DNA of 64,000 nt. Source: Blepharisma japonicum (Eukaryota > Ciliophora > Heterotrichea > Heterotrichida > Blepharismidae). Numbering within the stretch: position 1 is the stretch's first letter; each line of letters starts with the position of its first letter. The notes below the pieces were generated by a model. The model saw only the letters and a list, made by a program, of their open reading frames with translations, made no database searches and was not told the DNA's origin. The translations under genes were made by a program, and so were the position numbers. Below are positions 1-64,000 of the stretch, one piece after another. The stretch is taken from assembly GCA_949751835.1 (NCBI GenBank), contig CATKHK010000021.1, positions 372,001-436,000 on the forward strand, given 5' to 3'.

Positions 1-885
1 CATATTTTCTTGTTTCAAGTCTTGATTCTGGTTTTCCAGTCTTTTTATTTTCTTTTCATGGGCCTCACAACTACTTGGTTCTTTACTGACTAATTCATTT
101 TGATGCCTTCTAATCTCCCTCTGCAAAATCTTTTTTTGTTCTTCATACATAAAAATTATCCCCAAAATTAAAACATCTTCTTCTGAATTTGAGTCAAAAT
201 TCCGCTTTAAAAACGACCCAAAAATTTCTTCTTCTTGGGATAATTTTGCTTGTTCCCACATTTTGACCGTTGTGCGTGGGGTCGGGAGGACTCCATCATC
301 TTTATATTGGACTGGGGTTGAATTTCTTGCTGAATTGCAGACTTGGTTAAGTTTCGGGACAGGAGACGGTCTTTTTGGCTCAGCTAAAACAGTTAAAAGT
401 TTTTCAGCAACACTGTCATAACCACCTTCCATCCTTGGGCTGCTGATTTTACTAGCTAAATTGCTGGGCTGGGTAAGTCTAAGGTCATCTTTTATTTGGT
501 ATCTTGGACTTTCAATTGATCCTTCTGATATACTAGGATAAAAGTTGCGATTTATTATATTTAATGAAGGGTTTGGTTTTCTTGATGTCGCATTTCGACT
601 TGCATCAGACAAGCGGTGGAATTCGCTTTGAAGCTCAGCTGAACTTTTCAAAAAATCGTTCATAGAGGTGGTGAACTCGCTGGCAAGGCTGCTTGTAAAA
701 GTATCCCTTTGAAATCCATATCTTTTGTCACGTCGATTATCTTTTGTAGTTGCCTCAGTAGTTTTTAAAGCTTTCTCTGAAGTGCTTCTTTTTCTTAAAT
801 CAAAGGTCCGAGCTACCTTAGTTGTGGACTCTGAGTCCCATGAAGATAGCGGCGATTGCTTTAGAATTTTAAAGTCTAAATCCAT
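1..885 (-). CDS. Partial Ser-rich protein with C-terminal coiled coil
   Basis: An uninterrupted minus-strand frame of 295 codons starts at the ATG at 885-883 and runs off the left edge, so its 3' end is missing. I do not recognise the family. The N-terminus (MDLDFKILKQSPLSSWDSES) and the following 200 residues are rich in Ser, Thr, Lys, Arg and Pro and look disordered. The last 50 visible residues are charged with regularly spaced Leu/Ile (for example KKILQREIRRHQNEL and KKIKRLENQNQDLKQ) and look like the beginning of a coiled coil. The two visible Trp codons are TGG. It is divergent from the kinase gene, with 109 bp between the two start codons. The frame is convincing because it is fully open for 885 bp in AT-rich DNA; the function is unknown. 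Confidence 0.75.
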   Translation of the reverse strand, partial: MDLDFKILKQSPLSSWDSESTTKVARTFDLRKRSTSEKALKTTEATTKDNRRDKRYGFQRDTFTSSLASEFTTSMNDFLKSSAELQSEFHRLSDASRNATSRKPNPSLNIINRNFYPSISEGSIESPRYQIKDDLRLTQPSNLASKISSPRMEGGYDSVAEKLLTVLAEPKRPSPVPKLNQVCNSARNSTPVQYKDDGVLPTPRTTVKMWEQAKLSQEEEIFGSFLKRNFDSNSEEDVLILGIIFMYEEQKKILQREIRRHQNELVSKEPSSCEAHEKKIKRLENQNQDLKQENM

Positions 886-994
886 ATTATGCAAAATAGT
901 ATGCAATAAAATACAATTCGTTTCTTTATAAAAAACTAATGAAAATGCCTGCATTTTAATTCATTCCGTCTTAAAATTATCGAATAAAAAAATA
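886..994. promoter_or_regulatory. Divergent intergenic region, probable shared promoter
   Basis: These 109 bp separate two divergent start codons and must hold the 5' ends of both genes. The sequence is AT-rich. I see no recognisable motif, so the assignment rests on position only. Confidence 0.3.
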
Positions 995-2404
995 ATGGAA
1001 AAGATTGAGATAACAGTATTTCTCAATGGCCACTTGACACAAAAATGTAAAGTTCCTATACGATCAAGTATGAATGTAAACGATTTAATTGCAGAATCAT
1101 CAGAAAAATTAAACCTTCGCACTAAAAGATCTTTCAAAATTTTTGATTCAACAGGAGAAGAGATATCAGATGACGATATGGATATGCTGAACCCAGATGA
1201 GCCATTATTCTTATCTCGTGGAGAAGAATTCTTGCGCCAGTCAAGTATGGCTATTTATGACGAAATTAAAAAATTAGGAGAAGGCGGTTTTGGATCAGTC
1301 GTGCTTTATAAGAATAAATTAACGAAAGAAGAGGTAGCAATTAAGTTTGTCAGCTATAAAACCTTAGTCTCTCATGAAGATGTAAGCAGAGTTTATGCAG
1401 AAATGGTCTTATTAAGAAGCTTAAGACATCCTAATATCGTCAAATTAATTGATGCATTTCCATTGGACCAGCAGCTTTGTTTTGTAATGGAATACTGCAG
1501 TGGAGGAGAGCTGCAAAAATATGTTGAGGATAAAGGAGCGCTAAAGGAAGAAGAAGTTTTTAACTTAGGCTCACAAATAATTGACGCAGTAAGGTACTGC
1601 CATAACAATAAAGTTATACATAGAGACTTGAAATTAGAAAACGTTCTTTTTTCGAATCAAAATAAAAACACCATAAAAATTGTGGATTTTGGAATTGCAG
1701 GGATGTTTAGCATAAGTGGGAAAGGAGAAAAGTCAGACTCTGGGAGCTTACTGTATACAGCTCCAGAAGTGATTTCTAGGGCTGATAACAGAGCATCTCC
1801 AGCGCTTGATATATGAAGTTTAGGCTGCATCTTATATGCATTGCTGACTGGAAACCTCCCATTCCAAGGCAACACAGTTGCTCAAGTAGTCCAAAATATT
1901 ATTAATGTAAATTATCCACCACTGCCCAACTCAGTTTCTCCTCATTGGCGGCATTTAATCACAAATATTTTTCAAAAAAATCCAGAAAAGCGATGAAATA
2001 TGATAAAAATATCAAATCATATAGATAAGTATAGGTATGGAGGGCCAGATGAAAATATCCGGATAAGTAGTGATGAAGAGATTCATGTAATTAGAAAAGA
2101 AGAAGCAAAAAAAACTTTTGTAAATAAAAGAATCATCATCCGCGACGCTCCTCTACCTATGAGAAAAAGCCTCCCTGCTGGCAATGGGAAGCCAAGTATG
2201 AAGAGAAGGTCATCTATTGATGACGCAAAACCGATTTTTTTAAATAAGCCTGATGCAAAGAAGCCTTTGCAACGTAAAAAGTCTATATCAGCCCAGAAAA
2301 GTAAAGCTAAGCCAGTCATGGGAAGGAGCTCAAGTGATGTTGTATTAAAGAAAAGCCCGTATTCAATGCCATTAGAGAGAAAAAGAACAAAATTCTTTGT
2401 TTAA
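995..2404 (+). CDS. Ser/Thr protein kinase with N-terminal KHA/ubiquitin-like domain
   Basis: The product is 469 aa when TGA at 1814-1816 and 1994-1996 is read as Trp. Residues 1-80 form a small beta-rich domain (TVFLNG at the start, LFLSRGEEFL at the end) resembling the KHA-type domain found in front of many ciliate kinases. The kinase domain spans roughly 86-345: Gly-rich loop GEGGFGSV (95-102), VAIK with Lys117, alphaC Glu136, HRDLKLEN (209-216), DFG (231-233) and APE (256-258), followed by DIWSLGC with a TGA-encoded Trp. All catalytic residues are present, so it should be active. The overall type is CAMK/SNF1-like. The C-terminal 120 residues are basic and Ser-rich, probably an unstructured regulatory tail. 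The substrate is not predictable. The downstream coiled-coil gene begins 13 bp after the stop. Confidence 0.95.
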
Positions 2405-2417
2405 AATTATTAAATAA

Positions 2418-3332
2418 ATGGATAATCCAGGAATACTTCCTCTTTACAAAAAAGACTATGCAGATTATTGCAGAGTTGTCAGAGAATTAGAAGAAACAAA
2501 AGAAAAATCACTAAAAGAAATAGCTAATCTTGATATGAAAAAAAGCTTTAAAAAGGAGAAAATTGAGGAATTAAAAGATATTTTTTATAAAATCAATTAT
2601 GATTGTGTTAGGCCTAAAGAAATAAGATTAGAACAAATCAATGAAAAATATTTTTCTAATAGGCTAAATGATGAAATAAAGGATTTGGATGACTATTTTC
2701 ATAGAAATTTAAAGCAAAAACATAGAATTCTTTCTCAGTTGAATAAAGCTAAAGAGCACATTGAGAATTTAGAACAAAAAAATTATGAAAACACAGTTAA
2801 GTCAAATAAAATAAAAGAAAAGAGTAGGGATATAGATATAAAAACTGAGACTTGTGAGAAAGAAGTTAGAATAATGGAGTTGAAGAGTGATATAAGCATT
2901 ATTCAAAAGAAAATTGAGTATTATAGGAAAGAATTAAGTGATTTAAAGAGAACAATTGAAAAAATTGAAAAAATGATAGGCGATCTTGATAAAGAAGAAA
3001 AAATTTATGAGGAAAAACTAAAAAGATTTGATAGGAAATTTGAAGCAGAATCCCCGAAGAAGGAATTATCAGTTAGTAGCTCTATAAGAAAAGAGTTGCT
3101 TTTAGTAGAAGAAAAAGTTAAAAAATATGAAAATGAAAATAAAGAATTAGAATATTTAGAAAATGAACTTAAAATGGCAGAAGAGGAAGCTACTAAAGCC
3201 CAAGACGACTATGACTCTTTAGTGAAAGTTAAAAATTTAAAAGAAGAAAAACTTGAAAATAAAAGAAAATGGCTTATATCTCTAGGAACTGCTTTTGGGC
3301 TTTTCCTACTAACTATATTAAGGTATGATTAG
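2418..3332 (+). CDS. Coiled-coil protein with C-terminal membrane anchor
   Basis: The 304-aa product is almost entirely charged alpha helix with heptad-like spacing (Lys/Glu-rich, residues 20-280), ending in one hydrophobic segment, WLISLGTAFGLFLLTILRYD. This is the layout of a tail-anchored protein whose coiled coil faces the cytosol, as in tethering or SNARE-associated factors, but no specific family is recognisable. It starts 13 bp after the kinase gene on the same strand and ends 14 bp before the 3' end of the convergent ABC transporter, showing how closely genes are packed here. No TGA codons or introns are needed. Confidence 0.85.
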   Translation: MDNPGILPLYKKDYADYCRVVRELEETKEKSLKEIANLDMKKSFKKEKIEELKDIFYKINYDCVRPKEIRLEQINEKYFSNRLNDEIKDLDDYFHRNLKQKHRILSQLNKAKEHIENLEQKNYENTVKSNKIKEKSRDIDIKTETCEKEVRIMELKSDISIIQKKIEYYRKELSDLKRTIEKIEKMIGDLDKEEKIYEEKLKRFDRKFEAESPKKELSVSSSIRKELLLVEEKVKKYENENKELEYLENELKMAEEEATKAQDDYDSLVKVKNLKEEKLENKRKWLISLGTAFGLFLLTILRYD

Positions 3333-3346
3333 TTTCAAGAATTAAT

Positions 3347-5878
3347 TTAATTAATTTTTTCTTTTAACTCAAAATTATTTTCCAAGCTTTCATGGGAAAG
3401 CATTGAAAGTATTTTATCTAAACTATCCTGTGAAATAGATCATGAAGTCACCAATTCAGAATTTTCTATAAACTTCACCATATCTTTAACTAATGGAGAT
3501 CCCTCATAAATAGACACAATAATTTTCATAGATGACGCCTTAATTTTTACACCCGGAAATTTCTGCTGAAGTATTTTGGTAAGAGTGTCTTGATGGCTGG
3601 AAACCACATGAAATGTATATTCAGTAGAATATGCCGATTTTAGCTGCATAGGAGTTCCTTCAGCTTTTAATTTACCTTTTGACATAACCACAACTCTATC
3701 TGATAAGTTTTCAGCTTCTTCCATAGAATGTGTAGTCATGGCTACTATGCGTCCTTGCTTTAAATTGCAAATAATTTTTCAGACTTGCCTTTTATTGATT
3801 GGGTCTAGACCAGTTGTAGGCTCATCCATGAGAATAATTTTGGGGCTCCCTAAACTTGATATAGCAAGGGAAAGTCTACGTTTCATGCCACCACTATAGC
3901 AATTTGCTGTAACATCTTTGCTTTCTTCTAAATTGACACTTTTTAGTACATTGGGGCTATGCTCAACGCCTCTAAGCCAGCTAAAAATATAAATATGTTC
4001 TTCTCCTGACAAATTGTCCCATAAAATATTCTGCTGTGGGCAATATCCTATAAATCCAAGGCCGTGCTTTAACAAATCTAGATCTCCTATAGCTGCAGTC
4101 CCAGAGGTAGGGACTAAACATCCAATAAGCATAGAAAGCAGAGTAGATTTTCCAGCTCCATTTTGGCCAATAATTCCTACAATTTCATCTTTATTTAAAT
4201 CTAAACAAAAATTATCAACTGCTTTTATGTGAGTTTTGCTTCAGTAAGAATGATATGTTTTGGATAAATTTATTATTCTCAATTTTTCTGAATCGTATAA
4301 TAAGGATTTTCCAAGTCTTTCCTCAGTGTTATTTTTGCTGCATCATTTTAAAAAATTGAGAAAAAATAAAGGATGTCTATATAGCTTTTACTGTGTTTTC
4401 GGCTTGTTGTGTTTTATGATGGAATCAAAGTAGAAAGTCAATATTGAATAAAATAAAAATAACCCCCACAAAAATACTAGAGAAAACCATGGAGATGTTA
4501 AAGTAAAATGCAAGCCCTTATATTGGCCATGAAATTCTTTATATAGATCATCTCAGCCATAGTAAGTCCCTTCAACCCAAGTTAAAAGCTCTCTGTTCCA
4601 GTGACTACCAGCTGTTTTTGTTATCCTAATAAAAATCATGGCCATATGAAATGGAGGATACATATACAGAGAATATTTTATGCAATTTACCCATGTTTTG
4701 GAATCATTTAAGTTCAAATACATTATTAGCATTGGGCTACTAACTATAACCTGTAAGCAGAACCCTACTAGTAAAAATGCAAAAATCGCTGAGTAAGCCA
4801 TATTTCTCGTTTTAATCATTGTAGAAGCCCAGCATCCCATAAGCATCATATCAATATTCAAAGAAACAATAACAATAGCCAACAACATATATGGAGTTTT
4901 TGTAAACTCGTCAAATCCACAAATTTTTCCAAAAATGACAAATAAATTCCCTGACACAACAGAAAAGACAACTCCTATTAAGCTTCAAGAAAGCCAATAA
5001 GAAATAGAGGACGCTCCATACAAATGTAAATAAATTTTCAAATATTGTGATTTTTCCTTTACAACTTCTTGAACAATAAGGGACATTATAAACACTCCAG
5101 GCAGCAAAATATATAGCGGCCCAACACTAGCAACAACATTATATTTTTGTAAATACCTGTGGGCTGTTGTAGGAAATGGCTGAATAGAAAGGTCAATCTC
5201 ACTATTTTCAGCAGAATGCTCATGCGACGCAAATGATAATAATCCTTGGTCTAAAGCTACTTTTGTTGCTACAATTTCTTGCTGGATATTATATTCCTTA
5301 ATATCATAAAGCATAAAGAAAGGATTTATTCCTGTGAAATTGTAGATAATTGCATAGATTAGACTTGTTGAATTAGTATTGGGTGTTCCGCAAGGCACTT
5401 CATTTTCTCCTATTTTTATTGTATTTGTACAAAATAAAACTCCTATCTGTGACCTTCTTTCTTGCTTATTCAGCATATCTACAAATTCAGTCTGATTAAG
5501 ATTTGGGTAAGAAATTATATCAGATCCTATAGCAAAATTGCTAGTTTTGGAGATGTGGTTAATTGTATAATCTGTCCAATTTGTTGTGCCATGAGTAAAC
5601 CCAAATGCTAATGTTGAGCAATCAGACTCAGAACATTTCGGGATTTTATTGACGTTGTAGATTTTCGGGTTAATTGTCTCTTCCGCGTTTATATAATTAG
5701 TTGCAATAATTTGTTGGTAAAGCATCATTATACAGAGCAAAACTGGAGAAATCAAATAAAAGGAGGCAGATATTTTCGAGCCCAAAAGAATTTTAAAATT
5801 CTTGTAGGCGAGAATAAAAGTTTGACTAAATAAAGAAGGAGACTTGGCTTCCATATTAGCCTTATAAAATATGAGCAA
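3347..5878 (-). CDS. ABCA-family half transporter (TMD-NBD)
   Basis: With TGA read as Trp and one 15-nt intron removed (4377-4391), the frame gives 838 aa. The N-terminal half holds the membrane domain: one TM near residues 35-60, a large extracytoplasmic loop, then a cluster of TMs. The C-terminal half is the ATPase: Walker A GQNGAGKST, an ABCA-type signature YSGGMKRRLS, Walker B ILMDEP followed by TTGLDP, and the switch His in MTTHSMEEAE. One TMD-NBD set means a half-size transporter that should dimerise, probably moving lipids across a membrane as ABCA proteins do. TGA-encoded Trp occurs at 3440, 3779, 4553 and 4985 (low coordinates), among others. A second ATG at 5854 (MEAKSPS) could be the true start. 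The substrate is unknown. Confidence 0.95.
4377..4391 (-). other. 15-nt spliceosomal intron in the ABCA gene
   Basis: On the minus strand it reads GTAAAAGCTATATAG. It carries an in-frame TAA; removing it restores the frame between the membrane domain and the ATP-binding domain. Confidence 0.9.
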
Positions 5879-5964
5879 GAGAATATTTAGTCAGAATTGT
5901 TTTTCTCTTATTAATATATAATATATTATAAACCTACTTATTCTTACTTAATTGATTATTTAGC

Positions 5965-6486
5965 CTATTTATGAAAAATCGTTTTGACATCCATATCCAT
6001 CACCCATGGGAAATCATTTTTTAATTTTTCTTCTTCTTCAACAGTAAAATCTTCTATTATATTGAACTCTCTATTTATATCATCAATTTCTTTTCCTTTA
6101 AAGTTTGCTGCAAGTGTTGCTATACAAATATCTAGCAGTGATTTTACATCTAAATATCGTGCTGCTTGAATTAATTCAATTAGCTGATCTCGAGGAAGAT
6201 TTTTGACAAAATTTATGTCCCAATCGTCGCTTAAAGCGTCACTTAAATTATTGCTTATAAGTGGGCATTTTGGAGAAGAAGGGCCACGATAATGGTGATG
6301 CTCTGCGAATTCAATGATTTTGGCAAGCACAGACTCTTGTATAAACTCAACTGAAATTTCTTCATTAGGTGAGGAATCTTCTAAAATGCTCTTTATTAAG
6401 TAACTGATGTTCCTGAATTCTATGCTTACTTTCACTTTGACGCTATCTTTTGCAACTAGAGTTATTTGAGGGCCATCAGAGCTCAT
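5965..6486 (-). CDS. SKP1: Skp1, SCF ubiquitin-ligase adaptor
   Basis: The product is 173 aa if it starts at MSSDGPQITLVAKDS; an in-frame ATG 48 bases upstream (6534) would add 16 residues that the family lacks. It shows the Skp1 layout: a BTB/POZ-like N-terminal half with the acidic insertion, then helices with LIQAARYLDVKSLLDICIATLA and the C-terminal GKEIDDINREFNI, which in Skp1 contacts F-box proteins. Skp1 links F-box substrate receptors to cullin-1. It is slightly diverged at the extreme C-terminus, where the usual WCEEK end is replaced by PWVMDMDVKTIFHK. Ends in TAG. No intron. Confidence 0.93.
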   Translation of the reverse strand: MSSDGPQITLVAKDSVKVKVSIEFRNISYLIKSILEDSSPNEEISVEFIQESVLAKIIEFAEHHHYRGPSSPKCPLISNNLSDALSDDWDINFVKNLPRDQLIELIQAARYLDVKSLLDICIATLAANFKGKEIDDINREFNIIEDFTVEEEEKLKNDFPWVMDMDVKTIFHK

Positions 6487-6627
6487 TATTTTTAATCTAT
6501 AAAGATAAAATTTTTCCTTGGCAAATAATGCCAAGATTTTAAAATGCTCTTTGAATGCTTAAGCTAAAAAAAAGCAATTTTTAATTACTTGAAGATTTAT
6601 TTTATTATTTTCTCTTTTGTCATTTAT

Positions 6628-7608
6628 ATGATAAAGTCCTTGAATAGAATAATTAAGGAAGAAGCATGCAAAAGAAAAGTCGCGCTTCTTTTCGCATATA
6701 ATGGAAGCCAATTTAAAGGTAGTCAAATGCAAGCAGTTGAAAAAAACTTAAGAACTGTAGAAGGAGTTATGGAACAAGCCTTATTTGATGCTGGATGCAT
6801 ATCAGAGTTCAATCGCCACGACCTTGAGAAAATCAAATGAAGCAGAGTATCAAGGACTGATAAAGGAGTTCATGCAATTTTAACGATCGCTGGGGTAAAA
6901 ATTATGTGGGACAATCGCTGTGACGATGATATGATTGAAACAATCAATCAATATTTACCAGAAGATGTCAGGATTTTTGGAATAAGGCAGGTCACAAAGA
7001 GCTTCAATGCAAAAAAATACGCAGATTTCAGAGTTTATGAATATCTATTTCCTTATCATAGCTTATTTCCAGGACAAAGATTCAGCACTGACAAAATTAA
7101 TGAGCTGAATGGGTATACAAGGCTATTGGAAGGCACTCATTTGTTCCATAACTATTCAAAAAGACTTACGAGTGATTTGCCAGAATCTAAAAGATATATA
7201 ATTAAATTTGAAGCACACAGCGATCCTTTGCATTATAAAGGGATTGATTTTATCAAGTTTAATATCACTGGACAAAGCTTTGTATATCATCAAATTAGAA
7301 AAATGTTAGGAACTTCTATAGGTATTTTATTAGGAAAGTTTGATAAAGGGATTATTGAAGAGTCTTTTAAAGAACCCCTAATTGAATTACCCTTAGCCCC
7401 TGCAGAAGGTTTAGCTTTAGCACGACAAAATTTCAACTGATATAACGCAGCTCAGCCACATAAGCCTATAAAGCTGAAGGAGAAAGAAGAAAAAGCTATC
7501 CAAGAGTTTTACATAAACAGTATAGTAAACACAATTTATTCTGCTGAAAATGTATTTACAAGTTGATGTGAAGCAGAATTTAGGACGCCTAATATTTCCA
7601 ATATTTAA
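6628..7608 (+). CDS. PUS1: tRNA pseudouridine synthase, Pus1/TruA family
   Basis: The product is 326 aa with TGA-encoded Trp, for example at 6838 and 7438. It carries the TruA-family catalytic motif SRTDKGVHA with the nucleophilic Asp at about residue 78. The N-terminal block FAYNGSQFKGSQMQ matches the eukaryotic Pus1 type, with GMQ-like wording. QIRKMLG in the C-terminal half is the conserved RKM-type motif. The enzyme isomerises uridine to pseudouridine in tRNA and some other RNAs. The ATG at 6628 is the first in frame. Pus3 or another TruA-like eukaryotic enzyme is possible, but the Pus1-like motif order makes Pus1 more likely. Confidence 0.92.
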
Positions 7609-7704
7609 ATATTTCTAAAATTATATTGTGGAGGTAGAATTTTTGATCGTTAATGTATTAATTTAATAAAGAAAATACTTTTTAATAAGTATTTACTAAA
7701 AAAT

Positions 7705-10677
7705 ATGATTTGGCTTATCCAATTGTGCATTTCACTTTCTATTTGTTTTGCAATTGAACTTTTTATCGTCCCACACAGTCATTGTGACTTAGGCTGAGTA
7801 GAAACAATTGACGATTATTACGAAAAACAAGTGAGAGATATTTTCAAAAACATAATTACTTTACTATCTGAAAATCATGAGAGGAAATTCGTATGATCTG
7901 AAACCTCATTTCTTAAAATGTTTATGGATGAAGCTGAAGCAGAAGATAAAGAAACAATAAAAAGGTTTATAAGTGAAGGGAGACTTGAAATTGTAGGTGG
8001 AGGATTTGTCCAAAGTGATGAAGCAAGCCCTGATATTGAAATGGTTATTAGGCAAATCGATACTGGGCATAATTATTTATATGAAAATTTTGGGATTGAG
8101 AAAGTTAAGGTTGCCTGACAAATTGATCCATTTGGGCACTCTGCATTAACTCCTGCTATACTTGCCAATTTTGGGTATGAGTTTTTGGTTATAAATCGTG
8201 TCAACTATCGCTATAAAGAACAATTGATTGAAGATGGAAACTTGGAATTTATATGAAAAGGCTCAGAAATGGGAGATAACCATATGATTTTTACACATCT
8301 ATTATATGATCATTATGATTATCCAAACATTTTTAATATAAATTCCATCAATTATTGCAATGCAACCAGAGAAGTAGATACTTGGTAACATTAATGTAGC
8401 TCTGAAGAATTATATGATTTTGCTATTGATAGAAAATCTGCATATAAAACAGATAAAATCATGCTTTTATATGGGGAAGATTTCTCATATAATGAGATAA
8501 ATAAAGCAAGAGGGCTGTTTTCATATATAGAAAACTTAAGAGATTATATTAACACTTCTCCAAAATTCAAAAAACTCAAGTTTTCTTTAAGAATAGCGAC
8601 GCCGAGTGAATACTTTGAAGCAGTTCAACAAAGTGCCAGCACATTTTCATATTATAAAGGTGATTTTTTCCCATATGTCAATCTAAGGGGTGGAAGACCT
8701 GCATATTGGACAGGCTTTTATACATCAAGGCCAAATCTTAAAAAATTAATATTTGACACACACAAGCTTACAAGATCAGCAGAAATATCAAAAACTTTTA
8801 TTGAAGACAAACAATACGATTCATATCAGGCTAGCTTGAGTCTGCATCATGATATCATAACAGGAACTTGCAAAGACCATGTGTATGCAGATTTTAAATC
8901 TAGGTTAGATAAAGAAAAATCGCAAGCTGTTAGTGCTATAAACGATGCTTTAAGGATTATGTTTATTAGCACAGGTAAAAATCCTGATAAAATTCAATTT
9001 TTCAAGCCTTACAGGACCATTATGGTTCACAATCCATTGAACTGAAATGCTAAAAAACTGATTTCTTTGACCTCAAAATTTAATTATTTAGAAATTTATG
9101 ACTGAAATCTAAATGCTATAAAATCACAGTCAGTCAAAAACATTTTGGACTCAAATTATACAATTTATTTTAAAATTGATTTACCTGCACTTTCCTATCA
9201 AACTATGTTCATTATTGAAAACTCAGAAAATTGCCATTATTGTTCTAAAGGATCAAGCAGCAATGAACAACTAAAAATTTCAGACTCTTTTTACACTATA
9301 AAATTTAATGAATATGGAATGTCTGACTATATCCAATATAAAGATATTAAGACAGATTGAAAACAACAATTTTGAAGCTATTATGGCGAAGCCAGCGGTG
9401 CTTATGCTTTTCAGCCAAAAGATTCAGGGGAAGAAATTTCTGATTTGAAATCGAGCTCATTTATGATATCTCATGGCCCTATTGTAAGTGTCGCTCAGTT
9501 TTTATACACAAGAACAAAAGAGATAGCGGGGCTGAATTATTATTATCAAACAGTAATTTTGTATAATGAGCCTAAATTTATATGAAAATATGGTGTTTAT
9601 GCTTATTCTAACGAAGAAATCACTGTTCGTTTTTCTAGTGTCAGCATAAAAGATGCAGCATGACTAGGTACTTCCAATACTGGGGATTTAAGGTTAAGAA
9701 AATATGTCAGTGAAAACCGCCCATCTAAGAAAGGTATGAATATGTATCCTATCCCTGGAGGTTTTATGTTAAAGCTAGAAAACCTATATATGGCTGCTTT
9801 TCCTAAATTTTCACTTGGGCTCGGAATTGTAAACAATAATTCTTTCGAGCTTTTGTTGCAAAGAAATTTAAACTCTGATGATGGATTTGGACTTCTGCAA
9901 GGCTTAAACGATCAAGAGTTCGCTGAACATGAGTTTGATTTTGAATTTGGAGCTTTAGATCATACAGAATACTGAAAATCTTCTCTTGAATCTAAAAATG
10001 ACCCGCTAATATTTCCTATAATTGATGAAAAAAGTTTAACAATAAGTGGAAATAAATGATATTTTGGTCAAGAATTAAAAGATAAATGGAAATATAAAAC
10101 ACATTACACAATAGGAATAAATGATCAGAGATTTTATTTGCTAAGTGGAGTTGTAAAAAATGGGAATACAGTAATAAGGGTTTGGAATTTCAATAAAGGA
10201 TCACAGAATTTAGATATAAAAGGTGTTGAAATTAAAGAAAGAAAACTACTTGGTGGGTTTATGGACTATAAAATTAACGAAAAATGAAAAACTGTTAAAG
10301 AAATCGAATTTTATCGAAATGAAGGCAATGGGATGGCGCAGAAGCTAGGGGGAAAATATAATGATGCATGGGGCACTCTAATGCTAGCCAGTATGGAAAT
10401 TGCAACTTTTAGAGTAGTCAATAATTTATCTGATATTAAAGAGGAAAATAATGAAGGTGAACATACTCCAAAAATCATAGGAAATAATAGCACAGCTGAC
10501 AAGAATACTCAAAACATTGAAATAAAGCTTGTAAAACTTGAAAATACAGAAGAAAATACTGATACTTTCAAATTTCTAGAATACATTCTAATATTCTTTT
10601 TAATGCTAGCTGCTATATTTTTCTTATACAAATATTACAAACGGCAGAAAAATTCCAAGCGAAATAAATATTCTTAG
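7705..10677 (+). CDS. GH38 alpha-mannosidase, secreted or membrane-anchored
   Basis: After removing one 15-nt intron (8385-8399) and reading TGA as Trp, the product is 985 aa. A signal peptide (residues 1-17) is followed at once by the GH38 motif HSHCDLGW, with zinc ligands His26 and Asp28. The nucleophile is Asp141 in QIDPFGHS, and the second zinc-binding block is LHHDIITGT near residue 376. The C-terminal beta-sandwich is present, and near the end one TM helix (FLEYILIFFLMLAAIFFLYK) is followed by a basic tail. GH38 enzymes trim alpha-linked mannose in the lysosome or Golgi; the motifs fit the lysosomal type, but a C-terminal TM is unusual for soluble lysosomal enzymes and suggests anchorage in a vacuole or Golgi membrane. 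Confidence 0.95.
8385..8399 (+). other. 15-nt spliceosomal intron in the alpha-mannosidase gene
   Basis: It reads GTAACATTAATGTAG and splits a codon; splicing gives D-T-C-S-E-E. Without removal the frame hits two TAA codons. Confidence 0.9.
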
Positions 10678-10729
10678 CATATAAATCCTAAAAATCCTTT
10701 AAATTCTCTCTAAATAGTTGACTAATTAA

Positions 10730-13198
10730 ATGGATACTTACAAGATCCAAGAAGTCGACGAAAGCAGAATAGGCGAGGATTTTTATGAATCAATCAAATC
10801 CCGCATTAGAATTTCTCAAAGGAACAGAATTGTCAAAGAAAAACTTAAAGAGGAAGAAGAATCTCAAGATCCATTATACTCGCCAAGGCTTTCTCTATAT
10901 TCAACAGAGCGTGTTGACATGATGGTCCAAGAGCAGCTTGAACAGCGCCGAAAACAATACAAGGGCTTTAAGATGGGCTCGTCATTGCTATTTCAAATTG
11001 AAAGAAAAATCTTAATTGAATCAGGATCCTGCTTTATGTGATACTTAATGAGAGAAAAAACCTTATGTGATATTATCCCTGATTACGAAATAAGCTCTTG
11101 CAAAGACGTTTTCCAAGGCACAATTGAAAAAATGCCAAACTGCTATGAAGCTCATTTTGGTCTAGGGAGACTATATATTTATGAGAGAGATTATCCTAAA
11201 GCATTAAGCCACATAAAAGAAGCTTTAAAATATATGCCCAAAGATGCACTTTATAGTACTTGGTATGCATTTCTACAATTAAAAACCTCAATAAATAATA
11301 AACCAGAGCTTCAAAATACTAAAAGAATGATGGAAATTTTGCTGACGCAGTTACCCAATCAATTAGAAATTCTATGAGGGTTGTTTGAAATGGCTATGGA
11401 TAGTGGCCTTAAACATAGTGTGGATATAGAATTGCCTCAATATTATGCAAGCCATATAAAAGAAATTGACACTTATTATGGATATTTAGCTTGGAGCAAG
11501 TTTTTCTTGAAAAATAAAGAGACTAATAAGGCATTACTAATTTTGCAAGAATTAATTAAGAAGAATCAAGATAGGCCTGAAGCTTATGTGATATTATGGG
11601 AATACACTTATTATACTACAAAAGATTATGAGCTTTGTGAAGGAATTTCTGCTGAGGCATTTCTAAGGATTATTGACTATGATTATCATCAATATTATAT
11701 ATATTTCTGCTTTCGCTATGCAAAAAGTTATTTTCGTAATAAGAAACTTAATAACTGTTTAGGGCTTCTCTTGCAAAAATATACTGAGCATCCTACATAT
11801 ACATCCTTTTTATATCACTATGGAAGGTTAAGCTCAAAATCTGGTGACAAAAGTTATATAAATTCTGCTATTGATGCTTTGCATGAATGTTTAAGACTTT
11901 GCAAAAAATCAAGATTCGGCAAAATTTATTATTGGCTTTCCCTTGCTTATATTAACCAAAATAAGCTCTTTGATGCTTTTTCAAATATAAAAAAAGCTAT
12001 TAAGCATCTCGGAAATTCTCCTTCCCAAAAACTCAGTGATATGACTGCAAAGCTCGAAGAACTTAGGCCAAAAATTGACATGAAAATTTCAATAGAAAAA
12101 GAGCTAAACAAAAATCTGACACCTCAAGAATTCGAAAGATGCAAAAAAGCATGTGTAGAGCTAAAAACTTTCCAAAAAGATATAGGAGATATTATGTATT
12201 CCAAAATTATTTGCCTTGAAGGAGATGAAGATGAAGCCATTGCACAGCTTGAAGAAGCATCAAATAATGGAGAATTCAGCATAAAAATTTTCTCTCAAAT
12301 GTTTAAATCACTGAAAAATAAAAGAGAGTATAGACTGATGAAAAAGTTAGGAAAAGCTATGATTATTAGATGCAGCAGTCCTGATATACCAGTTTCTATA
12401 TGGATGGAAGCACATATTTTATATGCAGATATTTTAGCAATAAATAACCAAGCTGCTAAGGCTATAAATTTACTTAAATGCTTAGCCAAAGTATTTCCAC
12501 CTTTACCATTTGCAGAAGTTCCTTATACAAAGACTCTCAAAAAAGCTAAAACTGTGGACGATCTAGCCAATGCTTCAGCAACAGCAATGGAAACATCAAG
12601 ATCTTATAACTATACAAACTATAGAAATTCCCAGGCAAATATTCTATCAGGGGAGTATTTTGAGTCTTTTCTTAAAGAGCAGTCTCAGCCTGGGATACCA
12701 CAAGAAGGAACATTGGCATCAAAAATAGTAGAAGATGAGGCTGGAGAAGAAATCAGCCCATTAGAAAGAAGATTATCCACAAATGAAAATTGGTTAAAAT
12801 CATTAAGCCACAAAATAGAAGAAAACAGAAGTAGTAGAAAAATGCCTCTAGAAGTACCAAAACAGACAAATTCTGTATTATTTTCGCTGTATTCTGATCC
12901 GAAGTTTTTATATAAAATCGGAAAAATTTCAGTTATGCATAGACAAAGCATTGAAGATGGCCTATGCGCCATAGAAGATTTTCTGACCTTATTGAAATTT
13001 AGCCAAAGCAATAAAAAGAAAGAAATTTTCAGGCTAAAAGCGCTTTTCTGGAAGGGATTTTTGTTAGAAATGTCTTTTGATTTACCACAAGCTCTACAAA
13101 TAATGAAAGAAATTAGAGGTGGACTGGAGAAATTAGGAGATAAAAGAAAAGTTGAAAAAATTGTTAAATTTTTAGAAAATCACCAGGAATTAAATTAA
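10730..13198 (+). CDS. Tetratricopeptide-repeat (TPR) protein
   Basis: The product is 822 aa, with TGA-encoded Trp at 11039 and 11375. After a charged N-terminus, residues 100 to about 480 are helical repeats of TPR type (for example AHFGLGRLYIYERDYPKALSH, with the small-residue and Tyr positions expected). The region around 560-720 is Ser/Glu-rich and probably disordered; the last 90 residues return to helical repeats (ALQIMKEIRGGLEKLGDK). TPR proteins scaffold complexes; in ciliates many belong to ciliary transport or the anaphase-promoting complex, but nothing here singles out one family. It begins 52 bp after the mannosidase stop. Confidence 0.85.
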
Positions 13199-13378
13199 AG
13201 AAAAATTGGATCCTAGTTAGCCTAGTAAGTTAATATAAAAAAATTCGTTAACATTTACAATGCTTTATAAAAACCAACCAAAGATGTCAAGAGTTACTTC
13301 TTTATATCAAAATATCTTTTGTTTTTTTATTTTATTTTATTTATTTATTCACTTCTGCTGATATCTTCAGTAAATTTA

Positions 13379-14398
13379 ATGTCAGTGAAAACAGGGATTC
13401 TTCTTATGAACTTAGGCGGTCCTACAACGCTTGCTGAAGTGGAACCGTTTCTAGTCCGAATGTTTTCAGATAAATCCTTCATTCCTATTCCTTTTAACCT
13501 TGGTCCGAAAATCGCAAGAATCCGTGCACGAACTTCTGTCCAAAAGCAATACTCAGCTATAGGGTTTTCTCCTTTATCCAAGTGGACAAATATTCAAGGC
13601 CAAGAATTTGTCTCAATTTTAGACAAAACTTTGCCTGATTCAGCTCCTCATAAATTTTACAAATGCTTCCGCTATAGCTCTCCTCTTACAGACGAAGCTA
13701 TTTCAGAGCTAAAAAATGATAAAGTAAAGAAGGTCATAGCGTTCACCCAATATCCTCATTATAGTTGCGCTACTACTGGAAATGCTTTACGTGAAGTTTT
13801 GAATCACATTTCGCCTGATATGGAATTGTCAACAATTTCTAGATGGGGAGATCATCCAGCGTTTATCAACTTCTGGGTAGAGACTATCAAAACCCACTTA
13901 GCAAACTTTGAAAACCCTGAAAAGGTGGTTTTGGCCTTCACAGCTCATTCAATTCCTGCAAAGGTTGCATGGAGTGGAGATCGATATCCTATTGAAATTG
14001 CAACTTCAGTGAATTTAATTTCCAGCTATTTTGGAAACGAAAGTCAATTATTCTGGCAAAGCAAAGTAGGGTTTCAGCAGTGGCTTGAGCCAAATACTCA
14101 CAAAGCGCTGCTATCATTAGGAGAACAAGGGAAAAAGGATGTGTTGGTTATTCCAATTGCATTTACTCAAGATCATTTAGAAACTTTATATGAGCTTGAT
14201 AAACTATACATACAAGAATGCAATGGAAAAGGAATGAATGTTAAGCGTACACCTGGGCCAAATGATAACCCATTATTCATTAGTGCACTGGCAACCATTG
14301 TAAAAGAACATATTTTACACCAAAAACATAGTAAAATACCAAGATGTGTTCATTGCAAGCATCCGGAAGTATGCAAGAGCCTAGATAGATTTAATTAA
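13379..14398 (+). CDS. Ferrochelatase (haem synthesis), [2Fe-2S] type
   Basis: The product is 339 aa when begun at MSVKTGILLMNLGGP, the family's usual N-terminus. It has FTQYPHYSCATTG, the catalytic-His motif TAHSIP, WQSKVG, and the ETLYELD motif near the active site. The enzyme inserts ferrous iron into protoporphyrin IX, the last step of haem synthesis, normally at the inner mitochondrial membrane. Cys130 in HYSC and three C-terminal cysteines (C323, C326, C332) occupy the positions of the four [2Fe-2S] ligands of animal ferrochelatase, so it probably binds a cluster. No clear mitochondrial presequence follows the chosen ATG. The frame is open upstream but has no ATG there. Confidence 0.95.
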   Translation: MSVKTGILLMNLGGPTTLAEVEPFLVRMFSDKSFIPIPFNLGPKIARIRARTSVQKQYSAIGFSPLSKWTNIQGQEFVSILDKTLPDSAPHKFYKCFRYSSPLTDEAISELKNDKVKKVIAFTQYPHYSCATTGNALREVLNHISPDMELSTISRWGDHPAFINFWVETIKTHLANFENPEKVVLAFTAHSIPAKVAWSGDRYPIEIATSVNLISSYFGNESQLFWQSKVGFQQWLEPNTHKALLSLGEQGKKDVLVIPIAFTQDHLETLYELDKLYIQECNGKGMNVKRTPGPNDNPLFISALATIVKEHILHQKHSKIPRCVHCKHPEVCKSLDRFN

Positions 14399-15119
14399 AA
14401 TCTTATTATTTAATTGTTTCTTAACGCTTATTCTTATAATTCCTTAGCATTTTAGCCTATTATTTCAATAATTTAAAATAATATCAAAAATTATGTTTAA
14501 GCAATTTATATAATAGTTTGTAAGATATAATATTTCTGTCTAATTATTAACTTAGACTTGGCTTCATGTGCTTTCTGCACTTATTGCTTGACTTTCTCGG
14601 TTGCCATTTAAACTTCCTGCTTTATAGCTAAATTGAATAATGAAAGGTTTTGAGTATCTCTTGCACTTTAAAGAAATTTGCTATTATATTTTCTATTCAA
14701 TAGTTCTTAGATTTAGAAAAATTTCAAATATATTTGTAATATAATTAATAACTTAGAAAACAAAAATAGTCAAATTTAATTTCTTCTTATTAAGACTGTA
14801 TTTATTTTAGATTTCTTTTATAAAAATATCAAAAAATTAAGTTTAATAAAATGATCAAATATTTTCCTAAATATTTTTAAAAGAATTCAAATATTTATCA
14901 AGAAATTAAAAAATAATTATCACCCATTAAAAGTGAGAACATAATGCCTCTATTTTCTTCATATGAGGCAAAAGCGTTCGACTTACTCCCTAGTGATTAT
15001 TCATATAAAGCGGCAAAATTAATAAAGGAAATTAACCAAAATTAAATTTTTGTCTTGTATAAGCTATTTTTTAAAACTTAAATTCAACAATTATTGGAAA
15101 ATAATAGAATATTACAAAA
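14399..15119. other. Gene-poor AT-rich spacer
   Basis: About 720 bp without a convincing gene. A 33-codon plus-strand frame at 14944-15045 (starting MPLFSSYEAKAF) has a fair amino-acid composition and could be a micropeptide, but it is too short to call. On the minus strand near 14612 a short MATEKVKQ frame is stopped early. Otherwise I see nothing. Confidence 0.4.
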
Positions 15120-16520
15120 ATGAGGCAAAGTAAAAAGGTTTCACGAACACCGTTGCCAGTAATTCATCATCAAACCCCAACATACAGTAGCTCAGGTTCT
15201 TTAACCCCACTAACTTACACATCCTCAGGTTTCCTATTCCCTAATACTAAATCCGAACGGAGAAACAGTATTTTACTTCTAAACACAGGAGAAACTCTAA
15301 GTAAGACACCAATACCATCCGATCTTCTGGATTCTCAAACATATCGAAAGTTATCATATAAAAATAGCAAAACTGAGTGTTTATCTGACCGGAATTCTGC
15401 AAAAAGCTTTAATTCAGCTGTTTTAAAAACAAAATTAGACCTCGTTTTGGCCCTTAGAAACCTTTTTGATGATGATAAAGAGCCTAAGCGTACATTAAAT
15501 AGAATAAAAATGATTATAAAAGCTCTTGAAATTTTATCTAATGAAGATGGGAAATATAAAGATGAGCTTAAAAGAATTGTTGAAGAAATAAAAAATGCTA
15601 TTTTTATTGATAAAGGAGAAGTGGAAGAAGATATTCTTGAATATGTTTATGAAAATTACCCAGAAACCTTAACAGATTTAGATGGTCTGATCCCATTCTT
15701 TTACTTATATCCTCTGAAATTAAAGAAAAAAGACACTAAAGAATACTTCACAATTGAAACCGTCAATAAAATTAAAGAAAATTGCCAACTTGAAATTGAT
15801 AAATTAAAAGAGGAAATAGGGATATTAAATGGGAAAATTGAAGGGCATGATAAAGAAAACGAAAATATATTAGAAGAAAATCACAAATACAAAGAGGAAC
15901 TTGACCAAAAAACAAAAGAAAATTTTATTTTACTCAATAAAAATTCTGTCCTACAGCATGATATTATAGGATTACGTTATAATGCTGATGAAGATAATAG
16001 AATAATCATTGACTATCAAAAAAAATTCAAACTATCAGAAGAAGTAATGAATAAATTAAATAGCGATTATAGCATCCTAAATCGCGATTATGGTGAGCTT
16101 AAAAAGACACATGACAGCATGACTCATGGGTATGCAACGATTTTATATAAACTTAAACAATCATATGGAGTACAAGAAGAACTTGAGAGACAAATTTCTG
16201 AATTAATGGAAACAAATTCAGCTCTTTCAGTAAGAGCTGCCGCTGGATATGAAGAATTAACTCCAAGACCAAACTTAGAACCAATTTTTAGCTTCTTGGA
16301 GGTAGATATTCCAAAAGGCTCAACAATCGAAAAAATTGATGAAATTTTAAAAGAAATTAAAGCCAAAATTAGAAAGAGAACTCTTACAAGAAAAAATTTA
16401 CTGCACTCTGGAATTCGTCAGTTAATTTCTAGAAAAATTTCAGAAACAGACGTTGGTGGTGACCAAAAATATGAGCCTCCTATTATACAGGCAGATATCC
16501 CTAAACTGGATAACGAGTAG
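15120..16520 (+). CDS. Coiled-coil protein, tandem paralog A
   Basis: The 466-aa product is a paralog of the next gene and I do not recognise the family. Residues 1-95 are Ser/Thr/Pro-rich and probably disordered. Residues 95-205 form a conserved helical domain (LDLVLALRNLF, IIKALEILSNEDG, YPETLTDLDGLIPF). Residues 210-370 are a coiled coil. A short conserved block, YEELTPRPNLEPIFSFLEV, lies near 375-400, and the tail is basic. The conserved head plus coiled coil suggests a structural or cytoskeletal role, which is inference. Ends in TAG. No intron or TGA. Confidence 0.85.
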   Translation: MRQSKKVSRTPLPVIHHQTPTYSSSGSLTPLTYTSSGFLFPNTKSERRNSILLLNTGETLSKTPIPSDLLDSQTYRKLSYKNSKTECLSDRNSAKSFNSAVLKTKLDLVLALRNLFDDDKEPKRTLNRIKMIIKALEILSNEDGKYKDELKRIVEEIKNAIFIDKGEVEEDILEYVYENYPETLTDLDGLIPFFYLYPLKLKKKDTKEYFTIETVNKIKENCQLEIDKLKEEIGILNGKIEGHDKENENILEENHKYKEELDQKTKENFILLNKNSVLQHDIIGLRYNADEDNRIIIDYQKKFKLSEEVMNKLNSDYSILNRDYGELKKTHDSMTHGYATILYKLKQSYGVQEELERQISELMETNSALSVRAAAGYEELTPRPNLEPIFSFLEVDIPKGSTIEKIDEILKEIKAKIRKRTLTRKNLLHSGIRQLISRKISETDVGGDQKYEPPIIQADIPKLDNE

Positions 16521-16854
16521 TATATATAAATTTTTATTATCTAAAAGTTTATCAATAACTATTGAATTAAATTGATAGCTATTTCTGAAATTTTTCTTTA
16601 AAATTAGAAAAATTAGCTTAATAAAAAGGCTTAAATTGATTATCAAACTGATCATCTTCTTTAATAAAAAAATCAAATTAATGCTTTCATAATAACTTTT
16701 CATTTAAATAAGCTAAATTTTCATCTTCCTATAATCAATGAAATTAATACACTTAACTCCAAAAAAATTTTACATATTCTGTTAGAAAAAGAAAATATGT
16801 AACAGTGATTGCTGATCTTCATATCAAAATGATAAAAAAGAAAAATATTTTAAA
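16521..16854. other. Spacer between tandem paralogs
   Basis: About 330 bp of AT-rich sequence separates the duplicate genes. It presumably holds the terminator of the first and promoter of the second. No motif is recognised. Confidence 0.3.
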
Positions 16855-18270
16855 ATGAAGCACAGCAAAAAATCTTTAAGCAAGCCACTATTGCCATCAC
16901 TCCATCATCATTCATCAACCTTTAGTAGTGCTGAAACTTTAAATCCAAGTTTATGCCAATCTCCATCCTTACTCGCTTACAGTAACAAGCCAGAGTTAAG
17001 AAAAAATATTTTTTTACTTACGGCAGGAAACTCACAAAGCAGAACTCCTGTACCTACAGATATTTCAGATTCTCAAACCTTCAGGAAATCCTTCCAAAAG
17101 TCCACCAAATCCGAGTGCTTATCTGATAGAAGCTCTTCACAAAGCTTCAACTCAGCTGTCTTGAAAACAAAATTAGATCTTGTTTTAGCCCTCAGAAGTT
17201 TGTGTGACGACAGAAAGGATAAAGAAAAATCGCGTACATTAAATAGGACAAAAATGATTATAAAAGCATTAGAAATTTTGTCGAACGAAGATGGAAGATA
17301 TAAGGACGAGTTAAGAAATATTGTGCAAGAATTAAGAAATTCAATATTTATAGCAAAAGAAGAAATAGAAGCAGAGGTACTTGAGCATATTTATGAAAAA
17401 TATCCAGAAACTTTGACAGATTTAGATGGGTTGATTCCATTCTATTATTTATACCCACTGAATTTTAAAAGAAAAGACACAGAAAATTATTGTTCGATTG
17501 AAACAGTTAATCAAATGAAAGAAAATTATGCATCAGAAATTACTAAACTTAAAGAAGAAGCTACAAAGATTACTGAGCTTTTTCAAGCAAAAGAAAAAGA
17601 TAATAAAAAATTATCAGAAGAAACTAGCAAATATAAGCAAGAAATTCAGCAAAAAACTAAAGAAAATTTTATATTACTAAACAAAGTTTCTGTATTAGAG
17701 CGAGAGGTCATAAATTTGCGTACATGTGGAGATGAAGACAATAAAAATATTATTGGACTTCAAAAAAAGCTCAAAAATTATGAAGAAACACTACAAAAAT
17801 CGAGCAGTGATTACAATCTTTTAAATCGCAATTTTTATGAATTAAAGCAGAAAAATGACAACATGACTAATGGCTACTCCACAATTTTATATAAACTTAA
17901 ACAGTCATATGAAGTCCAAGAAGAGCTTGAAAGACAAATTTCTGACTTAATGAAAACGAATTCTATCCTTTCTGATAGAGCAGCTGTAGGATACGAAGGA
18001 TTGACTCCAAGACCAAATTTAGTACCAATTTTCAAATTTTTAGATGTTGAAATTCCAAGTGGTTCAACAGTGGAAAAATCTAATAAAATTTTAAAAGAAT
18101 TAAGGGCGAAAGAATCGAAGAAAACTATAGTTAGAAGAGGAAACACACTACGCACTCATAAAATTCAATCTTTTCAACGAAAAAATTCAGGCTTAGGTCT
18201 TGATGAAAGCAAAAAATCTGAAGAAGTTTCTATTATACAGCTGCAAATTCCGAAAATTGATAACTATTAA
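16855..18270 (+). CDS. Coiled-coil protein, tandem paralog B
   Basis: The 471-aa product aligns along its whole length with the 15120-16520 gene. Shared blocks include TKLDLVLALR, IIKALEILSNEDG, YPETLTDLDGLIPF, KTKENFILLNK, YKLKQSYEVQEELERQIS and GLTPRPNLVPIF. The N-terminal Ser-rich segment and basic C-terminus are less conserved, as expected for disordered tails. It is a direct tandem duplication on the same strand. No family is recognised; the protein is probably cytoskeletal or a complex scaffold because most of it is coiled coil. Confidence 0.85.
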   Translation: MKHSKKSLSKPLLPSLHHHSSTFSSAETLNPSLCQSPSLLAYSNKPELRKNIFLLTAGNSQSRTPVPTDISDSQTFRKSFQKSTKSECLSDRSSSQSFNSAVLKTKLDLVLALRSLCDDRKDKEKSRTLNRTKMIIKALEILSNEDGRYKDELRNIVQELRNSIFIAKEEIEAEVLEHIYEKYPETLTDLDGLIPFYYLYPLNFKRKDTENYCSIETVNQMKENYASEITKLKEEATKITELFQAKEKDNKKLSEETSKYKQEIQQKTKENFILLNKVSVLEREVINLRTCGDEDNKNIIGLQKKLKNYEETLQKSSSDYNLLNRNFYELKQKNDNMTNGYSTILYKLKQSYEVQEELERQISDLMKTNSILSDRAAVGYEGLTPRPNLVPIFKFLDVEIPSGSTVEKSNKILKELRAKESKKTIVRRGNTLRTHKIQSFQRKNSGLGLDESKKSEEVSIIQLQIPKIDNY

Positions 18271-18339
18271 ATAATTCTAGTATGTTGTAAATGCTAATAT
18301 GATCGTCTAATTGCATAATTTTCCATTTAATAAAAGTCT

Positions 18340-18759
18340 ATGGCAACCGTCTCATCAGATCTTCTCTGGGAACTTCTTAGAGGCAACAACAAATATCTTA
18401 TCAGGCGAAACAACACAGATTTCTCAACTGATCCTTACAATTTAGTCAACATCCACAGCCAAAAATTCGCAGGAATTGCTAGCACAAGTGCTATTGGATT
18501 AGCAAGCAGAAAAAAAGGCGAGCCAGTCACTCTTAAAGTGAAAAAACTTAGAAAATACGGAGTCAAAGGGAAAACTCAGCATGAGGACAAAATTACTATA
18601 AAGAAAGGTGGATATCTAGGAAGAGCAAAATCTAGTTTAGTTTCTCTGGTTGATAATAGAACCCCAAGCCTTGCTAAAGCAGCTGCAGAAAGAATGACAA
18701 AGCTTCATCACAGTGAACAAGTTAAAAAGACAATTACAAGAAGAAATAGAAAGGCTTAA
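18340..18759 (+). CDS. RPL28: Large-subunit ribosomal protein eL28
   Basis: The 139-aa product matches the eL28 family in length and order: an N-terminal block SSDLLWELLRGNNKYLIRRN, then FSTDPYNLVNIHSQKFAGI, and a basic C-terminus with TPSLAKAAAERMTKLHHSEQ and TRRNRKA. It is a eukaryote-specific component of the 60S subunit. The gene is short and intronless with a start 70 bp after the preceding stop. Trp is encoded by TGG. Confidence 0.92.
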   Translation: MATVSSDLLWELLRGNNKYLIRRNNTDFSTDPYNLVNIHSQKFAGIASTSAIGLASRKKGEPVTLKVKKLRKYGVKGKTQHEDKITIKKGGYLGRAKSSLVSLVDNRTPSLAKAAAERMTKLHHSEQVKKTITRRNRKA

Positions 18760-18925
18760 TAAGCTTAGTTTATTCCCCAAAATCATATTTTCTTACCATT
18801 TTTGAAGCATAAGCTATAATTCAATAATATCCCTTGGCATTCCTTCAAATATTTACTACATCATATAATTTTGAATTTTAAAAGAAAAAATTAATAAGCA
18901 ACTTTTGAAGGATGCTAATAATAAT

Positions 18926-19345
18926 ATGGCTTTCCGTAGGAGTGCAATTCTAAAGCAAGTCCAGAATCTCCAAAACCTTTCTGAAAATCCCACCCTCCTT
19001 AATGCTTCAAAACTTCTATATGACCCTAAAAGATATGGATTCCAGTATTCTAGCCCTGACATCCTCAAGGGATACCAAGAAGGCAGAAGATTTATAAGCA
19101 GAACTCCCAGATTCAGAGAAATCCACCCAGAAATCATAGAAAACATGAGAGCTCAAAGATACCTCTTGATTTATTACTTAATTGGAGTATCTGCGCTGTT
19201 TTATGGGATGTATGAGGCAAGAGCGAGAGAAGATGCTGAATTTTCTTATGACCTTTTCAAGCATAAAGCTTTCGTTGGGAGATATGAATATAAGACTAAA
19301 ACTGTCGAGTATCAAGCTAGAAGACATCATTCATATCAATCTTAA
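18926..19345 (+). CDS. Small single-TM protein, possibly mitochondrial
   Basis: The 139-aa product starts at MAFRRSAILKQVQNLQNL. The basic, acid-free N-terminus could be a mitochondrial targeting helix. One membrane segment (LLIYYLIGVSALFYGMY) lies at about residues 80-98, followed by a charged, Tyr-rich tail ending RRHHSYQS. This size and layout is typical of small accessory subunits of ciliate respiratory complexes, but I cannot assign it to one; that is inference only. Confidence 0.75.
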   Translation: MAFRRSAILKQVQNLQNLSENPTLLNASKLLYDPKRYGFQYSSPDILKGYQEGRRFISRTPRFREIHPEIIENMRAQRYLLIYYLIGVSALFYGMYEARAREDAEFSYDLFKHKAFVGRYEYKTKTVEYQARRHHSYQS

Positions 19346-19665
19346 TCTAAAGCCTCTAGATAGACTTTTAATTAGTGGGAAAATAAGGAAAATTATTAGT
19401 GTATGTATTATGAAAAGGCTTTATATTATTGGGTAATTGATACTATGGTTATGACATTAATAATAAGAATTAGATAATTAATTCTGGCTATTAAATAGTC
19501 TATCTTGTACATATTATGAAGCTAAAATCGATCATTTAGCTGTATGTCTTAAATTGATTATATTTCCAGATGTTCATTGCAGTTTTGCTATTAATAGGAC
19601 ATCAAAATTGGCTCAAAGCCTTTAAAAGAAATTGATATCTCTAAAATGAATTACGATATATAAAA
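19346..19665. other. AT-rich spacer
   Basis: 320 bp with no supported gene. It contains the 3' flank of the small TM gene and the presumed promoter of the Sld5 gene; no distinct motif is seen. Confidence 0.3.
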
Positions 19666-20265
19666 ATGGGTTTAGCAGAAGAAATATTAGACCTAGAAGC
19701 CGCTGTAAGGCGGGAAAAAGCATGTCCTGAGATTTTGATGTACGAAAGTGACCTTATAGAGCACCTAATTGGACAAGTTGAATCACGAGAAAAAGCTCTA
19801 AGAATAGATCCTATAACGCCAGAAGAACAATTTCGAGGTTTACTTTACCAAATGGACCTAGACCGCGTTAAATATTTACTTTCAAGCTATTTAAGGTCAA
19901 GATTAGTAAAAATTCAAACCTTTGCTTTATGAATAGTTAAAAAAGACTTAACTAGTCATCTATCTCACCAAGAAATTGATTTTTTAGCAAAATACTTTGC
20001 AATAAAAACAAATCATTTTAAAAAGACTTTTTTGCTAAGTTTGCCTAACGATCTAAGGTCATTAAAGAATGAAAAGTGGCAGAAAACACCTGAAGTAGGC
20101 CCACAGCTTGATAGGCATGTATTTATTAAAGTAATTGATGATGTGGGGAGAGTACAAACTGAAAATTCTGCTGATATATACTTAGAAAAAGGGGATATTT
20201 TTTTCATTCCATATAATTTGGTGCAGCCACTTCTAGTCGAAGAAAGGAAAATTGATTTAGTTTAA
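19666..20265 (+). CDS. GINS4: GINS complex subunit Sld5
   Basis: The 199-aa product, with one TGA-encoded Trp at 19930, has the Sld5 layout. The helical A-domain contains the block MDLDRVKYLLSSYLRSRLVKIQ, the family's signature 'R...LL.SYLR.RL.KI', followed by LTSHLSHQEIDFLAKY. A linker then leads to the small C-terminal B-domain with VFIKVIDD and YLEKGDIFFIPY. GINS (Sld5, Psf1, Psf2, Psf3) joins Cdc45 and MCM2-7 in the replicative helicase. Length is near the family norm of about 220. No intron. Confidence 0.92.
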
Positions 20266-20382
20266 TAATTAAACGATTTTTGAGTAAATTTATGAAAATT
20301 GCGTATCTTTAACGGCACTTTTAAAATTTTTCATAAATTGATCTATAAATTACTTATAAAAGATTTTTTTAAATAATAATTT

Positions 20383-20916
20383 TTAAGCAAGTCGATATTT
20401 TTTCACTTTTTCTCTGATTGAAATTGCTCCTTTTCTGTCTTCCCAAGTTAAATTCTTTTTTGTCCACTGCCAGCACATCTGGAAACACCTCTTTACAGTC
20501 AGTCTATTTTTTATGTCAGTTGAGATCAATTTGGTATGATATTCATTGGCTAATTTTATTCCAGAAGCCACGCTTTCTTTGCTTCTTACAATAGCCACTA
20601 TCAAGCACCCAAATTGATGCTTACTTGATTTTTTAAGCTCAATTAATAAATCTCTTATATGATCTAAAGAGCTTGGATTTGAAGGATCATACACCAAAAG
20701 CACTGAGGAAAATGGCAAATTTTCAGGGATACGGCAACTTTCGACGATCTCTAAGGTGCAGGAAGGAGGGGGGTATGAAAGCGTGTAGCGGTAGTGCTTA
20801 GGATGCTGTGATGGAAAATACGTAGGAGTGCTAAAAGAATATAGGTATCGGGTGATAAAGCTTGTTTTTCCTGATCCTGGAGATCCGAGGACCAGACATG
20901 TTGAACTTGATGCCAT
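20383..20916 (-). CDS. Degenerate Ras-like P-loop GTPase
   Basis: The 177-aa product starts MASSSTCLVLGSPGSGKTSF with an intact P-loop (GSPGSGKT). The size, the following strand/helix pattern and VLLVYDPSNPSSLDHIRDLLIEL at the G3-alpha3 region fit a small GTPase. The usual DxxG is replaced by ESC (IVESCRIP), and the NKxD position reads VRSK, so guanine specificity and hydrolysis are doubtful. The C-terminus is basic without a CAAX or Cys-Cys lipidation motif. It could be a Rab-like or RABL-type pseudo-GTPase, or another P-loop NTPase. Confidence 0.8.
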   Translation of the reverse strand: MASSSTCLVLGSPGSGKTSFITRYLYSFSTPTYFPSQHPKHYRYTLSYPPPSCTLEIVESCRIPENLPFSSVLLVYDPSNPSSLDHIRDLLIELKKSSKHQFGCLIVAIVRSKESVASGIKLANEYHTKLISTDIKNRLTVKRCFQMCWQWTKKNLTWEDRKGAISIREKVKKYRLA

Positions 20917-21068
20917 TTAATTTTTAATATTGTGGATATAAATGGGTGGGGCACTGAATAAAATTTAGCCTTAATGTTATACCTAGTGTGCTTTTATTAC
21001 CTAATGTCTAATTATTTAGTTTTAATATTAATTTGTTAATCTAATTATAATAAAATTAACAAAAATAC

Positions 21069-21509
21069 TTAAATTTCATTATTTAATTCTTTATTAAGTT
21101 CCTCATCAAAATTATCATAGCTTCCATCAACTATCTGCACAATAGGTGCGCTAAATCCTGGAGCCTCATCAAAATCTTCTTCTTGATTATTATATTTCTG
21201 ACTATTAATTACGATTTTTTCTTTAGTTTGTGCTTGTATGAATGCAATTTGAGCTTTTAAACTATCTATTTCTTTTTCATATTCCTGGGTCATTTTTCGC
21301 TTGTTTGCTCTTTCTTTGTCTAGTTCTGCTTTGTAAAATTTTTCATCATTCGTGTCTTGAATTTCTGATTTTTCTTCTTCTAGTTTTAATTCGGAATAAT
21401 TGGGTTTTTTTTTAGGATTTAAGTTAGATTCTACGTACATTCCATAGAGATAGCATGCAGAGCTGCTGATAAACCAACAAAGTATCCATAGAGCAGTGTT
21501 ACTTTCCAT
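21069..21509 (-). CDS. Small N-terminally anchored coiled-coil protein
   Basis: The 146-aa product begins with one hydrophobic segment (ALWILCWFISSSACYLYGMY, residues 6-25), followed by a charged helix with coiled-coil pattern (residues 50-110, DKERANKRKMTQEYEKEID) and an acidic tail ending ELNKELNNEI. This is a signal-anchor topology, probably with the coil on the cytosolic side. I do not recognise a family. No intron or TGA codon is needed. Confidence 0.75.
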   Translation of the reverse strand: MESNTALWILCWFISSSACYLYGMYVESNLNPKKKPNYSELKLEEEKSEIQDTNDEKFYKAELDKERANKRKMTQEYEKEIDSLKAQIAFIQAQTKEKIVINSQKYNNQEEDFDEAPGFSAPIVQIVDGSYDNFDEELNKELNNEI

Positions 21510-22413
21510 TTAATAATTTAGCTAAAATTGTTGTTTAAGTTGGAGAAGGATCTAATTGAGCAGCAAGAATTTAGAAGTAGTTTAGTATACTTATGTCAAT
21601 TAATAAGATCAATTTAGGAAGCTGGGATGCTTTGTCAAATTATAGTCTATTGGGCCTTTGAAGCACGAGTACACTGTAGCTGGTTCCCTGTGAGATAGAT
21701 AGTTTATTATACCTTGAAAATTTTGAATGTAACGCATTTGCATAATCTTTGCAGAATTGAAATATAAATAAGAATTTGAGCATCAAAATACATGTTTTTA
21801 ACTTACCAATTTCACAAATTGAAATTTCATATAAAATGATGTGCTTAATTACTGTAAGGATTTATAGAACATGTTATATCTGATAAATTATAATGACCTA
21901 TAACACTATAGCTTAAAAAAGCTTATAGTTTGCACTAAATGTTTAGCTAGCTCAAGATCAAAATTGGCAACCTAACTCACTAATTGCAAATATATCATAT
22001 ATTTATGCTTGCCAATTCGCGGGAATAGGTTTGAAAACTATTGGTGCGAACCAACTCTACAAGGAGACGACACTCCATATTCAACAAAACTGCAACGCAT
22101 CTTAGGCTAAATCTCTTTACTCGTATTATGCACGATGAGCTAATCGAAAGCACTGACATAAAATTGCCTAGAAAATAGATTAACTGGAGTATCATTTATT
22201 GAATTTTTTTATCACACTGAACCATTTTAATTAGCTTCAAAGCTGACTAATCCTCTCCTATTTTTTCTTCAAGCGATTCATCTATCCTGACGATCTAAAC
22301 AATATTTTAATGCATAAACTTTCTTACTAAAAATTTGCTCGATATATTCAAAGTAAGCACTATATATCTTAATCATCTCATTACTTATAATAAAAAGGTA
22401 TGTCGCAGCATAG
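21510..22413. other. Intergenic region with possible structured RNA at 21960-22200
   Basis: About 900 bp without a supported protein gene. The part at about 21960-22200 is less AT-rich than other spacers and contains hairpin-forming segments: TTCGC...GCGAA enclosing ATAG...CTAT at about 22016-22050, and GGAG...CTCC at about 22063-22076. I checked it by eye against U1-U6, U3, SRP, RNase P and telomerase RNA signatures and found no match. An unannotated ncRNA is possible; a short decayed gene is the alternative. Confidence 0.3.
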
Positions 22414-24006
22414 ATGAATTGGCCACCAGAAGAAGAAACCAAAGCTGACCCATTCATTCCTCCTCCACAAGGTGAGCCCCGCAAGCGATTCCGAGATAAT
22501 GACGAAAATCAAAATCGTCCTCGTTTTCCTCGTAACCAAGATGGAAAATCTCATGTAATTCGCCCAAGTCTGGCAGGTGGCTTACTAACCTTCAAACAAT
22601 TCATGGAAATGCAGCATGAGCATATCCCGCCCCACGAGGCTCAACAAATTTATGACGAATACAAATCTAAATACGAGCGTAAGCATTTAGAGATTTTCTT
22701 TAGTGAGCATAACAATGAGCATTGGTTCATTGAAAAATACGACCCAATTTTCTCACAAAAATGGCAAGAGGAGAGGCATTTGGACGCGAAGGTGTCCCAC
22801 ACAGCTTTTATTGAGCTTACAAAACACAATGGTTTTTCAGGGCTGCGATTAAAAATACAGGATAAGCCAGTTGAAAAAATTTCTGGGCCGCCTTATTATG
22901 GGTTTGATCCAAATTCGATGACGCTTTTTTTGAAAAATATTCCAGTTAATATATCAAGATGAGATGTACTAAACGTCGTAAAAACTTCTCCTGGGTTCGT
23001 TTCTTTATCAATGTCAGAGCCATTGAAAACTCAAGGGTTTTCAAGATTCGCATGGGTCCTTTATGATACAGAAGATCATTGTAATGAAAGTTTGGAACTT
23101 CTAACAGGAAGAGTGGTAACCCCTGATTTCAAACTTTCCCCAGTAAAGTCTCAAAGTGTGTCTAGAAAAGAATTGCGCCTTCAAGCTCCGCAGCATCCAA
23201 ATTCTATTGAATTAGACTGGAAACAAAGCTCAAGATTAATTTCTTTTATTGATAGAGAAAAAGGGATCATGGAAAACCAACTTTTAATTTCTGAAGAAAT
23301 GTTCGCTACGCTATTAGAAGAAGAAAAAGAAATGCAGTTAGATTTACAGCTGCTTTATTTAAGAAGAGTTCATGCTTATTGCTATTATTGCCAAGAAGAA
23401 TATGAAGATGAAAGAATGCTCGCTGCAAAATGTGGCCCAGCCCACATAAGGACTAATTATGATGAATCTGCAGTCCGTCCTTTGGAGTTTGACCAGAAGG
23501 TCGAAGAAAGAATTTTGAGAAAAAATCCTGTCAAAAAATATGATAAAGATGTAAAAATTATATAGAATGACCCCGAACTGCAAAAAATGATAATTGAATT
23601 TGAAAATAGAAACACAACAGAAGAAGAAGAAAAAAAAGTTAGATGCAATCTTTGCAAAAAATTATTCAGAAGCAGCGAATTTGTCAAGAAGCATTTAAAG
23701 ACTAAACATTTGGAAGATTATCAATTGGTTGTGAAAGATAGAATTAAAGCAATTACTCTTGAAAATTATTTAGCAGATCCGGATAAGCTACAAAATCAAA
23801 TACAATTTGCAGGAGAAAGGTATAGAGGAAGAGGAAGAGGAGAAAGAAGTGAAAGAGGAGAACATAGAGAAAGAAGTGATGCAGGGGATAGGGAAGTGAA
23901 TTTTCCAAGAAAAAGACCAGCACCTGATGAACCTTATGAAGATTTAGATGATCCTACAAAGCATCATAAAGGAAAAAGAAGTGTTGTGGATTACAGCGAT
24001 ATTTAA
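22414..24006 (+). CDS. ARS2/SERRATE, nuclear cap-complex RNA-processing factor
   Basis: With one 15-nt intron (23551-23565) removed and TGA read as Trp at 22960, the product is 525 aa. The N-terminal helical domain (LTFKQFMEMQHEHIPPHEAQ) matches the SERRATE/ARS2 N-terminal region. A central RRM-like fold follows (TLFLKNIPVNISRWDVLNVV ... FSRFAWVLYD). Next comes the helical leg, then a single C2H2 zinc finger, CNLCKKLFRSSEFVKKHLKTKH, near residue 405, with the 'LF...EFV.KH...KH' wording typical of ARS2. The C-terminus is RG/RE-rich. ARS2 connects the cap-binding complex to RNA maturation and decay, including small-RNA pathways. It is shorter than animal ARS2 because the long N-terminal disordered region is mostly absent. 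Confidence 0.92.
23551..23565 (+). other. 15-nt spliceosomal intron in the ARS2 gene
   Basis: It reads GTAAAAATTATATAG in phase 0. It ends in an in-frame TAG; splicing joins DKD to NDPELQK and leads into the zinc finger. Confidence 0.9.
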
Positions 24007-24840
24007 TAGGCTATTTAAACTCAGCATTTTGACAAAATTAAATACAAATAAAATTTTTTAGATCAATCATTATTAAAGTGTATATTTTCTAGGCACTTTG
24101 AATTATTATATTCATATGATTCCTTAATCTCAAAGCACTAATTGTTAATTACTCTAATTATCTTGTGAGCAAACTATTAGAAAATCCTACTTTTTGGGAA
24201 AACTTAAGAAATTTTATCAAATTATCTCTTTTTATTCCATAAACATTAAAATGACAGCACATTTTTTGGGCATAATATTCTACCTTAAGCCTAAGAGCCA
24301 AAACAACTTCATTCTTGGGGTTTTTTTTTCTAGTTTTATATATTTGGGAGTAGGCTCCCACAAAAACCATATTCCCTGGATTAACTGTAGAAAAAAGACT
24401 TTATCTTACAGCTTTTATAAAAAAGATAATTTGAGCTCTTCAAGCCTCACTTTTTCACATTGCAAATTCTATCCACCTTATGAACTCAAGAATTAGACAC
24501 AGTAAGGACTTTTCCAAACCTTTAGAAACCAGTCTTGAGTAGTAAGCTTAAATATTTCTGAGCATTTTGTCCTCATAATTCAATCTGGAATCCTAAAGCA
24601 ATTTACTAAAATTATAAAGTTTATTTAGTTTATATTAATAAATTCTCTATATTTATAATAAAATGGACTTGTTATAGAGAAATTTCGCTAGCCAAATTCA
24701 CGGAGGCTGCATTTTATTATTATTATTATTTATATAAAGTGTCAATACCTTATTTATTTCACACAATTAATCCAAGCATCGCATTAATTAGTTTCAATGC
24801 TTGATAAAGAGTTTCTTAGAGTTTTTCAAGTTTTTACAGT
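24007..24840. other. Spacer between convergent genes
   Basis: About 830 bp. A plus-strand open frame of 81 codons from the ATG at 24251 to 24496 has a hydrophobic stretch and ends FYPPYELKN. An overlapping 70-codon minus-strand frame (24370 to 24158) also exists. Neither shows family features, so I do not call either one; one could be a small membrane peptide. The rest is AT-rich, with an (ATT)n run near 24715-24730. Confidence 0.3.
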
Positions 24841-25392
24841 TTATTCACTTTCAATATGAAGCTTCAAAGAGGTTATTATTTTCTCTTTGACTGTTTCACT
24901 TATTGTCTTTTGCTCCAGGCTAGCCCTAATCGCTACCACCACTTCATCAGGCCTCAAGTTAATTAAAAGTTCTAATTTCCTAAAATTCCAATAAATTTTA
25001 TCTTCTGTCAATTTATTTTCATTCACATCTAACGCCATATTCATAATGAATAGCTTTAGCACATAATATTGTCCAGCTCTAAGGGCTGAAATAATAAGAT
25101 CACGAGGAACAATTTCTATTATAAGCTTCAATCCTGCATCATCTGAAGGATAATATAAAGATCCATATACAACTTTAGGTCCAAATAATCCAAAAAATGT
25201 CTTTATTCCTGTTTTGTGGTAAAACTGAATTGTCCGTTTCAGAAGGTCATAATCTCCGTTGTATGTACAATAAAGCCAAGCAAAACAAAGTTTATCCATG
25301 CCATGGTGCTTTGAAACAAAATTTGAGATTCGCCGCTCCAAAATGTCTAACTCTGGATTGCCTTTTGTAAGACTAACTAATTCTTGTTCCAT
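24841..25392 (-). CDS. Hypothetical helical protein
   Basis: The 183-aa product starts MEQELVSLTKGNPELDILER. It is predicted to be mostly helical, with repeated amphipathic segments (FAWLYCTYNGDYDLLKRTIQ, LIISALRAGQYYVLKLFIMN). The pattern 'a..y...L.....' recalls ankyrin- or HEAT-type helical pairs but is not regular enough to assign. Balanced composition and both Trp codons as TGG support a real gene. No signal peptide or clear TM. Function unknown. Confidence 0.7.
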   Translation of the reverse strand: MEQELVSLTKGNPELDILERRISNFVSKHHGMDKLCFAWLYCTYNGDYDLLKRTIQFYHKTGIKTFFGLFGPKVVYGSLYYPSDDAGLKLIIEIVPRDLIISALRAGQYYVLKLFIMNMALDVNENKLTEDKIYWNFRKLELLINLRPDEVVVAIRASLEQKTISETVKEKIITSLKLHIESE

Positions 25393-26377
25393 TATATTTT
25401 TATTATACTGTCATTTATGTTTCAAAGTTTAGATATAGAGATAATATTAATTAAATAAGCAAAAGACAAGAGATAATTGGTAAGAAGATAAAAATTATCT
25501 ATTTTTTAGTCAAATGGTAATCAAATTGCTCATAATATGAGAAATATTTAAAATTGATAAAATTTTTAACGCGATTAATTGAACTAATTTATTTAAGAAT
25601 AACTAACCACTGTGATTTATATTATAGATTAAAGAAGAAATTATTTTGCATACTAAACCACACATAAACGCAAATAATTATAAATAATTCAGATCTGATC
25701 AATATAAAGCGAAACAATTTTTTTAATTTTACATAAATTACAAGAAAAATTAAGCAAAAATATAATTAGAAAATTAGTTGATTAAAAAAATTAAAAACTT
25801 AGAATTGAAAATATATTTTCCATTTCATAAAAGCTAATAAATTCAGTTTTGAGCAAAAAGCTATGTACCCACAACTTTAATTTTTACTGCTTAATCAGCA
25901 AATAATAAGCATCTACATCTTTATTACTTTTCATTCATAATTCCATAAGCTAGCTCATTAGCTTTGCATATTAAAATGGATTTAAGTGATACATAAATAA
26001 TTTTTCTAAACAGAATTTTAAAAAAAGCGAAAAAACGAATTTGCTGTGCAGATTGGTTTGATAAGCAATGAAATCTTCTTTTAAGAAATCTCTCTTTATA
26101 AGCTAAGCATTGCTAATCCTTCTAAAATTCAACAAATTACTCTTAAAAACTAGCTGGATTCAGATATTTTATTTAAATTCTTTATGATAAAATTCTTCTC
26201 CTATTTTTATTTTAATGTATTTAGCATATATTTCATTTGTTTAAAGAAAAGACTATATGGCGTAAATTAAAAAATATTTAATATAAATCTGGTGTTCCAT
26301 TAGAGTATAAATTTCAAAATCTTGGTATATTAATCTCTTATTTTGCTCTTATCCATATATTCAAAGAATTTTCTTTA
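25393..26377. other. AT-rich gene-free stretch
   Basis: About 985 bp, strongly AT-rich, with no open frame longer than background, no RNA signature and no clear repeat that I can see. Confidence 0.4.
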
Positions 26378-27361
26378 TTATTTCTTCATTCTCTTTGATA
26401 ACGCTTTTTCACTAAACTGGTCAGCTCCAATAATCTGATTTTTTGTAGTAATTGATCTATGAGAATTTATTATTGAGCTCTGCAATTGAGTATGATCTTC
26501 TAAATGCTCATGAGTAATGCTTTCATCTCTTAAACTCAGGATTTTAACTCCTTCAACTTCATAAGGTCTTACTGCTTTCTCATTGAACATCATTTTCTCT
26601 ATAAAATTATTTTCTTTCTTACTATCTGCATTTTTCTTTTTTATCTTAAAATATTTATTATCTTTTTCTTCTTTTTCATAATTCAAATCATCCATGCTAT
26701 TTCATGATTTTTTCATTTTAGGCTTTTCTTCGCTTATTTCTGTAATATCAAGTATTGATAAATCATTTTCTCTTAAATTGCTCTCATCTACTCCTCAGTT
26801 TCCTTTTATTGCGTCCTTTTCTTCTTTTTCTAGTTCTGCATTTAATTTAGCTATCATTCTTGCTCTTTCTTCAATAATGAAATGATTAATCATTTCAGAT
26901 GTAAAGCCAAGACATTGAATAAGTAGAATAATTGCACAAACTTGTGCAGAGAGCTCAATGCCTAGCCCAATTAGATGAAAGCAAGCTGTTCATTGAGCCA
27001 CAATACTTTTCTCGTTGCAATGCTCATGGCCTATACTGAAATTTGGAAACATCCCATTTGCAGCAACAGCCCCTCCAAAGATGATCATGTACAAAGTTAA
27101 TATTGTGCCACTTAAATAGGCTCCTAACCCAATTTTTGCTCATCATTTCTTGCCTGTTCTCATAAAAAATTCTTGAAAAACACAGCCAATAATTGGAAGA
27201 TATATTAGATGAAGTAAAAATCATTCATTTCTTGCATTTGGGTTAAAATTAGAATTTCAATATCGGTATATAAGCTGTGGAAGGTGGGAAGCACATCCAG
27301 CCTATATAATTAATACAATAACACCAATTGACACATAAAAGCTTTGTTGAAAAATTTTCAT
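26378..27361 (-). CDS. Four-TM membrane protein with long cytosolic tail
   Basis: After removing a 15-nt intron near the start (27302-27316) and reading TGA as Trp, the product is 322 aa beginning MKIFQQSFYVSIGVIAGC. Four hydrophobic segments can be seen at about residues 8-27, 43-62, 70-98 and 120-150. The C-terminal 160 residues are hydrophilic, Lys/Glu-rich, and end KALSKRMKK. Trp is mostly TGA, including two consecutive TGA codons at 27140-27145 (K-W-W-A). I do not recognise the family. Because of the intron and the many TGA codons, naive gene finding would break it into pieces. Confidence 0.8.
27302..27316 (-). other. 15-nt spliceosomal intron near the start of the four-TM gene
   Basis: On the minus strand it reads GTATTAATTATATAG, phase 0, after codon 15. 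It includes an in-frame TAG. Confidence 0.85.
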
Positions 27362-27500
27362 GTTTAGTTATTACAAAAGATTAAATTGTGAATTTAAGAT
27401 ATTTGAAGCTTCTATTGAAATAATTCAAGCTTCTCTAGTATTTATACTGCTCAATGCTACTTTGTTGTTAAAATAATTAAAATAATTAAGAAACAAAAAG

Positions 27501-27574
27501 TGCCGTGACCCGGGATTGAACCGGGGACCTTAAGATCTTCAGTCTTACGCTACTCCCAGCTGAGCTACCACGGC
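27501..27574 (-). tRNA. tRNA-Phe (GAA)
   Basis: The minus strand folds as a full cloverleaf. Acceptor GCCGTGG pairs with TCACGGC, with A as discriminator. The anticodon stem TAAGA/TCTTA holds the loop CTGAAGA, giving anticodon GAA. The T arm is CCCGG-TTCAATC-CCGGG. The D loop is one base longer than usual. No intron. CCA is not encoded. Confidence 0.97.
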
Positions 27575-28146
27575 GCATTATTAAATAAGTAAATTCTCTT
27601 AAATACTCATCTTAACTTCTCTATTCTTCATTCACTTTATAAAGCTCTTCTATTTAATTATTGAGATTTTATTATATTATTCAATGATTTTCTTAAAAGT
27701 CTTTTAGGATTTAAAAAGTTGATTTTTTGATATAAGAAAAAATTAAGAAAGCAAATAAAAATTATGCATGAAAATTTATTTTTGATCTAATAAAAATTTA
27801 AGCAGTATGGAGGCTTTCAGAAATAAGCGCATTTAATTAAACTTCATTACTAATGTTATAATTTTATATAAATTATTCTATGATTTATTTTTTAATTATT
27901 AGCTTTCGCTTCTCAAAGTTATACAATATATAAGCTATAAGTAAATAAATTCCCAAAATGAGATTACTTAAACAAAATGAGCCATACAATAAAAAGGAAA
28001 AGAACTCTATAAACCTTATGAATATTATAATATCAAACTAATTGAAATTTATTAATTTATTAGTGTGAATTAAAGAAAAGAAGAATTTGCACTTATTCTC
28101 TTGATTCTGAATTGTATTTATAGTTAAATTATTTTCTATGAATATC
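27575..28146. other. AT-rich spacer between tRNA genes
   Basis: About 570 bp, AT-rich, with no supported gene. Confidence 0.4.
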
Positions 28147-28219
28147 TCCGCATTAGTCTAGCTGGTTAGGATAACAGGCTCTCACCCTGTAGACCCGGGT
28201 TCAAGTCCCGGATGCGGAA
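28147..28219 (+). tRNA. tRNA-Glu (CUC)
   Basis: Cloverleaf with acceptor TCCGCAT/ATGCGGA, anticodon stem ACAGG/CCTGT, loop CTCTCAC (anticodon CTC) and T arm CCCGG-GTTCAAG-TCCGG. Discriminator A at 28219. No intron. It decodes GAG. Confidence 0.97.
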
Positions 28220-28277
28220 CTCTTTTATTTTTCCTTTAAATTAATCTTAATAACTCTTAATTATAAACAATCATTAT

Positions 28278-29933
28278 CTAATCATCAGACGCATGATAAA
28301 ACTTAACCAAAGAATCAGCACCTCCAGACGCCAATATTGGCAAATTTTGATGCTGAGCAATCGAAAACACCCCTTCATCATATTTCTTCCTATGAGCAGG
28401 AATTTCATGTAAACATTGATAATTTCTCATATCCCAGAACCTTAAACTTCCATCATGTCCTCCAGAAATCACATAATTCCCATATTTGTCCATAAGTAAA
28501 GAACTGACTGATTCAGTATGTCCTACTAAATCTTTTACACAAGTACAGCTATTTAAATCGAAAAATCTTAAGTGCTTGTCTTCGTGCCCTGAAACTGCTA
28601 AGCTGTGGTTAGGATCTGTTACTATAGAATTTATCTGATAAGTAACTGATGGTGCATTCTGGTCTTTTACGAATTTTATGATGGTAGGTTTTCCGGTCTG
28701 TTTGTCAAAAATGTTCAAAAATGGACTTGTGTAGCCTACGACGAAAGAGTTTAGCTCTGTCATAACCCAGGCACAACAAGTTGGAATGTGGAACTCGTCA
28801 CCGTCATTGGTAGGAAATGTGTAATTTTTAAGCAAATTTGAGCTTGCCCTTCCTAGTTCCCAGTTTTCAATAGAAGCTCTTGTATCCATAGTTTTCCATA
28901 GCTTTGTGACACCATCAGAGCTTACTGATAGTAATAAATTATCTAAAGGATGATGCTGCAAATCCCAAATAGGCTCTGAATGACTAGTTCATACGCCTAC
29001 ACAGCAGCCTCTATCAGGTCCTGGATTATAAGTGTCAATTTCATTAGATGGCCTTAAATCCCATACCCTAATATTCCCTTCTTTTCCTGCTGTATATAAA
29101 AGCTGCTCGTTCCCTATTTGGTTTCCGGTACTACAAAAAATTGGACCTTTATGACCTCTTAATGTAAAATAAGGCTCACAAAAGCTGCTTTCGTTAAGTG
29201 TCTCATAATTTGAAATATCCCACAGCTTGATGACACAATCTTCAGAAGACGTCGCCAGAATCCCGTTTTTTGGGGCAAAATACACACTTCTGACACCGTC
29301 CATATGTGATTTTAAGGTTGCTTTTAATTCCCATGATCTCTTTATCTTTTCTTCTGTTAAAGAATTGCTTTTTATGACGTCTGGCTTTGGAATTGGCTTA
29401 GTTTCTACTTCTGGGGCTTCAATTAAAGCTTGAATTCCGCTTCCATAACTTTTACTCGGCCTATGATGTGCAGATGGCCTTGGCGGCAAATCCCCAGTAA
29501 AAATATCGTCAAGTCCCAGCTCTTGTAAATATTTCGATAAAAGCTGTCGGTGTGCCCTTGTTCGTCGCTTAGGTAATGAATTTCCAGAATTTTCCCCATT
29601 TTTGTCATCCCGTGATAGAATGCTTGTAATCACATCTGAATTTACTCTATGATGGCCTCCTGTTAGTTTTGCGTATTTTATACGTTCTTGTCTTAAAGAA
29701 TATTCCAGCATTTTTATTCTTCTGGTAAGATCTTTAACGATGTTATCTTGAGATTTGTTTTCGCCTTCTAGCTGCGCGATTCTTTCAGTCAGCTGCTTTT
29801 TCTCGACTAGCCAGTGGGTGCGCTCAATTTCTATTTGTTTACAGTGCTCACCTAAGAAGGAGATTACACCAGGGAGACTGTAGTTTTTTAGCTCTGAGGT
29901 TTGGTTTTGACTCCCAATTGTCCATGTGCTCAT
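28278..29933 (-). CDS. Striatin, STRIPAK scaffold / PP2A B''' subunit
   Basis: The product is 551 aa with a TGA-encoded Trp at 28989. Near residue 20 it has YSLPGVISFLGEHCKQIEIE, then a coiled coil and IVKDLTRRIKMLEYSLRQER, which is the striatin N-terminal signature (caveolin-binding and coiled-coil region). A disordered linker leads to seven WD40 repeats from about residue 205 (for example LKSHMDGVRSVYF with IKLWDI, and LVGHTESVSSLL with LRFWDM), forming the C-terminal propeller. Striatins recruit PP2A and GCK-family kinases in the STRIPAK complex. It is shorter than animal striatin (about 780 aa) because the linker is reduced. Confidence 0.93.
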
Positions 29934-30515
29934 ATTAAATTTGAGAAATTATGAGGATGAATGAATTTAAGCTTATTGAGAAGATAAGTGGGAGAGTTTA
30001 TTTATATTGAAAAAGAAATGAGAATTATTAAAGGTAGTTGAGATAAACCAAGCCTGAAAAAGAAAATAATTTTGATTTATGCAAAATTAATTCACAGCAT
30101 TAGATTTTTGGGTAATATTCATGAGAGGAAGAAAGGGATGAAGAAATCAAAACTTTTTATAAGGAATCAGCTGGGACTGCGAGATCTTAAAATTAGAAAT
30201 ACTTTATTTTTTATTAAGAATTTTGATTTTGCACCCATATCAACCTTCCTCTTTAAAATCTCAAAAATTTATTCAACGACGGATTTCTTTGAACATAAAT
30301 TATAAAATTCATGCAAGGATGAGTTACAATATTCAAGTAAAGGCGAATTCTCTATATCCAAAACTACAAAAAGCACTTTTTACTTAAATGCAAGGCTTTC
30401 AGGAAAATAATATTAAAGATATCATTGAATAGATAAGAAAATTAAAAGTTAAAAAATTCTTTCTCTATTGAAAATAATTATAAAGAATATAAAAGCAAAA
30501 TTAGATTGAAAAGGC
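29934..30515. other. Spacer at the boundary of the giant-gene array
   Basis: About 580 bp, AT-rich. The last 30 bp before 30516 (ending AGGCTTAG-like sequence) are shared with the 3' flanks of the other two giant genes, marking the left edge of the duplicated unit. A 78-codon plus-strand frame at 30072-30305 lacks an ATG and looks spurious. Confidence 0.4.
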
Positions 30516-33500
30516 TTAGTTAAAGATTAAGAATAGTGCTGCTAACACTCCTGTTCCCATAATAACTGCGCTACTATCAGTACTGCTTGAGCCACTTGTT
30601 GTAACTGCGACAACTGCTAATGAAGATGTTGATGAAGATACATCAATACATGTAGACCACAATGGATAACTGTTGCATGCTGTAAAGTAGCAATTATAGC
30701 TCGTTCCTGCACTTAAACCTGCTACTGTCAATGTCACACTTGTGCCTGCCGTTGCAACAGCTGCTGAGGTATGTGGCACAGATGAAGAACTACCATCTAG
30801 CCCATCTACGACTTGCCATGCATATGTCGTATATCCTGAAACTGTTGTGCATGATGCATAGACAGTTCCTACTTGGCTAGAAGTTGCTGTAAATACCGCC
30901 GAGGTGTCAGTTTTAGAGCTGAATGCTGGAGCTGCCGTCCAAGTTGGTGCAGTACCTGTTGAAACAGCGGTAGTAGCTCCATAAGTAGGAGAAACTCCAA
31001 CTATTGCTGTTAAATCAGTTGTAGCAGTTGTACTGTCAATATTTCCGATAATACTTGCAGGTGTATAGCTTGGCTTGCTTCTATCGTAAATGACATTATA
31101 AGTGAAGGTTGTGGTCGTTGTTGTTGTCCCAGTACCATCAGCGAGCATTCTTGAATTTTTAACAACCTGATCAGTTAGCCATAATGGATTAACGCCCATG
31201 TTCTTTGCCAACTTTTGTCTAATGCTGTCACCAGAACTTGTTTGAACAGTGGTTGCAAAAGATACTGATGTTGATTGGATTTGTGGGAGATCACTAGTTG
31301 AGATATTGACAGTCGTAGCTTTATAAGATGAAGTATCATTTATCAATTTGTTGTCTGCAAATGCTGTAATTGTGTAGGTAGTTCCACCCATAAGCCAATC
31401 GAAGGTAACTGTGGTTGCACCACTTCCAACAACTTGAGATGATGCCCAGTAGTCATCACAATGTTCTCTATGCTTTCTTTTGAAGAATGAGTAGATATCT
31501 GTGTCACCCTTAGCAGTGCTTGGATCAGTTTCTGTCGCTGCATATTCGGCTTTAAGTTGGTCATGAAGAGAAACTTGAGAGCTTGTTGGATTTACAAGAT
31601 CTGCAACAGTGCCTACCAATTGTGAAAATGTTGGGATTTCATGGCCTTGACATCCAATTCCCCAATAAAGAACTGCGCTGGCAGTTGTAGTCGCAGTTAT
31701 AGTAATAGAAGACCCAGTGACTGATTGCTTAGCCAAAGAAACAGTTGCAGCAGATAGTGTTGATGTGGTCGTTGTAATGCTTAATTTTTGGCTAGCTGGA
31801 GCTGAATAAATGGCTTTATCTGTGCCTGCTAGAGAAAATGAAAGTGTTGGAGCTGTTGAAGTTGAGGTGTATCCACCACCAATAGTAATTTGGAAGTAAA
31901 GAGTATTAACATCAGGTAAGAATTTAAGGGCTGTTGGAGTTACTGATGCAAGAGAAGAGTCAAGAGAAAGATTTATTGTCATGTCAGAGGCTGGAGCATT
32001 AGAAAGAGTTACAGCTACTGGAAGACTCTTGTATCCTGGATAAAGTGCTGAGATCTTTGCAACAGTAATTGTTGGCAAAGTTGAGTAGGCACTGTTTACT
32101 TCAACAAGCATGCTAACTGGGGCACTGTATCTGTTAGATGACCCTTCCTGAGCATATTCCTGTATTTTCCAATCAATATAATAGACCCCAGTTGCGGTAG
32201 CAGATGATGCAGAAACTCTGAATGTAAGTTCTGATTCCATTTGGAAGACCACAAATTTGTAGAATGCTGAAGAATATTTGAGATTTCCACTATCTGGGTA
32301 GTTTGCGTTAGATGATGGAGTCAACGTTATGTTTTTAGACATAAGAGGCCAATCTTCTGATACAGAAATTGTGATATCTTCACTCTGCTCTCCAGGTAAA
32401 AGAACAATACGGCTAGTAGAACTTGTTGGGCTGTCTGAATTGCCGTTACTACCAGTTTGTGATGTGCTTAGAGTATATCCTAAGTATCCTGAATGAAGTA
32501 CTCCATAGCTTCTTCCCACAACAGATTTTGAACTGGTATCTGAAATTATTACGTCAAATTTATTGCTCCAGCTTGCAAATTCTCCAAATTCAGTAGTATC
32601 TTTAACATCCCATCCAGTTGCTGCATCTCTATTTGTCAGAGCAGACTGAGGGTTGGATAATGTCGAAAATGAAATGCGGATCCTGTGAGCATTTGCTTTA
32701 AATGTCATAGAGCTGGTACTAGTGGGCACAGTTAAAGCTATGGTTTGCCCACTGACAGAACAAGATGTAGCAGAATTCCAAGTTTTAGTAGCTGTAGGAT
32801 CGACTCCTGATGTATTAGTTTCATCAAAGTATGAAGTTGAGCAAGTAGCTGTTGAGCCAAGAGTGAGTTGGAGATTGAATTGCGAAGGGAAAACTATACT
32901 AAAGACGTTAGTTGAGGCAATTGTCAAATCTGAGGTTACATAGAAATCGAAATCATATGAACTTGAAGCTGCTTGCTCAGCACTTGAAGATGCAACTCTC
33001 TTTAAGGTCGAAAGGCTTCCTGGTGATGAAGTGGTAACTGCTTGGGATTGAGATACAGACGCTTTAAGTGCGCTTGTTTTATCATAGTGGAATGCACTGA
33101 ATTTGCTGCTTCCAGACGATGAGGTATAAGGATTTCTTATTTTTGAAACACTCAAATCAATTGCAGCTGATGCAGCTAATGATTTAGTAGTGCCAGTTAC
33201 ATAAAGCTGCCAATGGTCTACAGTACAAGTGATTGCTCCAAGTGCTGTTGAGGAACAAGGGATATACCAAGCATTTGGCGTCGATTGATAAGTAACTGTA
33301 GCATCTCCAAGATATGGGTCGAAGTTTCTAGGGAATCTGATAACAAAGTAATCTCCTGATGCAACTGTAGCAGCAGATGTGAAAGAGAATGAATAAGTAG
33401 CGGCCTCTCCTTGGTTTTGGATATCAGTAATAGTGGGAGCATTTAGAGTTATTTGCGCACTGATTGATGCTTCTGGGGTAAATTTAACTCCTGCTGAAGA

Positions 33501-36500
33501 GTCTGCGAATAGTGTGAAGCTTGCCCATGATGCTGTAGCAACAAAGCCAGTGCTCATTGTAGATGGGACTGTTATCGCAGCATCCAAATAAAGCTTAATG
33601 CTTGCTCCAGAAGCAAGAGCGGAAGAGAAAATCAAAGTGACACTGCCGGATGAAGAAACTTGGCAAGATGTGTAATAGATCCCAGAGCCTGCATCTACCC
33701 AGCAGGAATCTTTAATATCAGTTGAAGAAGTCCACGACCAAGATGAGCCAGATGGGGCTGCAATAGCTAGAGTTCCGCCAGCTGGAAGGCTATAAGGTAG
33801 AGTAAACGTGAAATAAAGGTCAGCAATCTGGCCAGCTACATTTGGATATGCAGTAACTCCCATCCCTGAGGTTGTTCCAGCTACTGTTGGAGATGTAACT
33901 GTGTAAACATTGTCAGATCCTCCATTCGAATACTTATCTATATAACCACTAGATCCAGATGCATATGAGTAAATGCTCTTTACCATCTTTAAACTGCCTG
34001 CAGATGATGGAGGCAAAATATGATCAAGCTGTACTGTTAATGAAGAACTAGCAGAAATAGCATTGAAGTTTTGTAAAGTGATCTTATTTCCACTTGAACT
34101 CGGATCACATAGTTTTGCACCTGCAGTTGAAGCAGTTAGCGAAGAGCAGGAGCATGAAAGATAAGAGGATGAAGCACTCCAACCCCACTCTGTATAAAAT
34201 GTTATTTCTATAGTACCACCTGCTGGAACTGCATGAGCTAATGAGAATGTCACAGTTATTGATGTGTCTGAAGAGTCTGGCCCAGCAGCTTTAACGGTTG
34301 AAGGAGTGAAGCTTGATATAGTGATTGCACCTGCACCAATACTGGCACCAGTTACAGCTGAAGAATAAGTGCATGCCGCATTTGGAGTAGCTGTTGCAAC
34401 CCAAAATGTAAAGGAACTAGATATGTGCGGATCTGCGGAGAGTCTGTTTAATGGAGTTAAATTTGTCAATTGGAGAGAAAATGCTTTAGCAGTACTAGCA
34501 CTAGCACCATCTGTAACAGCTGCCCAAGATGAAGTAACCTTTCCAAAAATAAAACCTCCTGTGCTTGTGTCATTGCTTGAAGATGCTGCATATGAAGTTG
34601 CTGCTGATGTGAACGTTGCACTACCAGTATATGCTGTAGCATCTGAATTGCTGCTTACGCCAATTGTTGACGATGAAGTTGTCCATCCAGTAGAAAGTCC
34701 TACACCAATAATATTTGTATCAGCTATGCTTTTACTAGTACCAGCTGTAGCAAGAATTGCAGTTATAGTTCCGCTATTACCTATTATCCAGCTTGAGCCT
34801 GATGATGGTGCTGCTGCTGAAATAGTAGGTGTTGGGGTAGTAGTTCCAGTTCCAGTAGTTCCCCATGCAGCAGTTCCTGATACAGTCCAAGTTCCCTTTG
34901 TGGTATCATCTTGATAAAGGACCATTTTAGTTGAGCTATCTGCAGAAGTGGTATAGTAAAATGTTGTAGTTACAGTATAAGTATTAGCAGTATTCACATT
35001 TGGCAAATAAGTTGTAACTGTGCTTCCAGAAGTAATATCTCCAATATTTTTTAGAGTTACTATTGAATGTTTTACGCTACTCTTATCAGTATAAGTACTT
35101 ATTGTGATAATAGGTGTAGTAGTTGCTGATGTATAAAATGTTCCACTTGCTAGCGTCCCTTTCATTATAGAAGTTCCCATGAATCCAGTACTATCACTAT
35201 ATGATGCTGAAGTGCCACCAATGTCAATATCAATTGCAAAGTTATAGTTACTAGATGCAAAATTAAATTCCATATTAAGAGCTGTAAAAAGGTTTACAAT
35301 TGGAATTCCTGATCCAAGAGTTGTGCATAATGGAGCACTATATATATAAGCAGTAGTTTGAGGTAATACGCTGAATACGTTACTACCAATTTCACTTGGC
35401 GATGTAACCTGTGCCCACATTTCATAAAAAGTAGCTACATTTGATGCGACATAGGGCAAAGATGTGAGTGCTCCAGTACTTGTTCCAGAACCATAATATC
35501 CTACGATTAAGTAATTGGTATTTGTAAGTGTTGAGGTAGATGCTGGAATACTGATAGTAATTCTTGTAGAGCTTATTGTAGGAGTTCCTGTTAATTTAAG
35601 TGAAGTACTAGTCACATCTGTTCCCGCTACAGTTGTTAAAGGGTCAATAGCTTGATACACATCTGGCGGAGTTCCTGCGCTAATCAAAATGCTGTTAAAT
35701 GAAAGTACATCTGTAGCGATTGGAAGGTTCAAATAGAGTGTTGTAGCAACAGTAGCACCCCACGAAGTTGTTGCTTTTGGTTTAAGTCTGAAGTAAAGAT
35801 ATTCTTTATATTTACCTCCCATAATCTTGCCTGGAGTTAATGAAGCGATTTGTGGATATAGATTTGTGTCATACCCATGGAAGAAACAATCAGCCATTTG
35901 TGAATTTGTGGTGCTTAAGGTCCAAGAGGCTGCACTTGCAGAGAGCGCATCAACTGACTTTGATTTTGAATCTGTTGAAGTAATAGTTAAAATTGCTGCA
36001 TTTCCGGTAAATTTAGTTAACGTATAAACATAGAAAGTTGTAGCAGCTTGAGTACTGGTAAATGTTAATGTTACTTTAGCGCTATCAGTTGCAGAGCATG
36101 AAGCTCCAGATATATAAGGAGTAACATAGCAAAGAGTTGTTGAAGAGGCGCCAGTATGGCTTGAATCTATATCTGTCCACCAATAATTAGTGTTGACAGT
36201 GGCTCCACTGTAGGTAATTACAATACTACCACCACCATTTAAAGCATTCGAAGTTGTTATAGAGGCAACAGTAAAAATGGTCATTCCACTAACAACATCT
36301 GTTCTTGATATTTTACTAACAGGAGTCCATGATGATACTGAAATAGCCCCTGCAGTCATATCAACAGGCCCAGAGACTGCAGTGTATTCTCCAATTAAGC
36401 TAGTAGTACCCCATCTCCAAATTTTTAGTTTCCATGTATTTAAGGATGAGGACTGAACATATGAAGGTAAAGTGAATGAAGTAACGCTAAATTTGAGTTT

Positions 36501-37319
36501 CATTGCTGTTCCATTAAAATATGCGTCTTGATCTAGTCCGTAAATATAAACACTATTTCCAGCTGTATCTGCGTTAGTGATTGGATAAGGACTTGATGAG
36601 TCTGCAATACCACAGTGCATTGATGATCCACTATAGCCAGAAAGAACTGTAGTTCCGGCTTCATTTACACTTGTACAGGTTGGAGAAGATGAAGGTATCC
36701 AATCAGTAGCTGGCACAATCTCAATTATATCGTGCTTCCAAAGGCTTTGGCTAAGATTAATAGTGAAATAGAGAGTATCACTACCTTTGATTGCTTTAAT
36801 CCCGGTAGAAGTGACTGATAACCCACCAGAGCTAGTGACAGATGATTCTGACTTGGTATAAGCAATGCATCCGAAAACGTAGTTTGCATCGATTATTTGT
36901 CCAGTAGCACTTGATCTTGTCACAAGTCCAAAAGGTCCTAATACAGCTGAGGATCCTGAAATTGATGGAAGTGTTAGAGTTGCAGTCCCAGTTGTATATG
37001 TTAAGTCACCTACTGTTATTCCTACAGAGGTAGAGGTAGAAGCAGGAGTAAGTGTTCCAGGAGTTGTTGGTGTAGACCATGAGCCTGGATAGATTACTTG
37101 AGCTATAGCACTTGAAACAGGAATAGCAGTAGATGTCCTGAAGTGGAATGTAAGTACAACAGTAGACTCAGCTGTGGCTTGAGAAATTTCAATAGGATTA
37201 TTGAACCACTTTTCTTGAGGCCAAGTAATTCTTCCAGGATCAAGACTAGAATCATAAGATCCAAATGTTACGCAAGTTGCTAGTCCAATAAGAGCGATAA
37301 AACTTATAAGACTTTTCAT
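30516..37319 (-). CDS. Giant GPI-anchored-like surface protein, copy 1
   Basis: An uninterrupted 2,267-aa frame. It starts with a signal peptide (MKSLISFIALIGLATCVTFG) and then SYDSSLDPGRITWPQEKW, shared by all three copies. Most of the protein is Ser/Thr/Ala/Gly-rich and made of diverged domains of roughly 110-150 residues, recognised by strands such as GGSIVITYSG, GGTIEITFYTEWG, GGTLAIAAPSG and GDYFVIRFPRNFDPY, probably beta sandwiches. The C-terminal third is the most conserved (DIYSFFKRKHREHCDDYWAS, TFDWLMGGTTYTITAFADNK, SYNCYFTACNSYPLW). It ends with a hydrophobic AVIMGTGVLAALFLIFN and no cytosolic tail, fitting a GPI-attachment signal. All of its roughly 40 Trp codons are TGG. A cell-surface coat protein is the likely role; the family is unrecognised. 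Confidence 0.93.
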   Translation of the reverse strand: MKSLISFIALIGLATCVTFGSYDSSLDPGRITWPQEKWFNNPIEISQATAESTVVLTFHFRTSTAIPVSSAIAQVIYPGSWSTPTTPGTLTPASTSTSVGITVGDLTYTTGTATLTLPSISGSSAVLGPFGLVTRSSATGQIIDANYVFGCIAYTKSESSVTSSGGLSVTSTGIKAIKGSDTLYFTINLSQSLWKHDIIEIVPATDWIPSSSPTCTSVNEAGTTVLSGYSGSSMHCGIADSSSPYPITNADTAGNSVYIYGLDQDAYFNGTAMKLKFSVTSFTLPSYVQSSSLNTWKLKIWRWGTTSLIGEYTAVSGPVDMTAGAISVSSWTPVSKISRTDVVSGMTIFTVASITTSNALNGGGSIVITYSGATVNTNYWWTDIDSSHTGASSTTLCYVTPYISGASCSATDSAKVTLTFTSTQAATTFYVYTLTKFTGNAAILTITSTDSKSKSVDALSASAASWTLSTTNSQMADCFFHGYDTNLYPQIASLTPGKIMGGKYKEYLYFRLKPKATTSWGATVATTLYLNLPIATDVLSFNSILISAGTPPDVYQAIDPLTTVAGTDVTSTSLKLTGTPTISSTRITISIPASTSTLTNTNYLIVGYYGSGTSTGALTSLPYVASNVATFYEMWAQVTSPSEIGSNVFSVLPQTTAYIYSAPLCTTLGSGIPIVNLFTALNMEFNFASSNYNFAIDIDIGGTSASYSDSTGFMGTSIMKGTLASGTFYTSATTTPIITISTYTDKSSVKHSIVTLKNIGDITSGSTVTTYLPNVNTANTYTVTTTFYYTTSADSSTKMVLYQDDTTKGTWTVSGTAAWGTTGTGTTTPTPTISAAAPSSGSSWIIGNSGTITAILATAGTSKSIADTNIIGVGLSTGWTTSSSTIGVSSNSDATAYTGSATFTSAATSYAASSSNDTSTGGFIFGKVTSSWAAVTDGASASTAKAFSLQLTNLTPLNRLSADPHISSSFTFWVATATPNAACTYSSAVTGASIGAGAITISSFTPSTVKAAGPDSSDTSITVTFSLAHAVPAGGTIEITFYTEWGWSASSSYLSCSCSSLTASTAGAKLCDPSSSGNKITLQNFNAISASSSLTVQLDHILPPSSAGSLKMVKSIYSYASGSSGYIDKYSNGGSDNVYTVTSPTVAGTTSGMGVTAYPNVAGQIADLYFTFTLPYSLPAGGTLAIAAPSGSSWSWTSSTDIKDSCWVDAGSGIYYTSCQVSSSGSVTLIFSSALASGASIKLYLDAAITVPSTMSTGFVATASWASFTLFADSSAGVKFTPEASISAQITLNAPTITDIQNQGEAATYSFSFTSAATVASGDYFVIRFPRNFDPYLGDATVTYQSTPNAWYIPCSSTALGAITCTVDHWQLYVTGTTKSLAASAAIDLSVSKIRNPYTSSSGSSKFSAFHYDKTSALKASVSQSQAVTTSSPGSLSTLKRVASSSAEQAASSSYDFDFYVTSDLTIASTNVFSIVFPSQFNLQLTLGSTATCSTSYFDETNTSGVDPTATKTWNSATSCSVSGQTIALTVPTSTSSMTFKANAHRIRISFSTLSNPQSALTNRDAATGWDVKDTTEFGEFASWSNKFDVIISDTSSKSVVGRSYGVLHSGYLGYTLSTSQTGSNGNSDSPTSSTSRIVLLPGEQSEDITISVSEDWPLMSKNITLTPSSNANYPDSGNLKYSSAFYKFVVFQMESELTFRVSASSATATGVYYIDWKIQEYAQEGSSNRYSAPVSMLVEVNSAYSTLPTITVAKISALYPGYKSLPVAVTLSNAPASDMTINLSLDSSLASVTPTALKFLPDVNTLYFQITIGGGYTSTSTAPTLSFSLAGTDKAIYSAPASQKLSITTTTSTLSAATVSLAKQSVTGSSITITATTTASAVLYWGIGCQGHEIPTFSQLVGTVADLVNPTSSQVSLHDQLKAEYAATETDPSTAKGDTDIYSFFKRKHREHCDDYWASSQVVGSGATTVTFDWLMGGTTYTITAFADNKLINDTSSYKATTVNISTSDLPQIQSTSVSFATTVQTSSGDSIRQKLAKNMGVNPLWLTDQVVKNSRMLADGTGTTTTTTTFTYNVIYDRSKPSYTPASIIGNIDSTTATTDLTAIVGVSPTYGATTAVSTGTAPTWTAAPAFSSKTDTSAVFTATSSQVGTVYASCTTVSGYTTYAWQVVDGLDGSSSSVPHTSAAVATAGTSVTLTVAGLSAGTSYNCYFTACNSYPLWSTCIDVSSSTSSLAVVAVTTSGSSSTDSSAVIMGTGVLAALFLIFN

Positions 37320-38259
37320 TGGTGAACTTAGACTTTAGCTAATGCCTTATAATCTTTGCTAATGGCAAATGTTCCAAAAATTTTTTCGAATTTTGTTTTT
37401 GCGAGTATGGGACCTTTTCCATTTTCTAAGCTGAAAATAAAGTAAACTAAGCAGAATTATAATTATAAAGATGGCGTGAACAAAACTTTGCAGCTCTGCC
37501 CCTAGGAGTGCGGTCTCAAGAAGTTTATATAAGGACCACTTATTTTCTTTCAAAAAAACTTATATTTAAGGTCTTATAAGCCTGAAGAACAAAGAATTAG
37601 ACCAAGAGAAGAACGAAAAAGTGAAGCTCGCTGATTTTCTTGGAATCCAGCCAGAGATAATTAAAATTAAGAGGCTTTATAGCACTAGCCCTTCAAGGCA
37701 GATACATCTTGTGGTAAAAATTGCTTAAAATTAGACCTGGAGAGCCTAGCTATTTTAAGGACAGACTCTCATCAGAAATCTGAAGAAGACGCATATTTTT
37801 GATGTAAACGATAGAAGGAAGCCAAGGAATGATATTTAAATCTAACTATTAGATAGAAGACGGACAATTAAGATTTTTAGGTGAAAAATAGGCTTAAAAA
37901 GGGAATAAGAATTTCTTCCCCTCCCACAAAAATTCACAAGAATTTAGAAATAATTTAAATTGCTCCATAGATCTTGTCTTTAATTACCTATAAATCCTTA
38001 ATTTCTTCTTATTTCAGAGGTTTTTTTCTTCGCGGTCTTATTGAATTTTTCAAGCACCTTAATTTGGATTTCTATTAGTCAATGGAAGGTTAAAAACTGA
38101 GTTTCTGAAGCAGGTGACTCCCCTAAAACTTCCATATGTTCTGAAAAACTCTGGCTGTAATTCTCAACAGCAAAAAATTTATGTCTACATTAATAGGGAA
38201 TATATAGAGGTCAAAAATGGTATTCAAAATTGTAATGACATCATCATAATTTTTTATTT
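37320..38259. repeat. Upstream flank of giant copy 1, homologous to copy 3 flank
   Basis: About 350 bp upstream of the ATG aligns with the flank of giant copy 3 (shared words include CTTATTTTCTTTCAAAAA, CCTGAAGAACAAAGAATTAGA and ATCCAGCCAGAGATAAT). A weaker match continues towards 38230. It presumably holds the promoter. A 64-codon minus-strand frame at 37359-37553 is not conserved in copy 3, so I do not call it. Confidence 0.6.
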
Positions 38260-38853
38260 TTAAAGGTCTTTAGGCCTTATAAGATCAATATAAACCTTTC
38301 TAACACACTGTTTAATGTCCTCGATTGCTTCTTTATTTCCAGATGTAAGGACCAAGTATGCCTTAGTTATTGGCGAATACTCTTGAGATTGACTTCGTAA
38401 GTCTGCTTCAATAGTTTGCATTATCCTTTTCATTGACGCTATTTTTTGTAATCTTCTTGCTTCTTCTTCTTTTACCCGCTTTCTGTATAATCTCTTGCAC
38501 TTAAGATTTCTCTCTCTTTTAGTTTTAAACTCATTCTCATGATTTGCTGCTTCTTCTTCCTATTTTTTTTTTACATTTATGTAGTAGCAAAGATTTCTGT
38601 CGAGTAGGAATATTTTTGAATACCAGGTAAGAGCATAATCCACAATTCCAAAAGCTGATTTTGTGAATTTTTCTCCCCTCGATGTCAATAGCATGTCCCT
38701 TTTTTCGGTGACATAGTCTATAAGAGCTTCTATTGGAGTATGACCATTAACTCTAAGAAAGTCAACTAGACATCCAACTGCTGTGAGTTTGTATTGTTCG
38801 TAATAAGCGGCTGAGTTATCTGCATCTGTTGGTTGTAGAGGAAAAGTATCCAT
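38260..38853 (-). CDS. Small accessory-family protein, copy 1 (possible winged helix)
   Basis: With one 15-nt intron (38560-38574) removed, the product is 192 aa. Residues 20-95 (YKLTAVGCLVDFLRVNGHTP, GEKFTKSAFGIVDYALTWY, KIFLLDRNLCYYIN) form three helices followed by a beta wing, so a winged-helix fold is plausible. The second half is basic and helical (EEEAANHENEF, KRIMQTIEADL), then the conserved block EYSPITKAYLVLTSGN and the end YIDLIRPKDL. Two paralogs with the same intron position lie at 59124-59721 and 62175-62771. It sits directly upstream of giant copy 1's flank on the same strand. DNA binding is a guess from fold only. Confidence 0.85.
38560..38574 (-). other. 15-nt intron in small accessory gene, copy 1
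   Basis: On the minus strand, GT followed by a run of ten A and then TAG. Phase 0, between the wing and the EEEAA block. The same position is used in both paralogs. Confidence 0.88.
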
Positions 38854-40689
38854 AAAAATGGTATAAGTATAGAACCTGATTTTTTGTTAAATTTAATGAA
38901 CAAATTATTCAAAATTACAAAATTACCTTTGATGCTTCAAATAAGTGATGTAAAATAATGATTTATGGAAATTAATTGTCTATAAATAAAATGTGCTCAA
39001 ATTGGATAGATACCTGAGTCTATAATCTCTGTAAAAAATCATGCGGCCTTTCAATATATTAAAACTATAGCTCTTTTTAAATTAGTCTAAGTACCCAATG
39101 ATATTGATACTTTAATATTCAGTAATTTGCTTTGAGATTTTTATCCAAAATTGAGGCAAAATCGGCTATATAAATTAATTACTATTAGAGATCTCGTGAT
39201 AAAGAGCAAAGAATTTCAAATTTTTGTTAAAATTTACAAAGAAAAATTTTAATTTTATATCTTCTATTTATTTTCAAAATTAATAGATTAAAAATTTGAA
39301 AATATTTATAAATCAAATCAAGCAATTTTTGGAATTTAGAAAGATAAGAAAGATCAGACATAGAAAGTTGCAGCAATATACCCAAATTTTCAAGTGAGCA
39401 TATTGAAACGAAATGAATTTTTGATGCATAAATATAATACAAATTTAAAGCAAAATTAGAAAGAGAAAATGAGGTTCAATCCCCAATTTCTCACATTGTG
39501 AAATTGCCAAATATTTTATTTGCTTATATTATTCAGCTAATATTTAAAGCCAAAATTTGAATCTGACTTTTCATTCGTTAATCTTAGCTATGACATTTAT
39601 CTTATATAGCAAGTTGAAGAAAATTGTACAAATAAGAGAATTGTTCGGTTCATAAAAATAACTTCATAAATTTATATAGCTAGCTTAGATAAGATGATTA
39701 ATTGAATTAAAAGAGTTTAAATTTAAACTTATTATTATTCTATAATTATTTAAAAATTATACAAAAATGTATGAAATATTTTATTTATTTAAAAAGTGTA
39801 AATACAGATGCAGAAGCTAAGGGCAGATTGCTTTGATCTTTTATTATAAAAATAATCAAAAAATAATCATAATTATAAAGAATGAATAAGAATGAGAAAA
39901 AATGTGAATTAATAAATAGCTGAAAAATTCTTCAATTCTTAAAGTGATATACGACAGACACGATTATGCTTATTATTAAAACTGAATAATAAAATTACAA
40001 GGAAATATTTAGAAATGTTTAATTTTATATTTTATTAATTTTCTATTGAAAGCATATCCAATTTGAGAAAATATCATGAAATAATAAATTTTATGTAATT
40101 TGGGCCTACAAGACGCTAAGATATTAGATCTCATCAGCAGAATGGAGCTGGCATATGGATTCTCTGCATGAAATTCATAGAAAGCACAATGCAAGTTTTA
40201 AAATTTACTTTGATATTTTTTACAAGATTGAAATAATAAAAATCAAACATTACCTTCATTTCAGTCAGATATTTTAACCCAATGCTTTGTCTCAAGAAGA
40301 TTAGAGCTTTAAAAGCATTAAAATTAGACAGCTATTTGAATGATTTAAATCCGTAAAACTTCACATATTTCAATATATAAATAATGCAAGAAGTTTATAA
40401 TCGATTTCAGCAAAACCCATACTTACAGCAAAAAGACTGACAAATTTTTGAAGTTTTTATATATTATTTATTTATTCTCTCCTAATTTATCAAAGGCTGC
40501 TTTTCAATTGATACCTTATTTCTATCTTCAAGATAAATTCTTATGATTTTATTGCTTGAATCTTCTGCAAGATTTTTGCTGCCAAATTATTCCACTTCAA
40601 AATAGTTTACCTTAATTATTATATTAGGCCTAAACCTAATATGACTATTATGAGCTCTTTAATAATCTGCTTATAATTATCGATTTCAC
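38854..40689. other. AT-rich gene-free stretch
   Basis: About 1.8 kb of very AT-rich DNA with only short random frames. A TTCAATCCCC segment near 39476 resembles a tRNA T arm, but no cloverleaf surrounds it. I see no gene. Confidence 0.4.
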
Positions 40690-41800
40690 TGCCTCTCTGC
40701 TCCCTTCTACTTCTTACTCCTCCTTCACCACCGCAGTTGTTTCTTTTCATAATATTTTTCCTCTTCTTCATCTCGAGCAGTCATTCTGCAAACTTTTCAC
40801 TCTTTCGGTTTGATTTTGGGTTGGTTTTGGGTATTATTTTGGGTTGCTTTTTGAGTTGGATTGGTCTTTGGTTTGTTTTTGAGTTGGATTTTGGGTTGGC
40901 TGCTGGGTTGATTGTTTGGATGTTGTTGGATTGGTTTTTGGATTGGTTTTTGTGCTGGCCTTTGAATTGATTTTGGCTAGTCTTTGGGTTGGCTCTCTTT
41001 TCGTGTGGCAACCAAAGGAATTGGCACCTTCTCCGCTTTCTCAAGGATCTGCGCCAGTTCTCCTGTATCAATCACCCTTCCTTCCGTTTTAGCGCTCCGC
41101 TTTAACATCATTTCTTCAAGCCTCTTATTGTCATTTTCAATTTCAACCTATTCTGTGAATTCTTCATCTCCAAGAATTTCATCGACCTCTTCCCAGAATT
41201 TTCATCATAAAATAACCTGTCCTCATCAGAGCTCTCTCAGCTAAAGAATCTTCGTCACTGCTGACTTCCAGATAGGCCGCTTTCTGATTGAATTTCTCTT
41301 TGTGAAGTTTCGCTCCTTTAAAAAATAAAAGTTACCTTAATGAATAATTCTTCTATTTTAAAAACACTAATTATTCTTTCTTCAGAATTCACGATATCTA
41401 AGCTCTATCCAAGTACAGTAATTTTAATTAATAGTTTTCCAAATGAAATGATATCGTAAAAAATTAAAATCAAAAAATTGTAATCATCTTCAGCAGCACA
41501 ATGTCTCTATTCGCATTTTAACTGCACTATGAGCTCGAGGGTTATAAGGCGAGCTCGTAATGTGATCAATGCTATAAGTATAGCAAAATTTATAAAGCTC
41601 CTTATTGCAGGATTCTTTTCCATTATCTGTCTGCAAAATATCTAGTAATTGAGGCAATGAGGAGAATAGAATCTTAAATTTATCAAAATCTTCTAATAAA
41701 GTTTTATTCAGTAAACAAAATGCTCAAATGTATTTAAGAAATTTTACAATAAACAAAATATAAAATCTATTATAATCTGCTGGGTAAATTTCTTAGAGTT
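40690..41800 (-). mobile_element. Fossil integrase-bearing element (LTR-retroelement or Polinton-like)
   Basis: Minus-strand remnants of a DDE-type integrase core lie at about 41470-41800, recognisable by LQTDNGKE and SPYNPRAH, words typical of rve-family integrases of retroelements and Polinton-like elements. Further along the same strand, about 40690-41330, is coding-like sequence richer in GC than its surroundings, with an acidic part and then a Lys/Pro/Gln/Asn-rich tail, which may be part of the same element. The element is broken, with several breaks, and only part of it remains. I see no terminal repeats. It lies just downstream of giant copy 2. Moderately old, since the protein signal is still legible. 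Exact family uncertain. Confidence 0.6.
40795..40995. repeat. Strand-asymmetric G/T-rich imperfect repeat
   Basis: The plus strand is nearly pure G and T, with irregular repeats of TTTTGGGTTGG-like and TTGGATTGG-like words of 8-12 bp. It lies within the fossil element's Lys/Pro/Gln-rich tail. Confidence 0.6.
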
Positions 41801-41869
41801 AAAAATTTATGAATATTTTATAAGAAAAATAGCTTTAAATCTTAGTAATTTGAAATTAGATAGAAGGGC

Positions 41870-44800
41870 TTAGTTAAAGATTAAGAGTATAGCTGCCAGT
41901 ATTCCTGATTTCATAATAACTAAGGTATCAGCTGAACTTGATCCAGATGTTTTAACTTTAATAGACTTTAAAGAAGTGACTGTTGAAGATATATCAATGC
42001 ACCCCGACCACATCGGATAGCTGTTGCATGCTGTAAAATAGCAATTATAAGTAGTTCCAGCAGACAAGTTTGAAACAGTCAATGAAACACTCTGGCTTGC
42101 AATTCCCACATCTACACAGGCTGAAGGTACAGCCGAAGACGTAGAATCCAGTCCATCTACAACTTGCCAAGCATAAGTCGTCCCTCCTAAAGCTATTGTG
42201 CAAGATGTGCAGATTTTCCCTATCTGGCTCGATGCTGCTGCAAAAACTGCGGTCGTATTAGTTTTAGAAGTTAACGATGGATCAGTCGACCAAGTTGGCA
42301 CAGTCTCTGTTGAAACAATACTAGTAGTTCCATAAGTAGGGGCCCCAACAAGCTTTGTCAGTTCAGCAGTAGCAGCTGAAGCGTCAAAATTTGTTAAAAT
42401 AGATGCTGGAGTATAACTTGGTTTGCTTCTATCAAAAATAACATTATAAGTGAATGTGGTTTTGGTTATTGTTGATGTTGTATCTGCAAGTAGCCTTGAA
42501 CTAGTCACAGTCTGATCAGTAAGCCATGCAGGATTAACACCCATGTTCTTTGCAAGAGTTTTTCTGATATTTTCGCCTGAAGATATATCAATTGTCCCTT
42601 CAAATGAAACAGATATTGACTGAATTGGTGGAAGATCGCTTGTTGTAATGTTTATAGTAACTGCGGTATAGGTTGAAGTATTATTAATCAATTTGTTGTC
42701 GGCAAATGCTGTTATTGTATAAGTAGTTCCACCCATAAGTCAATCAAAAGTTATATCTGTTGCACCATAACTCACAACTTGAGATGATACCCAGTATTCA
42801 TCACAATGCTCTCTATGCTTCCTTCTGAAAAATGAATAAATATCACTGTCACCTTTAGAAGTGTTTGGATCAGTCTCTGTTGCTGCATAATCTGCTGCAA
42901 GCTGATCTGAAAAAGAAAGTGTTGACGTACTTGGATTTAGTAGGTCAACCTCACCTGCCAGAGCTGCAAATGATGGAATTTCATTGCCCTGACAGCCAAT
43001 CCCCCAATAAAGAACTGCGTTTTCAGATGTAGTCGCAGTTATAGTAATAGAAGACCCAGTTGTTGATTTTTTAGATAAACTGACAGTTGCTGCAGTTGGA
43101 TTTAATGTAGTCGTTATAATGGTTAGAGTTTGAGTAGCTATAGCTGGATAAATAGCTTTATCTGTCCCTGAAAGACTAAACGAAAGTTTTGGAGCTGTTG
43201 TAGAAGAAGCAAATCCACTGCCAATGGTAATTTTGAAATAAAGGGTATTAATATCAGGTCCAAACTTAAGGGATGTTGGGGAAACAGATGCAATAGAAGA
43301 TGCAGAGTCAAGGGAAATAGAAATTGTCATGTCACTGGCTGGGGCATTAGAAAGGGTAATAGAAATAGGAAGACTTTTATAGCCTGGATAAAGAGATGGT
43401 ATCTTGCCGACAGTAATTGTTGGTAAAGTGGAATAAGCACTGTTAACTTCTACTAGCATGCTAGCTGGAGCGCTATATCTACTGGCTGAAACTCCTTCTT
43501 GCATGGTTTCAGCTATTTTCCAGTCAATATAGTAAATACCATTAACAGTTAAAGAGGATGCAGAAACTCTAAATGTAAGTGATGGGCACATTTGAAAGAT
43601 TGTTCATTGGTGGTATGCTGAAGTATATTTAAGGTTTCCAGAGTCTGGATAGCTAGGATTAGATGATGGGGTTAAAATGACCTTCTTAGACATCATAGGC
43701 CATTTATCTGAATAAGAAATTGTGATATCCCCACTTTGCTCTCCTGGTAAAAGAATAATGCGACTAGAAGAGTTTGAGGAATTAGTTGAGCTAGAGCCTA
43801 TTCCTACTTGATTTGTGCCTACAGTATATCCTAAGTATCCTGAGTGAAGAATTCCATAGCTTCTCCCCACAACTGATTTTGAGCTTGTATCAGTAATGAT
43901 TACTTCAAATTTATTGCTTCAACTTGAAAATGAGCCAAATTCAGCTGCATCTTGGACATCCCACCCAGTTGTTGCATCTCGAGTTTTCAAAGCAGACTGA
44001 GGGTTGGATAAGGTTGAAAACGAAATCCGAATCCTACTTACATTTGCTTTAAATGTCACAGAACTGGTGTTAGATGGAACAGATAATACAATACTTTGTC
44101 CACTAATAGTGCAAGATGTAGCTGAGTTCCAATTAACCGGATCTGTAGGGTCAACTCCTGATACGTTTGACTCATCATAATATGAAGTTGAGCAAGGAGT
44201 TGTTGAGCCTAAAGAAAGTTGAAGATTGAATTGCTTAGGGAAATCTATAGAAAAGGCATGACTTGGGGTAACTGTCAAATTTGTGTTCACATAAAAATCG
44301 AAGTTATATGAGCTTGAGGCTGAAAGTTCAGTATTTGCAGATGCAACGCTCTTTAAGATGGCAAGACTTCCTGGTGATAAGGTATTTACAGATCCAGACT
44401 CAGGCGCATAAGCTTTAAGTGCATTAGATTTATTATAGTGAAATGCTCTGAATTTTTCACTTCCTAGTGATGATGTATAAGGATTTCTTATTTTAGAAAC
44501 AGTCAAGTCAATCATAGATTCTGTAATTAATGTTTTCGAAGCTCCAATTACATAAAGTTGCCAATGGTCGACAGTGCAACTGATAGTCCCAAGCGCAGTT
44601 GAAGAGCAAGGAATATACCAGGTATTTGGCGTTGTCTGATAATTAACTGTCGCATCTCCAAGATATGGATCGAAGTTCCTAGGGAATCTTATCACAAAGT
44701 AGTCTCCATATGAGACTGCAGCACCGGATGCAAAAGAGAACGAATAAGTAGCGATTTCAGCTTGATTTAGGGATTCTGATATAGTGGGAGAATTTAAAGT

Positions 44801-47800
44801 TATTTGTGCACTTATAGAGGCTCCTGGGGTAAACTTAACTCCTGCTGAAGTGTCTTTGAATAATGTTAAGCTTGCCCATGTGGCTGCAGCAATAAAGCCA
44901 GAGCTCATTGTGGTAGGGACTGTTATAGCAGAGTCTAAATAAATATTAATAATTGTCTCAGAAGTAAGAGCAGAAGAAAAAACCAAAGTAATTTGGCTGG
45001 ATGAAGAAACTTCGCAGGACGTGTAATAGTTTCCAGTTCCTGCATCTACCCAGCAATAATCTTGAATAGAGAAAGAGGCAGCATATAGCCAAGATAAGCC
45101 TGATGGAGTTGCAATTGTTAGGCTTCCACCTTTTGGAAGAGCATAAGGAATTATAAATGTGAATAATAAGTCAGCAATTTGACCAGCTACATTTGGATAT
45201 GCAGTAACTCCCATTCCTGATGTTGTCCCAGCTGGTGTCGCAGTAGTGACTATAACTTGTGTATCTCCTCCTGCATTCACATACTTATCAATATAACCAA
45301 CAGGAGTGATAGAGCTCCCAGATGTGCTTGCAGAGGCATATGAATAAATACTCTTTACCAAGTATAAAATGGCATTAGATGATGGAGGCAATATATGATC
45401 AAGTTGCACTGTCAATGAAGTGCCAGCTGAGATAGCATTAAAGTTTTGTAAAGTAAGAGTGTAAGCACTTGAATTAGGAGAACATAATGGTATATCTTTA
45501 GATAAAGCAGTTAGTGAAAAGCAGGAGCATGAAAGATAAGAGGATGAAGCTTTCCAGCCCCAATCGGTGTAAAATGTTAATATTATAACTCCACCTGCTG
45601 GAACTGCATGAGTTAATGAGAATGTCACAGTTAATGATGTGTCTGAGGAGTCTGGTCCAGCAGCTTTAACGATTGTAGGAGTGAAGCTTGATATATAGAT
45701 TGTACCTAAACTAATGATAGCTGCATTGGCATTTGAATTAGCAGATGAATAATAAGTGCATGCCGCATTTGTGTCATATGCTGCGACCCAAAATGCAAAG
45801 GAACTAGATGTGTCAGGATCAGCGGAAAGTCTGTTTGGTGGAATTAAATTTGTCAATTGCAGAGAAAATCCCTGTGCTATATAACTCCCAGGGGTACCTT
45901 CAGAAATAGACCCCCAGGATGGAGATGAAGTGACTTTTCCAATAATAAAACCTCCTTTACTTGTGTCACTATTTGAAGAAGATATGTATGAAGTTGCTGC
46001 TGATGTGAATGTTGCACCACTGCCAGTATATGATGAAGCTGGAGAATAGCTGCTTATACCAATTGTTGACGATGAAGTTGTAGTCCATCCAGTAGAAAGT
46101 CCTACACCAATAAAATATCCAACAGGTATGCTACCAGAGGAACTACCAGACCCGGTTGTGGCAAGTATTGCAGTTATAGTTCCACTATTCCCTAGTGTCC
46201 AATATGATGGTGTTGCCGAAACAACGGGGGTTTGAGTTGATGATCCAATAATTCCCCATGAGATGGGACTACTCGTAATAGATCAAGTTGAATAAGTACT
46301 GTCAGCTTGGTAAAGAATCATTTTAGTTGAGCTATCCGGAGTAGTATAATAAAATGTTGTTGTAACAACATAAGAAGAGCTATCAGTATTCACATTTGGC
46401 AAATAAGTTGTAACTGTACTGCCAGAAGTAACTGTCCCAAGATTTTTTATAGTTACTATTGAATGGCTAACGCTATTGTAATCTGTATAAGTACTTATTT
46501 TAATATCAGGGGTAATGCTTGCTGATGAATAAAAAGTCCCACTTGCTAGAGTTCCTATCTTTATAGAAGTTCCCATGAACCCGTCATTATCACTATATGA
46601 AGCCGAAGTGCCGCCAATGATAATATCAATTGCAAAGTTATAGCTAGTAGATGCAAAATCAAAATCCATATTAAGAGCTGTAAAAAGGTTTTCAATTGGA
46701 ATTCCTGATCCTTGGGTTGTGCATAATGGAGCTGTATATATTGAAGCAGACCTTTGAGGAAGTACGCTGAATACATTACTACCAATTTCGCTTGGTGACG
46801 TAACTTGTGCCCACATTTCATAAAAAGTAGCTACATTTGATGCTACATAAGGCAAAGATGTGAGAGCTCCAGTGCTCGTTGTTCCATAGCCATAATATGC
46901 CAAGATTAAATAATTGGCATTTGTGAGTTGAGATGTGCCTAATGGAATATTGACGGTAATTCCTGTAGAACTTATTGTAGGAGTTCCTACTAATGCAGTT
47001 GAATAGGATAGAGTAATTCCTCAATTATCTGTTAAAGGATCAATAGCTTGGTAAATAGATGGGGCAGCTCCTCCACCAATTAAAATGCTGTTAAATGAAA
47101 TTGCATTTTGAGCAATAGGAATATTTAAAGAAAGTGTTGTAGAGGCATCTCTGCCCCAAGAAGTCGATGAATTAGGCTTAAGTCTGAAGTAAAGAAATTC
47201 TTGATACCTTCCTCCCATTATAGTTCCTAAATTTAATGAATCTGGTCTTGGATAAGTGGCTGTGTTATACCCATGGAAGAAACAATCAGTCATTCGTGAA
47301 TTTGTGGCGCTTAAGGTTCAAGCTGTACTTATAGACATTGCATCAACTGATTTTGAATTGGAATTTGTTGAAGAAATACTTGAAATTGATGCAAAATTTG
47401 AAGTAAATTGTGTTAAGGTATAAACTTGGAAAGTTCCTGCTACTTGAGTGCTCGTAAATGTTAATGTCACTTGTGCGCTTCCAGTTGCAGAGCATGAAGC
47501 TCCTGAAATATAAGGAGCAACATAACAAAGAGTTGTTGAAGAGGCATCAGTATATCCATCAAGGTCTGCTCACCAATAATTGCTGTTAACACTAACTCCA
47601 CTGAAGTTAATTACAATACTTCCACCACCATTTAAAGCATTCGAAGTTGTAACAGAGGCAACAGTGAAAATAACCATTCCACTAACAACAGCTGATTTTT
47701 GTATTTTACTGACAGGAACCCATGATGATACTGAAATAGTCCCCGCAGTCATATCAACAGGGCCGCTGCTTGCAGTGTATTTTGCGATTAAGCTAGTAGT

Positions 47801-48694
47801 TCCCCATCTCCAAATTTTTAGTGTCCATGAATTTGAAGATGAGGTCTGAACATATGAAGGTAAAATAAATGAGGAAACACTAAATTTGAGTTTCATTGCT
47901 GTTCCATTAAAATATGCGTCTTGATCTAATCCGTAAATATAAACACTATTTCCAGCTGTATCTGCGTTAGTGACTGGATAAGGACTTGATGAGTCTGCAA
48001 TACCACAGTGCATTGATTGTCCATTATATCCGGAGAGAACTGTAGTTCCTACCTCATTTACACTTGCGCAGGTTAGAGAAGATGACGGGATCCAATCAGT
48101 AGCTGGGGCAATCTCAATAATATCATGTTTCCAAAGGCTTTGACTTATAAGAAAGGTAAAAGAGAGAATATCACTGCCTTTGATTGATTTAATCCCATTA
48201 GAAGTGACTATTAAGCCGCCAGCATTTGTAACAGATGATTTCGACTTGGTATAAGCGATGCAGCCGAAAACATAGTTTACATCGATTATTTGTCCAGTCG
48301 AACTTGATCTTGTCACAAGTCCAAAAGGTCCTAACACTGCTGAAGATCCTGAAATTGAAGGAAGCTGCACTTTAGCACTCGTTGTATATGTTACGTCGCC
48401 TACTGTTATTGCTCCAGTAGGATTAAGTGTTCCAGGAGATGTTACAGAAGATCATGAGGCTGGATAGATTACTTGAACTATAGCACTTGAAATAGGAACA
48501 GCAGTAAATGTCCTGAAGTGGAATGTAAACGTGATATATGATTCAGCATTTGCTTGAGAAACTTCAATAGGATTATTACACCACTTTTCTTGAGGCCAAG
48601 TAATTCTGCCAGGATCAAGGCTAGAATCATAAGATCCAAAGGTAATGCACGTTGCTAGTCCAATAAGAGTGCTAAAACTTATAAGACTTTTCAT
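41870..48694 (-). CDS. Giant GPI-anchored-like surface protein, copy 2
   Basis: The frame is continuous once TGA is read as Trp at eight places (low coordinates 42740, 43604, 43919, 46283, 47021, 47318, 47570, 48452), giving 2,274 aa. Every one of these falls on a Trp conserved in copies 1 and 3, so this is an intact gene rather than a pseudogene. Layout is as in copy 1: signal peptide MKSLISFSTLIGLATC, repeated Ser/Thr-rich beta domains, conserved C-terminal third (DIYSFFRRKHREHCDEYW) and hydrophobic end SGILAAILLIFN. The C-terminal half is closer to copy 3, the N-terminal half more distant from both. Likely a cell-surface coat protein. Confidence 0.92.
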
Positions 48695-50052
48695 AGGCAA
48701 ACAATTATTTTGGGCTTAGAGGTCTAGGGAACAAAGAATTAAATGATGGGGAGAATAAGAAACTAGTGCGCTCTGGAAATATGATGATCCAGCCATAGAT
48801 AATCACAATTTAGAGGTCTTAAAACCTGAGTTTTCAAGAACGATACAGTTTTCAACTAGATATTACTTTAAGAAGACCTGGGGAGGCGAATTTTATTAAT
48901 CTTACTACTTAACTTAAAAAATTCAAGGAATAACTTGATTTTATATTAAGAAACTGGGAAATGCCAAAAAATTAATTTTGAAGCTATCTCTTATTCTCAT
49001 AAGCAGAGAAAATCAAAAGTTTAAATTAAAATCACATTTCAAATGAAAAAATTAGTTTTTTCTTCTCTTGGGAACATCTTCCAGAACTGTAGGATGGTTA
49101 ATTTCAGTATGATCTATATTTTTTCGCTCTTAAAAGCTTCGATTACCACTTATTTCCTAAGGTAAATTATATTTTTTTTGATATTTCAAATCAGACTTGG
49201 CTCCAAGATAGCTTTTTATGGCTTTTCTATATCAGAGAAGTTTTCAAAAAAGAGACCTTGAAGCACTTTGCCTTAATTGAAATATTTTGTATTCTAGAAA
49301 CTTTTAGGTTTAGTTTATAAAAGGCGGACATATTTCTATCTACATTTAAGGTAAATGTATAGATGATTTTGGAAAACTGTGTAGGCAGGCGAAATTATGA
49401 TGATCTCTTGCGATCCCTAAGAAAGATAGTTTTCTTTGAATGGATAACTCACAGCCTATTCGAGGAGTTATATATTCAGCTTAAAGATATCAAAATTTTT
49501 ATATGTAATTCCACCAAGGATCTTCCTGCTGTAGGACTACCGTTTGGGTTAACCTTTCCAATTAGATAATTCCGTATAATTATTACTTCTTGAAGAGGCT
49601 ATATATGCTTTGTTTACTCAAGTCTTGAGCTTGGCCTCACTTCTTTATTTCTCAATATAATTTCATATCTAATTTAAGAGATATAAGAACAAATAGAAAT
49701 TTTGTATTAGAGAGGTAATCAATTTGATCACTAAGTTATAAAAATCTCATATTATTTAAATTAAATAAGAGAGAGCTTGGATAAAAGAATAATTATAAAA
49801 ATTAAATCCAATTTTATATTCAGATAAATACTATATATTATTCTTAAATGAAGAAATGGAAGAATTTCATAAGGATTAATCTTCTGATCTGGTATCTTTG
49901 CATAAAACCTTATACCGATTTAATCCCATAAACCACCTCTTCAAAAAATTTCTTATCTAATCTAGAAGTCTTTAATTTTATTTTAATAGAAAAACTGCTA
50001 AAAATATATAGAATAAGCATTTTAAATGTGAAGCAAATTAGATTGGAAAGGC
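48695..50052. repeat. Upstream flank of giant copy 2
   Basis: From 48695 to about 49370 this aligns with the flank of copy 3 (for example GGACATATTTCTATCTA near 49327 and near 57724), but about 230 bp present next to the start codons of copies 1 and 3 is absent. From 49370 to 50020 I see no gene. The last 30 bp are the shared 3' flank of copy 3. No small accessory gene is found here, unlike units 1 and 3. Confidence 0.6.
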
Positions 50053-53000
50053 TTAGTTAAAGATTAAGAGCAGAGCTGCCAATATTCCCAATCCCATAAT
50101 AGCTGAGCTATCAGTTGAACTTGAGCCAGTTGTTTTCACTTGTACAGTCTTCAAAGAAGGAACTGCTGTAGATACATCAATGCACATCGACCACATTGGA
50201 TAACTGTTGCATGCTGTAAAATAGCAGTTATAAGTAGTTCCAGCTTTTAATTTTGATACAGTCAATGTCACATTCTTGCTTGCAGTTGCCACATTTACAC
50301 AGGCAGAAGGTACAACAGAAGACGTAGAATCCAGTCCATCTACAACTTGTCAAGCATATGTCGTCCCTCCTGAAGCTGTTGTGCAAGATGTACAGATTTT
50401 TCCTACTTGATTTGATGCTGCTGTAAAAATTGCAGTTGTATCAGTTTTAGAAGTTAACACTGGATCAGTAGACCAAGTTGGTGTAGTACCTGTTGAAACA
50501 GCAGTGGTAGCTCCATAAGTAGGAGCCCCAACCTGCGCTGTTAGCTCAGTAGTAGCAGTTGTAGTATCAAGATTTGTTATGATAGATGCTGGAGTGTAAC
50601 TTGGCTTATTTCTATCAAAAATAACGTTATAGGAGAACGTAGTCTTGGAAGTTGCAGCATCAGCTAGCAATCTAGAATTGGTCACAGCTTGCTCAGTAAG
50701 CCATGCAGGGTTAACACCCATGTTCTTTGCAAGAGTCTTTCTAATATTATCACCAGAAGATTTATCAATTGTACCTGAAAATGAGACTGATGTGGACTGA
50801 ATTTGTGGGAGATCGCTGGTTGTGATGTTTATGGTCACTGGAGTATAAGTTGAAGTATTATTAATCAGTTTGTTGTCGGCAAACGCTGTTATTATATAAG
50901 TAGTTCCACCCATAAGCCAGTCAAAGGTTATATCTGTTCCTCCAGAACTCACAACTTGAGATGATGCCCAGTATTCATCACAATGCTCTCCATGCTTCCT
51001 TCTAAAGAATGAATAAATGTCACTGTCACCTTTAGAAGTGTTTGGATCAGTTTCTGTTGCTGCATAATCTGCTGCAAGCTGATCTGAAAGAGAAAGTACT
51101 GACTTGCTTGGATTTACCAAGTCAGAAATCGCACCCACCAGTGTTGCAAATGATGGAATTTCATGACCTTGGCAGCCAATCCCCCAATAAAGGACTGCGC
51201 TTGCAGATGTTGTTGCAGTTAGAGTGATAGAAGATCCAGTTGTTGATTTTTTAGACAAGCTGACAGTTGCTGCAGTTGGATTAAATGTAGTTGTTGTGAC
51301 GCTTAGAGTTTGAGTAGCTATAGCTGGATAAATAGCTTTATCTGTTCCTGAAAGAGCAAATGAAAGTTTTGGAGATGCTGTAGATGAAGTATATCCACCG
51401 CCTATCGTAATTTGGAAGTAAAGAGTACTAATATCAGGTCCAAATTTAAGGGATGTTGGGGAAACAGATGCAATTGAAGAAACAGAGTCAAGTGAAAGAG
51501 AAATTGTCATATCACTGGCTGGGGCATTAGAAAGGGTAATAGGAATAGGAAGACTTTTATAGCCTGGATATAGAGATGGCATCTTACCAACAGTAATTGT
51601 TGGTGAAGTTGAATAGGCACTGTTAACTTCTACTAGCATGCTAGCTGGAGCACTATATCTGCTGGTTGAAACTCCTTCTTGCATGGTTTCAGCTATTTTC
51701 CAGTCAATGTAATAAATACCATTAACAGTTGAAGAGGATGCAGAAACTCTAAAAGTCAGCGATGGGCACATTTGGAAGATAATCCATTTGTAGTACGCTG
51801 ATGTATATTTAAGGTTTCCAGAGTCTGGGTAGTTGGGATTAGATGATGGAGTCAATGTGACCTTCTTAGACATCATAGGCCATTTATCAGAATAAGAAAT
51901 TGTGATATCCCCACTTTGCTCTCCTGGTAAAAGAATAATGCGACTAGAAGAGCTTGAGGAGCCGGTTGAGCCACTACTGCTTCCTGATTGATTTGCGCCT
52001 ACAGTATATCCTAAGTATCCTGAGTGAAGAACTCCATAGCTTCTCCCCACAACTGATTTTGAGCTTGTATCAGTAATGATTACTTCAAATTTATTGCTCC
52101 AGCTTGAAAATGAGCCAAATTCAGCTGTATCTTGGACATCCCACCCAGTTGATGTTTCTCGAGTTTTCAAAGCAGACTGAGGGTTGGATAAGGTTGAAAA
52201 TGAAATCCGAATCCTGCTGGTATTTGCTTTAAATGTTACAGAACTGGTGCTTGATGGAACAGCTAAAGCAATGGCTTGCCCGCTGACAGTGCAAGATGTG
52301 GCTGAGTTCCAAGTTTTCGGACTTGTAGCGTCAACTCCCGATGCATTTGACTCATCATAGTATGAAGTTGAGCAAGCAGTTGTTGAACCAAGAGAAAGCT
52401 GAAGATTGAATTGTCTAGGGAAAGATATCGAAAAGACGTTTGTTGTGACAACTGTTAAGTCTGAACCTAAATAGAAATCGAAATCATATGAACTTGAGGC
52501 TGAAAGGTCTGTCTTAGAAGATACAACTCTCTTTAAGGTCGCAAGACTTCCTGGTGATGATGTAACTACCGATCCAGACTCAGGCGCATAGGCTTTAAGT
52601 ACGTTAGATTTATCATAGTGGAATGCTCTGAATTTTCCACTTCCAGACGATGATATATAAGGGTTTCTGATTTTCGAAACAGTTAAGTCAATTGCAGTTG
52701 ATACACCTAATGTTTTTGAAGCCCCAGTTATATAAAGTTGCCAATGGTCGACAGTGCAAGCTATTGTACCAAGTGCGGTAGAAGTGCAAGGAATATACCA
52801 AGTATTAGGTGTTGTCTGATAAGTAACTGAAGCGTCACCAAGATATGGATCAAAATTCCTAGGGAATCTGATCACAAAGTAGTCTCCTGATGCAACTGCA
52901 GCGGCAGATGTGAAAGAGAATGAATAAGTAGCAATTTCTCCTTGGTTTTGGGAGTCTGTGATAGTGGGAGAACTTAGAGTTATTTGTGAACTTATAGAGG

Positions 53001-56000
53001 TTCCTGGGGTGAATGTAATTCCTGCTGAAGGGTCTGCAAATAGTGTTACGCCTGCCCATGATGCTGTAGCGACAAAGCCAGTGCTCATTGTGCTAGGGAC
53101 TTTTATAGCAGCATCTAAATAAACATTAATAGTTGCTCCAGAAGCAAGAGCAGTAAGGAAAGTTAAAGTAATTACACTGGATGAAGTAATTTCGCATTTA
53201 TCGTAGTAATTTCCAGAGCCTGCATCTACCCAGCAATAGTCTTGAATAGAAGTAGGGGAGGCAGGGTAATTCCAAGTTGAGCCTGATGGGGTTGAAATTG
53301 CCAAGCCTCCACCTTTTGGAATAGCATACGGAAGTTTGAATGTGAGCAATAAATCAGCGATCTGGTCAGCTACATTCGGATAAGCAGTGACTCCTAGCCC
53401 TGTTGTTTTTCCAGTTTCTGATGCAGTAGTGACTGTAACTTGATTGTCACCTGCTGAACTTGTAAATTTATCAATATAGCCAGTGCTTGCTGATGCATAT
53501 GAATAGATGCTTGTTACTAAGGAAGGGGTTCCTGCAGATGATGGAGGTAATATATGATCGAGCTGCACTGTTAGAGGAGTGTTAGCAGATACTGCATTGA
53601 AGTTCTGTAAAGTAATTTTATAAGTGCTTGAATCAATTGCGCATATTGGATCTTTAGATGAAGCAGTCAGAGAAGAGCAGGAGCATACAAGATATTTGGA
53701 TGAAGCACTCCAACCCCAAGTGCTATTCAAAATTATTACAATTGTCCCACCAGCTGGAACTGCATGAGCTAATGTGAATGTCACTGTTATTGATGTATCT
53801 GAAGAGTCTAGCCCAGCAGCTTTTATATTAGTTGGAGTGTAGCTTGATACTGTAATTTTTCCTAGAGCAATGCTAGCTGCATTGGCATTAGAATTTGTAT
53901 CTGAAGAATAAGCGCAATCTGCATTCAATGAGGTTTTTGCGACCCAAAAATTAAACTTACTTGATATATCTGGGTCAGCACCAAGCCTATTTGGTGGGGT
54001 CAAGTTTGACACTTGGAGAGTAAATGCAGCCCCAACATAATTGCTAGTGCCTCCTGTTTCAGTGACTAATCCCCAGTTTGAAGCAACTTTTCCAATAATA
54101 AAGCCACCCTTGCTGGTGTCACTACTTGAACTTGCTATATATGAGGTTGTAGCTGTCGTAAAAGATGGTGAGCTATTTGAGTACGTTGATGCTAAATTAG
54201 ATGTAGTTACACCTATTGTTGATGACGAAGGAGCATTCCAACCAGTAGAAAGCCCAACTCCAATAAGAAAATTCTCAGATATAGGATTTGTAGTAGTAGT
54301 ACTTCCACTTGTTGCAAGAATTGCTGTTATCGCTCCACTGCTTCCTATAGTCCAACTCGAAGTTCCTGAAACTGTTGGAGTTTGAACTGTGGGGCTAGAT
54401 CCAGTACTTCCCCATTTCACAGGATTAGCTCCTATAGACCAAGTTGAATAAGTAGCATCAGCTTGGTAAAGGACCATTTTAGTCAAGCTATCTGTAGAAG
54501 ATGTATAGTAAAATGTTGTGGTAACAGTATAAGAAGCACTCTCAGTATTTAAATTTGGTAAATAAGTTGTAACTGAATTGCCAGAAGTAACTGTACCAAG
54601 ATTTTTTATAGTCACTATAGAATGATTGACTTTTTTGCTATCATCATAAGTACTTATTGCGATATTAGGTGTAGTAGTTGCTGATGAATAAAAAGTTCCA
54701 CTTGCTAAAGTTCCTTTCATTATATAAGTTCCCATAAATCCAGTGCTATCACTATATGAAGCTGAATTGCCAGCAATGTCAATATCAATTGCAAAGCTAT
54801 AGCTACTAGATGCAAAATTAAAATCCATGTTAAGAGCTGTAAAAAGGTTTACAATTGGAATTCCTGATCCAGGGGTTTTGCATAATGGAGCACTATATAT
54901 AGAAGAAGAAGTTTGAGGGAGTACGCTGAATACGTTACTACCAATTTCGCTTGGAGATGTAACTTGCGCCCACATTTCATAAAACGTAGCTACATTTGAT
55001 GCTACATAAGGCAAAGATGTGAGTGCTCCAGTACTCGTTGCTCCAGAGCCATAATATCCTATGATTAAGTAATTGGTATTTGTAAGTGTAGTTGTGGCTG
55101 ATGGAATAGTAACAGTAATTCTTGTAGAGCTTATTGCAGGGGTTCCTAAGAATTTAGCTGAATTAGTAGTCACATCTGTTCCCGCTGCAGTTGTTAAAGG
55201 GTCAATAACTTGATAGACAGCTGGAGCAGCTCCTCCACCTATAAAAATGCTTTTAAATGAAATTGTATCTGTAGCAATAGGAATATTCAAATAAAGTGTT
55301 GTAGCAGCACTAGTACCCCACGAAGTCGTTGCTTTTGGTTTAAGTCTAAAGTAAAGATATTCTAGATATTTTCCTCCCATAATGTTGCCTACAGCTAATT
55401 TAGCGCTTTCTGGATAAGTGTTTGTGTTATACCCATGGAAGAAGCAATCAGTCATTTGTGTATTTGTAGTGCTTAAGGTCCAAGAGGCTGAGCTTGCAGA
55501 AATTGCATCAACTGATTTTGAATTAGAATTTGTTGAAGAAATGCTTGAAATTGATGCGGGACTTGAGGTAAATGCTGTTAGCGTATAAACTTGGAAAGTT
55601 CCAGCTGCTTGAGTACTGGTAAATGTTAATGTTACTTTAGCACTATCAGTTGCAGAACATGAAGCTCCAGAGATATAAGGAGTAACATAGCAAAGAGTTG
55701 TTGAAGAGGCGCCTGTATGTTTTGAATCTAGATCTGTCCACCAATAATTGGTGTTGACAGTGACTCCACTGTAGGTAATTACAATACTTCCACCACCTGT
55801 CAAAGCATTAGTAGTTGTAAAAGAGGCAACAGTAAAAATGGTCATTCCACTAACAACATCTGTTCTTGATATTTTACTATTAGGAACCCATGATGATACT
55901 GAAATAGTCCCTGCGGTCATATCAACAGGGCCTGTGTTTGCGGTGTATTTTGCAATTAAGCTAGTAGTTCCCCATCTCCAAATTTTCACTGCCCATGAAT

Positions 56001-56865
56001 TAGAGGATGAGGTCTGAACATATGGAGGTAAAGTAAATGAAGAAACACTAAATTTGAGTTTCATTGCTGTACCATTAAAATATGCATCTTGACTTAACCC
56101 ATAGATATAAACGCTATTAGATTTGCCATCTAGGTTGACAACTGGATAAGGGCTTGTCGAGTCTGCAATACCACAGTGCATTGATTGTCCATTATATCCG
56201 GAAAGAACTGTAGTTCCGGTTTCATTTACACTTGTACAGGTTGGAGAAGATGATGGGACCCAATCAGTAGCTGGGACAATCTCAATTATGTCATGCTTTC
56301 AGAGGCTTTGACTTATAGAGAAGGCAAAAGAGAGAGTATCACTACCTTTAATTGTTTTAATCCCAGTAGAAGTGACTGTTAAGCCACCAGCATTAGTAAC
56401 AGATGATTCCGACTTGGTATAAGCGATGCATCCGAAAACGTAGTTTGCATCGATTATTTGCCCAGTCGAACTTGATCTTGTCACAAGTCCAAAAGGTCCT
56501 AACACTGCTGAAGATCCTGAAATCGATGGAAGTGTCAGACTTGTGCTTCCAGTTGTATATGTTAAATCGCCTACTGTGATTGCTCCAGTAGGACTAAGTG
56601 TTCCAGGGGATGTTGGTGTAGACCATGAGCCTGGATAAATTACTTGAACTATAGCAGTTGAAAGAGGAATAGCTGTAGAAGTTCTGAAGTGGAATGTAAG
56701 CGTAACAGTAGACTCAGCATTAGCTTGAGAAACTTCAATAGGATTATTACACCACTTTTCTTGAGGCCAAGTAATTCTGCCAGGATCAAGGCTAGAATCA
56801 TAAGATCCAAAGGTTATGCACGTTGCCAGTCCGATAAGAGCTATAAAGCTTATAAGACTTTTCAT
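50053..56865 (-). CDS. Giant GPI-anchored-like surface protein, copy 3
   Basis: Continuous 2,270-aa frame with TGA-encoded Trp at 50350 and 56299. Signal peptide MKSLISFIALIGLATC is followed by the shared SYDSSLDPGRITWPQEKWCN. Domain order, cysteine pattern and the hydrophobic end GLGILAALLLIFN match copies 1 and 2. In the N-terminal quarter it is closest to copy 1 (ISRTDVVSGMTIFTVAS, TNYWWTDLDSKHTGASS), whereas in the C-terminal third it is closest to copy 2 (SKKSTTGSSIT, DPNTSKGDSDIYSFFRRKH), which suggests past recombination between copies. Likely a surface-coat protein exposed on the cell or in the pellicle; function unproven. Confidence 0.93.
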
Positions 56866-57775
56866 AGGTGAACAATTATTTTGCTAACGCCATTTATAAA
56901 TTGCTAAAATCTAATACGGAAAAAATTTTTACGATTTTTGTTTATGCGCCTAAGGGACCTTTGCCATTTAACACACTAAAAATAGCTTTTCCTGAGGAGA
57001 ATTATAATAATAAAAATGACGTGACCAAAACTCTTCAGCTGCGCCCCTGGGGAGAGTTTTTTGAAATCTTAGTATATGGAGAACTTATTTTCTTTCAAAA
57101 ATACTTTTATTTGTGGGCATAGTGACCTGAAGAACAAAGAATTAGATGATGAAAGCAGCAAAAAAGTGATGCTCTCTTGATATATGAGGATCCAGCCAGA
57201 GATAATCAAGATTTAGAGGCTTCACAGTCTGAGGACTTCAAGAAGGATGAATTTTTCAAATAGATATTGCTTTAGAGAAGACCTGAAGAGGCAAATTTTA
57301 TAAGCTTACAGCATTCATAAGAAAATTCAGGCAATTATAACCCTCATTCAATGAAGAAATCAAGAAGATTAACCTGAAATTAATTTTAAAGCTAACCATT
57401 AGTCTCAAAAGTAGAGCGAATTTAAACTTTGAAGAAAATCAAGTATCAAAAGTGAAAATTAATTTATTTTCCCTTTGGGATCTTCTTCCAGAAGAGCAGG
57501 ATAATGAAATCCTGCATGATCTACACTTCTTTATGCTTGTGAGCTTCGATTCTCTCTTACTTCCTAAATAATTTAATTTCTAAAACTTTAGTCAGAGTTG
57601 GCTTCTAAACAGCTTTTATTGTTTCTTCTATGTCAGGGGAGTTTTTAAAAATAGTCCTTGAGTTTGTTTGCCCTAGATTTAATTTTTTTATTCTGACACT
57701 TCATAAGTTGGGTTTATAAATGGTGGACATATTTCTATCTATATTTAAGGGAAATGCATAGATAATAAATATGTC
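56866..57775. repeat. Upstream flank of giant copy 3
   Basis: The first 350 bp match the flank of copy 1 and the next 550 bp match the flank of copy 2. On the plus strand an 84-codon frame without an ATG (56868-57122, containing KGPLPFNTLKIAF) is open here but interrupted in copy 1. The conserved block may be promoter DNA, a remnant of an older gene, or both. Confidence 0.6.
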
Positions 57776-59123
57776 AAAGAAAATTAAAAGAATGAAATTA
57801 AAAAAACTAGAAATTATCTTTTCTTAGCTCTATCATCTTTTAAACTGCTTTCCTCTTCTATTTTAGCAGTTCCTGTGCAAGTCTAGACTTCTATGGTCAT
57901 TTTTGATTTTTTGATTTTTTGATTATTAATTCTAATTCCCTGATAGTTGATTTGTGAACTTTTTTGTCTATTACCATTCTAATTTAGAGCATATTTTAGC
58001 TCTATGAGCAATTTAATACCTTTCGTGATAAATACTATGTCCCTCTTCTTTGTATCTTTAATGATAATTCTACAGGATTATCACCATAGCTTTTAGAGAG
58101 CCAGAAAAGTATTGCATCACTATAAATTTGTATTTTAAATCAAAAGATATTGATCTTTCTTCATAAGCTGGTCTTCTCGTTATGTGTCCATATTTATGAC
58201 AACAATACTGAATTAGAGTTTGCTAGGATTTATGCTTATTTTTTGAGAAATAAAGAATTTATCTTAATCAAATGTTCTAAAAGTCACTGACCTATTGAAA
58301 TTCATTCTTTTGCAGGCTTATCGGCATTTTTTTTTTATTTTGTGTTATCTTATAGTTTTTGAGCCTTTATTCAATTTAAAATCTATAGCAGCAAGATTAT
58401 AAACCTTAGGAATTATATTATAGCTATAAACTTGTGTTTTAAACCAAATATTATTGGCGTTCCTTCACCTGCGGCTCTTTATGAAATGTATCTATATTTA
58501 TGACAACAATATTAAATTAGAGTTAGCTAGATGATTATTGTTTAGTTTTTGAGAAATAAAGAATTTAGCTTGAAAAGAAGTTCTAAAAGTTACTAGCCTA
58601 TTGAAATCAATTCCTTTGATGACTATCAGTATTAATTTCTTTATTTTGTGTTAGCTTAGAATTTTTGAGCCTATATTAAGTATAAAAATCATTAGCAGTA
58701 GCATATAAGCCTTAACACTTATATAAAAATGAAAGGAAAGTATAATTTGCCTAGTTAAAACCTTAATTTGCAAGCAAATAGGTTTAAAAATGTTAAAATT
58801 AATTTTGTCTTTTGGAGAATCTTTAAAAAGACAGCCTTTATACTTTCAAATATATGGCCTAAAATATTTGCCGAAAATATCCTAAATTAATAGAATTTAA
58901 TAAATAGTGATATAAAACATTTCTCCTCTAAAGCTTGATCTAACTCTTGAGAATTTTAAATAAGTACAAATTTTCGCAAAGCTGCCTAAATAAAGTTTAT
59001 TCTTACTATTTAAATCTTTAAAAACATATAAAAAATTATTCATCCATTTTATCTATATTAAAATGGAATATATAGAGAACAATTTTTAATAAAATTTCAA
59101 GTCATTCTAGCAGTACTACCCTT
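57776..59123. other. Spacer with tandem duplication, between copy 3 flank and small gene 2
   Basis: About 1.35 kb with no intact gene. Near 57780-58000, short minus-strand patches look coding-like but are not open. From 58121 the sequence is a tandem direct duplication, listed separately. A short TGATTTTT repeat lies near 57904-57930. Confidence 0.4.
58121..58730. repeat. Two-copy direct repeat, about 304 bp unit
   Basis: Units begin at about 58121 and 58425. Both start TATAAA(T/C)TTGT, contain ATTTATGACAACAATA, GAGAAATAAAGAATTTA and TTTTGTGTTA, and are clearly diverged (many substitutions and small indels). No open frame is conserved between units. Confidence 0.75.
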
Positions 59124-59721
59124 TTAAAGATCATTAGGTCTTATTATTTCTATATAAGCTTCTCTGGCACAGCGCTTTAGACGAGAAATTGCTTCTGTAT
59201 CATCAGATATCAAAATTAAGTAAGCTTTAGTTATTGGAGAATACTCTTCAAAAGACTTTTTAAGATCTGTTTCAATTGTATGCTTGATTCTTCTCATTGC
59301 TATCCTTCTTTCTCACTTCATTTCAAGTATTTTTCTACGTCTAATAGCACTCAGCGCATTGCTTTTTAGCTTTCTTTCGTTTTTATTTTTAAAATCATTT
59401 TCATGTTTTGCAGCTTCTTCTTCCTATATAAAAACTCACATCTAAAAAGTAGTAAAAACGCTTGTCTAGTAAAAATATTTTTGGATATCAACTCAGAGCA
59501 TAATCTACAATCTCAAAAGCTGACTTAGTAAATTTTTCTCCTTTAGCTGTAAGAAGTAGATCTCTTTTGGAACTTACATAATCTATAAGACTTTCTATAG
59601 GAGCATGCCCGTTGGCTCTTAGAAAGTCTATTAAGCAGCCAACTGCACTCAATTTGTATTTTTCGTCTTGTGACACTGAGCTGAAAGAGCGATTTAATGG
59701 TTTCTTTGAAATAGCTGCCAT
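59124..59721 (-). CDS. Small accessory-family protein, copy 2
   Basis: With a 16-nt intron (59424-59439) removed the product is 193 aa, starting MAAISKKPLNRSFSSVSQDE. It aligns fully with the copies at 38260 and 62175: YKLSAVGCLIDFLRANGHAP, GEKFTKSAFEIVDYALSWYP (with a TGA-encoded Trp at 59488), KIFLLDKRFYYFLD, EEEAAKHENDFK, and EYSPITKAYLILISDD near the end. Basic helical second half with a further TGA-encoded Trp. The possible winged-helix N-terminal half is the most conserved part. Function unknown. Confidence 0.85.
59424..59439 (-). other. 16-nt intron in small accessory gene, copy 2
   Basis: On the minus strand it reads GTGAGTTTTTATATAG, one base longer than its two paralogous introns. 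The length is fixed by the frame: only removal of 16 nt keeps the conserved EEEAA block in register. Confidence 0.88.
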
Positions 59722-62174
59722 TTTAAATATGTCTAATTTATTATGATGCTAATTTCTTTTAATTCCCCATCTTTGATTTAAGTGATCGCTAAGATCAAGA
59801 ATGGGATAAAAAATACTAGAAATAAATCTATAGCCCAGCAAAATCAGTAAAATGCCATAGCTATATATATAATTTTTTTATTAGCTTCAAAGTTTTTATA
59901 TTGAGTATATCAATATTAGTAATATTAATATTAAAAATTCAATTATTAAGGTTTATAATGTTCTAGCTGTCAAAGGGGTTATAAATATTGTATAAAACTC
60001 TTCATGCTTAATGCTATCATTTATTTTTATGAATAAATAAATAATTTTCAAGAAATATTTAAAAATAAATCTTAAAAGAATGCTCGATTTTCAAATAAAT
60101 AACTAAGAAAGTCAATACAACAGTGAAACCGCAACTTTTAAAGCATTTTTTATTATTCGACCTATTTATATATAGATTTTGCCCGAGGATGGCGCTGTAT
60201 TGCGCCATCCTCGGGCAAAATCTATATTCTTTTAAAATTTAATGTCAACTATAAAATATAAATGAAAATTATTATGTGAAGAAAAATTAATTAAAATATT
60301 GTCAATCTAATAATTAGTATAAAAATTCTTAAAATCGCTATATTCATGAAGAAGCAAATCAAATTTTATAATATTCATTGATAATACATTTTTAATATGA
60401 CACCGAAAGTCAAAGATTTTCATCAAAAAACTACTTAGCCAATTTTCATCTAAATCTGCTTATGATTAATATTTATTTCATAATTAAATTAGTATAAATT
60501 TAATAAATTATAAGGATCAGAATTATCTATTCTATTATGTCCTATTAAGAAGATTTGCATATTTTCAGTTGCAATTATTTTCCTAAATATTCAACTAATG
60601 GTTTCCTCTATTTTACAATATTGCTTTAATTTTTTCTTTTTTGAAGACCAGGGCTATAAAGAAAGAATTGAGCTTTCAAAACTCAGTATTTTAGCACAAT
60701 CTTTTATTAATACAACATAAATTATGTATATATATCTTACCTATAAAAAAAATTTATAGAGTCAACTTAGATATAAAACATCAATGGATTTCAAAGAAAA
60801 TTAACTTTTATATTTTTTTATAGATTATTCATGCTTGTTTGCTTAATAAAACTAATTAATGATTTTTTATTGCTAATATAAAAATTGAGCTCCTTGAAAA
60901 TTTTAGGAGAATTCATAATTTCCATTTTTCAAGCTTTCGATCTCCACACTGATATATTTTATAAAATCACTTTTTAGTTTAATATTTAGTATCAGAAGAG
61001 AAAATTATTTCGCAAATTTAAACCTAACTTGCATATTAGCAAGCTATTTCGATCTATTTATCTTAAAAATATGAGATTTTTCCCATATGAGATAAGGTTG
61101 ATTGAAATTAAAATAAATCAGGCAAAATTCAAAGCTTAGGCCTTGCTTATATTATTTTAAGTTTACATTTTTTAAGTTAGCTTGTTTTGAGCTTTGGCTC
61201 TGCTTGCCATTACCTCAACAGCAGTACTTGCTCCAGACTCAGTGAAATATCATTAAAATGATAAGTAAAATTCTTTATAGGAAAAGAGTGTCTCAATTGA
61301 GCTAGTTGATTTTTATTTCTTGAAGAGCTTTATTTTTATGAGATCTGCTTATATTTTGAAATTGAATCGACTAAGCTGTTATGAGTTTTAAGAATTGCAT
61401 GCCAAAGCATTAATGCAATGTCCCGAGTAGTTAAATGAGTATAAGAAATTGAATCTTGAAATAATTTTACAAGGCAATGATAATTCTTTAGTGCTAGGCA
61501 GCAATTTTTATCTGAAAAGTTTTGAATTTATATTTTTTGAGATCTGAGTTTAATGTTTTTCATTTAAATTTATATCCTTCTTCACTTCTTCTTTTAGAGT
61601 AGACAATATAAAAAAATTAGTAAAATTGATAATGTCTTCAAAAATTGTCTTACCTTTGTTGATTAGCATTCTGTAAAAGCATATCTAACGCGATAACTCT
61701 TACAATGCAGCTTTTAGCCTCTATAGATTAGCCTTTATCATTTTTTGTCAAATAGTGAAGCCTAAAATTCTCATTTTATATAAGTTGAATGAATAATAAT
61801 TTTATTATTGAAATAGGGTTTAAATTTCAATAAGTAAAGTTTGTAGCATGAAACTCAAGTATATAAAATACCCTTGAATTTTTAGTGATTTTAAAGGATG
61901 TTTAGCAATTTTAGTAAGGTAAGCCTCTAATTTTACAATTTATAATCTAACCTCAAATACTGCCAAAATATTAATGATAAACTTTTGCCTTTAATTGAAA
62001 AATATTAGTTTTGGAATTGCTTCATCTCTGTTAAACTCAATCTAAATCTAATAAAATTAAAATTCGAGCATATTAAATAAAATGGTATTTTATAATTTGA
62101 TCTACACTTAAATTGAAAATAAAGATGAAGACTGAATAACAATTAAAATATTTTATAGATTTTTTCTTATTATA
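59722..62174. other. Gene-poor AT-rich region with hairpin and decayed coding patches
   Basis: About 2.45 kb with no intact gene. It holds the perfect inverted repeat at 60170-60227. On the minus strand, two coding-like patches lie at 61339-61512 (contains TTRDIALMLWHAILKTHNS) and 61172-61249 (ends MASRAKAQNKLT), in different frames. They look like the remains of one old gene of unknown family. The rest shows nothing. Confidence 0.45.
60170..60227. repeat. Perfect 26-bp inverted repeat with 6-nt loop
   Basis: The left arm 60170-60195 and right arm 60202-60227 are exact reverse complements, separated by TGTATT. The inner part of the stem (GCCCGAGGATGGCGC) is GC-rich in otherwise very AT-rich DNA. 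No mismatch occurs within the arms. Confidence 0.97.
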
Positions 62175-62771
62175 TTAAACGTCTTTAGATAATATAAGAT
62201 CAGTATACGTTTTCCTTATTAGTTTCTTGAGGTCAGTGATTGCTTCATTATTTTCAGATGTCAGAACTAAATAGGCTTTTGTAATCGGAGAATACTCTTC
62301 AGGACCTTTTTTTAAATCACTTTCAATTGTGAGCCTTATTCTTTTCATTGCTTTTCTTCTTTGTATACTCGCTTCATCTTCTCTTTTGGATCGAGTTACA
62401 AAGAAATTATAATTTTCTTGCTTATTTGCCTCTTTGTTTTTAAACTCTAATTCATGTTTCGCTGCTTCTTCTTCCTATATAACAGTTACATCTAAGTAGT
62501 AAGAAAGTGTGCTATCAATTAAGAATATTTTAGGGTACCAACCTAAGACATAATTCACAATGCCAGACGCTGGCTTTGCAAATTTTTCTCCCTTGGCAGT
62601 CAAGAGCACATCTCTTTTCAGATTTACGAAGTCAACAAGAGATTTGAAAGTAGCAGGCCCATTAGCTTTTATGAAATTAACGAGACATCCCACAGCTGAA
62701 AGTTTATATTTTTCATCTAGAACCCTTGCTTTATCAGTAATGTCTACTGAACTTTGAGGAATTTTGTCCAT
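62175..62771 (-). CDS. Small accessory-family protein, copy 3
   Basis: With a 15-nt intron (62475-62489) removed the product is 193 aa from MDKIPQSSVDITDKARVLDE; an in-frame ATG at 62816 would add a hydrophobic stretch absent from the paralogs. It shares YKLSAVGCLVNFIKANGPAT, GEKFAKPASGIVNYVLGWYP, KIFLIDSTLSYYLD, EEEAAKHELEFKNK and EYSPITKAYLVLTSENN. It is the most diverged of the three in the basic middle region. No giant gene lies between this copy and the previous one, so the small gene also duplicates by itself. Confidence 0.85.
62475..62489 (-). other. 15-nt intron in small accessory gene, copy 3
   Basis: On the minus strand it reads GTAACTGTTATATAG, phase 0, at the same position as in the two paralogs. 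Confidence 0.88.
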
Positions 62772-64000
62772 ATTAAATATAATCAACAGCATTAAATAAC
62801 CAGCTAAAATGGACATATCTGAAGGCTCAGGTATAGATGCTCATAAAATTATTTTAGATGCAAATAAAATTTGAAGCTCAAAAATATCAAAAACCTATTA
62901 TTTTAAAATTATCATGTGAATATTTCAAAGATAATATATATGAATAAATTTTTCTCCACCACATAATGATAATGCATACTTAAAATAAATTGATGTATGT
63001 ATAGATAAAAATAAAGTGATTTATAATCGATTTATATTATATCGTTGAGTGTGCAAAATAAAAGAAATAAATTATTTAATAATTTTAAGAAAGACTCAGC
63101 TTAATTTGATGCTAAAATTTGCCTATTTCTATTTAAATTGTTTTCTAATTTACAGCTTGAATTTAATTTCATTTTTTTAGTTTATTTTAGCTCTCACCAC
63201 TACCTATCTATAATTATAGTAAAATTGAAGTAAAATGGAAAATCGAATTTTTATCATTTCAAATTTTAGGATAGGAGGGAAAATGGAAAGAAAAGCAAAA
63301 AATATCTAATTTGTAAGCTCAAAAAATAGATAATAAATAGCATAAAAATAAAGATTTAAATTTAAGTATTTTTTTAGTTTAATGAACATAAAAATTCATT
63401 ATTAAGCTTCTATTGACTTTATTTCTGTTGATTATTGGCAATTGCTCCAATTCAGAAACTTAATCTGGCATTAACCTTGTCTTTCATCAATTTTCTAAAA
63501 TGAAATTTTTGACATGTGTCAAAATATTATTTAGTCTAAGATTTGAGTGAATTGATAAACTACTTACCCGTCCATATATGGAGATGCCTAATTTCTAAAT
63601 TTTTTCAAATCTGATTATGTGTTAAATTATTCAAATAATCCAAGAAGTGACAAATTAAGATTTCGAAGAGGCTTTATGCTAGAAATAAATAATTTAATTT
63701 TATTTCTGTCAAGGTCTAACCCTAAAGCTGCAGTCATCCTTAAATCAATTCTTCTTCTTCTTCTTCTTCTTCTTTATCTTTAGAAGCTTAAAACTCAATT
63801 GGAGATATCCCAATTCCAGTTCGCTTTATACAAACCATTCTCCATAGATTTTCTTTGATAATAAAAATGGAATTGCTCTTGAGTTAATCGACGCCTACAA
63901 GTTATTTAGAAAATTATTTATTGCTGCTGTTCAAGTATTAGTTATTTAGAAATTGCTGATATTCTGTTCAGCTTTCCTAGGTCAAAATATAATCAATCTT
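62772..64000. other. Gene-poor right end of window
   Basis: About 1.2 kb, AT-rich, no intact gene. It contains a (TTC)8 microsatellite at 63749-63772. A short minus-strand coding-like patch at about 63785-63910 (contains RRLTQEQFHFYYQRKSMENG) is not open for long and has no recognised family. Confidence 0.4.
63749..63772. repeat. (TTC)8 microsatellite
   Basis: Eight exact TTC units on the plus strand. Confidence 0.95.

Follow-up and report, generated by a model that had tools for sequence, protein, structure and literature searches.

A tandem array of three giant Ser/Thr-rich paralogs in Blepharisma japonicum that probably encode GPI-anchored surface proteins

Three giant genes in tandem on one strand of a Blepharisma japonicum contig are a real, intact, and constrained paralogous family. 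From features of their sequence, the products (g1, g2, and g3) are likely to be an exported, Ser/Thr-rich, GPI-anchored surface-coat family of this heterotrich, in which a string of Ig-like domains would be followed by membrane-proximal FN3-like domains. The family is most likely lineage-specific and rod-like. By analogy with what has been proposed for other ciliate surface antigens, its function is most likely that of a protective or recognition coat. New in this analysis is that g2 is without an ATG-adjacent block that is common to g1 and g3.

The gene array and its surroundings

The window is the whole stretch of DNA analysed here, 64,000 nucleotides in length, and all coordinates refer to it. 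The array is composed of three candidate giant surface-protein genes.

30516..37319, minus strand: g1, 2267 codons, stop TAA, TGA in 0/40 Trp codons
41870..48694, minus strand: g2, 2274 codons with TGA read as Trp, stop TAA, TGA in 8/41 Trp codons
50053..56865, minus strand: g3, 2270 codons, stop TAA, TGA in 2/40 Trp codons

When TGA is read as Trp, each gene is an uninterrupted reading frame, in agreement with an earlier note on this DNA that described three intact genes of about 2,270 codons on one strand. The outer ends of g1 and g3 are the limits of the interval 30516–56865, and the coding total is 20,442 of its 26,350 bp (over 20 kb of 26 kb, as previously noted). The probability of a 2267-codon open run by chance is ~1e-58, given the base composition of the window. 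The frame of g1 is uninterrupted under table 11, too. Ten in-frame TGA codons are present, eight in g2 and two in g3. In the three-copy alignment, eight of the ten lie opposite TGG in both other copies; of the remaining two, one lies opposite TGG and Phe and one opposite Ala in both copies. The euplotid code (TGA = Cys) keeps the reading frames open as well, but it is rejected because the in-frame TGA codons align with TGG. A tblastn search with the three proteins (E up to 1) finds only the three full-length places and no fourth copy or fragment in the window.

Twelve of the 20 flanking ORFs scanned match Pfam families at E ≤0.001, indicating an ordinary gene-dense eukaryotic region. The matches include a protein kinase, an ABC transporter, a tRNA pseudouridine synthase, a GH38 alpha-mannosidase (two exons), a TPR protein, ferrochelatase, SLD5, a Ras-like protein, SERRATE, and a striatin/WD40 protein. 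A 15-nt GT...AG element joins the two GH38 ORFs, and three small-gene paralogs near the array each have an intron (15, 16, and 15 nt) at a common position. According to PMC9942806, Blepharisma stoltei reads TGA as Trp and has introns of 15 and 16 bp; this code and introns of 15–16 nt are also found in this window. The telomere unit CCCTAACA, given for B. stoltei in that paper, is absent from the window, and a subtelomeric location of the array is therefore without support.

Ends, domains, and probable location of the proteins

The features of g1, with the corresponding positions in g2 and g3 where assigned, are as follows.

37272..37319, minus strand: signal-peptide-like N-terminus MKSLISFIALIGLATC, by a hydropathy rule (g2 48647–48694, g3 56818–56865)
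32520..37271, minus strand: D1–D10, about ten diverged candidate beta-sandwich (Ig-like) domains, residues 17–1600, delimited by eye from a motif that recurs
33900..34328, minus strand: D7, best-modelled candidate beta-sandwich domain, pLDDT 41–82 in 10-residue blocks
31290..31754, minus strand: F1, possible FN3-like domain (weak) with a helical insert bearing KHREHCDDYW (g2 42635–43096; g3 50812–51276, with HGEHC)
30984..31289, minus strand: alpha/beta segment, model pLDDT <50 throughout
30591..30983, minus strand: F2, putative membrane-proximal FN3-like domain, from the model and a weak Pfam match (g2 41942–42334, g3 50125–50517)
30519..30590, minus strand: C-terminal GPI-like signal ...SGSSSTDSSAVIMGTGVLAALFLIFN, by a home-made GPI rule (g2 41873–41941, g3 50056–50124)

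The signal peptide recognized by the earlier note is borne out as a signal-like N-terminus, MKSLISFIALIGLATC in g1 and g3 and MKSLISFSTLIGLATC in g2. By our own simple rule, which sets the cut at a hydropathy of 2.2, g1 and g3 (both 2.72) are signal-like, as are 2/60 other ORFs, and g2 (2.12) falls just short. At the C-terminus of all three proteins, small residues are followed by a hydrophobic stretch ending ...LIFN, with nothing past FN. In g1 and g3, no 13-residue window is more hydrophobic than the N- and C-terminal segments; in g2 the C-terminal segment ranks first and the N-terminal segment third. Our home-made GPI rule, which forbids charged residues in the tail, is passed by g1, g3, 1/108 other ORFs of the window, and 18/6451 artificial internal ends. 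Protein g2 fails it because of one Lys 13 residues from the C-terminus. Thus, of the GPI-like C-terminus proposed earlier, the hydrophobic end holds for all three copies, but the full signal, by this home-made rule, for two. Judging from these termini, the products probably carry a lipid anchor on the cell exterior.

Ser and Thr together make up 30–32% of the residues, Pro 4.0–4.6%, and Cys 1.1–1.2%. The 24–28 Cys per ~2270 residues include 24 columns common to the three copies, which account for all Cys of g1. The signal-like N-terminus, the Ig-like and FN3-like domains, and the Ser/Thr richness would fit any extracellular matrix protein, and the tail of g2 is imperfect for GPI. The genes could accordingly encode an exported family other than a coat (secreted matrix, cyst wall, or extrusome), with the tail serving as a plain membrane anchor or being removed. 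However, the C-terminal hydrophobic stretch, which would be needless for a secreted protein, is kept in 3/3 copies with nothing past FN, and we regard this alternative as unlikely. The calculated mass without the signal is 234–238 kDa. Blepharisma reportedly possesses a pigment-binding photoreceptor of roughly 200 kDa, and by size alone g1–g3 might be taken for its apoprotein; but no ligand or sequence evidence points that way, a 200-kDa protein is unmentioned in the literature found, and the identification is extremely improbable.

D1–D10 are 140–190 residues in length, and a motif of the form F.F....PxGGxIxIxFP recurs among them. The domain anchors were picked by eye on this motif, so the common domain register is no independent evidence. 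In a profile comparison, five of 78 domain pairs score above the control maximum; three of them (D11/F1, D1/D2, and D8/D9) are neighbors with common residues and were dropped, leaving D7/D8 and D9/D10 as the only non-overlapping pairs above the best of 312 controls. Likenesses between other domain pairs are suggestive only. Plain blastp of g1 and g3 reveals no off-diagonal repeats, an HH self-scan yields one weak pair (D7/D8, probability 21–24%), and an iterated HMM search retains D7 and D8 only, with the rest at E 0.01–0.9. The many Ser/Thr-rich beta-type domains of the earlier note thus stand in composition and in type, but they are strongly diverged, and only the two pairs rise above controls. 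In addition, the C-terminal block described as containing HREHC does so in g1 and g2, but in g3 it reads HGEHC; the form common to all three is KHxEHCD(D/E)YW.

Structure prediction, proposed earlier as a check, does return Ig-like and FN3-like matches, but from AlphaFold models of low confidence. The models cover g1 residues 985–1600 and 1600–2267 and were built from three-row alignments; the mean pLDDT is only 47 and 42, respectively, and D7 and the strands of F2 are the better parts. With three sequences and such scores, the Ig/FN3 calls are valid for parts at best. For the model of D7–D10, integrin alpha chains, the MST1 mastigoneme protein, UafA, Als3, ClfB, and SdrG are among the best 50 of 890 Foldseek matches. 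For the C-terminal model (pLDDT mostly <50), MST1 comes first and fibronectin FN3 fragments appear at probability 1.00; a 96-residue chain, 6zzd_D (MB_CRS6-13), presumably a monobody judged by its name, matches with a TMt of 0.63 and an rmsd of 5.0. TM-scores by query are 0.06–0.21 among the matches listed. The alpha/beta segment may be SEA- or ferredoxin-like, by the order of strands and helices alone. In a viral fold search, a Tupanvirus DUF11-type protein comes first (E 2.5e-7), a modelled likeness of fold class only.

Sequence searches of databases give nothing at threshold. With whole proteins and E up to 10, the single Pfam match is DSCAM FN3 to F1 of g2 (1/3 copies; 16.7 bits vs a cut-off of 39), and it disappears when F1 is scanned alone. 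Below the cut-offs, fn3 matches F2 of g2 (14.2 bits vs 25), Big_5 matches D7 of g1, and Big_8 matches D9 in 3/3 copies (E 0.0025, 0.039, and 0.015; 14.5–18.4 bits vs 22.9). Reversed-sequence controls (n = 10) reach E 0.01 at best in the per-domain scans, so these matches are leads. Four further candidates were rejected: CBM_6 for D8 (E 0.00036), found in g1 and in 0/2 other copies; DUF2808 for D7, found in g1 (0.075) and g3 (0.0061) at different places; and, inconsistent between copies, DUF5332 for F2 (0.025, g3 only) and GH97_C for F1 (0.12, g2 only). NCBIfam and PHROGs (E up to 1) match 0/3 proteins, and the PDB searched by sequence (2026 copy) gives nothing better than E 0.2. No homolog of g1 is found by tblastn in phage records. 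Among viral contigs g3 has no pattern match and the three-copy alignment has 29, none confirmed; among prokaryote genomes, 0/40 pattern matches are confirmed. The family called unrecognized by the earlier note is therefore still without a match at threshold in Pfam, NCBIfam, PHROGs, or the PDB, but a domain class can be proposed: sub-threshold Pfam matches and low-confidence models tentatively assign the domains to an Ig/FN3-like fold class, but to no named family.

Divergence of the copies and the upstream block missing from g2

Pairwise protein identities among g1, g2, and g3 are 72, 75, and 78%. The dN/dS of the three whole-gene pairs is 0.31–0.35 (Nei-Gojobori), a mark of purifying selection on all three copies. 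In 200-column segments, pairwise dN/dS ranges from 0.18 to 0.60, giving no sign of diversifying selection. In the three-copy alignment, invariant columns amount to 71–77% in D1–D3, 46–55% in D6–D8, 65–71% from D9 to F1, 56% in F2 (not above D7–D8), and 58% in the tail. At 516 synonymous informative codons, the pair that agrees shifts along the gene: mainly g1 = g3 at columns ~345–575, g1 = g2 at ~805–1265, and g2 = g3 from ~1495 onward. The chi2 of this mosaicism is 108.9, whereas 5000 permutations average 38.3 and go no higher than 75.7. Gene conversion or recombination among the copies would be its simplest cause.

The upstream regions contain three features of interest.

37334..37561, minus strand: block of ~230 bp upstream of g1, common to g3, absent from g2, limits approximate
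56879..57106, minus strand: block of ~230 bp upstream of g3, homologous to the g1 block (234 aligned columns, 70.5% identical), not present in g2
48695..48705, minus strand: g2 junction, where g2 sequence 11 bp upstream of the ATG matches g3 sequence 242 bp upstream

Upstream of the ATG, g1 and g3 resemble each other between −15 and −425; g2 resembles g3 only when its position −11 is set against −242 of g3. Beyond the block, g2 and g3 are the closest pair over 205 three-way columns (76.6% vs 67.8 and 62.9%). Therefore, loss of the ATG-adjacent block in g2 would be the simpler account, though the junction may reflect an assembly error.

TGA makes up 0/40 of the Trp codons in g1, 2/40 in g3, 8/41 in g2, and 31/78 in 13 neighboring ORFs. 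Compared with the neighbors, the share is low in g1 (P 3e-7), g3 (P 3e-5), and g2 (P 0.039); that of g2 differs from g1 and g3 combined (P 0.0026) and from g1 (P 0.005), with P 0.088 against g3 alone. Low TGA use occurs in some ordinary neighbors, too (ferrochelatase 0/6, striatin 1/11). Relative to the neighbors, the proportion of C-ending to T-ending codons is higher in g1 (P 0.006) and in g3 (P 0.04), whereas g2 shows no such rise (P 0.58). Fourfold-site GC does not distinguish g2 from g3 (P 0.79). Together with the upstream block, this codon usage suggests that g1 and g3 are probably well expressed. Given the missing block and the greater number of TGA Trp codons, g2 may be expressed weakly, differently, or not at all, being silent or under another promoter. 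It is no pseudogene, as indicated by the intact ORF and by its share of dN/dS (0.37 vs 0.33 and 0.28).

A dedicated receptor for adhesion or mating contact (conjugation recognition, or prey or substrate binding), as opposed to a general coat, could also be read from the weak Big_8 likeness of D9 and from the Foldseek matches to MSCRAMM and Als3 adhesins. However, the Big_8 scores lie below the cut-off, the three copies are not independent, and a reversed control reaches E 0.01; no ligand-site evidence points to a receptor, and the low TGA use of g1 and g3 would suit an abundant protein better than a rare receptor. We consider such a receptor very unlikely.

For the GPI-anchored coat, which we prefer, the following picture can be drawn. 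Each chain, ~235 kDa before glycosylation, would be extended, with about ten diverged Ig-like domains and then FN3-like ones by the membrane. The predicted signal peptide would direct export, and the string of domains, as far as the weak models go, would form a rod that carries outward the conserved domains of the N-terminal part and the variable ones of the middle. The C-terminal tail would be exchanged for GPI. Tandem duplication may have given rise to the copies, which purifying selection preserves and which presumably exchange segments by gene conversion. A bolder extension, in which two expressed coat genes and a promoter-less silent donor form an antigen-switching-like system in a heterotrich, with segmental conversion producing mosaics and an Ig/FN3-like scaffold evolved independently of the Cys-rich SAg and Ser antigens, is decidedly doubtful. 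The mosaic copies, with one upstream block missing, would allow gene conversion and differential expression to be put to the test in a free-living cell that faces no immune adversary.

Comparison with known surface proteins

Among the papers listed by literature searches for a coat family of heterotrichs or Blepharisma, with most subscription journals outside their scope, nothing on this family was found. The words "surface" and "GPI" are both absent from the main text of PMC9942806, and the passages of PMC10892320 that concern the topic mention putative gamone receptors only.

The earlier note likened the layout to surface antigens of other ciliates, and the likeness is evident for both Paramecium SAg and Tetrahymena Ser proteins. 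Paramecium has giant GPI-anchored antigens with intrachromosomal duplicates (PMC9788069). The expression of SAg genes is mutually exclusive. Giant size, a putative GPI-type C-terminus, paralogs on one chromosome, and an N-terminal part more conserved than the middle are common to SAg and g1–g3. Of the conserved ends of SAg proteins, the N-terminal half is found in g1–g3 and the C-terminal half in part (F2 56%, tail 58%); for GPI anchoring, g1 and g3 pass the home-made rule and g2 fails through one Lys. In contrast, the cysteine periodicity of SAg is missing from 3/3 proteins (at most 4–6 Cys per 120 residues, no lag above shuffles), no Pfam surface-antigen repeat is matched in any of them (E up to 10), the CTVNxxGTGC motif is absent, and the middle of g1–g3 is without clearly raised dN/dS (0.28–0.49 at columns 800–1200 in 3/3 pairs, vs 0.31–0.35 for the whole gene).

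Tandem arrays of one subtype, with the copies mostly on the same strand, are described for Tetrahymena Ser genes (PMC4136848). The present array likewise holds one subtype in one orientation (three copies, minus strand, 26.35 kb), with a putative GPI-type tail. However, Ser proteins are Cys-rich, whereas g1–g3 appear Ig/FN3-like, and the pattern of six Cys in 120 residues, the first gap being 6 or longer, occurs in 0/3 proteins; g2 and g3 do have six Cys within 71 residues, but there the first gap is 2.

Outside ciliates, Chlamydomonas MST1 (9b4h, 8wa2) is, like the predicted products of g1–g3, large and extracellular with Ig-like domains in tandem, and it is the first Foldseek match of the C-terminal model. 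It does not match g1–g3 in sequence searches of the PDB (2026 copy), and g1–g3 have neither the Cys-rich filament domain nor the poly-proline region that PMC11015965 describes. Gram-positive MSCRAMM adhesins and Candida Als3 are likewise linked by Foldseek, and the weak Big_8 match of D9 joins this comparison; but all matches are below thresholds, the last 45 residues of g1–g3 contain no LPXTG, and the genes are eukaryotic, with TGA = Trp.

Since the defining cysteine patterns fail and no Pfam family is matched at threshold, g1–g3 are analogous to, and not members of, the Paramecium SAg and Tetrahymena Ser families. Giant GPI-anchored ciliate coats are known mainly from the Cys-rich proteins of these two genera. 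If the coat reading is true, the other major branch of ciliates would have the same layout on a beta-sandwich scaffold that is unrelated, and such coats would have evolved more than once.

Small paralogs among the giant genes

Three small paralogs of about 200 codons are scattered between and around the giant genes, the three long paralogous ORFs that encode putative surface-coat proteins.

38258-38801, minus strand, small-gene paralog, intron of 15 nt
59122-59666, minus strand, small-gene paralog, intron of 16 nt
62163-62714, minus strand, small-gene paralog, intron of 15 nt

They share 68-71% DNA identity, and the intron position is common to all three. A Pfam search with their exon pieces returned nothing above the cut-off. 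The small genes may be part of the duplicated unit.

Other genes in the window

15108-16520 and 16786-18270, two paralogous genes arranged in tandem
27500-27574, tRNA-Phe gene
28147-28220, tRNA-Glu gene

The paired genes are 73% identical over 1 kb. Judged by eye, their products appear coiled-coil-like; a Pfam scan of the pair found zero families at E 0.001. The tRNA genes lie 2-3 kb past the 3' end of g1, one of the giant genes, farther out than the striatin/WD40 ORF.

Repeats and near-palindromes

58120-58418 and 58424-58724, direct tandem repeat, two copies of about 300 bp with 77% identity
40803-40952, degenerate 12-bp tandem repeat, unit TTTGGGTTGGTT
60170-60227, 58-bp near-palindrome, matching its reverse complement at 93% identity
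21021-21073, weaker near-palindrome, 82% identical to its own reverse complement

Stops interrupt all six frames shown of the 300-bp repeat. The 12-bp repeat lies between the giant genes g2 and g1, and the 58-bp near-palindrome sits at the end of the window that is rich in AT and has few ORFs.
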